From: Polytrichum commune
Taxonomy: Eukaryota; Streptophyta; Polytrichopsida; Polytrichales; Polytrichaceae
Direction: 5' to 3'
Assembly (NCBI GenBank): GCA_950295325.1
Contig: OX485806.1
Coordinates: 21,762,001-21,826,000 of the forward strand
Length of the DNA: 64,000 nt
Translations under genes and position numbers: made by a program
Part shown: positions 1 to 64,000 of the stretch, piece after piece
Layout of the letters: each line of letters starts with the position of its first letter
Position numbering within the stretch: position 1 is the first letter of the stretch
The notes under the pieces: model-generated
Seen by the model: only the letters and a program-made list of their open reading frames with translations
Told to the model about the DNA's origin: nothing
The model's database searches: none

Positions 1-2040
1 GGCCCAATTCTCGATTGAAGGGGTCGTTTGATTTCAAAAAACAATCAATCATCCTCTACAAACTTGATGGGAACTTCACCAAGTTGCTACGAATTGCAAA
101 CCAAAGCATCAAAAGGTTGGCTGTCAAAGTATTGACTTAGCTTTCAAGTGATGTGAATAGGGCATAGTCTATGAGGATTAGTGATCGATCTCCATCATAT
201 AATTTGTAATTGTCACATGGTCCATGTATGAATTAAAATATTTCTTTGAGCCTTTAAGACTTTGAAATTGTGTCCAAGTATTATTTTCATATTTTTATTA
301 GTAAATAAAATGAAATCTAACATGTCCATATGTATATAGCTTTTCACATGAACATTTCCAAAACATTCTTTTACATCTTCATCCATATTCGGGGCTTTAT
401 TTATAGGTATCTCATATGTGCATATGAATTATAAGTGATTTTGTTTTAAAAAAAAATCCTTCTATCTTCTTGTTTGTAGAATGACTCCTATAGTTGTTAG
501 TCCCGGGGGGTAGACTCTTCATTGGAAACCTAAATGACGTGCGTGGGTCATGGTGAAATTAAACCCCATATGCATGAGAACTTCAGAGAGAAAAAACAAT
601 TGTATACGTACTAACTACAATCTAGAAAACGGACTCATGTATTTATACTAAGTGTTTCAGTTTAATATGATAATTGCCTCCACTACATATAGACCATGAA
701 TTTGTATATGCCTTTACTACATGTGAAATCCACTTTCACTTTCCAATGAGAAGATCATTGAACATATTTTCATTCATTAACATGTAACTCGACGCTTACA
801 TCAAACAAACAAAGACAAAAGCATAATAACTTAGTCACAATATGGAGAGCAAAACTCAATGAAGCCCATGAGCACTCCCAAGCACATCCAATTTGTAAAA
901 ACCTAAAACCCAAAGTGCAAACCCAAAATGTACAAGGTTGTCATTAAGGACTATTACCATAAGACAATAGTGGATGATGACATGAATTAAATGAAACGAA
1001 CAATCTATTTTCAAGTTTTAATGTAAAGCTTAGGGCCCCCTTTTGTACATCTACCTTCATTACAAATTTCTTAATAGCCTTTTTGAATGTACACACTAGA
1101 AAAATATAATACCTCTCCCTTATGTATACTATGTATGCTAATGTCTCAATTTATACCCCTTCTTACACTCACATTAGGTTGTATGTACTATGAAAAATCC
1201 ACCCCCTAGGTTTTTAGTCCCTTGAATAATGCCTTCATGTGTAATATGATGTATGTATGTAGAATTCAATAGACATCAAACATATATTCAATTTTAAAAA
1301 TTCATAATGATTAATGATTAACCAATAATGCACTAACGTCACATCTCAAAATCATATCATAGTGATGCTAGATAGTCCTTTTGATTCCTTAACACGTGAT
1401 GTGGAAACCGGGATGACTCCACCAAGTAAAACAAAGAAAACGAAAGGACAACCAAACATTGTCACATCAACTATATTGTTTTTTAATGTTTTGTGTTGGG
1501 GATATTCTACCCCATAAACTACATGAATATTATATATTCTCATTACTTACCAAGTTTTTTATCCTTTAAAATTCTATGTCATAATCTACAATGGTTTTTT
1601 GCAATAAGTTTGCCTTTGTCATTACATTGCTTCTTACCCATGCAGATTACCTTGGGTCAAATCATATCACAATTGTTTTTAGCTTTGTTTAGTCATTTGT
1701 ATAACAACGAAAGCGAAATATATATTGTGTTCATCTTGTGTTTTGTTACTGTGGAAAGGAATATTCCAAATAGAGTCTAATATTAATAATTAGCACATGG
1801 AAACCTAATTGCACATATCCATGTACATAAATTGATAACATTTTGGGATACCTCAATCACGCATGAACCCCATATAATGTTACATTTAAATTCCTTTGGG
1901 AAGGGGCATTACACACTGGCATTGTAGTCATATATCGCATATATCATGTTGCTATATTTCTCGCAAGTTTATGGGTTGCTTGGACCCTTGCTTCATCACT
2001 CCCTTTCTTTAATGAACAAAAACTACCTTTGTTTCCTTAT
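1..2040. other. AT-rich intergenic DNA, no gene seen
   Basis: This stretch is AT-rich with no open frame that looks like a known protein. The short open frames have amino-acid compositions typical of random AT-rich DNA. No structural RNA or clear transposon end was recognised. Confidence 0.6.
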
Positions 2041-2223
2041 AACAATCATCAATGTATGACGATCCTAGATTTGCAATCCAAAATGAAGAGACATGCTACA
2101 TTTCAAAAGATCCTAACCACTTTACAAACGATGTCCGTTTAAAACTCACATACCTAACAAAAATATTCTCCACGAAGACTTGTTGTACAAACCTCATGCA
2201 ATTTTACATCCTGATACTCTTCT

Positions 2224-2577
2224 GGAGGTCACACACCTGTTTGAAAATGCCGGTTATGAAATGGAGTTTGGTAAGCCAAGGTAAAAGAATGTTTGGCCTT
2301 GACGTGTGTTTAACTTCGAGGAGCTTGGTTTTGACATTGGTCCCCTTTTTTTTCCCTTGGATTAAAACCATCTGTTTCCAACCAAGACAATGGTTTTGAA
2401 AGACTTGAAACCTCCGTTTCCAATCAAAGTTGGAAATATACAATTTTAACCAACAAAAGAGGAATCAACCTTGACACCAAGCTCCTCAAAGGTAGGCACA
2501 TGTCAAGGTAGAAATTCTTTCACCTTGGCTTACCAACCTCTGTTTCAAAACCGGCATTTTCGAACGTGTGTGGCCTC
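2224..2577. repeat. Long imperfect inverted repeat (foldback)
   Basis: The left arm (about 2224-2385) reads back as the reverse complement of the right arm (about 2415-2577), leaving a loop of only about 30 bp. Shared blocks include GTAAGCCAAGGT, GAGGAGCTTGGT and AAAATGCCGGTT, interrupted by small mismatches. A transcript would fold into a hairpin of about 160 bp. It could be a foldback transposon, an inverted duplication of a gene fragment, or a young small-RNA precursor. No target-site duplication was identified, so the class is open. Confidence 0.7.
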
Positions 2578-2689
2578 CCCTTCACTTAGTTTTTGAAATT
2601 TTGCATGCTACTTACTCAATACTTGGTGATTTTTTTGGTGGGAATTCATTCCCCCGGTGATGGTTGTATTCAGATGAGTCCAAGATGAC

Positions 2690-2900
2690 CCTAAACTACT
2701 AGATGACAATGGAGAGGTACCCAAATCCAAGCAGAGAGGTTGGCGGTTCGAATCCTGGCTGCGAAATCTTCTCTTTACTAGACAAGAAAACCAAGAACCC
2801 ACCCACTGCAAGGCAGGCAGTAAAACCCACCCTGCACCAAGAAGATCCTTGAGCAGGGTAGGACCAACAGAGTCAATTTCATGTCGGATTGCCCAACGTT
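2690..2900 (+). repeat. Possible tRNA-derived SINE fragment
   Basis: GGTTCGAATCC at 2745-2755 is a perfect RNA polymerase III B-box. It is followed by about 140 bp of non-tRNA sequence and then an ATTTTATTTT-rich tail near 2905-2930. A convincing A-box at the right spacing was not found, and the cloverleaf arms do not pair, so a functional tRNA gene is unlikely. A truncated SINE is the best guess. Confidence 0.3.
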
Positions 2901-2929
2901 GTAAATTATTTTATTTTATTTTATTTATA

Positions 2930-5200
2930 ATATTATGACAAGTTACTACTTCCATGACCTTTCTTTTATGAACTTGGAGATGGACAACCCACTTCCAGGG
3001 AGCGGATTACTTACTTCCTTAACTAACATACTTGTGTTGGGAAGTTGGAGACGGGGTGCAAGTCTTTGTCATTATGTCAAGATGAAGCTGGTGAGCCTAG
3101 TTTTTAAATACCATAATAAAGCTCAGTTACAAGTTAAAGCCTCCGTAGAAATGTACCTATGAGTAAATAAATAGGTACATGAATTGGCACCGGTCAACCT
3201 CGAGAATTCAAAGGAAACTTTATTCGACCCGAAAGCTAGCTCATGATGCATGTAATCATTTGAAAATAGCCCTGTAGAATTGGCTAAGATTATTGGAGCT
3301 AGAGAGAGAGAAAAAGAGAGAGAGAGAGAGGAGGGGCCAATGCGGCTTTCCTCCCAAGGCACCGACGCCTTCTAGATGAAGCGATAACACTTGGTTGCAT
3401 GGAAGAGTCCGAGGAGCAAGGGGAAAATAATAATAATAACAATAATAATTAGTTGTTATTGATATGTGCAATTCGCTAGACCCGGGCACACCTAGGATGG
3501 ACGACCCCCCGCTTGCTTGGTTTGCGGTGTAATCAAAAACCGCTCCGGAAGACGGATTCTCGATCATGCCTTTTGGAAGTTCAAGGATAGTTAGCTCAAG
3601 CCGTGGTCACGATGTGTCTTGAACTAATTGTGTTCCCCCAACTTGACATAAGCCGATCGAGGGCGCTCACACCGTCGCTTTTAATAAGCGTTGAGCATAG
3701 ACCTCATCGCTTCATTCAAAAAGTTGAGTTGATTCTCGTTCGCAATCGAAAAGGGGTTCCGATGCACCCAACCATGTCATGTTTGTGTTCCCTAAGCAAA
3801 AGTTACGAGAGTTCAAAGTCACATTGATGGATGGTCAACAGTTCAACAGAGGAACCTGATGTTAAGGTACTGCACACTCAATACGTACTCATCGTGCAAG
3901 ATTTCAGGGTCTTGGTTTTTAGGTGGGGTGTCGGTTCAACTAGTTCGTACATCTATATTAGTATATTTTGCATTTGGCAACAATTACATAAATCAAGTAT
4001 TATTTAACAACATATTTTACGTCTCGGGAGGAAGGAACGTTTTTTGCACTCTTCTCGCTGAAGGTGACGAGGGCCCGTCTACCTACCAAATAAGGTCAAG
4101 AGCAATCGGAATCTACGCAACAACATGGGATCTATATATGAGCGACGAGCGCACAAACATACACTTGTTTCCGGCACGCATGATTGCTACTAGGTACACA
4201 AGAACTTTGAAGAATCGAAGCACTTTCTTCGCAAAGGTGGATGGACGGACTCAATGGGATGCATGCTAGCTAGGTTCGACGTCGAATACAATCTATCTCC
4301 AACACCCACTCCCCTCTTGAAAGCAAGACACCGAATCCTTGAACATATCGCACACTCAATAATGGGCACCCACAAAATTCGCATGCCATCAAAAGCCCGC
4401 CCCGAAACTTCGTTCGCGGTGCATGGAATCGAAGCATGTACTTGCAAGCAAGTAAGTGTAATGGGGTTTGTGCTCTTGCTTGGATACCTTGACCGTTGGA
4501 TATGGATGGGCACTGTGGAGAGAGAGTGTGTACTTGCAACCAGCAATAGATCCCCCCCCAACTATATATATAACTCATGTACACAGTCAGGTAACTAGGT
4601 AGCTAGATTGCTGCTTTAAAATCGCAAATCCTGGCAGTTTGGATCTGTACATTTAGAAGGAAATAAAGGGAAGGGTCGGGTCGGGTCTCTCACGTAATGA
4701 ATGCTCGCCTCCAGAACCTGTCAATATTGAAGCGTCATTTTATATATGAAAGCCAAGCCGGCCACCTGACGTCAAGGTCGTAATTCACCTGCAATTCTTT
4801 TTACACAAGACACGGGACTTGGACCAGCTTGCTTGCTTTGTGCATTCCACAAACCCAACGTCAACCATTTGAATCCCGTTGTGGTTCGAATTCGGGGTAA
4901 CTTATAAGGAACACAACAGAGTCCAGTCCAGTCCAGTCCAGGGCGTTTCTGTACAGAAAACGGATCATTTCCTAGCTTGTATTTTCAAATTTTTTTTACC
5001 CGGAAGTGGTGGGCCTAGAGTGTGCAAATCTTATCGGTTGATATTCCCCATTTCCTATTGTATTTAGGTAATTAGTCGATATTTTTATTCTTTAATTTAT
5101 CCAGTTTCCTAAATGTCTAAAGTGGGGCCGGTTTTGTATTTTGGTGGTGGATGTTTATTCCGTCCCCATTTTTTTCCCCTGTAAGTTTCATTGTCATACA
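2930..5200. other. Intergenic DNA with microsatellites, no gene recognised
   Basis: There is an AG-rich microsatellite at about 3301-3332, an AAT-type run at 3427-3450 and a short GTCCA tandem at 4920-4941. Open frames of 100-136 codons occur on both strands between 3.6 and 4.6 kb, but they overlap each other in opposite orientation and none has a recognisable domain. I do not call them genes. Confidence 0.5.
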
Positions 5201-5453
5201 TTCCTTTTTTTTCTTTTTTTTCTTTTTTTTTGGGTCTAAATAGTATCCTGAGTAGGAGTTGAACCTAGCAAAGTCCCTACCATCTTAGGACCAAGGACAT
5301 AGCCTTCAGAAAATACAAGATCCACAAAGCGTCCAAGTATTTTTTGGAGGTTGGTTAGTACTGAAAGTCATGAAATTTGTGTACCACTGCCGATAGTATC
5401 AACTATCCCAAACGAACAAGACACATCACTCACACTCGGTGTATTAGGAGAAT

Positions 5454-5690
5454 TCAAATAAGAAGAGGGATTAACATACAAAAACGGTACTTACTATCAT
5501 TCTTCCAAAGTGGGACAACGTCATTCATAATGTCATCTATCCCCTCATTTGGCCCTTCCAAGGCAATTCGTAGCATTGCCTCGAGATTCTTATTGCCCAA
5601 TATGTTTCTAACTCTAGTCTTGATCAAATTTTGCACACTAAAAGCATGCTTACATATCGTTGTAGAAACACATTGTACATGAAACACTAT
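5454..5690 (-). pseudogene. hAT-type transposase C-terminal fragment
   Basis: An open stretch of 77 codons carries a segment resembling the C-terminal dimerisation region of ZNF862/DUF4371-type hAT transposases: a cysteine-lysine-histidine start, then AFSVQNLIKTRVRN and a following LEAMLRIALEGP. Active relatives have the pattern ERGFSxxNLIKTxxRN. Only this end is present; no catalytic or BED-finger part was found nearby. It is a relic, separate from the larger remnant at 39.1-40.8 kb. Confidence 0.6.
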
Positions 5691-5699
5691 ATTCGGTAT

Positions 5700-6070
5700 T
5701 TGGAGACTTTTTGTTGATTATGAGACTATATAAGGATGCACCTTTCAAAATTGGACCAGTAATGACGACTAAAAATCCCATATGTATAATGGTATGCTAC
5801 TATTATTATACATAAAGGCATGGAAGTGAACAAAAATGTGAGGCATACATGAAAATAGTTGCGTATGAAATCACAACTCGTTATGAATGGAAGGGAAGGT
5901 GCGAAGAATGAATGGAAGTTGAATGAATTAATTGGGATTGAAATACAATTATAATGGAAATACCATCAATGTCTTGAGTAACTTGGAATGGCATAGAAAG
6001 TAAGCACTTAAATATGTTCTACACCTAAGCCCATTTAGGGAGTCCGTCCCACTAGTACGCTTCTAGACGT
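5700..6070. other. Intergenic spacer, nothing recognised
   Basis: AT-rich DNA between the hAT fragment and the GC-rich block. No coding or structural signal was seen. Confidence 0.5.
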
Positions 6071-6079
6071 CACACTAGT

Positions 6080-7064
6080 CCGACCCACTATTTTTTTTGG
6101 CGGCTAAGCCCTTTTTTTTGGCGGCCTCCATGGCTCTAAAAATCTCAGGCCCACGACTGTATCCTTGTGTGTTGCCTGGACAGGAATATGTGTCGTTCTT
6201 GCATGTTTCAGGACGCGCTCCCGAATTGTAAGAGGTGGTATTATAAGTAGAATGCGAGGGTGTTTGCGAAAGGGAACGTCTTGCGCTTCTCCGGAGGGCC
6301 AGACAACGATCGGACTCGGAAGATGCGGCCTTGAGGGCGTGCCTATCCAAGGAGGACGTGGAGGAGGGCCGGGCACCAAGCGAGCGGGTAACCACCTGCG
6401 AAACAACGTCATAGGAAGATAAGAATAGGAATGGAGTGGGGAAAATAATGAGGGCGGTTTGGGATGGGCGCTCGTAAAGAGAACGGCACGCAAACGGAAG
6501 ACAAGGGAAGCAAAAGCGGGAAAGGGGTTTAGGGTTGAGGAGGGCACCTTGGCTTTGGGGGTGTCCATGCGGGGAACGGTGGGAACAAGGGGGGCGTCGA
6601 CGGGAGCATCCGGAGCCGATGGAACTATTGTATTGGTGAGTGGTGGGGGGGAGTCGAGGCGTGGGGGGCTCACGATGGCGGAGGACGTTGCGGGGGGAGG
6701 AACGGAGTCGGCGGGGGAGGTGTGGCAACGGGGGCCTTCCATGTGGAGACGCCGGCTCGGCCCGCGACGAGCGACGGCGTCGTCCTTAGAGGGCGAGAGG
6801 TGCCCCAAACGAACGAGCGTCCGTTTCTCCTTGGAGAGGGGGGAGGGCGACGGGGCGTAGGCGCGGGCGACAAGTGCGGGGGGCGGGCTGTTGACGACGC
6901 CGTCGTCGATGCCGATGTCGCGGGAGTAATCCACGGCCGAGGCCGCGTCCACCGCCGAGAATTGGTAGAGGGATGGCATTTGGAAGTCCGTGACGTCGCG
7001 GGAAGGGGAAGCAGGGGGCGAGAGGGGACGAGAAGGGCCGTCGACCACAGGGGCGTCGCATATG
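6080..7064 (-). CDS. Hypothetical proline/serine-rich protein, partial
   Basis: A long minus-strand open frame lies in a GC-rich block. Its product is rich in proline, serine and alanine, with many SPP and PSP blocks, and looks intrinsically disordered. An upstream in-frame stop is directly followed by a plausible splice acceptor (T-rich run, then CCCATAG) near 7065, so this may be an internal or last exon rather than a complete gene. The last third (below about 6490) has a different composition and may be untranslated. It lies 120 bp downstream of the FCP1-like exon on the same strand and could be a 3' exon of that locus or a separate gene. Overlapping open frames on the other strand are as long, so the coding call is weak. 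No domain was recognised. Confidence 0.3.
6807..6826. repeat. Degenerate copy of the ACGAACG palindrome
   Basis: Twenty bases fold back on themselves around the core ACGAACG-AG-CGTCCGT, with one mismatch. It is the outermost member of the palindrome family that is dense between 8 and 30 kb. A single degenerate copy in GC-rich DNA could also be chance. Confidence 0.4.
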
Positions 7065-7183
7065 GGGGCAGACTATGGGCAAGAACAACAACAACAACAA
7101 TCACAACAACAAAAGACATCCAAAAACGAAGCAAGCATTAGTAAATGTGAACCACATGATACAAGCAAAGACATGGAGGCATT

Positions 7184-7951
7184 TCAAATCAATTTATTGA
7201 GTTTGGCGAGCCTCATGATGCTCTTGAATACATTATCGCGGGGGCTTAGCGCCGCATTGCCGAAGGGGTTGGACCTAACAAAAAATGGTATGCTACCGGC
7301 GTGGAGCACGAGCCTTCTAAGGTAGGGGGCTAGCCTATCGACCAAAAATGTGTCTTGCCTATCGCCGGTCCAAGTGTCCGGGAAGATGACGTTGCCCGGG
7401 GGGTTCAAGACGCTCTTGGTGGGGCTGTCGTCGATGAGGACGGTGTTCTCTGGAGTCGGCCACCACCCGTGCGGCGTCCCTTGCAGACGGGGGACGCCTC
7501 GCCAGAGTCTCGAGCGGAGGACCTTGAGGAACTGTTGTCCTCCGCCCCGACCGCCAAACTTGGGCACCGGTTGACCTTTCTCGTCGAGCAGCTCGTCGCA
7601 GTCCTCTTGGCCGAGGACGAGGCAAGGGCTCGGGAGATCGCGGAACAAGAAGTGCACGATGGGCTCGGTGTTCTCCATGACCATGGAGCTCCACACAATG
7701 ACGTGAGCGAACTCGACCACCTCGCGAAGGAAGTCACGCAAGCCGGGACGGGCGCGGACAGCCTTGCGGTTAATGAGGGTGTCGAGCTCACCGTCGTAGT
7801 CCCTTTCGTCGGGGTGACGAAAGGGATGCGTGGGGATCCTTGGGATGTGTTGGGTGTGACACAACACCCCGTTGAGGTCAAAAACGATGAAAGGTTTGTT
7901 CCGGGTGGGAGGTCCACTGGTCGAGGGGTTGCGACCAATCTCCGGGGGGTC
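7184..7951 (-). CDS. FCP1-homology (HAD-type) phosphatase-like protein, 3' exon
   Basis: The frame reads KPFIVFDLNGVLC, then IVWSSMVMENTEPI, then VLIDDSPTKSVLNP, in the order of the FCP1/SCP (NLI-interacting-factor) fold: nucleophile loop, motif II and the acidic motif III. Family members remove phosphate from phosphoserine, classically on the RNA polymerase II tail. Here the second acidic residue of the usual DxD loop is asparagine (DLNG), as in the plant DLNGLL subgroup, so catalysis may be weakened or lost. The exon opens after a likely acceptor (TTCATCACAG) at about 7952 without an in-frame ATG, so at least one upstream exon is missing from my model. It ends with LAKLNKLI and a stop at 7184. 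Codons are GC-rich compared with the flanks. The first exon was not found; degenerate palindromes lie just upstream at 8.08-8.24 kb. Confidence 0.65.
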   Translation of the reverse strand, partial: DPPEIGRNPSTSGPPTRNKPFIVFDLNGVLCHTQHIPRIPTHPFRHPDERDYDGELDTLINRKAVRARPGLRDFLREVVEFAHVIVWSSMVMENTEPIVHFLFRDLPSPCLVLGQEDCDELLDEKGQPVPKFGGRGGGQQFLKVLRSRLWRGVPRLQGTPHGWWPTPENTVLIDDSPTKSVLNPPGNVIFPDTWTGDRQDTFLVDRLAPYLRRLVLHAGSIPFFVRSNPFGNAALSPRDNVFKSIMRLAKLNKLI

Positions 7952-8083
7952 CTGTGATGAACAACTCGACTAGTTTAATTCTATGATCCAATAATGAAAT
8001 TTTGCGTAGAAAATGAAGACGGTGCATTATGGGGAAAGACGAGGAAGTGAAGAGAGTGCAAGGAAAATGTGCTCAAGGGCACA

Positions 8084-8239
8084 TTTGCGAACGAGCGTTC
8101 GTGAATGAAGGCTGCGGGGGCGGTGCGCATCATTTACGAGCGCTCGTTCGTGAGCGCGGCTACACGTACATTTACGAGCGGTCGTTCGCGAATGAGGTGG
8201 ACAGTGGGTCGCAGCCTTTCACGAACGAGCGTTCGCGAA
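8084..8239. repeat. Cluster of four degenerate palindromes
   Basis: Four imperfect copies of the palindrome begin at about 8084, 8133, 8171 and 8217, with arms such as TTTACGAGCG or TTTGCGAACG and centres AG, CT, GT and AG. Spacing is 38-49 bp. The flank from about 8180 to 8330 is similar to 29.93-30.06 kb, so it belongs to the 3' flank of the DGQH gene, cut away from it by the Ty3 insertion. Confidence 0.7.
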
Positions 8240-8338
8240 TGAGGTGGGTATGCAAGAATCAACACAATCTCATCAACATATACAACATACGAGAAGGGGT
8301 CGAGGGCAGAGAATTTGAAGCAATGCGATGCAGATAAC

Positions 8339-10185
8339 TGTGAGCCCAAAAGGGTGCCCACATTTAGTCTTAGACCCTTGAAACGTTAGTTGATGCACTT
8401 TGAAGTAGCATGTTACTTCACAAAAATATAAAAAGAGTGAAATGTTAGTCTTAGAAGTACCATGTTGTAAGAGGCTAGGATGTGAGTTGTTATTGTGTTT
8501 TTACCTTCGGAAGGATTTGAGTGAATGAGGATAGGTAAGGAGAACTTGGATTGAGTAGTTAGTGAGTAGGCTAGTACAAATGGATGGAGACAACCAAAGT
8601 GACTCAAGAGGCAAGTGCATTCGAATTGGGATGAATGGAGGATCACATGGAGCGCACAAGTGGACCACCTCATCATGGCCACTTAATGGGGAAGGCCCAA
8701 GGAAGAATGCAAGGTGGAGGATAAGCAAATTCTCAAAGCACCAATCAAATCACGAGTTAAGCATCGTGGTTTGAATTAAGTGGTGAGCGACGATTTGGGA
8801 AAGTAAGGGGAGAAAGTTATGGCGGCGGAAAGCGAAGGAGGCTAAGTTTGGGTTGAAGCATCCCAAGTTTGGTAAAGTGTGGTAGGTAGAAAGCCAAGGC
8901 TAGTTAAATGTTCGAATTAGGATCCTTGTTGATCATTTGAAGGAGGAAGGCTTAGAAGATAGGATTGGCGCCTACTAAGTAGGAGGAAATCTCAAGGGCT
9001 TATCGTGAGCCTTGAGGGTGCTCACCCCCTCAAGCTTACTATATAATCCCTCATTCTTCCCTCACTCATCCTCTCTTTCCTTTGTGCTCCAAGGCACCCC
9101 ACGAGTTATAAGTGTGGGTGTGGGAAGCCATATTGGAGCACATGTGTGTGCTTAGTTTTTAGTTTGAGAGCCAAGGCTTGTTAGCCTTGAAGAGGGCTTG
9201 ACCTCTTGGTAGAATTAGTGTTGACGTGAAGGATTTTAAAGTTAATTCATGATTCCAATTTGTGGTACTTAAAGTTCATGTTTTGAATACACGTGGTTGC
9301 AAGTTCCATGTTTAAGAGTTGAGCACTTGATGTTGTGATGAGTGCAAAAATATACTTGTGTGGATTAGTTAGTCTTAGTGAAGTTAGGAAATTATCTCTC
9401 CCCCTCTCCTCTCTAGGATTTTAGGATTTTAGGATTAGAGAAGAATTGTGTGATTAGAATGGGGTTGTTAGTAGAATTAGGGAAATTAGGTAGGAAGATT
9501 AGTTAAGGGCTTGAATAATTAGTGAGGTAGTTGGGGATTACAACTACAAAGTTGTGGGTTCATGAAGGAGCTGGGTTTATGAAGGAGCTGGGTTTGTTTA
9601 GTTAGAAAGTAAAGAGCTGGGTTTATGAAGGACCTGGGTTTGTTTAGTTAGAAGCTAAGAAGCTGGGTTTATGAAGGAGCTGGGTTTATGAAGGAGCTAG
9701 GTTTATGTAATTAGAAAGTAAAGAGATGGGTTCATGAAAGAGCTTAGTAGATAGCCTACCTAATTAGCTCATAGACAAGTAGTTAGTTACATTATGCTAG
9801 TTAGTGTTATGTGTGGCTTTCACAAGTAAATGTATTTGAGATTGACTATAGAGAATAGTGTTTTTTTTTAACACTTGCATCCTCTCTTTAAAAAATAAAC
9901 CACGTGCACAACTTAATGGAGAATGTGGAGCACTCTCGCGATGGCAAGACAAAGGAAGCAAAGACCAAAGGTGCGAGGGAGAGATTGACATAAGTCACAT
10001 AAGTATTTCTTAATACTTAAAGGCTTATGTACGGTATGGAGACACCAATTAAAACCAAGACCACTTGAAGGGTGAACCTTGCACTATGGACTCATCCAAG
10101 TCCAAATCCAATACCGCGGAGGAATGTGAGCCCAAACCCACTACTCGGACTACGGACGCTTAAGGGTGGGGGGTTTGGCCTCACA
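8339..10185 (+). repeat. 5' LTR of the Ty3/gypsy element
   Basis: 1847 bp, TG...CA ends, with a TATA-like CTATATAATCC near 9040. Near 9550-9740 it contains about seven copies of a short AGCTGGGTTTATGAAGG-type repeat. The same arrangement recurs 9056 bp downstream without any length change. Confidence 0.95.
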
Positions 10186-11094
10186 TAATTGGTGCGTCTG
10201 CCGGGAGCGAAGCGGAAGGTAGTTACAAGACTTGGAGGCGACTAGGAGACTTGGAGGCAACTAGGAAAAATTGGAGACACAAACTTGAGAGAAGGGAAGG
10301 AGCACCCGAAACTTGGTAAGTATTCTCTCTTTGGGTTACATTTGAATTCATTGTATTTCAACTATTCCTTGGAATGAATTGCATTGTCAATTACGCAAAT
10401 TCATTTTTGAGGAAGGAGCGCGGCGAAGGTACGTCCTCAACCTTTTTGTGGATTTGCTAAGAATTTAAAAGGAACCTATAACCGAGTAGCTCATTAAAAC
10501 ATTAGAGGGTAAATTCACCTTAGGACATTGAACTTTGACACTCACCTCGGGGTGAGTCTCAAAGTTTTGGGAGTTGTCATTTCATGCTCTAGATTAAATT
10601 AATATTTCACAAAGTTTATGGTGTTGTTACATTGAGTCACGATTGAGGGGAGTGCTAACTCACAGGGGGATGCGATTGCTCAAGGTATGTTTATTTCTTC
10701 AAAGTGAACTCATTAACTAATTAAGGAATGCCTTTTGTACTCGTGATTGTTGTTATCCGTTGTAGAGGGTAATTCCCGAATTGTGGATGGTGTGAGAAGT
10801 TGAAGGGTGAAGCCTCGACTTTTAACATAATCTACTCGGAAGGTCACCCCCTCACAATCGGTATTGTGGTGAGTGTTAATTTGCGGGAAGGTGCGGAGGT
10901 GATGCTCCGACTTAACCAAAAAATTAACATGAACATGCCTATCCCCTATTGGGATTCTTTCACCTAAGTGGGCTTGCAGGTTCTTTTCCTCACCTCCTAA
11001 AAAAATTATAACCACACCAAGACAAGTGAAAATATTAAGAGGGGAATTGCTAGGATTATGTGTGGTCAAGTGAGGGTCGATCGATTCTTATGGA
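10186..11094 (+). other. Leader of the Ty3/gypsy element with primer-binding site
   Basis: A few bases after the LTR comes TGGTGCGTCTGCCGGGA (about 10190-10206), placed and composed like a tRNA 3'-end primer-binding site; I did not assign the tRNA. The rest is about 890 bp of untranslated leader before the gag start. Confidence 0.7.
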
Positions 11095-14000
11095 ATGCAA
11101 GGTAGGACTCGCTCACAAAAACCAAGTTTGATAGTAGGACTAGAGAAATCTACTCGAAAGAGGCGGTCCTCTAAAATCAGTGATAGATTAGAACAAGATA
11201 ATGTTAGAATAGAGAGTTGTTTGAACGTCGAACCTAGGACTAGGTCAATTCTAGACACCTTAGAACTTGGAGCTCAACTTGAAGAGGAGATCACTCCCTC
11301 CAAATTGAGTGGTGAAACTTCTTCGGAAAATTACACACTTAGAGAAGAATTCCCGGTAGAAGTTGATAGGGGCTTGTTGAATAGTTCACCGGTCACCATA
11401 GCCGAGGAACGGGGGATGGATCCACCACCCATGCCCCCAATTCCGCCCATACCTCCTATACCTCCAATAGACCCATTGGTTAGGCCAAGAGGCCTACCAA
11501 TTGTGGTTCCACAAAATTTAGCGGCGATGGATATGCCATCTCATCTCCCTAAATTTTATGGGACCAAGGATGAGGACCCCTCTCGGCACATGGAACGGTA
11601 TATCGAACGGTTGGCTAGCTTCCTCATAACCGACCCGGGTTATTGGTTAGTGTGGTTTCCTACCACTCTAGAGGGGGAAGCCTATGAATGGTATCGGGAT
11701 CATGCCGAGGGACATTTTAGGGGATGGGAACAATTACAAAGGGAGTTTCTTAACGAATTTAGGCCGGAAGTGGGTCAAAGTACCGCATTAAGGGCATTGT
11801 CGTCATTGAAGCAAGGAAGGGAGGAAGAAATTTCGGCTTACATTAGGAGGTTTGATTTAGTGTGCACTAGATTTGTGGGTACCATGCTCAACGACGACAC
11901 GCTAAAGCAATTTTTCATTCAAGGGTTTTTTAAGTCCGGAACTATTAGGGGTGTTCTAGAAAGGAATCCCTTGACCTTGGCGGATGCCAAGCGTGCGGCT
12001 AGAGATATTGAAAACTTGGATAAAGATCACGAAAGGCTATGGAGAAGGGAGGATGAATTGATCCCACAATTCATCCCCATACGCCCTAGGGTGGTAGCGG
12101 TAGAACCCGCTAAGTATGAGAACCAAATTCCATATGCCATTGTGGACACCGGTCCCCGACCTTTAGCGGTTAGGGAACCGGCACCTCTTTTGGCACTACC
12201 GGCCCCTAGAACGGATCCACACTTGGAGGAGGTTGAGAGAAGACTAGGTGCTAGCCAACTAGGATTCCAAGAGGCTATGATAAAACAAATGCAAAGCCTC
12301 ACGGATCAAATGTCATTAATGATCCGGAGTCAACAACCGGGGCCTCCACCCCCGGTTGAGTCGGGTAGGCATTCTTCCGGATTATGGTGTGTCCAATGTG
12401 GCCAACCGGGCCACACGCGTCAATTTTGTAGAAGTGGACAAAACCGTGACCAAAGAGGAAACGGTAACCCACCTCAACAAAATCAACGAGGTCAAGCGCC
12501 ACCTCACTATGGAAATGGAAGCAATAGAGGACCACAACCTAGAGGGCAAGGTGGCCAAAATTTAGAGAAGAAGGAATTTCATCCCTTTTGTGGAAGGTGG
12601 CACGCTCAAGGACAATGTTGGTCCGAAGGTCAAGAGTTTAATTGTAGCAATTGTGGAGGAAGTCATCCCTCGGATACGTGTCGCCAACCGGACAAAATAA
12701 TTAATGTCCCTTACCCGGTGGCTAATCCACAACAACAAGCAAGGGATAATATGCGAGGTGCTAGGCCACAAGGAGTACCGGCCAATGAACTTAGGCCACC
12801 TAACTTATACTATGACCATAGTAATGCTAGGCAAACTTTTCATCCACCAGTGGGCTTGCAAACTACAACCGGTTACATTCCAATACAAAATAGACAAGGA
12901 GTTCCACCTAATGGTAGTAACGGGAGACAAGCGCCTCCAACGGATCCGGGACCATCTAACTCCCAAGATGTTAGGTTCATGGATGGAGTGTTGGAGGCCA
13001 CATGTGATGACATGCTTCCTCTCCCAACGAGAATTGGAGAGGAGCAAAGTCAATGGCCTCCTCACACCAATGCTATTACATATGAGTTAGTGAAGGGTAA
13101 GGGTGTGGTTGAAGAAGCACCTGCACTAGCGGTAACTACTAGGGCTAGGAGAGGGGATGCCCCGTTGGAGGTAGGAATAGGAGAGCAAGGAAATTACTCT
13201 TCGGATGAAGAGATTAATCTCTCCGAGTTGGATAGGGTAGCTAGAAGAGCTACTAAGGATGTGGAGAGGGAAAATATAATTTTACAAGATAGGGAGAGGA
13301 CTAATGCGGTACATGACTTGGATAATAGCGATGTGGGTGAATGGGAAGGACCGGGGGTTCCCGTAGACGAATTCGACGTAGTGGGTAATTCTAAGGTGGA
13401 AAGATCTACCGGGTACGACTTGTGGGCGGACCTTAGTACACTCAAGGCGGATATTACTTTCGGCCAACTATTGGAAATTTCACCCACGGCAAGGAAAACA
13501 TTAAAGGAGGGAATGCCGGTACACAAGAGGATGAGGAAGGTGAAAGCTAAAATAGCCGCTAGGATCCAATCACAAGGTGGAAGAGACGTGAAAGCTATAG
13601 AAATAGAAGTTGTTATAGTAGATAAGGTGGTTCCTAATGTGCTAGTCGACGGAGGGAGTAGTCTAAATATACTACCGGAGGATACTATGAAAAAATTGGG
13701 ACTTGGACTCACGGGGCCTTCACCTTTGGTCATAAATATGGCAAATCAAAGTTCGACTACGCCTTTGGGGATGATCAAGGATTGTAGAATGACTACGGGA
13801 GGTGAGGAGTACTTGGTCACCTTCCATGTCATTAAAATGCACTCCAACAAGGACACCTTCCCCATTTTGCTAGGTAGGCCTTGGTTGCGGATGGCGAATG
13901 CTATGGTCAATTGGGGTGGACCTAAACCATCCATCACTTATGGTCCGGAGGGTAATAGGGTCATAGTGTCCATTGGTTCATTAGAAGGATGGATGAAGAA

Positions 14001-17000
14001 GGAGATGTATTTGCCATTGGAGAAGGAAATTGATGACTTAAACGAGAATGAGATTGGCAAGGCATTGGTGGGAGTCGTCCATCCCGAAGGTCAAAGGGTT
14101 GTTATAGATTCGGGCTCGGGAAGTCTAGGTCCTAATTTTTACAATTATGGGGATAATGGGGATTATGCCCAATGGCTAAGGGAGTACCCCGAGTCCGAGG
14201 TTGATGTAATGGTTACATTTCACCAAGTAGGCTTAGGGAGTGAATTTCCTAGTGTTAGTTTAGGAGAGGGCTCATTGTTGGAGCCATGTGAGGTGCTCAC
14301 CGAGGAAGAGTGGGTTAGCGGTGGGTTAACACCTTGGGTAGATGACGTGGAAGAGGGTGAGGTTAGTTTAATTCATGTAGATGGGACTCAAGAGGAGGAT
14401 GTGATTATTGAGTCATCGAAATTGGAGGAGCCTTTACATTTCAAGACCACGTCTACGGGGATAGTTGTAGGTCAAGATGTGAAAGATTACCCCAATGTGC
14501 CTTCCGATTGGTATCGGAACAAAGAGGAACAAGCACATGTGTCGGAAGCGGATTGGCGGTACGTGGATGTGAAATTAAAGAATGGAAAAACCCGACAAAT
14601 GAAGATGGGCTCCAAATTGGGGGAGAAAGAGGTTAGGGAGTATAGCAATTTGGTGGATGAGTTTAGTGATACTTTTGCATGGTCCTACGATGAGCTTAAG
14701 GGAATTCCTAGGGAAATGGTAGAGCACCGGATTCCTTTAATTCCGGGGGCGAGGCCAATTAGACAAAAGGAGAGGAGGATGAATCCTCAATTGCAATTGT
14801 TGGTGAAAGCGGAATTGGAAAGGTTATTGAAGGCCGGGTTTATCAAGCCGGTGGAAATCACGGATTGGGTTTCTCCTATGGTCTTAGTAAAGAAAAAAAT
14901 GGGAAATTAAGGGTTTGTGTCGACTATAGGAAATTGAATTCGTGCACACAAAAGGATCACTTCTCCTTACCTTTTATCACCTTGTTGCTTGAGGAGGTTG
15001 GAGGTCATTCGCGATATACCTTTATGGATGGGTATGCGAGTTATAATCAAATTTCCATAGCCCTCCAAGATATCCATAAAACGGCTTTTACTACACCTTG
15101 GGGTACTTTTGTGTGGGTAGTGATGCCATTTGGGTTATGTAATGCCCCGGCTACTTTCCAACGATTAGTAATGTATATCTTCACCGACTTGTTGTTCAAA
15201 TCCATGACCGTCTTTGTGGACGATTTTAGCACACAAAGTAATGTGGATGATCACCTACATTGTGTTAGGGAGGCATTGGTTAGGTGTAGGAAGATGAGGT
15301 TAGCATTGAACCCGGATAAGACATTTTTGGGAGTGAATAAGGGAGTGTTGTTGGGTTATGTTGTTAGTGAGAAAGGTAGAGAACCCGATCCGGATAAGAT
15401 TGCGGCCATAAGCGACTTGGCAACTCCAACCAATTCCAAGGGGATCTCTAAGTTGTTAGGACATGTGGGATGGTACCGGGAACTTATTCCTAATTTTTCA
15501 AAGATAGCGGTGCCCATTACCCATTTGCTCAAAAAGGATGTCAAATTCGAGTGGACGGATGCTTGTCAAAAAGCCTTTGAGGAATTGCGGGATAGGTTGA
15601 GCACCTATCCGGTGTTGATACCACCCAATTGGGGTAAACCTTTTCACGTCTATTGTGATGCTAGTAATGTGGCAATAGGGAGTGCGCTTTGTCAAGCAAC
15701 GGGAGAAAAAGAGAAGGATCAACCTATAGCTTATGCGAGTAAGCAATTGACCCCCGCCGAAAGAAACTACTCTACAACGGAGAGGGAGTGCCTAGCCATG
15801 GTGTTTTCCGTTAAAAAGTTTAGACATTACCTCATGTGCAACCCGGTTGTATTTTTTGTTGACCACATGGCTATCAAGTATCTAATTAACAAGGCGGAGT
15901 TAAGTGGTAGGTTAGCTAGGTGGGTTTTGTTATTAGAAGAATTCGACTACACGGTGGAATATAAACCGGGTCGTATGCATTTACAAGCGGACCACTTGTC
16001 TAGGTTGTCGGAGGAGATAGGAAAAAATCCGGTAAATGATATGTTAGTAGATGATAGCCTCTTTGTGGTCACTTCTACACCGGAGTGGTATGCGGGCATA
16101 GTGGAATTTCTAACAACCCACAAGTTGCCCAAAGAGTGGACAAAAGAAGAGAGAAGGAAGGTGAGGGTAAATAGTAGGCAATTTGTTGTAGTGGGCCATA
16201 GGTTGTTTAGAAGGGGGTCCGATGGTATTTTACGACGATGCGTGTCAAAAACGGAGGTTGAAGCGATTTTAATCGCTTGCCACGATAGCGCTTGCGGCGG
16301 TCACTTCTCGGGTCAACTCACCGGGCAAAAAATACTTAGAGCGGGCTACTTTTGGCCTACACTATTTAAGGACGCCCATGACTATGTAAGGAAATGCGAC
16401 GCTTGCCAACGGTATGCCCGAAACGACCTTAGAATGGAGATGCCTTTACATGTATCATTACCCTTAATTCCTTTCGAAAAATGGGGCATCGACTATGTGG
16501 GTGAGGTCCATCCCCAATCTTCAAAAGGAATGAAATATATTGTGGTGGCAACCGAGTACCTCACCAAGTGGGCGGAAGCCAAAGCGGTGAAGACCGACAC
16601 GGCGGAACACGCGGCAACATTTATGTACGAAAACATAATTTCGCGGTTCGGGGTGCCGAAGATCCTAGTAAGCGATAGGGGTACTCACTTTTTGAATGAC
16701 TTGATTCGAGAGATGACAGAGAAATTTAAAATTGATCACCGGAAGACTACTCCCTACCACCCACAAACCAATGGACAAACGGAAAGGGTTAACGGAATTT
16801 TGGTGAGTATACTACGCAAGACGGTTATAGACTCGAAGCGGGATTGGGATACGAAACTAACGGCGGCACTTTGGGCATACCGTACAACCTATAAGGTAAC
16901 TACGCGTGCTACACCATTTTCCTTAGTCTATGGTCTTGAAGCGACACTACCAATCGAATATGAAGTCGAGTCACTTAGGGTGGCCGTGAGTACGAGACTT

Positions 17001-17333
17001 ACCGAAAGTCAATCCTTACGAAATCGACTAACCGATTTGGAAGCACTTGACGAAGGGAGGAGAATGGCGGCTCAACATATTGAGGCAATCCAAAGAAGGA
17101 GAAAGATTACTTTCGACAAACGACATAAGAGAAGGGCCCTAACACCGGGAATGATGGTCATGATTCAAGACGCACGAAAGCTTGAATTTCCGGCGAAATT
17201 CAATGCGGTATGGTTAGGACCTTACCTTGTCTATGAGGTCTTTCCTAATAATTCAATTCAATTGAAAACGTTGAATGGTGAGCTCTTTCCTACCCGTACA
17301 TCGGGAAGTAGATGTAAGGAGTACCGAGCTTGA
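11095..17333 (+). mobile_element. gag-pol coding region of the Ty3/gypsy element
   Basis: In order: a gag domain (about 11.5-12.1 kb), a CCHC zinc knuckle (about 12.4 kb), an aspartic protease (about 13.6-13.9 kb, DGGSS active site), reverse transcriptase (about 14.7-15.3 kb, FVDD active site), RNase H (about 15.6-16.0 kb), and an integrase with an HHCC zinc finger (about 16.3 kb) and a catalytic core (about 16.5-16.9 kb). The region is about 6.2 kb and nearly intact, with about one break. Treated as a fossil; no details of the break are given. Confidence 0.9.
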
Positions 17334-17394
17334 CTAGGCAACTTACCCTTGGAGCAAGAGATGTTTGGATTCATCCCCCGATGGTCGCCAATTA

Positions 17395-19241
17395 TGTGAG
17401 CCCAAAAGGGTGCCCACATTTAGTCTTAGACCCTTGAAACGTTAGTTGATGCACTTTGAAGTAGCATGTTACTTCACAAAAATATAAAAAGAGTGAAATG
17501 TTAGTCTTAGAAGTACCATGTTGTAAGAGGCTAGGATGTGAGTTGTTATTGTGTTTTTACCTTCGGAAGGATTTGAGTGAATGAGGATAGGTAAGGAGAA
17601 CTTGGATTGAGTAGTTAGTGAGTAGGCTAGTACAAATGGATGGAGACAACCAAAGTGACTCAAGAGGCAAGTGCATTCGAATTGGGATGAATGGAGGATC
17701 ACATGGAGCGCACAAGTGGACCACCTCATCATGGCCACTTAATGGGGAAGGCCCAAGGAAGAATGCAAGGTGGAGGATAAGCAAATTCTCAAAGCACCAA
17801 TCAAATCACGAGTTAAGCATCGTGGTTTGAATTAAGTGGTGAGCGACGATTTGGGAAAGTAAGGGGAGAAAGTTATGGCGGCGGAAAGCGAAGGAGGCTA
17901 AGTTTGGGTTGAAGCATCCCAAGTTTGGTAAAGTGTGGTAGGTAGAAAGCCAAGGCTAGTTAAATGTTCGAATTAGGATCCTTGTTGATCATTTGAAGGA
18001 GGAAGGCTTAGAAGATAGGATTGGCGCCTACTAAGTAGGAGGAAATCTCAAGGGCTTATCGTGAGCCTTGAGGGTGCTCACCCCCTCAAGCTTACTATAT
18101 AATCCCTCATTCTTCCCTCACTCATCCTCTCTTTCCTTTGTGCTCCAAGGCACCCCACGAGTTATAAGTGTGGGTGTGGGAAGCCATATTGGAGCACATG
18201 TGTGTGCTTAGTTTTTAGTTTGAGAGCCAAGGCTTGTTAGCCTTGAAGAGGGCTTGACCTCTTGGTAGAATTAGTGTTGACGTGAAGGATTTTAAAGTTA
18301 ATTCATGATTCCAATTTGTGGTACTTAAAGTTCATGTTTTGAATACACGTGGTTGCAAGTTCCATGTTTAAGAGTTGAGCACTTGATGTTGTGATGAGTG
18401 CAAAAATATACTTGTGTGGATTAGTTAGTCTTAGTGAAGTTAGGAAATTATCTCTCCCCCTCTCCTCTCTAGGATTTTAGGATTTTAGGATTAGAGAAGA
18501 ATTGTGTGATTAGAATGGGGTTGTTAGTAGAATTAGGGAAATTAGGTAGGAAGATTAGTTAAGGGCTTGAATAATTAGTGAGGTAGTTGGGGATTACAAC
18601 TACAAAGTTGTGGGTTCATGAAGGAGCTGGGTTTATGAAGGAGCTGGGTTTGTTTAGTTAGAAAGTAAAGAGCTGGGTTTATGAAGGACCTGGGTTTGTT
18701 TAGTTAGAAGCTAAGAAGCTGGGTTTATGAAGGAGCTGGGTTTATGAAGGAGCTAGGTTTATGTAATTAGAAAGTAAAGAGATGGGTTCATGAAAGAGCT
18801 TAGTAGATAGCCTACCTAATTAGCTCATAGACAAGTAGTTAGTTACATTATGCTAGTTAGTGTTATGTGTGGCTTTCACAAGTAAATGTATTTGAGATTG
18901 ACTATAGAGAATAGTGTTTTTTTTTAACACTTGCATCCTCTCTTTAAAAAATAAACCACGTGCACAACTTAATGGAGAATGTGGAGCACTCTCGCGATGG
19001 CAAGACAAAGGAAGCAAAGACCAAAGGTGCGAGGGAGAGATTGACATAAGTCACATAAGTATTTCTTAATACTTAAAGGCTTATGTACGGTATGGAGACA
19101 CCAATTAAAACCAAGACCACTTGAAGGGTGAACCTTGCACTATGGACTCATCCAAGTCCAAATCCAATACCGCGGAGGAATGTGAGCCCAAACCCACTAC
19201 TCGGACTACGGACGCTTAAGGGTGGGGGGTTTGGCCTCACA
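17395..19241 (+). repeat. 3' LTR of the Ty3/gypsy element
   Basis: 1847 bp, same as the 5' LTR wherever compared. It is followed by the second copy of the ATAAC target duplication. It ends about 220 bp from the last coding base of the DGQH gene. Confidence 0.95.
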
Positions 19242-19429
19242 ATAACATAGGCTCATATATTAATCCGTTGAATATTTACATTTCTCACGTGATAGTCTAT
19301 CACATTTTCCTAAGGCAAAATGATGCCGTGTCCTACAAAACTGTTCGGCCCTAAGGGGGACCGTTGAAGAGGGCTCTCGCAAGGCCACTGGATGTCGATG
19401 AAGAGAAAAACATCGCGATGTTAGAGAGG

Positions 19430-19449
19430 TTACGAACGCGCGTTCGTAA
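19430..19449. repeat. Palindrome copy just past the last DGQH coding exon
   Basis: A perfect 20-base palindrome with the arm TTACGAACG and centre CG. On the minus strand it begins 28 bases after a possible splice donor (GAG|GTAACT, donor at 19477). This resembles the position of the copies near the 5' splice sites of the two upstream introns, so an unrecognised third intron may start here. Confidence 0.85.
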
Positions 19450-19539
19450 AAAAATGGTATTCTCAGAGGAGAGTTACCTCGTCATCGGGGGGAGGGGCAG
19501 CGGCGCTGGACCGAGCAGCAGGTCCCTCCTCAACGATTA

Positions 19540-19555
19540 ACGAACGCGCGTTCGT
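19540..19555. repeat. Palindrome copy inside DGQH exon C (C-terminal side)
   Basis: The 16-base core with centre CG is read in frame on the minus strand and contributes the peptide TNARSL. The paralogous remnant at 30.34 kb lacks the palindrome at the matching place (it continues TTAACGAGTG), so this copy was gained here or lost there. Confidence 0.8.
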
Positions 19556-19915
19556 AACCTCCACAGCTGCAGCCGCCTCTGTCTCCATGGCCTCTGCCTC
19601 ACGCTCCGGTTGAGACGCCTGTGTCGCTTGGATGCGCAGCGCGTCTTCTTCCTCGGCGCCCAGGTCGAGCGCGTCCATCCTGACATCCTCCATCCACGCC
19701 GCATGGGTTTCTTCCACGTCCATCCCATGCACCCCTGGTGCGTCATTGGGGCTCCCCTGCGTGTCCTCCACAATGACCATGTTAGTGTGTCGCGCAGAGT
19801 CATCGCCATGTCTGTCTACTACCCTGGGGACGACGGTGAAAGACGACGCATCGGTGTATGAGGGCAGTCCTACCCTTGAAGGGGGAGGGGTGAGGACTGG
19901 AGGACCTGAAGATTC

Positions 19916-19931
19916 ACGAACGTGCGTTCGT
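19916..19931. repeat. Palindrome copy inside DGQH exon C (middle)
   Basis: The core with centre TG is translated in frame as LRTHVRE on the minus strand, between an acidic stretch and a proline-rich stretch. The open reading frame is not disturbed. Confidence 0.8.
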
Positions 19932-20911
19932 AAATCCTCGTCCTCCTGGATGGCCGCCGCCACAGCATCGTGGGAGGTGGTCGAGGGAACCTCTGGTGGC
20001 GGAGGAGTGCCAACAGGCGTAGGGTGGGGCGCCTGCTGGCGGGAAGGCCCTCCGGTAAACATGCCCGGTGGAGGGGATTGGGAGGGGTATCCTCCAGGGA
20101 AGGGGTAGGCCGGCTGGGGGGGCGCCGAGAAGCTTTGCATACGCTGGAGCATGGCGAGGATGGCGTCCGTCTTCTCGTTCGACTGCCTCAGCTCCTCCTG
20201 AATTGCGAACATTTTCTTGGCATTCTCCTCTGCCGCCTTCGCCATGTCCTTCTTCATCTTTTGCTTGAGCTTGGCGTTAAGCTCGGCGACGGACAATGCC
20301 TCCTCTTTGACCCTCTTGTTTTTGTCAAAGTCTACCCCCAGCTCGACCATGATCTCCATGTCGCCCTCGTCCTCATCGGAGACCTCGATGATTGCCCCCG
20401 GAGGCAGCTCCACGTAGGGGGTCTTCTTCATCCTCCGCCTCGTGTTGCGGTACTGGTCCAACGTCGGTCGGGACCGTTGGTCCAGAAGGTCGAGGTTCTC
20501 CATCTTGGGAACCACAATCGGCCTGGGCGACACGGATGTCGAGCATCCCCCGGGAGTGCCGAATGCCTCCGCTCCAGACGTTCTCGAGGGGAGGACATCT
20601 TGGGTTGTCCCCGCCGACGACCCCGTGTATCCACCCGGAGTCCCTTGCACATCGGATGGATTTCCCGACGGCGCCAAAATGCGGAGAGGAGTGACGTCCA
20701 AGGATCGGAGGATCGCCTCGACGTTGTAGGAGGGCGCAGGCTCGTCGTCGTCCGTCTCCATGGCGGGCATGCCTTCGTCGACGGGCATGTTGATGTCCGT
20801 CCTCGGGAGGGACATGTCCTCCAGGTCCATCGTGGAGGCCTTTGCCCTGTGCACGTGGAAGTCCTCCTCGTCGATGGCTTCAATGAAGTTGTTGACGACC
20901 AGCCCCAACAT

Positions 20912-21052
20912 CTGAGATTCAAGCAAATACGTTAGAATATACGAACGTGCGTTCGTAAACATCAACGACGAGAAACAATGTCATCAAAACCCAAGACAAG
21001 TTGAGGTGAACTTTACGAACGAGCGTTCGTAAATATTAGTTGGAGAGCTTAC
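20912..21052 (-). other. Intron 2 of the DGQH gene with a palindrome at each end
   Basis: A 141-bp intron from GTAAGC (21052) to CTCAG (20912). One exact palindrome (21012-21033, centre AG) begins 20 bases inside the 5' splice site. A second (core 20941-20956, centre TG) lies about 30 bases before the 3' splice site, next to a CTAAC branch-point-like sequence. The two copies can pair with each other as well as with themselves. Confidence 0.8.
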
Positions 21053-21629
21053 CATCGTAGCGTACATGAACTTGCTGCCGCCACAAACGTTGCACACGGT
21101 CTCTCCGCTTATTGCCACGCTCTGCAAAACAGAGACGTAGAACTCCAACCTGAGTTCCATCGCCGGGAAGACAGTGTACAAGGTCTCCTGCAGCAAATCC
21201 TTGGGAGGGGGATGGGGGATGCTGTAGATCTTCTTGAACGTAGTGTTTGCCTTGACAGGGGCTCGCCCATTCCGAAGCGCGTTGTACGTCAACACTACTA
21301 GAAAAACATGACCAAATCAACAAAAAATCAACAGATCTTTGTCGATCCGGGCACTGCAATGACCGATTTCACTGATTTTTGAATTTTTGTAAAAATCAAC
21401 AGTTTACTGCTTACATTTTTGTTGATTAGAATAGTACAATGACCAAATCAATAAAATTTTAGTAAATGTGAAATCTTTTTTGAATCTTTTTTGGAATATT
21501 CTAGGATCTATTGGAATATTGTAAAATCTTTTTAATTTTTTGCAATTTATGGACTTGTAAGTGTATGGGTATGGAAATAATTACGAATTCAAAGGTGTTT
21601 AAATATTATAAATATTATATTAGTTGATT

Positions 21630-22170
21630 GTTAATTTTATATATATATATATATAAATATTAATATGTATAATATGTATATAATATATGTATGTATGTAT
21701 ATATGTATGTATATGTATGTATATATGTATATATATAATATATGTAACATATATGTATACAATATATGTAACATGTATGTATATAATATATAAATATATA
21801 AATATGTATACATTTACAGTAAATATATACAGTATATATTTATTGTAATTATATACAGTATATATTTACTGTAATTATATACAGTATATATTTACTGTAA
21901 TTATATACTGTATATATACTGTAATTATATACTGTAATTATTTACAGTAATTATATACTGTATATATTTACTGTAATTATTTACTGTAATGATTTACTGT
22001 AATTATATACGGTATATATTTACTGTAATTATTTACTGTAATTATATACTGTATATATATACTGTAATTATATACTGTATATATATTTACTGTAATTATA
22101 TACTGTATATATTTACTGTAATTATATACTGTAATTATATACTGTATATATTTACTGTAAATATATACAT
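21630..22170. repeat. AT-rich tandem tract inside the CACTA element
   Basis: First a TATATGTA-type microsatellite (21630-21800), then about 20 imperfect copies of a unit like TATACTGTAATTATA up to 22170. Replication slippage is the simplest origin. Confidence 0.9.
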
Positions 22171-22239
22171 CAAGTAGGTAGTAAAGAGAAATTAGTGGCC
22201 TTATTCTAGAAAGGTTTAAAACACTCCATTTATATCATG

Positions 22240-22445
22240 TGTGATGTGATGACCTAGTGGTTAAGGCACATGTGTGGGTATCACTAGGTGCAAGGTTTGA
22301 TTCCTGTGGCCGGCACCTCCGGCCTTGGCCTTGCCACCTATGTGAGTGGTAGTTAGTCTATACTTGTAGGTGATGTATATGTTGAGGGTTACTTGGGAGG
22401 GGTTAGGAATTGCAGATGTGGCATTTATTCATTTTTTATTTTTTA
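22240..22445 (+). repeat. tRNA-derived SINE nested in the CACTA element
   Basis: CTAGTGGTTAAGGCAC at about 22253-22268 matches a polymerase III A-box, and GGTTTGATTCC at about 22292-22302 matches a B-box at tRNA-like spacing. About 130 bp of non-tRNA body and a T-rich tail follow. It is not a tRNA gene, because there is no acceptor stem. SINE insertion into the CACTA element is the best reading. Confidence 0.6.
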
Positions 22446-23703
22446 ATGTTATATATATATATATAATAAGGTTTTTTTTAAAAATATTTTTGTGACCATA
22501 TCAACAGAAAAAATCAACAAAATTGTGTTACATCATGTCCAGGTCAACGCGTCCTAAGTAACAACCGCGACCAACGCCTTTCTGTTGATCCGGACGCAAA
22601 ATTTTCTACTAGTGCAAGAAGACGAGGCTGACCGCCCCCACCTGTTTGTTTCCCCTGGCCTCGTTGATGGCCACGATCCCTTCCGTCTTGGCGGGCACGT
22701 AAGTGCTGTGGAAGATGTTGTACTCGAATTTGATCATCTTCTCGTACAGGTCGACTACAGCAGAGAGCTTTTCCTGCTCCACTATCCACAGCCAAACGTG
22801 AGGCTCCCTCATGTCCGGAGACTTGTGCTCCTTGAACTTGGCCATGAAGGGGTCGTAGAAAGGTATGTCTTTCCCCCCCTGCCTCGACGCGCCGGGGATC
22901 CCCCTGAAATCGATCAGGGCAAATGGGCACCCCCGTCGATCCTCCCTCACCTCGGCCCTGCTCATGGTCCGGTCCCACTTGGAAAATGTCACCCTCTCCA
23001 CTCCGGTTGTCACCAGACAAAATCTGGCCACTCCTTCGAATGTGGCCAACCTCTTCCGCGCCAAAAAGCTTTTGTATTGCTCCACCTCCTGGGGATCCGT
23101 CTCGGTTTTCTTTGTCCTCTTGTTCCCCTTCTGCTTCAAAATGGAGGCGTGCTCCTTGACAAGACAACGCATTGAGGGTCTGGAGATGTTGTAGTTGACC
23201 TTGAACATCTTCCAGCTGGCCCAATTAAGGTCCCCGTCGGCTAGGATGAGTGCGTACTCTGGTATTAGGGCGCTCAACTCCCTCATTGCAGCAGTCTTCA
23301 GCTTGCGGTGTTCGCACCATTCCTTGATGAAATACGTGCCGGGCTTGTGTCTTGGCCTCTTCAAAAATATCTTCGGGTATGGGATGGTTCTTCCCACAGT
23401 GTTCCCAAGAAGATGCACCGCGCACCTCTGCAACTCGGACTCTGTTAATCCTTGAAGGGACCTGAAGAACTCCCTCAGTAGTGGAGGGACCTCCCCGGTC
23501 TTCTCCGCGCTGTACTTCTCCTCGGTGTCGGGGTTGACCAGATCGCCCGAGCTGTGCGCATCAAAAAATTGTGTCCACAACTCCCAAATATCCCTGTTGC
23601 AACAGATGAGGCGGAGCTCACCCTTGAGCTCCAGGACAAACTTGGTTGTTGTAGACTTCATGTCGATGGAGGAGAACTTGTCCACCATCGCGTCGCAGAA
23701 TGC

Positions 23704-23824
23704 CTGCAGCAAGAAAGACATCAGTAACGCACAAAATACGAACGCACGTTCGCAAGTTTGAATGTCAAAGAACTTGAAATTTTGAATGTCAAAGATATTT
23801 ACGAACGTTCGTTCGTAAACTCAC
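23704..23824 (-). other. Intron 1 of the DGQH gene with a palindrome at each end
   Basis: A 121-bp intron from GTGAGT (23824) to GCTGCAG (23704). An exact palindrome (23798-23819, centre TT) starts only five bases after the exon. A second, with one changed base (core 23738-23753), ends about 35 bases before the 3' splice site. The middle is a direct duplication of CTTTGACATTCAAA. The layout is the same as in intron 2. Confidence 0.8.
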
Positions 23825-25148
23825 CTTCCATTGTGGAGACGGCGTCTTCGCGTTCTCCCTTTCTTTAGGGGGGCACCCGTGGGCGACGTAGACGTCCCTT
23901 GCAACCACTATGTTGGCTGCCCACGACGCCTCGAAGGCCTTGATCTTGTTGCCGGAGTTGAGGAAGGTGGATATCTTCCGCAGCTTGTCCCAATCGTCCG
24001 ACCACACCAAGAACGCCTTCCAGTAGCGCAAGTCCTCCTTCAGCTCATGCTGGAAGTTGTCGTCCTTGAGAATTATCTGGGACGCCTCCAAGCTGTGTTG
24101 GCCGTCTATGATCCAGAACTCTCCATTCTGGATCCGTGGCCAGTCCTTCTCCGTCGGACGGAATGTCAGCCCTTTCGGCATGACGCAGACAGTCAGCATG
24201 TCCCACTTGACGTTGTTCATTAGATTATTTATCTGCCACTTCACACCACCGCTTTCGCGAGAGCGAACCACCCATTTGTTGGGGGACATCTCGCACTTGA
24301 AGCAGTCCACGTTGAATGTGAAGTGGCGTCCCATGGGCCAGCAATCCTTCGAGTAGTTGTTGAAGTCTCGAAGGATCCTCGTGGCCTCCACATCGTTAGG
24401 GTTCTCACCCTTTTTTAAGGGGGTGGGCATTACGACATGCGAGGTCACCTCTGCGGTCTCCGTTACTCCCGATTTCTCCATCTCCTCCCTTGTCCTCTTC
24501 GATGGCGTGGAGTGTTTACTGGGGCCCTCCGTCGCCCTGCTAGCGGAAGGCACAGGCCTGGGTGCACTTCTAGATCCTCCTGCCCCTGATGTGGATGGTT
24601 TCCTGGGGCTCTTCTTCTTCTTGTTTGCCTCAGTGACCACACTGTTGTATTTGGAGATGTTCAATGCAAGGGCGGTCAATTTCCTTGCCGTCCAGTATGG
24701 GCTCAACGCATATTTGGAGAAGAGGCCGTCCAGGTCGAAGTGCTTGGCATCTTCCGCTACGTTATTGGTGGCGTATTGGTAGGAGAAGGTATTTTTCTGA
24801 AAATGCAGCAAGAGGTTGATATGATCCTTCTTGTTCTTCATGTCCAGAATTACATACTCCCCCTGGGCCTCTATGGACTCTATCTCCCACGTCTTCATTT
24901 GAACCCACTGTTCGGGCTGGTCCGGTCTTGTCTCCAGCTCGTAGGTGAAGCGCATGCAGAAGAGGCCGTCCCCGATCTTCTCTGGCAGTGCCGTCTACTC
25001 CCCCATGAAGTCTTCCTTGGGGACATAGTTGTCGTTGCCGTTATCGTCTAACACCGACTCTGGGAGGCCATCGACCTTCACCGCGAACATCTCAATGGCG
25101 CTTCTGCTTGATCTTGCCATCTGCAACAGAATATAAACAATTAGTGAC

Positions 25149-25779
25149 TTTACGAACGAACGTTCGTAAGTGACATGCATATCCCACAGACTACGCAGTG
25201 TTAATGCGTCTTTGCAATTGATGTAATTATATTTACGAACGTTCGTTCGTAAATGAGGGGTTGCAAGATCATATAAATTTTTAGTATTGAGTTTACGAAC
25301 GAGCGTTCGTAAAAGATATGAGATCAAAGAGACTACTCGTCATGAATGTGTTTGTAATATATTTGGTTATTTTTACGAACGATCGTTCGTAAAAGATATA
25401 GGTTTTATAGATTTGGATTCATTTACGAACGTGCGTTCGTAAGTATGTCCATTTGGTCTATCTTTTCGGACATTTGGTTGATTTATCTTTCGTAAGTACA
25501 TGTGATTTGTCTTATTGGTGTTCGCAAAATTATATTTGTTCTTTAGATATTCATAGAGGTTCATATTAAAGTTAAGGTTCCTTCTGAGTGATATTTTGAG
25601 TATATTTACGAACGTGCGTTCGTAAATATAGATCATTTCAAAGAACGTGGAGTGCGTATTTACGAACGCACGTTCGTAAATGGAGGTTTGGTATGCAGTG
25701 TATGTCCATTTACGAACGAGCATTCGTAAATGGAGGTGGGTATGCAGTGTATGTCCATTTACGAACGAGCGTTCGTAAA
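25149..25779. repeat. Array of nine palindromes upstream of the DGQH start
   Basis: Copies begin at 25149, 25232, 25292, 25372, 25422, 25605, 25659, 25709 and 25758. Six are exact 22-mers, two differ in the outermost base and one has one change in the right arm. Centres are AA, TT, AG, AT, TG, TG, CA, AG and AG. Sequences between them are mostly unrelated; only the last two intervals are duplicates. The array lies 29-660 bp upstream of the ATG at 25120, in a leader intron or the promoter region. Confidence 0.93.
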
Positions 25780-25866
25780 TGTGATGGTTTTGGGATCCCC
25801 TATCCGTACATATATGTATTCGTATATATACAAATACGTATATATATGTATATGTATATAACTCAC

Positions 25867-25894
25867 TTATTAGCTACTCTGCTTGCAGCCATGC
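25867..25894 (-). other. Possible small leader exon of the DGQH gene
   Basis: On the minus strand a 28-base segment is bounded by ATTTTGCAG and GTGAGT and contains ATGGCTGCAAG. If spliced to 25120 it would place the palindrome array in a 750-bp intron. Its ATG would not be in frame with exon A, so it would be leader, not coding. Weakly supported. Confidence 0.25.
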
Positions 25895-26059
25895 CTGCAA
25901 AATTTTGGTCAGAATGATGCAAATCTTCAATCAATCATAAAGCAATTGAGATGCAGAATGAGATGCAGAATGAAACATGAAGAAGAGAGTGATAATTCAC
26001 ATTGCATGTAACAAAAGAAATTGAATTCAAGAAGCAACATTTTCAGAATGTGAGAGGAG

Positions 26060-26900
26060 TTGGAAAGGATAACAAATTACATTGAAATGCTGCACACTTC
26101 AAACCCTGCTTCTTCTCTTTCTGAAAATCCCAGAAATCCTCACAACTGCACACTCAATTGCCTTTCAAATGCACACTCAGATAACTCTCTAATGCAGACC
26201 TCAAGCCTTCACAGCTTATATACAAACCCTAGTATACTCCTATGTACACAAAACTCACAACCTTGTAGCTCTCAAGCTTCTGAACTCTTAAGCAAACCCT
26301 TAACTCTCAAGCTTCCCTAAACTCTCAAGCTTCACTTCTGAAGCTTCCCTAAACTCTCAAGCTTCACATCTGAAGCTTCCCTAAACTCTCAAGCTTCAAC
26401 TCTCAAGCTTCCTTAAACTCTCAAGCTTCTAAAGATCACCCTCAAACTCTCAATCCGAAACTCTGAAGCTTTCCTACTCAAGCTCTCAAGCTTTTGAAAC
26501 TCACAAACTCTCACACTGAAAGCTTTCACAAACTCACAAGCTTTCACAATGAAAGCTTTCACAATGAAAGCTTTCACAAACTCAAAAGCTTTCACACAAG
26601 CTCTCAATCTGAAATCTCTCAAAACTTGCAACAAAACTAATTTAAAACTTCAAGACTAAAAAAAGCAAGAGCTTCGCTCTCTAAGCGCTCCGCTCCTCCT
26701 CTCCTCGAAATGACAAATGAGGAGAAGAGGAAGGGGCGCGGGGAGGTAGGTGCGCCGCTAGGGTTTCCCAGCACCTGCCACGTGGCACAACTCCACTGGC
26801 TAGGGCTGGGAGGGAGATGGGATGGGATGGTATGGGAGGTGATGGGAAGGGATGGGATGGGATGGGATGCGATGGGAGATGGGAGATGGTTGTATATTGG
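26060..26900. repeat. AAGCTT-rich and GGGAT-rich low-complexity tracts
   Basis: From about 26270 to 26640 the sequence is a degenerate tandem of ACTCTCAAGCTTC-type units, giving some twenty AAGCTT or near-AAGCTT hexamers. Between 26815 and 26890 comes a GGGAT/GGGAGAT tract. No conserved protein is encoded. The part before (25.9-26.27 kb) shows nothing recognisable. Confidence 0.8.
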
Positions 26901-28830
26901 AACCCTTCATGTTATTCTCATGCTTTGACATATTTATATGTAATGGACGCGTTTAGGGCATTAACTTGAAAAGCTTAGTTCAAATACATGAATTTTACTC
27001 GTTTTATTTCCTTAGTACCTCTACATTTGGATTCCTTGTAAACATATTTTAGGAAAATATGCTCAGTTAATTCGTAATAAACAATGCATGTCATTTCCTA
27101 GGTTGTCAATGTAGAATCCACCCCCAAAGATATGTATATGGTGTTTTAAAATATAGTTTATGTAAGAGCTAGATATCTTTCAATTAATTCGATGGTTCCT
27201 CAAATAAATATTACATGCAAAAATGAATTCATAATAATATGAGATTGCGCAGAGTTGCTATACGATAGGATGTCAATTCAAGTTCCAATATTAGGTGTTA
27301 GCTTGAACTAATGCATTTCTGGAGTGGTCAACTATTTTGCTAGCATCAATTACGAGCTTGCGATGAATGAAGTTAGTGCAATTACAAGGGTTTTTGAGGA
27401 GTCAATATTGTTTGTGTGTGTAATGTATCCTAGTAACAATCTAAAACCTAAACCCAAATACCACATACACAACTTTCACAAACCCTAAACCCCTAAACCC
27501 TACCCCCAAACCCAAACCCTAAACCCTAACCGCAAACCCTAAACCCTACATCCTTGCATCTTTTTATCTTACCAACATTTCTTATATGTGGCCATGTTGT
27601 TTTATGAGGGCAGATCAAATTGGTCTACCAATGTTGGTTGGATGGAGAATGCTTAATTCCGTTCATAACAACTATAATAATTGATAATGATGCCAATTGT
27701 CATTTTCACATTCCAAATTAATAGATTTGAGATAAAACTTTGGTTTAGGTGATAAGTGAAATTTCAAATATTCCCACTTTCACCTCAATAATTCTGAGTG
27801 AAATTTCATCACACAATCCACGATCTTATTATAATAACATGCATGTCTTAAGACTTCAATTTATATCAACACTTTAAGCTATGATGATGCACATCCTTCT
27901 CATAGGATGCAAAACATATATTAATTGTAAGTACATATTATTGTATGCACCATTCCAAATTAATAGTGCATTTCCCCAAACCCTAAAAGTCTATTTCCAA
28001 TAAGACCTCAACTCATTTAATCATGTGTCAACTTAAACTAACAATCAAACAATGCATTCAACTATAAATATCACCAATGATCTAATAAACATTTAACCAA
28101 TGTGTATCCGTACCCTTACAACAAGTGGACGAAAATTCAATTTCCAATAGGACGTCAAACACATAATAATTATAACTATGATTCAACGTTACGGTAGCTA
28201 GTATGGTTTCAAGTCTCAATGATCATTACGCTATCATACTATGCAGCATTACAAATTGATTAATCCTTCCTACTCATGCCATTTTAATTCCTTATTTTCA
28301 CACCTAGATACCATTTGAAAGAAGACCTAACTTACATATATTATTAGGTATAATTAGTTCATAGTGCCATCAATCTACCCTAGTGCAAGCCATTATGGAT
28401 TAACCCGATTTTTTAGTTGTATTCATGCACTTGGTGACCATATTACGGTCATTTTTTGATGTGAAACATATGATACCTATAATTTTAGGGGCGTCCGCAA
28501 CATGTTTCTTAGCCACTCTGACCTCATTGTGTGTGTGTGTGTGTATGTGTATATATATGTATATATATATATCTATGACTTCGACATTCATAACTTTATT
28601 AGGCATCAATTGTCAATTAACTTGGACTTCATACCTTAGTCGCAAATCATTAAATATTCAATGTTAATCATCTCCATATTTAGACATTATGTGTATATAT
28701 TTGTATATACATATATTTCGATGAGACCTTGGTCACAACTAAGGTGTGCAACCGATTTATATATTTTCAATATGTTGGCGTGCATGCAAGGCATGTTCCA
28801 TACATGACAGTGCTATTTATATAATTCCGC
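26901..28830. other. AT-rich intergenic DNA
   Basis: No gene recognised. It contains the telomere-like tract listed separately and a TG/TA microsatellite at about 28525-28572. Confidence 0.5.
27480..27549. repeat. Interstitial telomere-like (AAACCCT)n tract
   Basis: About nine imperfect copies of AAACCCT, the plant telomere heptamer, with variants such as AAACCCC and ACCCCCA. The sequence on both sides is ordinary single-copy-like DNA, so this is an internal tract and not a chromosome end. Confidence 0.85.
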
Positions 28831-29091
28831 ATGGATGGAATGGGAGATTGTTAGGTCAAAGAAGGCGGCGGGAATCCGCTTTTTAAAGAGCATCCAAGGG
28901 ATTTTGAACCAGCGGGGTGAAGTACTTAAAGCTCTTCCCCCCACAACAAAGCTCTTTTCAACGGCACATGCAAGTGTGCACTCTACAGACCTCACCGAAC
29001 GCGCTCAAGCCATTTCGTGTGCGCCAACCATACACCACCCAGGTACAGTACAGGCTGTACCTACCGCATATACCGCCGTAAATACCGGAAC

Positions 29092-29978
29092 TTTACGAAC
29101 GCACGTTCGTAAAGATGAAGAGCTTCAGGTTTAGACAAACGATTCGGACTTGGACATGACAAGGATTTACGAACGCGCGTTCGTAAATTCCACATGAGAG
29201 CATGTTCTGGATTGAGCTACTCATATGGATAGTCACATGCACGTAATCCATCTCAGTTATTTACGAACGTGCGTTCGTAAATCCCACCTGAGAGCATGTT
29301 TTGGATTGAGCTACTCATGGATAGTCACATGCACATAATCCATGGCAATTATTTACGAACGTGCGTTCGTAAATATGCCTTCGAGGATCATACATACATA
29401 TTTGACCCGTATCTATTGGTACCTGATGGTCGGTAATTTTACGAACGTGCGTTCGTAAATCCCACAGGAGATCATGTTTTGGATTGAGCTACTCATGGAT
29501 AGTCACATGCACATAATCCATGGCAATTATTTACGAACGTGCGTTCGTAAATATGCCTTCGAGGTTCATACATACATATTTGACCCTTGTCTATTGGTAC
29601 TTGATGGTCGGTAATTTACGAACGTGCGTTTGTAAATCCCACATGAGAGCATGTTCTGGATTGAGGTACTCATATGGTTAGTCACATGCACTTAATCCAT
29701 GATAGTCATTTATGAACGTGCGTTCGTAAATATGCCTTCGAGGATCATACATACTTATTTGACCCGTATCTATTGGTACATGATGGTCGGGAATTTACGA
29801 ACGTTCGTTCGTAAATACATGTCATTATTGTCTACGCATCCAGCAACACATCTTCATTCATGCACATCAGTATGGCAGTAATTTACGAACACAGAATAGC
29901 AAGAAAAATATGCTCATCGCTCGTCCGTGAAGGATGTGAACACGGGGTCGCACCCATTTACGAACGTCCGTTCGTAAA
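29092..29978. repeat. Near-periodic palindrome array with alternating spacers
   Basis: Palindromes begin at 29092, 29166, 29260, 29352, 29438, 29530, 29615, 29709, 29794 and 29957, with a half copy at 29882. The main steps are 85-94 bp. Eight are exact; two have one changed base. Between 29188 and 29793 the intervals are of two kinds. Type A is about 72 bp and contains TTGGATTGAGCTACTCAT. Type B is about 64 bp and contains TATGCCTTCGAGG. The order is A A B A B A B, so the array grew by duplication of an A+B unit of about 178 bp. The last copy is extended by flanking CCCA/TGGG into a 30-base palindrome. Most centres are TG. Confidence 0.95.
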
Positions 29979-30356
29979 TGGGTAGGTACGCAAAAGTCAA
30001 CATAATCAAATTCACAATATGGAGGTGCTTAGTGTTCAAAATATTGTTGGAGTTGATTCAGGCATCATCTGCAGATTTGCTAATTTTGTGCGTATGGACA
30101 AGTGTTCTCTTGTGATAGTATATCGCGCAGGTTCCTAAGTCAACATGGTACTTTGACCTACAAAACCGATATTCCTCAGGGTGCTCTCATTTGAGGGATC
30201 TCGAAGGCCGCCGGATGTACATGGAGAAGTTACTGAGGTCACGAACGCGCGTTCGTAAATGCATGTGGCGTTCTCGGATTTCTGATTTCGTCGTCGGTTG
30301 TATGGGGACAGGCGCTGGTCCGAACAGCAGGGCCCTCCTGGACGATTAACGAGTGT
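29930..30356 (-). pseudogene. 3' remnant of a second DGQH gene (paralogue)
   Basis: Positions 30130-30356 are similar to 19.32-19.56 kb, which is the end of DGQH exon C and its 3' flank. Positions 29.93-30.06 kb are similar to 8.18-8.33 kb, the sequence on the other side of the Ty3 element. In the remnant these parts are continuous. The coding end can be followed (SLIVxEGPAxRxSA), but the GT of the possible donor is changed. One palindrome core is kept at 30241-30256. The rest of this gene copy is absent beyond about 30360. Confidence 0.7.
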
Positions 30357-30799
30357 TCTCCTCTTTGTCCATGTATTGTTTACATTAGTGAACAACCTAG
30401 ACATATGCTTGAAACGTTTTTTTGGGACGCGCGTTCGTCTTTGTGCGTGAGGTTCTCCAATGGTGCACCAAAATTTGTTTGTCAATTTTGGGCCATTTAT
30501 CTCCACATATATTCTATCCTCTCTTGTATGCATTGCGGTGGTGGTTGGGTTGATCATTTCCTGGTGGTTGGTCTAGGCTGTATGGCGTTGCATGTGGGTG
30601 ATAGTTCATTGGAGTTGTCGACGTATGCATCGTCATCCGATGCTGAATGTGAACTATCTTCCCCGTCGGCAGATAGTAATGGTGTGCCAAACGTGAGGGG
30701 GGTATTTGTGGATACATCCTCCCATGAATCTTTGGAAGTTCACGAACAATCTCTTCATTCCGGAGATGACCACGATGACATTCCGTTGTGTGCCGGTTT

Positions 30800-30991
30800 T
30801 ATTGGAAGGTAGTGTTAGGTTGCATCGGTGACATTGTCCCATATGGGTTGTCACGGCTGGTCCTAACCTACACATATAAATAAAGGCATAAGGGGAGGAG
30901 CTCATCACTCTCTCCATTATATGCAATCCTTGTGTGTTGTGTTCTACCTTTCTACGCTGATGTCTTTGCTTTCTTCTCTCATTTCCCAATA
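30800..30991 (+). repeat. 5' LTR of the copia element
   Basis: 192 bp with non-canonical ends (TATTGG...CCAATA, a perfect 6-bp inverted repeat) and a TATAAATA box near 30875. GGTTATGGGCCCA follows directly and matches the anticodon-loop region of initiator methionine tRNA. Confidence 0.92.
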
Positions 30992-31239
30992 GGTTATGGG
31001 CCCACTTTGCTTTAGAGCTTAGAGATCAACTTAGGAGGAGGTAGGAGAGAGCCGGATCTGATCGGAGGCGATTTGGAGGTGTTTCAAGCTTTTGGTGGAG
31101 TTTTGGAGTTTTGCAGCACTTTTGCAGCGCCTTGGAGCATTCTTGGACACTTGGACCAGCGTGGAGGACACCTTAGGTTGAGGTTCATTGTATCTTGAGT
31201 GTTTATGTGAGATCGATTCGCATTTTGAGGGTTTGAGGT

Positions 31240-32055
31240 GATTAGAGTTCCGAAAGGCTTAGTTGTGGTTTTTTGATGGTTATGTAGTTATTAAGCTTAG
31301 TTTTGGAGTGGAAAGGTGCTGACTTGAGAGATCCATCCATTCTATGCTTACTTTGAGGTGTTTTGAGTTCCAAAAGGCTTAGTTGTGGCTTTTTGATGGT
31401 TATGTAGTTATTAAGCTTAGTTTGGGAGTGGAAAGGTGCTGACTTGAGAGATCCATCCATTCTATGCTTACTTTGAGGTGTTTTGAGTTCCAAAAGGCTT
31501 AGGTGTAGCTTTTTTGATGGTTATATAGTTATTAAGCTTAGTTTTGGAGTGGAAAGGTGCTGACTTGAGAGATCCATCCATTCTATGCTTACTTTGAGGT
31601 GTTTTGAGTTCCAAAAGGCTTAAGTATGGCTTTTTGATGGTTATGTAGTTATTAAGCTTAGTTTTGGAGTGGAAAGGTGCTGACTTGAGAGATCCATCCA
31701 TTCTATGCTTACTTTGAGGTGTTTTGAGTTCCAAAAGGCTTAGGTGTGGCTTTTTGATGGTTATGTAGTTATTAAGCTTAGTTTTGGAGTGGAAAGGTGC
31801 TAACTTGAGAGATCCATCCATTCTATGCTTACTTTGAGGTGTTTTGAGTTCCAAAAGGCTTAGTTGTGGCTTTTTGATGGTTATATAGTTATTAAGCTTA
31901 GTTTTGGAGTGGAAAGGTGCTGACTTGAGAGATCCATCCATTCAAAACTAACTTTGAGGTGTTTTGAGTTCCAAAAGGCTTAGTTGTGGGTTTTTTAATG
32001 GTTATATAGTTATTTGGCTTAGCTTTGGAGTGGAAAGGTGCTGACTTGAGTGTGT
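31240..32055 (+). repeat. 120-bp tandem repeat in the copia leader
   Basis: About seven copies of a 120-bp unit occur in the untranslated leader between the 5' LTR and the coding region. Each contains AAAGGCTTA, GTTATTAAGCTTAG and GAGATCCATCC. Steps are 120-121 bp with few differences, so the array is recent. Confidence 0.93.
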
Positions 32056-32164
32056 GAGAACCTTGAATTAATTCCAAAGTTTAAAATCATTTTCTAAACT
32101 TCCTTGAGGGTTTCTAAGCCCTTGTACTACATTGAGTGAGTGGGAGCTTGCATTCGGTTTGAAA

Positions 32165-35100
32165 ATGGCTTCTAGGGAAAACGATGGACTTATATCGGTT
32201 GACAAGTTCGGTGGCGAGAACTTCAACCTCTATAAGTTCAAATTGGAGATGGCCATGTCCACCAAAGATCTTTGGGAGATCGTGGATGGTTCGGAGTTGC
32301 CACCACCTTCTACGGCGAGCGACGAACTCAAGAAGGCGTACGAGCGACGATGCAAGAAAGCCTTCGCCATCATTGCCATGAGTTTGGTGGACAAGGAGTT
32401 GGCGCACATCAAAGGATGCAAGGGACCCGCGGAAGCGTGAAAGACCTTGTGCAACATCCACGAAACCAAAAGCTTGTCCAACATCTTGTTCATAAGGCGC
32501 AAGTTCTTCACCATCAAGATGGACGAGGGCGACGACATCCTCACGCACATCAACAAGGTAAAATCTCTTGCGGACCAACTCACGTGCTTGGAGGTGCCTA
32601 TGAAGGACGAGGACGTGGTCATGACCTTGCTCGATAGCCTACCACCCTCGTTCGAGCATTTGATCACCGCATTGGAGACGCGCCCCATTTCGGAGCTCAA
32701 GTTGGACTTCATCACCGCACGTCTCATGCACGAGGTGTCCAAGAGGAAGGAGAAGGAGCCTCAAGGCGACGATGCGGCCATGTTGTCCCGCCAACATCGA
32801 GCGTTCGACAACAACGAGAGGCGCGGCGACGGCCCGAGGTGCTACAATTGTGGTAAGTTGGGCCACATTGCTCGTAATTGTCGAATGAAACGCAAGGCGA
32901 ACGCAAACATGGCAAGGGCGAGTGATGATTTTGCATTTGTAGCGAGAGATGGGGCGTCTAAAAGCTCCGCCACTAGATGGATCGTGGATTCGGGGGCCTC
33001 GCAACACATGACACCACATAAGCATTTTTTTGACACTTACGAACCCGTCACGGGTCGCAAAGTGTTTATGGGTGATAACGGCATGGTAGATGCCGTAGGC
33101 AAAGGCTCCATACTAGTGGAAACATGCGTGAAAGGCCGTGTGCGGAGCATTAGAATGCACGACGTGCTTCATGTGCCGAAAATGCATTCCAACTTGCTTT
33201 CGGTGAGCAAGCTCATTTCGAGGGGTTTGAAAGTGCATTTCAACTCGTTGGGATGCGTGGTGAGGGCGAGCAACGGCGAGATGTTGGCCGTGGCGTCGTT
33301 GGAGTCCAATTTGTACCAATTGGACACCAACGTGTTGAATGGGGCCGAAACGAGTTCTTTGGCGCATTCGGAGGCCAACTCGCATCCTTTGGAGCTTTGG
33401 CACAAGAGGTTGGGGCATCTCAACGCCAATAGCGTGAAAATGCTCCAAAGCATGGTGAGCGGGATGGACGTGGGAGCGGCGCAAGGCGACGTGCATTCCT
33501 TCGCATGCGAAGGATGTGTGGAGGGCAAACAAGCGAGGCGACCATTCCCCACGGACGGAGGCACCCGCGCCACCAAGATCTTGGAGCTCGTGCATTCCGA
33601 CGTGTGCGGGCCGATGAAAACGGCGTCCATTGGAGGCGCAAGGTATTTTCTCACCTTCATTGACGATTTCTCACGCAAGATTTGGGTGTACGTGCTCAAG
33701 TCCAAGAAGGAGGTGTTGGCAAGGTTCAAAGAATGTAAAACCTTGGTGGAGAGGCAATCGGAGCACGTAGTGAAGGTTCTTAGGTCGGATAACGGGGGGG
33801 AATACATTTCAAAGGCATTTGATGATTTCTTGAGCAAACATGGCATTGCACGGCAAACCTCCTCACCTTACACGCCGCAACAAAACGGCGTGGCGGAGCG
33901 AGCCAACCGGACCATTGTAGAGATGGCACGGTCCATGATTCATGCCCAATGCCTCGGCCATGAATTTTGGGCGGAGGCGGTGTGCAATGCGGCGTACGTA
34001 CGCAACCGGTGTCCGATCAAAGCGGTTGAAGGAATGACACCCGAGGAGGCGTGGAGCGGGAGGATGCCGCACGTGTCGCACATGCGGGTGTTCGGATGTG
34101 TGGCTTACGCGAAGGTGCCGGATCAAAGGCGAACGAAGTTGGATGCGAAGGGCGTCAAGTGTTTGTTCCTCGGATATTGCGAAGGCACCAAGGCGTATCG
34201 GCTCATGTGCTTGAAGACGAAGAAAATCATCAAGAGTCCGGACGTGGTGTTTTTCGAAGACAAAACGCATTTGGAGGATTGTCCAAGTGGGAGAGTTGAT
34301 GAAGTACCGACGGTGAAGGTGGACATATCTCCCAAATCGGAAGCGGAGGAGTTGGAGGCGAGCGGCGACGTTTCAGAGCCGGACGAGGAGGAGCCGAACA
34401 TTGAGGACGAGTCGGAGGCCGAAGTACCGGCCGCGAAATCCACTCGTAGCGCGGAGGCATCGAAACTTAACGCCGGTAAGAAAACCGCAACCAAACCACC
34501 TCCACCACCGCAAGATGGCAATAAGACCATAGGCAATTCTAGGTATCCGGATAGGCCACGCAAACCTCTTGGGGAATGGTGGAAGAACCACATTCCGCAA
34601 CCCGAAGACGATGAGCACGCAAACATAGCAATGGTTGGGGAACCTAGAAACTTGAGAGAAGCATTTGAATCGAGTGATGCGAGCGAGTGGGAGTCGGCTA
34701 TGCAAGAGGAGTACGAATCTCTCATAGCCAACGCCACGTGGGAGTTGGTTCCATTGCCGAAGGGCCGCAAGGCCGTGAAGTGCAAGTGGGTGTTTCGCAC
34801 GAAGAAGGATGCCAACGGCGTGGTGGTGCGTTTCAAAGCGAGGTTGGTGGCCAAGGGGTGCTCGCAAGTGGAAGGTGTGGATTTCGGCGAGACTTTCGCA
34901 CCCGTGGCCAAATTCAACACCATTAGGGTCATCCTCGCAATGGCGGCGGCCATGGGCTTGGAGATACATCAAATGGACGTCAAGACCGCATTCTTGAACG
35001 ACGAATTGCACGTGGTCATCTACATGGAGCAACCGGAGGGGTTTGTGCAAAAAGGCCGAGAGCACCTCGTATGCAAGTTGGGGAAATCGCTCTACGGATT

Positions 35101-36243
35101 GAAGCAATCCGGACGAGCGTGGTACGAGTGCATCCACATATTCTTTGTGAACAAAGGCTTTACGAGGAGCCATGCGGATCACTCGTTGTATGTTCTACAA
35201 ACTTGCCACTACATTGTGATTGTAATCATATATGTAGACGACCTCATCATCTTGGCAAACAACGTGGACGTGATCAACGAGTTGAAATCTAGCCTCGATA
35301 AGGAGTTCGAGATGAGCGACCTCGGCGAGTTGCATTTCTTCCTCGGAGTCCATTTCGAGCGGGATAGGAGGACGCGCACCATCACCATGCATCAACGAAG
35401 CTACATCGAAACCATTTTGGAGCGATTCGGCATGAGTGATTGCAAGCCCATCTCAACCCCGCTCGACACGAAGACCTCATTGGCCAAGCTTTCGGAGGAG
35501 GAATACGAAGAGCATTCACACGAAATGAAGGACATTCCGTACCAAAGGGCGGTGGGGTCGTTGATGTACGCAATGGTGGCCACAAGACCGGACCTCGCAT
35601 TCGCGGTAAGCGTGGTAAGTCGGTTTATGTCGCAACCGGGTCCGATGCATTGGATGGCCGTGAAACGAATTATGCGATACTTGAAAGGCACCATTGATAT
35701 GAGGTTGCGCATCGGAGGACAACACATAAACCTTAAAGGTTATTCGGACGCGGATTGGGCCGGCGATGTGGAAAACCGAAGGTCTACCTCCGGATACGTT
35801 TTCTTCGTTGGAGACGGGGCCGTGACGTGGAATAGCAAACGACAACTAACGGTGGCTCAATCCACAATGGAGGCGGAGTACATGGCCATGAACCGATGCA
35901 CGAGGGAGGCCATTTGGCTAAGGCAACTAATGGAGGATGTAGGTTGTGCACAAGAGGAGGCGACAACCATGATGTGCGACAACCATGATGTGCGACAACC
36001 AAGGTTCTATGGCATTAGCTAAGAACCCAACCAACCATGATAGGTCAAAACATATAGATGTGCAACACCATTTTATTAGAGAGAAAATTGAAAACAATGT
36101 TGTAGAGCTAGAATATTGTCCAACGCAATATATGGTAGCGGATATTCTTACAAAGGCTTTAGCGAGGGATAGGCATGAGATGTTAAGTGAAATAATGGGG
36201 TTGGAGTACAATGCCACCTCGCAAAGTGGGAGTATTGGAAGGT
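32165..36243 (+). mobile_element. gag-pol coding region of the copia element
   Basis: In order: gag (about 32.2-32.8 kb) with a CCHC zinc knuckle (about 32.84-32.88 kb), protease (about 32.97 kb, DSGA), integrase (about 33.4-34.2 kb), a linker, reverse transcriptase (about 34.7-35.4 kb, YVDD), and RNase H (about 35.7-36.2 kb). About two breaks; otherwise well preserved. Treated as a fossil. Confidence 0.9.
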
Positions 36244-36424
36244 AGTGTTAGGTTGCATCGGTGACATTGTCCCATATGGGTTGTCACGGCTGGTCCTAAC
36301 CTACACATATAAATAAAGGCATAAGGGGAGGAGCTCATCACTCTCTCCATTGTATGCAATCCTTGTGTGTTGTGTTCTACCTTTCTACGCTGATGTCTTT
36401 GCTTTCTTCTCTCATTTCCCAATA
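36233..36424 (+). repeat. 3' LTR of the copia element
   Basis: 192 bp, nearly the same as the 5' LTR. It is preceded by the purine-rich AAAGTGGGAG, which fits a polypurine tract, and followed by the second GGTTT target copy. Confidence 0.92.
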
Positions 36425-39099
36425 GGTTTCGGGAGGGAGCAATGGGTTGGCCTTGATGTCGTTCTACTCAACGAGGTTGGTGTCCCGGTGGCAGATGGCA
36501 TATGTAGAAACTCCAATCCCCGTGATTGTGTCGATGCCAACGTCCTAGGTCTCGATGATGTTGGCGTGTGCATCTTGAACTCTTTGCTTCCGGTAGAGGT
36601 CCCGGTGACATGGAGATTTTCCTTGCGTCGATGGCCGCTTCGTCAAGTTCTACATGAGGAAGTGAGTTTGTGGGATCATGAGCGGCGGCATAAGCAAACA
36701 CAATTAGCTTTGTTGGCCACAACACGTCCTCGCAAAGGCCTCCGTAGATATGATTCAAACCGTGTGCCTCGCGGAAATAAGGAGCGTCGACGGGATCGGC
36801 TTTTAGGGGACGAATCTATCCGTCTAGTGTCCGGCAAGGATTGTTGCGCGAGGAAATGTTGCCAATTTTTCCCGCGGGAGAAAATTAGATCTTTGCGTCA
36901 AGAGATGTGGCTTGCGGATTTTCGTATGAGGTCGGCTAAGAAACTCGAGGTCCACAGAAATTGGCACCTTGATACCCATGGGCATAAGGTGGTGACACTT
37001 GAGAATGTTAATGTGTGTTGTACAGCGTGGTATACCATCCACGCCGTCTCCAAGGCTGACTTTTATAGGTTTCGAAAGTATTCATCGTTGGGTCGCCGCT
37101 CTCGATTTCATGGCAACTCGGGCACAAAGAAACCTAGGGAGGCTACACTGCAAGCGTCCGCGACACTATCCACCATCATAGTGCCATTGGCCGATGCAAT
37201 GCCCCACAAGACGAGGACATTGTCGTCAGGGGAGAAGGTTGTTCAAATGGTGTTGCCCACAGGCACAAAATGGAAGAACATCTTAACGGACATCAATGAA
37301 GTGGGTCGCATAGCGGGATGTGGGCCCATTTCTTTGTCCAAGTTGAGTGTGATTAAAAACCAGCAGTTTGCGGAATACATTCTGAAAAGACCCGGGGACA
37401 AGTTCGCTAGATGTACGACGTGTAAAAAATACAAAGGTCTTCGAGACGCCCACCCCATAGGCACTGAATCTCATTCCAGACACCAGAAAAAATATATTGA
37501 ACATGTCAACAATCAAGAAGCACACCGTCAAGATTACTATAAGAATCGTGCTCTATTCATAATAAGGCCCACAGAGGTTCTAACAGTCATCCATGATAAA
37601 ATGGACCACGCCAAAACCGCATGCCCTTGTTATGCACGTAAAATAAAGGCCACGGATGGTCTCTTCAAGTTGCCCGTAGCTGTCACAAGTTTGTATGAAA
37701 TCACAACTACGTGTTTAAAGTCTATCCAATTTTCTTGGGTGTGTTTGGCAAATGTCCAACTCCATACATCCGTTTAGTGGTTATTTGATTATTTTGGTCA
37801 CGCATCGTTTGTTTTTTCCAGGTATGATTGCCCACGGCCATGGGGACGTAAAGTATGCCCATTATGGTTTGGATTTTTACCCTGGGGATGCTAACCACAC
37901 GGTGGGTTCATTTGCAAAACTGTTGCGCGATCTTAAGAAGCCACCGGTACATTCTTCCCGTGCACTTTTTGATGGTTGTGGAACCACATCCCTTTATGAG
38001 GCAGTGCTTGCGGGGAAGGAGGTTTGTATGTCGTCATTGCCAGAACCACCCGGAGAGCCCATTTGTGCAAAACCATTGCCTCCAACTCTCCACGTTCAAC
38101 TTGATAATTGTGCGAAGGACAACAAATGTCGATACGTATTTTGTTTTTGGTCATTGCTCATGGCGAAATGAATCTTCAAGGAGGTGTTTGTGTCTTTCTT
38201 GATGGTGGGACATATACACGACGACATTGATGCATCATTCGGATGGTGGAGCATGAAGTTGCATGAAGAAGATTTTCCAACCATACCTCTTCTTATGAAA
38301 TCGTATATGGATTTGGACCATATGCCAGTAATTCCGCACTTGATTGAGGAAGTACCAGATTTCACGGCCTTCATCAAGCCATACATGTTGAAGGGAGGGG
38401 ACCATTTGGTGGGGCATACCAAAGCACAACAATTCCGATTTTATATGAGGGACGATGGTCTTCCGGCCATGCAATTCAAGCTTTTGTGCACATCTCCTAA
38501 TTGGGGCCCGGATGATGGTATACTCGTATGGCGTCAAGACAATGATGGGAAATGTTTGGTCCCGGATGGGAAAAAACGGCGGGAAAAAACATTAGTGCTT
38601 AGTAGTCTTGGTTTTTAATAGACTTAGTAGACTTGTCACACTCCATTGTGGTATACGTTTGGGATGTGCCATCCAAAACCATAAGAACCTTACTTATGGG
38701 ATGCGCACCCCAAACTCTATAATGATATAAGCCATTTGTTTTTTAGATTCGCTTGTTATTTTCCACATGGAGTTCACGTTTTCATTATAATTGCAATTTT
38801 CTATTTTTAGTACTAGGAATATTCTTTACATGCGAATTTTTAAATTGTCATGTTCTTGATGTTCCCAACATTCCATATGCCCACAATATTGGCATCCCAA
38901 ACTATGGGCATATTTTATTTTGAGACTTTCAAAAGTCTCCGATTAACGAATATAGTGTTATGAGCTAATTCTGCAAAAATGAGGAGGTTGGGGTACCGAC
39001 CGTGTTAGCAAAGCATGATTCCAAGTTATCATGCCCTACAAATCCCTAAAATTCTTATCCCCCCATTTCGTAGTGCACTGAAGTTTAAAGGTTAAAAAG

Positions 39100-40770
39100 T
39101 TCACGCTTACATGTTGCCTAGTCCACAAGAGGAGGGAGTTTGAAGCCTCCATGTGAGCAGTCTACCCCATAATGGCCCAACAATATCTCTAATTCAAAGA
39201 TACACCAATTCTATAAGTTCATTTGTCTTAAAGGCATATTAGTCGGGTTCAAAATCTTAAAGTAAGAAATCAAGTCATTGTTACTAAAGTATGCATCAAG
39301 GGCAGAATAAACAACTTGTGCAAAAAAAATTTAGAACATCAATGTCTCTTCCAAGTCAATGTCAAGCCTAGAGTGTATCATATGGAAGCTGTGAAACATG
39401 GATTCTTTTACCTCAAACTGCAGCCTCCTCAAGTATCCACCGTGATGACCGTAATCGGGCTAAACATGATAACTAGTGAATTCATTAAAAATATCAACAT
39501 TCAAATCACAAGAATCGACAATGAACATCATATGAATTTGAGCTACCTTAGTATACACAATATTGTCCATAGTTGTGACATTCACAAACTTCAACTAAAA
39601 TACTTTTGATAGCATGGCCAACGAGTGAAGAATGTTAGCAAAAAAATACAAAATGTAGATATACTTAAATTATTCCAATTTCTCCAAAATAAATTTTGCA
39701 ACAGTAGATTCATTCTCATCAACCTCTTGGAAATAAATAAGAATAGATTCTAGTATATCATAAAAGTGATTGCATGCCACCTACTCAGCCAACGAATTTT
39801 ATAATAGCGCTTCATAGTCTTGAAAGAATAAAAAAAATGTTCCTACAAGGCCATCAAAGCATACTTGCGTTTACATGCTTTGTGAAAAAAACATGAAGTT
39901 GAATTTATCAAAGAATCTACTTCAATGGACTAAACCTTATAATATGGTGTTTTGGTAGCATCCAAGGCAGCAATGTTAGTGCAATGAGCTACACAATGAC
40001 ATGCTAAGAGGAATGGATTTACCTCATTGCGGAGTCGTGTTGAAACACCGCTCTAACAACCCATCATGATGCTTGCTCCATCACTGTCAAAGGCCACAAA
40101 CTTGCACAAATCTAAATTATACAAATGCAACTGAGATATCACGTAATCAAAAATTGAAGCAAAATCATTTTTACTGCCATTCAACTGCAGCAGACCTTAA
40201 AAAAACAGTTTTGAACAAATCCTCTTCTACAATCATTGCAAACAAGACAAGATGTCCAATGACATTGATATCTGTACATTCATCAACCACAATGCCAAAG
40301 AATGGGGAATTTTAAATTCTACAAATTATTTTCTTTTGGATTACTACAAAAATACACCAAATAAGATCATTGCAATCTTTTTTGTCTTGATACATGCTAG
40401 ACGTAATAAGAACATTCACAAACATCAACAATTTACACATTGTAGAGAATTTTGAATATGAGAGAAATCGCTTCTTTGTAAAGTAGGCCGCTTTAAAGAG
40501 GGTGTGCAAAGCCTCATCACAAGCATATTATCCATTGTAAATTGTGTTCTTCATAGTTTTCTCCCCGTTGTGACATGTCCAAGCAAGCCTACAGTATTCA
40601 TTCGAATGAGAATGGATTACAAATGCATTCACCTTGAAATTTTTTGATCCTTCCTTGGCGTATACTAAGCGGCCTACCTTCTCCCTGTAGACTTTGCAAA
40701 AGAGTTTGTCCTTCGAGGTAGAAAATGAAGCCATTGGAATTGACTTGTCTATTGTTTTTTCCACAGAGGT
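39100..40770 (-). pseudogene. Decayed hAT-type (ZNF862/DUF4371-like) transposase
   Basis: On the minus strand the frame begins near 40764 with KLFCKVYREK and later reads SKFSTMCKLL, VVDECTDINVIGHLVLF (about 40.3 kb), FDSDGASIMMGC (about 40.07 kb), CHCVAHCTNIAALDATKT (about 39.97 kb), YYKIRWLSRWHA (about 39.8 kb) and SALDAYFSNNDLISYFKI (about 39.28 kb). This is the order of the zinc-finger-like start, first catalytic Asp region, CHxxH-type motif and late conserved blocks of this hAT subfamily. Several stops and frame changes show it is long dead: for instance a stop after NTIYNG near 40530, and one directly after IMMGC near 40.05 kb. No terminal inverted repeats were recognised. Confidence 0.75.
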
Positions 40771-40779
40771 TGGGCTAAT

Positions 40780-42620
40780 TCAGCTTGGAAAAGGGTTGGT
40801 TGATTTGTACCTGGGCCCTTAGTTGATCTCATGTTGTCACTTGTAAAAAACAAAAATTCTAAAGAATTCGATTCACGCGATATTCCAAAGCAGGAGTCTT
40901 GGATCAATTTTTGCCATTGCAAGAACCTTCTGCAATGAACACCTCATGCATTAGAAAACAACAGTGATAAAAATGACAAGCAAAGAAACAATAATGAAAT
41001 ACAAACAATTGAAATCTAGGGTTTAGGCCAACACCACTATGAGGCGATTAGTTCAAAGTAGAGCAAGGAGTAGAAGACTGGCAACCACTCTGACCAAGAG
41101 TCCAACAATTTGGCAGTCTAACTTTAACACTCACAAAGATACAGACTCACTCGATCACTCAAACAATTCAACTTCAACACATAAACACAAACTCACTCGA
41201 TTACTCACACAAACTCAGTCACTCAACGAGTCAGCGATTCAAGATTTCAAGCACTTAACTCGGAATGCAAACTTGTAAACTCAGAATACTCAGAAACTCA
41301 AAAGTCAAAATGCAAGTTGCGGCGGCTACGCTGTTGCATGAGTTTACTCATCTGCTCCACCCTAAATCACACCCTGAAATTGATCCAACAGCGATGATGA
41401 GGATTGACGGCCCAAAATGAGCTCCGTTGTTGGGGTTCTTTAGTAATTTGATATTTCAATTGAAGACCTTAGGCTCAAGCCAACAAGGCAACGGTAACTC
41501 CAACTGTGCATAGTATTAATTTTTTTCCCTAAAAAATATATCTCCGGTCGGCTGCTCGCCGTGAAAAATACCTTTCAATCGGTAATTTGTTGTGGATATT
41601 TCTAGGGCAGCTTGCCTAAATGTCGACATTTTTTTCTTCTAATCAACCCATTTCCGAAAACTTTGAGTTTATTTCCGGAATTCCTTCCTTAACATTTCTA
41701 TTTCATTTAGAAATTCTCAAAATCAACCGGCTAGCTTGGAACTAATTGCCGACACTCCCCGTTCATTGGAACATAGTGTAGATGGAACTTATTTGGCTAC
41801 ATACTTTTCGTGTTGTTTACTTTGTTACACTACTCGGAGTCGCTAGGTTTAGTTTTTTGTGCGTCTGGAAATGCATACGAGGAAGCCATGATCAATCCTA
41901 CGGACATTTGGATCTAATCTCAAATTGTTATGAATTATCAAAGTTCACTGACAGTGAGCCATAAGTAATCACATAGATCATCCTCAATTATGCTAACTAT
42001 TGAGCTTATTTTAGTAAAACTAGTTTAAGCACGTTGTAGTCCAATTTCTTTTGAACACTTGTCTATCTAGTGTATGTTCTTAGATATGCACCTAACCACC
42101 CACTACTGTAATATAGGTGTTCAATTAAGATAAGTAACCCGATTAGGTCTACTTGCCTTAAACGCCAAATTAAAGTTGAATATGAAACCGACACTATGTA
42201 CCATTGTCATAGATTTGGAGACTTCAAATGTACTATGGTGCATGTTTTTGATTTTGGGTGTGCCTTGGTAAATACTACCTATATTAGATACTACCTATAA
42301 TAAAATTAGATACTACCTATATTTATCACCTACCCTAATTTACATATAATATTGTGCGGGTCATTTCATCCAAGCTATAGTAGTTCCAAAATTTGTATCA
42401 TTTTTTTTCTATCTTAAATTCAAATTCCCTATAGTTTTTCTCATGTGGTTTATTTAAATTTTGACATTGACCTCCTTGTGGGGACATAACTAAAGGCTAG
42501 AGGTTTGTGGTGTACTAGGTAAACCAATGTATTGTAAAGGCAAAAATGCAACAAACACTTCAATAGCCTACAAATTTATATAGTTGACCAATTTGACTTT
42601 AAAAAAAAGCATCAAAGGGC
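40780..42620. other. AT-rich intergenic DNA, no gene seen
   Basis: Mostly AT-rich with an ACTCA-rich patch at 41.1-41.3 kb. Open frames are short and without recognisable motifs. Confidence 0.5.
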
Positions 42621-42629
42621 CCAATTTAT

Positions 42630-44800
42630 TCTAGCAGGTTTCGGTTGCAACGAACTGTGATGCATAAACTACAGGGATGTTATTTCTAGTAGGTACAACC
42701 CTTCATCCATGGCAGATGAATTTGGTTAGACACCACGAAGTTTGAGTTGCTCATTAGGTGGAATCTATACACCCAACAAATACAATAGTTGTTGGGATGA
42801 TATGAATTTGAATTCATGCAAGAGTTTTTCATTCATTTGAGAGATATTTGTATATTTGATTATACCAATTTAACTAATACCTATAGTTAGCCAAGAATGA
42901 CTCCAAAAATGATATCAAGGAACATGGATTTGTTTATTAGTGTCTAGTTGGAATTGATTAGCCCTCAATCTATAGGGAGGTTGTTTCTACTAGGCAACAT
43001 ATGACTTTACCTGGAGACCACAAAGCCTAGGCTACTAGATCGGTGGAATTCATACATCAACAAGTACAAGAACTGTTGAGGTAACATATATTTGAACATG
43101 TCTAAGAACCACCAACATTTTCATCCATTTGGAAGATACTTGAGTATAATTTGTTTGAACCAATTGAATCAATTTGACCAATATCTACAGTTCACCAATT
43201 CCATCTCCAAAAATGTCATCGACACCCCAAATTCATCGAGCATGGTCCAATTGGAACGATTCGGCCCTCGAGTCCTACACGAGGCTTGTTTTTACTAGGT
43301 GCAAACCTTCATGGATGACATAAGAGTTTACCTAGGTGCTTTGAATCTTGTGCCACATGTCATTGAGAGTGGAATTCATATATTCAACAAGGACAAGAGC
43401 TGTTGGGGGAGACAAATAACTTTGAGTGTTAAAATTTATGATGCAAGAGTAGCTTTATCCAATGCTACCAAAAAGCAATTTGATCTTCAAGAATGTCATT
43501 AAAGACCCCCGAATTAGTCTAGCAGGGTCCAGTGGGAACAAATTGACCCTAAAGCCCTATAGAAGGGTTCTTTTTACTAGGTACAACCCTTCATCCATGA
43601 TGGATGAGTTTACTGAGAGGCTATAAATCTCGAGCTGCATGTGATGGTGGAATTCATACATCCACAAGTACAAGAGGTGTTGGGGGCTACTTTAAAGGTT
43701 ACAGTAAAAACCAAGAATGAGTTGTGAGCATGAATCGAAACATCACGGCAGATCAGTAGTCATGTGAGAAAAAGAGAAGGCTTTGTATTGATAAACCTGC
43801 CACAATAGTAGTGTACATGAGTTTGTGAGACTACAACGCAACGACTCATGTAGACAATATGTCTTACACACAAAACTAACTTAAACTAAGATTGACTAAG
43901 AAAACCTTGGTTTCGAACCCTAATTAAGTACTCGATTCGAGTCGAACAGTGAAAGAATCGGGCTGAACTAGATAAGTTAAGGAGGAAGTAGTAGGCTGAG
44001 AGAAGAATCAAGCTTTAGTTTTTCCAATACTACAAAAGAGTAATATGATCTCCAAGAATATCATTAGAGACCCCCAAATTGGTCTAGCAGGAGTCCAATC
44101 GGAATAAATTGGCCCTCAAGCCCTAATGGAGGGTTCATTTTTCTAGGTACAACTCTCCATCCACGATGGATGAATTTATTGAGAGGCTATAAATCTCAAG
44201 CTGCATGTGATCGGTGGAATTCATACATCCACCAGCATAAGAGCTGTTGGGGGCTACTTTAAAGGTTACAGTAAAAACTAAGAATGAGTTGCAAGCACGA
44301 ATTGAACCATCACGACAGATCAATAGTCATGTGAGAAAAAAGAGGCTTCTTTGTATTGATAACTCTGTCACAATAGTAGTGTACATGGATTTGTGAGCCT
44401 ACAACGCAATGACTCATGCCGACTTAACTAAGATTGACTAATTAAGAAAACCTTGGGTTTGAACCGAAGTACTCGATTCGAGTCCAGCAGTGAAAGAATC
44501 GAGCTGAACTAGATAAGTGAAGGAGGAAATGGTAGGCCAAGAGAAGACTCGCGCTCTAGTTTTCCAATACTACAAAAGAGTAATATGATCTCCAAGAATA
44601 TCATCAGAGACCCCCCAAATTGGCCCTCGAGCCCTATAGGAGGGTTCGTTTTACTAGGTGCAACTCTTCATTCGTGATGGATGAGTTTTCGCAGACACTA
44701 CGAATCCCGAGCCGGATGTGATCGGTGGAATTCATACATCCAACGGAATTCATACATCCAACAAAGTACGAGAGCTGTTGGGGGTGAGAAACAACTTTGA
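42630..44800. repeat. Degenerate tandem array (about six units of 260-560 bp)
   Basis: A module containing a TTTTACTAGGTACAACCCTTC-like core and, about 60-90 bp on, GGTGGAATTCATACATCC recurs around 42.68, 42.98, 43.28, 43.57, 44.13 and 44.65 kb. The units at 43.5 and 44.05 kb share a further 350 bp (TTAAAGGTTACAGTAAAAAC onward) and are the youngest pair. No protein or terminal repeat was found, so it may be a non-coding tandem duplication or a satellite-like remnant. Confidence 0.8.
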
Positions 44801-44808
44801 ATACAATG

Positions 44809-44840
<32 letters not shown>

Positions 44841-44944
44841 GTGCAAGAGCAGCCTGTTGCCCTCCATTTGGGAGGGAAGGAGTCCTTCTAAGTTACTAGA
44901 TATGCTATACTATATAAATGTTTGAATGTGGAGTAAATTGCTCC

Positions 44945-45241
44945 CTAAAGTGGCTGTCCTTTAGTGTCGTGTCGTCGTCGTCGTCGTCGTCGAAGCCTGG
45001 TGGGTGTAGAGCCGTGGGCTGCTCCCGGGACTGTTAAAGGCGGGCCTGCCTGGTAAAGAGGGGGCGAGCTCCGTTTAACGCATTTCCTCCTCCGGGCCTT
45101 GGCGGCGTCTTCCTCTTTAATGGCCCGGTCGCTCATGAATGAAATCATAATCGTCCACTGATCTTCCTCCCGCTCCTCCGCCGAGCAGTTAACAACAATC
45201 TCTCGCGAAGACAAGACCTTGTTCTTCGTCACCGTCGCCAT
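44945..45241 (-). CDS. Hypothetical small basic protein, uncertain
   Basis: An ATG at 45241 opens 98 codons. The first 60 residues have mixed, protein-like composition (MATVTKNKVLSSREI, then glutamate-rich and lysine/arginine-rich parts). The end runs through a GTC trinucleotide repeat and yields eight arginines, which is unlikely to be real protein. Either the frame is spliced before the repeat or it is chance. No domain was recognised. Confidence 0.3.
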   Translation of the reverse strand: MATVTKNKVLSSREIVVNCSAEEREEDQWTIMISFMSDRAIKEEDAAKARRRKCVKRSSPPLYQAGPPLTVPGAAHGSTPTRLRRRRRRRHDTKGQPL

Positions 45242-45299
45242 GCATGAGTCTCGTCAGGACCCATCGCCAACAATGCTACCTTTGGTGGGCCTTATCTGT

Positions 45300-46345
45300 G
45301 ACACGCAAGGATTGTGAGTCAGCTTTCAATTTTTGGGCTGGCCGAGAGAAGTGGAAGTTGCAGAGTGGTGGTCATCCGAGGTTAAAGGAAGATTCGCGTC
45401 AAGTTCAGAGCTGAATGGTGTTTGTGACCAAGGAGGTTTGGTTCTTTCAATTTTCGGAATTGGGTGGGTTAAGGTGGCCAAGAGGCAGGTTGGTTGCAGA
45501 GTGTGATGAGAAGGATGAGCATGGGACCGAGGTAGACGAAGAAGAATCGCGTCAAGTGAAAGAGTTGAATGGTGTGTGTACAGACTTTAATTTCTGCCTT
45601 AAGTTTGGAAAAAAGTCATGTTGGTCATGTGGGTCGATGATGCACATTGAGCGACGTGTATCTGCGGATGCTAACTATCTGTGACTAAGGAGGCTTCCAA
45701 TTCTTGAAGTGGAAGGATTGCAGTGGCTGAGAGCAGGTTGCAGAGTGAGAAGGATGAGTACTGGTCCGAGGTTAGACGAAGAATGACATCAGGTTAGGAG
45801 TTGAATGTTTTGTACAGTAAACTTCTGCCTTTTGCAAGGGTCATGTTTTGTCGATGATCCACATTGAGCGACGTTCATCTGCAGATGTTAACCATCTGTG
45901 AATAAGGAGGTTAGCTTTCGAATTTAAGAATTGGAAGAATTAAGGTGGCTGAGAGCAGGTTGCATTGCAGAGTGACAAGGATGAGTCCGAGGTTAGTGGG
46001 AGAATCACGTCAAGTGAAGAGTTGAATGGTGTATATGCAGTTATATCTGCTGCTGCCTTTGGAAGCGTCATGTTGAGCGAGGTTAATCTGCAGATATTAA
46101 CTATCTGTGACCAAGGAGTTTAGGCTTCCAAAATTTTGAATCAGGTGGATTAAGGTGGCGGAGAGGTCGTGGAGTGAGGAGGATGAGTGTTCCGAGGTTA
46201 GAGGAAGAATCGCATCAAGTTGAGAGGTGAATGGTGTGTACAGTTATATATCTGCTGCCTCCTTTAGATTAAGCGTCCACATGTTGGTCGATGAACGTTG
46301 AGCGCGCGATGTTAGTATCTGCAGGTGCTAACTAAGATTTTGTGT
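45300..46345. repeat. Four to five degenerate tandem units of 205-260 bp
   Basis: Each unit contains, in order, an AAGGTGGC(T)GAGAG-type block, GTTGCAGAGTGAGAAGGATGAG, CGTCAAGTGAAGAGTTGAATGGTG and a CTATCTGTGACCAAGGAGG-type block. Units start near 45.43, 45.69, 45.91 and 46.11 kb, with a partial one before them. The array forms the 5' flank of the gene at 46.85 kb. One open frame of 89 codons in the first unit is not conserved in the others. Confidence 0.8.
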
Positions 46346-46851
46346 TGCAGATCATGCAGGGATCGATTGCACGACATCATCCCCTACCCTGGAGTCTTCC
46401 GCTCGAGCCTCCTGGAATGTGGTGAAGAACGGAAACAATGAATTACACAGTTGAAGCCCATGTTTTGTACCTCTCCTCTCGTGAATGGTCTTTGACGGAG
46501 CTGGGATCTTCTTCTCCTTCTGCCACAAGCGAGACTGGGAACCGATCAGCAATGGATGACGTGCGGAATTAGGTCGAGGTTTGGCTGTGTGGAACCTCCA
46601 TTCCTTGAAATAGCGACGGAAATAGCAGTTTGCCCCGTTCAATCCGCACTCCTTTCGTTGCTACCGAAGCGGGTTGATGATGTCTATGCTGAAGAGAAAG
46701 GTCTTGTGTCACCAATTACATAGACGGTAGACCGGCCATGGCTCCCTACCTCCTCCTCTTTCCCTTTTAGTCTACTATTCAAAGTTCCTCCCTAACTAAA
46801 TTTGCACCTCCCCCAAAGGCTTCCTGGTTGCAATCCATTCATACAAGCAAA

Positions 46852-47397
46852 ATGTCGACCAAAGTGCACGATAACGCAGAGGACGAGGCGTTCGATGAGA
46901 TAGACTTTGTTCTGGCGAGTGCCAAAGCAGGGATGCACAGGGCGCGATGCATCTCCCGCAAGTCTAGACGCAACATCAACCTCTCCGACATCCCTGAGAA
47001 CTTTGCTCACGTGCCTGCACCTCCATCATCCCGCCCTGCAACCGAATATTCCACCTCAGCATGTTTTGTTGTTCCCGCAGATCACATCACAACAACATTA
47101 TCATCATCATCACCATTGCAGAAGCAGCAGCAGCAAGAGGAAGAAGATGATGTTCACTTTGCTATAAGGGCTCCAGGTGTCCAGTTGAAGCGGTCGCAGC
47201 AGAAGCAGCTCCTGGGCCTCATGGCAGCCATGCGGTGGCTCCGAGACCGATACTTGCTGGGATGCATGCACCCGAGAGGGTTTGGCGAGGCTTGTGAAAA
47301 TTTGGGGATTAATGCAGATGTCGACGATCCAAAACATCACGCCCCTACGCATCGAATAGCTGATTCTCGACCACTTTCTGCTCTCTACACTCGATGA
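46852..47397 (+). CDS. Conserved-looking small protein of unknown function (181 aa)
   Basis: A single-exon frame from an ATG in good context (AGCAAAATGTC) to a stop at 47395-47397. The N-terminal 60 residues are acidic and then basic (MSTKVHDNAEDEAFDEIDFV, then RARCISRKSRRNINLSDIPE). A serine/threonine-rich linker with four glutamines and a run of glutamates follows. The C-terminal part (KRSQQKQLLGLMAAMRWLRD, then YLLGCMHPRGFGEACENLG) could form one or two helices. There is no signal peptide and no transmembrane segment. Codon use and length favour a real gene over chance, but I do not recognise the family. It lies between two different tandem arrays. Confidence 0.5.
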   Translation: MSTKVHDNAEDEAFDEIDFVLASAKAGMHRARCISRKSRRNINLSDIPENFAHVPAPPSSRPATEYSTSACFVVPADHITTTLSSSSPLQKQQQQEEEDDVHFAIRAPGVQLKRSQQKQLLGLMAAMRWLRDRYLLGCMHPRGFGEACENLGINADVDDPKHHAPTHRIADSRPLSALYTR

Positions 47398-47449
47398 TAA
47401 TTCTTAATTTGCCTTCCTTACATTGTTACAATTTTCAGTATAGTGTGTA

Positions 47450-47870
47450 CAGCATTGGACTTATCATCACCAGACTCCTTCCTATAAACTTCAAGCTCTC
47501 ATCGCGGTTGCAGGGTTTCAGTCTTCGGATAGATAGCCTGGATTCCGATAGGTTAGTGGCGACATGGAGGGTTTTTATCATCACCAGACTCCTTCCCTTA
47601 AACTTGAAGCTCTCATCATGTTTCCAGGGATCTAGTCTTGCAGGGTTAGCTTAGATTGTGCTCGGTTGCGGCGGAATGGAAGGTTCTTATCATCACCAGA
47701 CTTCTTTCCATTAACTTGAAGCTCTCATCATGTTTCCGGGGATTTAGTGTTCCAGAGTTAGCCTGGATTCTGATTGGTTGTGGCACTCCTTCTCATAAAC
47801 TTGAAGCTCTCATCATGTTGCCAGGGTTTCAGTCTTCACGGATAGCCTTGATTATGACGATCGTTTTTGG
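47450..47870. repeat. Four degenerate tandem units of about 105 bp
   Basis: Each unit contains CATCACCAGACTCCTTCC, then AACTTGAAGCTCTCATCATG, then CAGGGTTAGCCT-like sequence. They start near 47.47, 47.58, 47.69 and 47.78 kb, directly after the stop of the small gene, so they may belong to its 3' untranslated region. Confidence 0.8.
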
Positions 47871-48484
47871 CGGGATGAAGGTTTTTACAACATCGTCATG
47901 TAGGAGGCAGGGATGTGCAAGGTGGGAACTGCGCTCAGGAAAGTTGCAATGCAATGCAATGGTTATGTCCACTTCATAAATTCTGTGAGACCATTGAATG
48001 TTGGCCGGAGCTTAGTCGTAACAATAGTAGCAGCGGACCTATTGTACATGGCTTTTTTAAATGCAACAGAAGTTGCTTGATAGTTGAGTTTGCAAGGCTT
48101 CTTCCTCTTCACATTTTTTGTAAATTTCATTCTATCCAGCGAAGACTATGCCGACGCCTCTGCTTGAGAAGCAGGCGGATCGGGTGAACTAGACTTGGTA
48201 TCTTCACTTTGGAGTGTGGACAATGTTTTTGAAAACTAGCTGTTTATGGAACGTTGACATAATTTTCCCACCTCTCCTGATTCCGTGCGAACGGATATTG
48301 CAAATCCACTATTTGCTTCATGTAACTTCAACATGTAAAGGAGCACTGCAGCCACGCTTCTGGGATCTGGACGACGTGGAGAAGTCAACTGAGTTGCAGA
48401 TAACTTTATGTACACTGGGATCTATCTCCGAAGCTTCTTACTAGGTCTGAACCACGTTGCATTAAAACTTAGTATCCTAAATTG

Positions 48485-49580
48485 CTCTCCCATGTGAACA
48501 GATACGCAGATTCACTTGCGACGTGTAGCGATGTACAGGCTATATATGTGGTGCTGCAACCTCACTCGAATTCACATCAGGTTTGTTTCCCTCACACATG
48601 TGGACCTAAACCTAAACTCCCACCACATGGGAAAGACGTGATGCTTCGCACCTCCACAGTGGAGATCTTGCATCATCTTCAAGGGCTTTGTCAGTCTGTT
48701 GAGCTGAATCAATGTACAGTACAAGTCAACCCCGACCTTTGTGCACAAGAATGACAGAAGCATAACAGTTTTATGATTCTTGAAGCTCTGAGGATCTCTC
48801 TCTGAAACTCCTTGTTCGTGTATTATCTACATTGTAGTAATAACCTTTGCTCCCTCATATGAAGTGATACGTAGATTGACGTGCGACGTGTAACGATGGA
48901 CGGGCTATATATGATGCTGCAACCTCACTCGAGTTTTGTTGATGTGGACCCTAAACCCTAACCTCCTACCACACGGGAAACACAGGATGCGTCGCAGAGC
49001 TCCAGATTACAGGTCCATCCATCCATCACCATGTGAGCCGACTTCCGAGGGCTTAGCTGTCAGTCTGACTTGGGTCAACATACATACAGTGCAACTTAAC
49101 CCTAAACTTCGTACACAATTTTGAGACAAAGTACTGAACAATATTTGAAGCCAACGATTCCATGCACTGTGGGAACTCTCTCTCCGAAACTTCTTGTTCG
49201 TTCTGACTCGCATTGCGCTAGTATCCTTTGCTCCCATGTGAACAGATACGCAGTTTCAATTGCGACGTGTAAGGGTTTAGGGTTATGCTGCTGCTTGTGA
49301 TCTCTCTCGAATTCACATCCAAATTTTGTTGCCCATCACACATGTGAAACTCTAAACCCTAAAACCCTGGACCCATGGGAAACACGTGATGCTTCGCACC
49401 TCCGTTTGCCATCCATCACCGTGTGAATGGGCACCGGTTTGGGAAGCCACCTCTGAAGTTTTTGTCAATCTGATCGTTGATGAGCTGGATGATTATACAG
49501 TGCAAGTAATTAGTCTCAAACATAAAAAAATCTGTGCACTTCAAGAACGAGACAATTACCTAAATGAACGAAATTTGAAG
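48485..49580. repeat. Three degenerate tandem units of about 370 bp
   Basis: Units start near 48489, 48863 and 49232 with a shared opening like CATGTGAACAGATACGCAG, followed by TTGCGACGTGTA, an ATGGGAAACACGTGATGC-type block, a CCATCCATCACC block and a CAGTGCAAGT-type end. No coding potential is conserved among the units. The sequence from 47.9 to 48.48 kb shows nothing recognisable. Confidence 0.8.
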
Positions 49581-49599
49581 CCCGGGTTGATTATCTATA

Positions 49600-50929
49600 C
49601 CTACTTTTATACTAAACCGAGTTAGTGCACCGAACTTATCCCAAAACTGGGGTGCAAAAAGCAGTTGGGTTACTGTCTGCTCCACATCATGAGGAGCGAG
49701 CCACAGGACAAGAAGTTTAATGAAATTTTAAGTATTTAAAACCGCAACGAGGGAGCCACATGGCGTGCTCATGACTGCCTACGAATTAGCCGACGACGCA
49801 TCCCGGAGCTTCGTAATTCCTTAACTTCATGAATCATGGGCCCTGCAGCATCCGAGCCCACCTTCTCTTGTTGACTCTTGCCCTCAATTATTGCCAGATT
49901 TGGTTGCATGATTGATGTAAAAACTTTGAAGCTTGAAGCCGAGTTCATTGTGCAAACAGACAAAACATGATAACTTTAAGTATCATTTATTATTCAAGTG
50001 TGATTTTTTAAAATTTGAGAAACAAGTCTTCAAGAACTTTTGAAGTGATGAAGTGATGAAGCCAAAGACCCTCGTTAATTAAGAGGATACGTAGATTATG
50101 GAGAACAAACATGTGCTGCCGCCATCCGTAACTAGTCGCTCATCCAAGTGGAGGGCACTTCCAACAACTCTTTTGCGGTTTTCTTATCCACGTGGAAGAT
50201 GTTTCATCCATAACCTATAGTTTACATTCATGAGCAAACTGGTTATGTTCCATAATGGACGAAAGTTGATGGATGATAGCAACTCATCACCACTCTTCTC
50301 TCCCCCTTTATATAGTTTGTAGTGGCCATGCCACTACGTGCCTAATCTATATTGGATACAAGGAAGCACATTATATCACCTTGCTATCGGATGAGCATGA
50401 CGTTCAGTAATTGACACGTGTCGTCATGTCATCGGATGTGGTAGGCATCCAATATTTGCCGTTATCGTGGCACGGTAGTCTGGATGCTTAATGTTACAAA
50501 CCTAAAAGCCTTGGGAGGGTTTCTAATAATTTTGCAGATTTCATCATCGTGAAAAATGAAATACTGTGGAATTTGTGACTAAATCATGCTTTGAAACTAG
50601 GCTCAAATATGTTGGAAACATGCTTCATAACACATAATCAAACAATTTGACTACATGGCAAGACTGAGAAGGAGTAATCTTGACAAAAGAACGGAAAAAC
50701 AACAAAATAGATTGCCGAAGTACTTAAACATGTATACTGCAAAAAAATTGGGTTCTCATAGCGAGCATGAGAATTCACTTGACACCAAAGTCAAGAAATC
50801 TCTCCACTCACAATCACCCTCAACCCTCCACGAAAAACTGTACAAGCCGTGAGGTCGGGTTTACCGACTTGATGCGCCAAAAAAAAGAAGGTTGGGTGTT
50901 TGTTAGACTGTTGTTGGGTGGAATTGCGA
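49600..50929. other. Intergenic region and likely 3' flank of the mannanase gene
   Basis: No recognisable gene. The part next to 50930 should contain the 3' untranslated region of the minus-strand mannanase gene. No clear poly(A) signal stood out. Confidence 0.5.
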
Positions 50930-53177
50930 TCAGGAATGCAACATAGCCAAGCGGCCGCCTTGGTGCTGGAACAAACTATCGATGGCGGAGTCTTCACCGG
51001 GGACGATGCCATAGCCATCATCGAAATCACCTCGTGTGGCGTTAGTGACAAACAACCAGACAAGTGCACCCCCAGCAGGTCCTCCGACTTGCGCATTGTC
51101 GTGGACTGCATTGAACATGAGGCTAAGAGCGTCGCGTCTCCCACGTTCAGTGTACCCAGGTGCATGAGACCATTTCGGGCCATATTCAGCAAAGATCACT
51201 GGTTTCTTCACTATGGTTTCGCAGTCGCGAATGTGGGTGCTCAACCACTTGTTCATAAATGTGGCTTTCTCAGATTCTGTGTATAGAACGAGCCTGCAAC
51301 AAATGATTTCAATACCCTCAAGTTATTAGTGTAATGTCAGCACAAATACATTGTCAAACTGCACAAACAAGGCACAAACTTAGTTTAGGAATTTTGATAA
51401 AACATGGCAAACAAATCATATGTGCTCAATCCTAAACTGCTTTAGGCTATCAAACATTGATTGCCTATTTCACTAGAGTTAATGAAATCGCATCATGTTA
51501 TTGTTGCGCATTTTGTTCATGTAATTAAGACGTACCATGCATCAGGATATGCATGGGCAGTGGTGAAATCGACTGTTGAAATGTTGGCGTTGAGAATGAA
51601 GTCGGTCCCGTATTTTGAGTTGTAGATTGCAGGATTTACAGCCTCTTCCTTGATTGCATTCGGGTAAACTACAGAGCTGTAGAAGCCTTCTGTTCCGATA
51701 TTCACCATGTGCTTGCTATCGATACTCTTGATGTATGCCGACATCGTCTTTAACCATTCCTGCACCCACAATGCATGTGAATCTCTCAGATCATAGGACT
51801 AGATATTGATATCCTTCTTATGTGGCCTACACATATTCCATTTTTTATTAGTGCATGATTTTGGGTCATGAAAGACACTATATTGCATTCCTCATAATCC
51901 TTAGCACTGGCGACCGTGCTCTTAAATTTTTCAAAAGACCATTGCCACACTTTGTAAAGAGTAATCAACCTACATTGCCTATGTAAAGATTTAGCACAGG
52001 ACCAGTTGTTTTTGAGTTCAGTTGAACATATAAAAAGAACTTGAAAAAATCATCTCAGATTGGATATAATCTTTTCAAACAATAGTCTTTGAATTAGAAA
52101 CACTTGCCTGCAAGATCTCTCCTGTGACGTTTGTTTCGCAGCGAGGTTCATTCATCAGCTCCCACGCAAAGATGGTTGGATCGTCTTTGTAAACTACCCC
52201 TGTGACTGTGTTTGCCCTATTCAACATTGTCTGCGCTCCCACAAAAGATCATCAATCAGCTCACAACATAGCTAGAGCCCACATGCATGTCTCAATCTAA
52301 CTACGTGTCACCACTATATTATTGAAAAAGTGGATAGACTGGGGAGTACTATTGCAAAGACGGAAAATATTTGTAATATGCATACCCACCCGAATATAGT
52401 TTTTGTACCATCCACGGATGTTCTCATCTGTGTAAAAGTCGTCGTCAGAGGTCAGTGATTTGCCTTCGTATGTGTTGGCCCAAGAGACATATTGCGTCTT
52501 TCCTCCATAGTCACCCCAGTTGTTCACTAGCGTCATGATCAACCGGATATTATACTTCTTGGCTTCTGCAAGCACGAAATCCATTCCCTGCAGCATGTTT
52601 CCACAAACAACGCTCGTACGTCTTTCAATCACCAACACTACTACTAGATCAATATTGATCATGTGGGCCATTACGGTCATTCAGATACTATAATCTCCCC
52701 ATAAATATGCCTACTACATGTTGATGCCCCAAGTTCATGACGGCATAGTGTTCGAAATCGCAGTCACCGTACTTTGATATGAAAATCATCACAAAATGCA
52801 GGTCAACCTTTTCTCACCTCGAATACTTTAGCATCATAGACACCTGGCTTCTTTTGCAGATAAAATTTTCCAAACCCGTCGGCGAAGGCCCAAGTTCGAA
52901 CCACTGAAACCCCCACCCTAGCTGCATCTCTAAGGACCTTTGAGACTTCAGATTTCCTCTCAGGGTTTGCAGCGGTGATCATCAACCAATACATATTTGC
53001 ACCGTTTATGTACAATGGTTTCCCATCCAGGACAAACTGATGGCCCGACGTCTGCACGAAACTAGTGGTAATTGGTGGTATTGATGCTGAGGTATTGTCG
53101 CTCACAACCCCAACAACATCTCTCCAGCAGCTTGCAATCACAAGCGCCGCCAAGAGGAATCCAAAACGAATCGACAT
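50930..53177 (-). CDS. MAN: Secreted mannan endo-1,4-beta-mannosidase (GH5_7), five exons
   Basis: Exons on the minus strand are 53177-52818, 52587-52390, 52230-52108, 51759-51536 and 51293-50930. They sum to 423 codons including the stop, all in phase, giving 422 residues, the usual size for plant mannanases. The start [17 protein letters not shown] is a signal peptide. [10 protein letters not shown] and VRTWAFADG are typical of the N-terminal half. [11 protein letters not shown] carries the acid/base Glu (about residue 214) and [10 protein letters not shown] the nucleophile Glu (about 338). The enzyme cuts beta-1,4-mannan and glucomannan in the cell wall during growth, germination or organ softening. 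Intron 3 has a GC donor (CAG|GCAAGT); the others are GT-AG. No defect was seen. MAN is used as the generic family symbol. Confidence 0.92.
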
Positions 53178-53179
53178 TG

Positions 53180-54537
53180 TAACATGCAATGTCACTGCAC
53201 CATGACACAACATAGTCAATAATCATCATCTAACATGTCAAATTGCAATCGGTTTTGAAACAAATGCAGAAATAGTTGATATTGTAACATGCAATGTCAT
53301 TGCACCATGACACAACATAGTCGAATTGCAATCGGTTTTGAAACATATGCAACTAAGCTGCTATTTTTTTTGGTATCAAACTACCAATTTGTATGGCAAT
53401 AACATATGCAATTTTGTCTACACACTCGTTGCAAAACAACATCCATAGTTCATAATTACAAAAACTTTTGGAACAATTAAAGATTCATGACACCTACAAA
53501 TCAATATGATGTTGAATAAAATAAGTTGAAAACTAAGAGAGATTATTTATACTCGTACCTATGAATTTGCTATTTGAAATGACCCTATAGTAGATTATAG
53601 AAACCTTGGTATATATAGATACTATATAGTTCTAATGTAAAAATGTCTAAATCATGACCTAGTATGCTAGAGGTTTAGCCACAAACCTCTTACAAATACG
53701 ATGAAAATGACCCTTCTTGCTTCTTACTTCCTCTCATATATAGCTTCCCCTATGCCTTATTATAAGAGTGAGACTTAACTTACATCACAAATAGCTCTAC
53801 TTTTACTTGGATAACTTATCTAGTTATATAGATAAGCACTATCTTGTTATATGGATAGATTCCATATAGCTCTATCTAGTCTAGTAACATTAGTCTCTAG
53901 TCATCAACTTTAGTTAACTTAAGCCCATTCACATAGAATGTCACATGCATGTCACATATTACAATGCACTTGTTAGTTACATGGATCTCTAGTTACTAAC
54001 TTTAGTTGACTTAAGCTCACTCACATGGAATGTTATATGCCCGTCACATGTTACAATGTACTTGTTAGTTACATGGATCTCTAGTCACTAACATTAGTTA
54101 ACTTAGGCTCATTCACATGGAATGTCACATGCCCATCACATGTTACAATGTACTTGTTAGTTACATGGATATCTAGTTACTAACAGTTAACTTAAGCTCA
54201 TTCACATGGAATGTCACATGCCCATCAAATGTTACAATGTACTTGTGGGTATATTCAAGGTGCTTGAAATAATTAAGATATGAATGGATATCCTATATTT
54301 GAACTTGCGTGATAATTTATATAATATCATAACATGATTATAAAAATGTAATTACATATAAATAAATCATGTCTGTTTTACTGGAATATAGACCTATGAA
54401 CATTGTTGAATCTATCATCTAGTCTATCTATGTGTCAAGCTATTCATTGGTTGGCAATATGGGAGATTGCTATAAAATAAATATGAGGTTTTTATTTTGA
54501 AATAAGTAAAATTAAACAATTATGTAAATGATTAAGA

Positions 54538-54568
<31 letters not shown>

Positions 54569-56690
54569 TAGAGAGAGAGAGGTCTTAGTATACATATATT
54601 ATTATTATTATTATCGACTAACAAATATGGAATCACAATTATATTCTTTAGGATAAAATTAAAATAATACGAAGTAATGTGAAGGCACTCTAGATAAATC
54701 TAGAGTTTCCCCCCTTGTGACCGGATTTTAGTGGTGTATCACCTCATTAGTTTCCACACCTGTCAACAAGTGGTTGGTTAGGACATGTCTAAAAATTGAT
54801 GTGGCATGAAATTGAATTCATTGTTGGGAAGCAAAATGTCTAAATTTATAAGATACTACAGGTAAGTGTCTCCCAATTAGAAGCCTGGCTCCTTGCTTAG
54901 TGTTTTGTGCAATGTAAGGGGTGTCTTTTCTCATTGAAATGAAGGCCCGCTCTTCAATGGATGGAATCCTTCACATGTGCCTTCATTTTCTCATGCTAGC
55001 TTTTGCTATTCACAAAGCTTGACCCCCTAAGATTTTCCTCCAACCAACATAAAAAATGTGTGCAATTTAGTGCTAGTAAAGTTTTAACCCAACATTTTTA
55101 ACAATCATATAGTCATAGCATTAGCACCAGAAACTTTGGCAGTTAGCAAGGGGGCTATGGCAAAGATTAAGATAGCCAAACTCAAGCTACAACATTGTCA
55201 TACGGGCGAAGGTGATGAATTTGCCATTTGACTATGGCTTGTGAAAGATTTGCAGAATTGATCATGACATAATGACACCACCCTACTACTTGTTGGGAAC
55301 AATCTTGGATCAGGAATGATCATGAGAGTATTGTGTATGTCCATTACTATACCTTAAGAAGAGAACTTGTCCATGCCAACCACCTGCAATTTGTCTGTTG
55401 CAACAGATGGTGGGATGGACAAGTTTCTTCTAGTGATATTCTGTAGAATGTTGTCTGGTGCAAAGCTTTTGAGGGCCGAATGCTAATTTTTATGTTGGAT
55501 TTGAGCATTGTCTTGAACAATGTGAGTATGACACATGGCAACAACTTCCAGAAAATGATTATTCTGTGTCAAACCAAACAGCGCCCTGTGGTATTTAGTC
55601 TCCCCAAAAGTTCTTACACCACTTCTTTGCTTCATAGAAATAGGTTTGCAATCAAATTTGAGACCCACATGGACATGATAATAGTAATCGTAATGGATAA
55701 GTAGCAAGTTCCGAACCTAACCCATGCATGAATCCACTATTTGGAAGTCAACGAAGAGCTATAGTTTGCTGAACTGAGAATGACATGCAATAAAATCATT
55801 TTATCAAGTATAGTGGAATGACAAAAACTTTGATACCATTTCCTTACACCATGGATTCCTCAAGGTACACATATATGATTACAGTGGAGCAATGTTTCTC
55901 GAAAAGCCAAACTTGGTGCTGGAGTTTTGTCGCAGAATGTGCTCATCCTCTGCTTCTCGTACATTCATCCTATGATTTTGATACCACTTGGTTCTTGCTG
56001 CAGCAGCCCACTCCAACAAAAAATGCATCACATTCCTTGAGCAAGACATTATAATTGAATTTCCGGAGGTTTTTGTTTAGAATTTGTTGAATTAAATGTA
56101 ATGTCAATATACAGGAGAGGAGTTCAGTACTTTGTTTCAGGGTCCAATGAAAGACTGACGGCTCTTGGATGATTAAATAATTCCCCTATCCTCTCACTCT
56201 TGTCTCCACAATGCACTCAATGGCAGGAACAGTAAATACTTCAAAGATCACATGTGATGGTCAATACCCATAGGAGTGAGGTTAGTTCATCGCCAGAGTG
56301 ACAAAATATTTGATTATTTGAATGAAACATTTCACAAGACTGATCTGACAATTTCCAAGAATTTCATCAACACTTCAAACATGTATTGAAATAGGTTACA
56401 TCCTGTTAAAGTGAGGGAGATATCATGAGGTTGCATTTACTTTGTTACCCTTACTCGAAGGTTAAAGTTTTCAGGCTTTAATTGTCATGACTCCAAGATT
56501 TGACATGTTTTCATACTTTAAATTTTTTGATTGGTTATCAACGAACTAGGGTCACTGCTACATAACTACGAGACATTCAACCTGTCAAAATCTTATAAGG
56601 ACCAGCATCATTTTCCCAACCTGGAACCTTAGGGGCGGACTTAATTCCTACATATATACATATTCCATAAAAATTGTAAATCATAATTTT
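53180..56690. other. Intergenic DNA with microsatellites, no gene recognised
   Basis: The first part is the upstream region of the mannanase gene. There is a TA/GA microsatellite at about 54540-54582 and an ATT run at 54599-54614. Open frames of up to 78 codons between 55.3 and 56.05 kb have no recognisable motif. If the receptor-like gene has a further 3' exon it should lie here, but I could not find it. Confidence 0.5.
53891..54250. repeat. Four tandem units of about 90 bp
   Basis: Units containing CTAACTTTAGTTAACTTAAGC, CATGGAATGTCACATGCC and TACTTGTTAGTTACATGGAT start near 53891, 53983, 54073 and 54163. They are about 90 percent alike, so fairly young. They lie about 0.7-1.1 kb upstream of the mannanase start. 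Confidence 0.9.
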
Positions 56691-56692
56691 TT

Positions 56693-59600
56693 TTAAAAAA
56701 AAAAAACAACCTCCAGGAAGTCATTGGCATAAATTTGGGAGTTGAAATTTCGGGGCTTACCAGCAAGCTGATGAGGAAGATTGAAGTTATAATCCTCTCG
56801 ACTCTGGCGTCGCTTCACAAATGCATACACTACTCCTACTACAACTATTGCCGCAACTAAAGCCACCAATACTATCCCAATCTTGCCACCTTCCAACAAA
56901 TCCCCCTTCCAAGACGTAGGGCATAACGGCATCGAAGGTACCCCACAAAGACCCGCATTCGACGACAAATTGATGAACCGGCCATGAACTCCACTTGAAT
57001 ACACCTCGATGGGCACTTGGCCAGATAACTGGTTGCTATTCAGTAATCTGGTGCAGGATTCACACCCCAGGGAGGTCACCCTTTGTAAGATATTAAGAAC
57101 CATGTGCAAAAAATACAGGGTGGAATAAAATTCAAAGGAGTAAAACTTATAAAACAATCACATCACTATAGGGTACTCGAAAGTTGTTTTGAAAATATAT
57201 TAGGTAAAATCCAAAAAAACTTCATAATACATATGAAGTAGTCCATAAATATGCACATTGCTTATAGGCCCCCCGGAAATACCTTTTTATTGCACGTAGT
57301 TTATATCCCTTCAATGGAGTTAACCCCCCGGGACCAACTAGTATTATGATGGTGGACAGTTCTAAAAAATTCCAGTTTCTAACACATGTGAGCAAGAACA
57401 ATGTATAGAAAATAATTTTTCTTTTATAGTTTAGGAATCGACTATTAGTTCTTATGTCCAAAGGAACATAGATCTCCTCAGGAAGATGGTGTTTTATATG
57501 TATACATACATACATACATTACATTACATATAAGTCTACACACATACATATATCCCTTCTTTCCAGTTCTTCTCCCTTTTGAAGCTTGAAATCCTCAAGC
57601 TAAGGTTATACCCAGAGGATTATATAAAGGTTTAGCATTTGATGCATCATTTGGCAATCGATGAACAGCAGGATATATTGATCTAAAATGGGTCGAATTG
57701 CCTTGCTAATAAAATAAATAAAATAATAAAATAAGACAGGTCGATAAACTTTGCCCTTTAGTAGTTCATTATGTGGATTCCAACAGAACATATCCTTGAA
57801 ACCAAGCACAAAGAGTAGTGAAGCTTACACGTGTTGTAATTGTTGTGATCCAAGACTAGCTGGAATAGAACCAGTCAATCGATTCCCTGACAAATCCCTG
57901 TACTCCATGTAAACCGACCATTCAGGAGCTTATTTGCAAATTAATAGACACGGAATCTGAAAACTCCTGCTGGGTCTTATGTAGATAAGGTAAGAGCGCC
58001 CAATTCTGTCAGTGACCCGAATTCCGACACCTATTTGTAAGGCACCATAGTGCTCACAGTGTCGGCGATAGGTGCTTCTACCTGATGCAAGTTTCAGTCT
58101 GATAAACCAGCACAGTGCACTTTCCAACAATGCTCATAATCAGGAAAATCCAAAACTTGGTCGTAGGGTGTAGGAATCTAGACTTACACAATTGTGAGGC
58201 TATTGCCTCCCAATCCTATTGGAATAGTCCCTTCTACTAAGTTGTTGCTTATGTTCCTGCGATGAACACAATTTATCAACTTAAGGATTAAGGACAGCGA
58301 TTTCTCAACATTCAAGATCAAAAAAGTTATCTGAAAGAATATGGATTCAAGTCCTTTACAGCTCACGAATCAAAGGCCACTTATTTGTTGAAAGAAACAT
58401 GTAATTATGCTTTATATATTGCAATTTTCAGCAACTATTCAGAAATTGTTTCAATGCTATGTTGCCAATATAAACTCGCACTCGCATGAAATTAGGTATA
58501 TTTCTGATAGCACCTACTATCGTGTCCAAGATATTTGGCTTGAATTGGCCTGCTACATGAAATATTTCAGTGTTGTCATGGACAAACTAGAGAGCTATAG
58601 TAGTGGATATTGCTTACAGAGTTATTAAATGTGAAAGATCAGTGATATGGTCGCTGATTAACCCTTGAAGTCCTTGACCAGCAACATTTCTGAGCACATC
58701 CAGAGAAATTTAGATGATTAGTGCACTAAAGTGCAGGGTGATAAAATCCGCATATCCAAAGGTTTGTCTCAGATCCTTTCTGCAGACCCAACAATCTTCC
58801 CAGAGCCAACTGGGTAGCTAGCTTTATACCTCCATGCAAGATTTTTGAAGCCTTTGTTCAATTCTAAGACTTGGCCAATTAGGTTCAAGAAACTAAACAC
58901 AAAATCGATATCAAAGCAACTTGGATTGTTTGACGCACCATAGTATTCTTAAGCATGTGTGAGGATGCTCTCTTTCTATTTAAGCTTCAAAATTAGGTCT
59001 TTAAGAATCAAGGTCCTTGAGTATTTCTGGATGAATGCTGAGTATAGTGAAGTGCCCGGGGAGGTAACTCCCTTTTAGGGATATGAACCACATGCAATAA
59101 AGTGGTATTCTCAAGGCGGCTATGACATAACGTGATATTCAATTGATGTTTCTAATTTTAGAAGTATATACTTGGAATATATCTAACTTATTCTTTGAAG
59201 AAATTTCTAGTACTCTATATTTATGTTTATTGTCCTTTACTACTTCCATCTACCAAGATTCAATTGAAGAGGTGCATCCCTACTGGAATCATTATTAGAT
59301 TATCCAGATTACTTAAAAATGATTCCATATGCATTAGAACCTAAATAGGCTACTTACAAATGTTATGACTCTACACATGAGTCTTCATTTTTATTGTATA
59401 CTAGCATTTTAAGACAAGATTATGATGCTTGGCCACTAAATTAAGCAGCCAGGATGTTGAATGATCCCTTAAGTGAGAAAGGACCATACATGTGAGTGAC
59501 GACAAGTCCAGAATTATCTGGCGTGAAATTACATGTCACGCCCTCCCATGCGTCCCAACGAGTTGGAGCACATGGATCTCCATTCCAGCCCATCCTTTGG

Positions 59601-62600
59601 GGAACCTCCAAGGAGAGCTTCAGCTCCTGCATTGCCTTAGCTGCAACCACAATCAAATTAAGCAAGTAAGCACAAAATTCATCCACAAGTCTCCAAATTC
59701 ACACCAAGAAATTCAATTGCCTTTCAAGAGGCCAAAGCCTGGGGTGGCAACCAATGTTGGTCTGGTTTATAGGTGAATGCATGGGATCAATATTCAACAC
59801 TAATAATGGTATCAAAGAACCTACATGGGTAACAAAATTGTAATACCAGTCAAATATTGATGTTTGGTGGGTATATCAAGGTGAGAGAATCTTTGTCTAC
59901 CTGAGTTATTATTTGGGTCAATACCATTCTAAATCAAATCATTTTGATACTAGGGCGATTTTACCTAGGTATGAAGGTTATTGCATGGTATGTAGACCTG
60001 AATGGTATCGAAAACACAAATACTGTCAAACACCCATAGCCTATTGGTATCAAAAAGTGTTCAATCCTTATTATAGATATCCGAATGGAATCAAAAAAAG
60101 ATGAAGCCATACCAACACTGGTGGCAACCATCTGTAACACTCGCAGGGGTCCAAGTCTTTAGTACCTGGTTTAGAGCTGCTAAGACATTTTTAGGAAGCA
60201 TAAGCATTATTTTGGAGCCGATGCTTTCACTGTATCAGCATTAATTCTAAGACTGATCCTAAGAATTTTTACAGATGTTCGTAGAAGTGAAACGACCAAC
60301 TAGAGGTTGCCTCTGGATGGTGACCGAGTCTGATCTACTTAGTTTTAAAGATGTCGATATCCGGAAGTGTAAAATTACATTTCCTAATTCAGACACAAGT
60401 AGTATCAATGGATTTCTCTCAAAGCCCTCCGTCTTTCCAAGCATGTTGATCTGACTATTTGTGTTGTAACACACAGAAGCATAAGAAGTGGTCTAGAAAC
60501 AGCTGATCTAAATGGGAGAGTTGCCACCACAACACCTCTCCAGATTCATCACAACAAGAAACTCAACTCCTTTTCGAGAGACCAAATGGAGCACAACATG
60601 ATCCAGCTGGGGTGAATTAGGACATGAATTTTTTTTACCTTCTGTGAAATTTGTCGCAAAGTCCGCAGGCAGCAACGCATAAATCTCCAGACCCGAAATT
60701 GATGGCGAACCAATCCTACCCACAAGGTCAACAGTCACCACGGAGCCTCGCAGGTCTTTCACAGTGTAATGCCAATCATAAGCAGTAAACCCGCCTCCTG
60801 CCATCCTGTAGATGTCGAAAGCAGGAAGCACCACTTGATTGTTGATGCGAATGTCGAAAACTCGCTGTCCTGGAGCCTTCACACTGGGATCAATCTCTGC
60901 AAAGTGCAACCAAACCGCATAATCCAAGCTCGGGTCCACTTGGAACTCATAATTAATCTCCCCCTCATCCCCACCCAAAACCCTAGCGGTCTGGTACAGC
61001 TTCAACGGGTAAAAATTTGGCGCCACCAATGTGTTGGAGATGCTCTCTGATGTTGTGATCACAGTTTTATGGCCACCAATGCTGTAGAAATCATCCTTAT
61101 CCCATCCCCGCCCTGCTAAATCGGTGTCATTCGAGTACCCTGGTCCAAAAGGGTTTAAAGCAGATGCAATCCTACCATAGTTAACAAGAATTACATCTTT
61201 TCCTGTGGTTTGAGCGTCATAAGACAAAGAATCCACTTGAAGAAGCTCCAATGCTCCAATTACAGGTGCACTTGTTCCAATACTGTAAAAGCAAATTGTG
61301 GCTGCCCCATCTTGTATAAATGTGTAGAGGTCGGAGTATGCCCCATTGGTTGCGACAGGCTCCGGCCATGGGTCTCTCCAACTAAAAACCACCGTTCCTT
61401 CCACCGATACATCGAAATTTGGGGTTCGTAGTTGTCGGTCATAGTTGTCGTAGACGAAGAACATCCGGATGTAATACCGACCATCTGGAACTGCGATTAC
61501 ATAACAATTCTTTTTTCCCAGAGTTACAGGGAAAAATCTGAGGGTGCGTTCTTGCTCCTGGTTGAATCGGAGAGGCTCCAGTACTGAGGCTGGGGCTCCG
61601 CCTGTGTAAAAGTTGTCTGCCTTCCATGACTCGTTCACGCTGTTGGTGAAGTCCAGAAATCCCCCACAATCGATACGGATGTAACGATCTGGTAGCACAT
61701 ATGAAGCATGTCGGGTTAGCATCAAGAATTTTGCAGATTTCATCTTAAACCCTCAGAAGAAAAAGTAAAAAGAAAATGGAAAATATGTTTTGTTGTGATT
61801 GCTTAAACCCCTGCATAACAGCTCATCAAAATTTGGGGACTTCATAATTTCATCGCTATAATCTTCACAACCGTGTCAGAGTCATGTAGCAATCCTTGAG
61901 CTGCTAGTTAATGTGCGGCAATTGCCGGATGACGTTGCAACTTTGGCACAGACATGAATCCTCTATGACAAACCTCTTCATGACAGCAAAATCCAGAAAA
62001 CCCTCAGAAAAGGTTACCATGAAGCGGTTTATAGACTTCAACTTAAACCCTCATAACAAAATATTATGTTGCGATGACCTAACCCCTTGTCTGTAGAGGC
62101 TCATGAAGGCCTGCACCAGAGCTCATCAAGATTTGGGATCTTCCTAATTTCTTTGCTATAATCCTCACAACCATGTTGGCAGTCTGGCAATCTTTGAGCT
62201 GCTGATCAATGTATAGCAATTGCTGGATGTCATTGCAACTTTGGCATAGTCATGAATTCTCGATGGCAAGTCTCTTGATGACAACGTAAATCACAAAATC
62301 CATCCTTTTGTAAAGTAGCACCAACGCGGTCCATGTGAAGCATGCCGGGTTAGCATCAAAAGCTTCCCTTTTTCTTCTTCTTTTTTGCAAATTTTTACAT
62401 TAACCCTCTGCAGAACATGTGACCGAACATTATTCTTATGACCTAAACCCCTGTTGTTCGTAGAGGCTCATGAAGGCAAACCTGCACCACAGATCATCAA
62501 GATTTGGGAACTTCCTAATTTCTCTGCTATATTAACTCTCACAAACTATGTCGACAGACTGGCAATCCTTAAGCTGCTAATCAATGTGAGACAATGATTG

Positions 62601-63450
62601 CTGGGTGTTATTGTAACTTTCGCACAGGCATGAATCCTCAGTGACATCTCTCTTGACGGCAACGGAATTCACAAACCCGTCCTATTGTGAGGTAGTAATT
62701 AAGTCTGTACGCTCCCTTTAATGTACGAGGTTGTGAATATATATATATATGCTCAGTGCAAAACCACTTGGGGTGTTGCAGCATGTTTTGGCTGCACTTC
62801 CGAAACACTTCTTCACATCCTTTCCTCCCCGGAGCAGCAAATGGCTTCCAAGACGTAATTTATGCATGTCACGCATCTCTGTACCCAAAATCCTTAACAA
62901 AACGGATCGAACGAAACTAGCAATTCGCCCTGTATGATAACTACATATGTTCTTGTTGTGATTTCAGCCGTTTCTCCAAACCCATTTGGAGCTGCACTCA
63001 TGATTCAACACTCCACAATCTCCTTTCATTTTCCTCTCCGGAACATCAGAAGTGCCTAATTCCAAGACGTGTAATATGCAAGTGCGATCTCTGTAGCCAA
63101 ATTCCTACACAAAACAAGCAATTCGCCCCTGTGACGGTAACAGCTGTACTCCTTGTTATGATTTCACCACTACTTTCAGCACTAACTGGTCTGAGCTGAA
63201 GGTCGACTCATCAATAACCCACATTGACAACTACTTCGCCCACTCCGTTGAGTACCCCTCTTGATGATCACCCGACCTAGCTCACTCCACATCTTCAACA
63301 CTGCATTTAAAGGCTGCCATTAAAATATAGAGAAAACAAAGGAGAATCGAGCTTACCAGCAGCTGCTACATCACTCTGTGACACTGCAAACACGAAGTGG
63401 ACACATGAAGCGCAGCAGGCGAGAAGCCAAATTAGGAGGCCCCATGCCAT
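56693..63450 (-). CDS. Malectin-like/LRR receptor-like protein without kinase (RLP4-like)
   Basis: Exons on the minus strand are 63450-63357, 61688-60639, 59640-59490, 58689-58618, 58256-58188, 57897-57829 and 57047 to either 56761 (a GTAAGC donor) or the stop at 56693. Phases agree throughout; reading to 56693 gives 619 residues. Exon 1 is a signal peptide (MAWGLLIWLLACC). Exon 2 holds the extracellular malectin-like domain (YIRIDCGG start). Exon 3 has GWNGDPCAP. Three exons of 72, 69 and 69 nt each encode about one leucine-rich repeat. The last exon has LNSNQLSGQVP, NAGLCGVPSMPLC, a transmembrane helix (IGIVLVALVAAIVVVGVVY) and a short basic tail. This is the layout of plant RLP4-type proteins, cell-surface receptors thought to sense wall carbohydrate; a kinase is not expected. 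The open point is whether a short further exon replaces the end KPRNFN onward. Confidence 0.85.
61760..62700. repeat. Three degenerate tandem units in intron 1 of the receptor-like gene
   Basis: Units with CTCATCAAGATTTGGG, CTTCCTAATTTCT(T/C)TGCTATA, TTGAGCTGCT and GCATGAATCCTC-type blocks start near 61.80, 62.08 and 62.45 kb. They make up most of the 1.67-kb first intron (61689-63356). A TA microsatellite follows at about 62738-62751. Confidence 0.8.
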
Positions 63451-64000
63451 GGTGCCTAATAATCCGATTCCTATACAATGTTGCACCGCTATAACTCAGT
63501 TACTCCGGTCCTTATTCCCCAACTGCATGCCTCCTCTGTGATATCTCTGGCACTCTTTGCTACCTCCCCCTGCACTCCTTGCTTCACCTCCAGCTCCTCA
63601 ACCAACTCCAGTCGCACGGCCATCTCCACTGCATCTCACTGCAACCCAACCTCCAAGCTCTTCACCCCCAGCAGCTCATCAATCGCCTTACCCACCATGT
63701 GAAGATGCCCACTTCCAGTTGTGTGAATATTCCTTCCTTCCTTCCTTCGCTTTGATGATGTGTGTGGAGAGGTAGAGAGTGCGATGGCGTTGAGTCGGCG
63801 GAGTGGCGATGGCAGGCGAGGAGTGGAGTTGAGGGTGGGGGTGCTGCTGCTGCTGCTTCTGCCATAGCCTGGGAACTCATGGCAACTCCTCCGCTTACTG
63901 TCAGAAGGGAGTTGGTGGGCAGGTGGTCAGAGGTCACTTCCCCTTAACCCCTAATGTCCTATCCCTAATGTCCTATGTGACCATAATCTAGTTGTGAGTA
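63451..64000. other. 5' flank of the receptor-like gene
   Basis: CT-rich sequence (63.5-63.7 kb) lies just upstream of the start codon on the minus strand and fits a promoter or 5' leader. Open frames on both strands are low-complexity (CTG repeats, proline/serine/alanine-rich) and are not called genes. Confidence 0.4.

Follow-up and report, generated by a model that had tools for sequence, protein, structure and literature searches.

To what does a 22-bp palindrome belong that crowds into one part of a 64-kb window (the whole stretch of Polytrichum commune DNA analysed here)? The sequence-only reading had counted about 32 copies, 16 of them exact, had placed them between 6807 and 30256, and had assigned the motif to the family of a gene termed DGQH. 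The count was borne out: TTTACGAACG-NN-CGTTCGTAAA was found in 31 copies at ≤4 mismatches, with 0 further copies at 5, and 16 of the 31 are exact. In a shuffle test (n = 100), 0.00 copies were expected at ≤3 mismatches, versus 30 found. The copies are confined as had been described, with shifted limits: they span 8084-30259, and position 6809 holds only a weak half (ACGAACG) and no palindrome copy at ≤5 mismatches.

The interval is one DNA transposon, present in many copies in the genome, and not a host gene-family locus. Its inverted ends, AACACTATATTCG...CGAATATAGTGTT, are flanked by the 4-bp target duplication ATGA at 5679-5682 and 38960-38963. In all 12 inspected copies (the window, copy A and ten more), AA precedes CACTA and TT follows TAGTG; a perfect 4-bp target duplication was found in 10 of the 12 (the window and nine of the ten more), and copy A has none. 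The element and its contents are as follows.

5683-38959, no strand: DNA transposon including three later insertions, recognised by blastn against copy A (C4:4662001-4682000)
7184-7951, minus: presumed DGQH exon 4, NIF/FCP1-like phosphatase domain
8339-19241, plus: later Ty3/gypsy insertion with ATAAC as target duplication and repeats sharing 99.95% identity across 1,851 bp
19429-19450, no strand: palindrome in presumed DGQH intron 3
19478-20911, minus: DGQH exon 3, proline-rich, Pfam matches below cut-off only (HAUS-augmin3, 4e-4)
19537-19934, no strand: two palindromes in proline-rich exon 3 (at 19537 and 19913), the only exonic ones in the models
20938-21033, no strand: two palindromes in presumed DGQH intron 2
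21054-23703, minus: DGQH exon 2, no family above cut-off, split by the CACTA-like insertion
21293-22614, no strand: later CACTA-like insertion, target duplication CAA
23735-23819, no strand: two palindromes in presumed DGQH intron 1
23825-25120, minus: DGQH exon 1, encoding 432 aa in copy A
25149-25779, no strand: array 1, with nine palindromes immediately 5' of the DGQH start codon, presumed 5' intron/promoter (TTGCAG|ATG)
29092-30259, no strand: array 2, ten palindromes at 29092-29978, partly in tandem units of about 178 bp, and a further one at 30238
30800-36424, plus: later copia insertion, target duplication GGTTT
36425-38570, plus: 3' part of the transposase-like gene, identified by blastn against copy A and Pfam DUF7869

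All 31 window palindromes lie in the element's own segments. None occurs in the left (5,681 bp) or right (25,039 bp) flank of the transposon or in any of its three insertions (Ty3, 10,903 bp; CACTA-like, 1,322 bp; copia, 5,625 bp), in agreement with the earlier observation that the Ty3 element and the rest of the window are free of the motif. The motif stops at these borders because they are the ends of the transposon and of the later insertions. Regulation of a host gene family was ruled out, since many transposon copies carry the DGQH gene between their ends. The proposed tie to a gene family thus survives as an association with DGQH genes, but not with a host family: the DGQH genes are those of a dispersed transposon, and therefore the "locus" is a single insertion and the motif a genome-wide repeat.

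Within the element, 29 of the 31 sites fall outside the modelled exons. Array 2 occupies the intergenic stretch that separates the divergent genes and is upstream of the transposase-like one, and at least two sites occupy each of the three presumed DGQH introns. One intron-1 palindrome starts 5 nt past the exon boundary at the donor (AAG|GTGAG TTTACG), and intron 3 includes four weaker palindromes (2-3 mismatches) at 8084-8239, separated from the other by the Ty3 insertion. In copy A, the DUF7869 reading frame matched PF25273 at 4e-40; its start corresponds to about 37718 in the window, where the transposase-like gene region lacks about 790 bp relative to copy A. In the literature collection searched, nothing was retrieved on DUF7869, and no paper on the 22-bp palindrome or on the transposon was found.

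How is the palindrome built across the genome? Exact palindromes of the window type (A-type, A:T at the position that varies) with the 2-bp spacer number 2,909, and allowing spacers of 0-30 bp gives 2,912 matches, only 3 more. A second type (G-type, G:C), TTTACGGACG-NN-CGTCCGTAAA, in which both arms are altered, has 1,147 copies, and the remaining letter pairs at the switched position total 46. The half-site TTTACGAACG was found 4,545 times, versus 818 for the reversed control, leaving about 800 half-sites beyond the control and outside exact palindromes (4,545 - 818 - 2,909), some of which are imperfect palindromes.

The enrichment at DGQH-family genes that had been proposed as a check was observed among the palindromes that could be listed: 58 of 86 A-type and 47 of 50 G-type lie ≤10 kb from a DGQH match, and 0 of 1,000 circular shifts equalled the observed nearness of the listed palindromes to DGQH. 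Twelve of the 13 clusters listed on C1 have a DGQH match ≤10 kb or an element end ≤20 kb away; the three-site cluster at C1:25983483 has neither. Seven G-type clusters are listed on C1, five of them ≤760 bp from a DGQH start match and the other two at 5.9 kb and 560 kb. At copy A, an A-type and a G-type array each directly precede a DGQH start, with TTGCAG before it. The two starts share 36% identity over 58 aa, and the 2.6 kb that hold the G-type array did not match the adjacent A-type element by blastn at E ≤ 1e-4. In a third subfamily (C1:640k), with 74-78% DNA identity where alignable, the 22-mer is kept inside different array units. The 22-mer is unchanged while the arrays around it turn over.

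What does the DGQH gene encode? Clustered palindromic sites are shared with bacterial ParB-parS, and the DGQH stretch resembles the DGQ-R box of GmrSD/ParB-like domains. The element differs from bacterial ParB/GmrSD in being a eukaryotic transposon, and a 166-aa cut of exon 1 matched Pfam GmrSD_N weakly (E 0.047), far below the cut-off (14.2 versus 33.2 bits). Whole exon 1 gave no match in Pfam, NCBIfam, PHROGs or PDB sequences and no relatives in viral contigs and plasmids; sequence searches with the DGQH protein revealed no recognised DNA-binding domain, and no helix-turn-helix family was found. The single-sequence AlphaFold2 model of exon 1 was unusable (mean pLDDT 34). In the window, exon 1 has a stop at residue 42. 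Presumed exon 4, putatively joined to exons 1-3, matched Pfam NIF at 1.9e-13 (window) and 2.9e-16 (copy A). A methyltransferase-like reading of exons 2 and 3, drawn from motif shapes, received no support from Pfam, NCBIfam, PHROGs or PDB sequences.

The transposon's ownership of the palindrome, the rigid 2-bp spacing, the two-arm switch and the position at gene starts and in presumed introns were all observed. We give an even chance to the reading that the palindrome serves as the transposon's double-stranded DNA operator, bound by a dimer of an element-encoded protein, most likely the DGQH product; another element protein could be the binder instead. A symmetric dimer would bind the 22-mer, and the element's two divergent genes would have their promoters and introns flagged by the arrays. 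With these regions densely bound, both genes would be turned on or shielded from host silencing, but only on elements whose specificity type matches. The A-type and G-type palindromes would then represent two specificities in one transposon family. Co-evolution of site and binder would rest on n = 1, because just one symmetric switch was found.

VANDAL elements are of the Mutator type. The element described here, unlike them, has a DUF7869 protein and a 4-bp target duplication, and the Pfam matches of its reading frames include no Mutator transposase family, the transposase-like gene matching DUF7869 only. VANDAL families of Arabidopsis are reported (PMC5735166, PMC10398659) to carry a short motif that is concentrated in one family, dense in introns and upstream of the element's own genes, and multiplied in tandem; it comes in a C-type and a T-type, which distinguish subfamilies. 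The mainly non-coding arrays, tandem units and two types found here are similar, and by analogy with VANDAL/VANC the palindrome arrays may act in anti-silencing. The VANC21 motif, however, is a 9-mer arrayed in a single orientation, unlike a 22-bp palindrome with a fixed spacer.

Two rivals to the operator reading are improbable, and equally so. One is a transposition cis-element, in which a transposase or accessory protein binds the palindromes and pairs the ends, as with CACTA subterminal repeats. The palindrome does belong to the transposon and is common to its copies, and CACTA subterminal repeats are described (PMC2613891) as palindrome-forming, bound by TNPA-like proteins and variable between subfamilies. 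Like the binder proposed in the operator reading, Spm TnpA is a TE-encoded DNA-binding protein, one linked with Spm demethylation, and a diversifying, palindrome-forming repeated motif is shared with Spm/En and CACTA elements (PMC2613891, PMC10398659). The window's sites are internal, however, with palindrome-free distances of 2.4 kb from the left end and 3.1 kb from the right (copia left out), and lie at gene starts and in presumed introns, in contrast to the Tgmt* repeats, which the same source places ≤159 and ≤732 bp from the ends (PMC2613891). The element also departs from CACTA (En/Spm) in its ends, AACACTA, and its 4-bp rather than 3-bp target duplication. Sola elements also have 4-bp target duplications, some exceed 15 kb, and they are known from the moss Physcomitrella (PMC10741241, PMC3627910, PMC9033089); they encode a DDD transposase, and the transposase-like gene here matched DUF7869.

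The other is a functionless selfish mini-repeat, spread passively by tandem duplication, slippage or conversion. Local multiplication did occur: palindromes sit in tandemly repeated units, some of 49-50 bp and others of about 178 bp, and 19.2-19.6 kb and 30.0-30.35 kb are diverged direct duplicates. Nor is extra constraint visible in young copies: across 37 distinct ones, among them the window, palindrome arms had 44/7,660 mismatches versus 136/18,291 in flanking non-coding DNA. The arms being hardly better preserved than the flanks, purifying selection is not demonstrated; the copies are too young for these rates to support or refute constraint. Passive spread accounts poorly, however, for one 22-mer geometry recurring across three subfamilies whose intervening sequence differs, the near-absence of sites from modelled exons, a symmetric two-arm switch with few intermediates and a fixed spacer, and motif CpGs present where CpG observed/expected is 0.47-0.82 in the rest of the arrays. 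Of the two roles originally offered, regulatory site or mini-repeat, a regulatory (protein-binding) one fits best, alongside multiplication inside tandem units.

A role in the transcript, as hairpins or intron-looping pairs, is very unlikely. The paired intronic sites would suit it, and folding gave z-scores of -2.75 for each of two intron RNAs and -7.08 for an array-1 stretch, but palindromes fold by construction, a hairpin loop would allow other spacers, of which only 3 cases were found, and at most some of the 46 remaining letter pairs are wobble intermediates. In addition, array 2 lies between divergent genes, and window positions 5000-40000 contain no Rfam family at gathering score. It is equally doubtful that a host transcription factor drives the element by binding the palindrome: the geometry and promoter position suit this as well, but a specificity switch in one family with divergence of the element's own gene is easier with an element-encoded binder, and nearly all listed C1 clusters keep to DGQH matches or element ends.

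What does the palindrome mean for transposon biology? At minimum, an apparent gene-family motif is corrected to a transposon feature. Both arms switched together at more than 1,000 sites with few intermediates left, and the system would also offer a rigid 22-bp site with a candidate binder. More tentatively, the operator reading may extend to an independently evolved self-activation (anti-silencing) in a non-Mutator transposon, with a rigid CpG-rich operator of at least two exclusive specificities read by a protein fusing DGQH (ParB/GmrSD-like) and an FCP1-like phosphatase. If true, the two palindrome types in one genome would be a natural test of specificity switching, and co-evolving, VANC-like operators would have arisen more than once in TEs, with unrelated proteins.

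The palindrome, a 22-mer of two arms around a free 2-bp spacer, was found at 31 sites in the window at up to four mismatches, 16 of them exact; at up to three mismatches there were 30 matches, against none expected from 100 shuffles. The motif described in the sequence-only reading is therefore real. It spans 8084-30259 of the window (C4:21762001-21826000); at 6807, where the earlier reading put the start, there is no more than a weak half-match, and the first true palindrome lies at 8084. The same reading had assigned the motif to a DGQH gene-family locus, an assignment that has to be replaced: the interval is one transposon, a single insertion with inverted ends, collinear with a related copy (copy A, C4:4662001-4682000) in blocks spanning 5683-38959.

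Features of the transposon and its right-hand flank (window coordinates)
8339-19241: Ty3 insertion; target duplication ATAAC; empty site in copy A; terminal repeats 1,851 bp, 99.95% identical
19200-19560 and 30000-30350: diverged direct duplication with one palindrome in each part, the one antisense to DGQH intron 3 / exon 3, the other upstream of the transposase-like gene
21293-22614: CACTA-like insertion; target duplication CAA; empty site in copy A
21779-22231: within the CACTA-like insertion, arrayed AT-rich repeats of 13 bp (resembling ATATACTGTAATT) that form long inverted repeats
25149-25779: array 1, 9 palindromes directly upstream of the DGQH start
26270-26600: between the arrays, degenerate tandem repeats, AAGCTT-rich
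27480-27550: between the arrays, run of telomere-type CCCTAAA-like repeats
29092-29978: array 2, 10 palindromes, plus one at 30238, upstream of the transposase-like gene
30800-36424: copia insertion; target duplication GGTTT; empty site in copy A
31230-32050: within the copia insertion, ~120-bp tandem repeats with a continuous minus-strand reading frame for a repeated peptide
56693-57157, minus strand: receptor-like reading frame (by eye)
60508-61743, minus strand: malectin-like domain reading frame (Pfam 3.6e-48), within 56693-61743
Presumed introns 1, 2 and 3 of the DGQH gene: 2, 2 and 5 palindromes
Exon 3 of the DGQH gene: 2 palindromes

The transposon ends are imperfect inverted repeats of ~29 bp starting AACACTATATTCG. 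Across the genome searched (408 Mb, 64 contigs), the end pattern gave 271 forward and 291 reverse matches; among the 96 listed on C1 are 16 inward pairs separated by less than 25 kb, of which 12 are spaced 15.5-16.5 kb. Flanks were inspected for ten C1 pairs, the window and copy A: AA and TT were part of the ends in all, and a perfect 4-bp target duplication was observed at nine of the ten pairs and in the window, with none at the C1:5765318 pair or copy A. For the 24.9-26.2 kb stretch, 40 long matches were scored out of 255 candidates, one being the self-match (100%) and the remaining 39 having 94-98% identity; for the DGQH reading frame, the best 106 of 1,052 candidates scored were 85-97% identical apart from the self-match.

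In copy A, a gene with a DUF7869 region (PF25273, 4e-40), a probable transposase, is divergent from the DGQH gene. The latter is read from the sequence as four presumed exons with phase-0 introns between them, which together would yield one 1,607-aa protein whose C-terminal end is an NIF/FCP1-like phosphatase domain. Database searches with the DGQH exon found no clear relative except a weak GmrSD_N match on cut sequence (E 0.047), and its predicted structure was unusable. Of the scored DGQH matches, 39 are on C1 and C4: 31 of these have a phosphatase match (best 149 of 1,268 candidates) 4.0-4.8 kb downstream in the same orientation, 22 have a DUF7869 match (best 80 of 1,905) 8.0-10.3 kb upstream on the opposite strand, and 18 have both, with the window copy, stretched by insertions, scored as a miss for both neighbours. 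The window copy is defective, with a stop within exon 1, insertions and ~790 bp absent from the DUF7869 part. Its motif-free gaps are due to the three later insertions, of which the Ty3 is recent, given its nearly identical terminal repeats. With the copia left out, the palindromes closest to the element ends are 2.4 and 3.1 kb away; tandem units of 49-50 bp and ~178 bp account for part of the multiplication.

Genome-wide, 2,909 exact palindromes were counted, and freeing the spacer to 0-30 raised this only to 2,912. Freeing base seven of each arm gave 4,102: 2,909 A:T (A-type), 1,147 G:C (G-type) and 46 with any other pair; with base eight free as well, the count was 4,283. Forward matches to the half-site number 4,545, versus 818 for a reversed control, leaving ~800 above background outside exact palindromes. 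A spacer of fixed length and arms that change together fit the demands of a protein that binds DNA as a dimer. An RNA hairpin would tolerate other loop lengths and G-U steps.

Among the first places on C1 (86 of 2,909 A-type, 50 of 1,147 G-type), the proposed enrichment near DGQH was borne out for both types: 58 A-type and 47 G-type palindromes lie near DGQH, each reached by 0 of 1,000 circular shifts; near element ends the figures are 68 (0 of 1,000) and 23 (1 of 1,000). One A-type cluster of 26 sites, at C1:640k, belongs to a diverged subfamily; it has an element end nearby and no DGQH among the matches scored. Eight G-type palindromes adjoin copy A (five of them exact, two differing by one change, and one whose left arm is A-type), upstream of the TTGCAG|ATG of a DGQH relative, whose start is 36% identical to the A-type start over 58 aa; the 2.6-kb G-type stretch gave no blastn match to the A-type element. 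This G-type start has 140 genome matches (best 150 of 346 candidates scored). Five of the seven G-type clusters listed on C1 lie within 760 bp of one; another, truncated where the listing ends, is 5.9 kb away, and the last has none near. An element end lies within 20 kb of four of the seven.

Mismatches to the majority in 37 distinct copies (arms 44/7,660 cells, flanks 136/18,291, spacers 0/766, exon 1 202/46,447) are unhelpful on constraint because the transposon burst is too recent. In arrays and introns, the observed/expected ratio of CpG was 0.47-0.89 once the motifs were masked and 1.3-2.3 when they were kept (the flanks of the window gave 0.58 and 0.65); the motifs thus create local CpG islands, which is suggestive only.

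Sola (PMC10741241, PMC3627910), from the 4-bp duplication and the size, is the candidate superfamily, as yet unproven. According to PMC5735166 and PMC10398659, VANDAL/VANC motifs are short, concentrated in one TE family, located in introns and upstream regions of the TE's own genes, multiplied in tandem and divided into subfamily types. VANDAL/VANC is thus the closest parallel to the palindrome. The element here has a different transposase-like gene and a palindromic operator, which rule it out as a VANDAL. The palindrome is likely a protein-binding site, for which the DGQH product is a candidate binder with roughly even chances. By analogy, anti-silencing would be the best among several regulatory roles, and is proposed tentatively.
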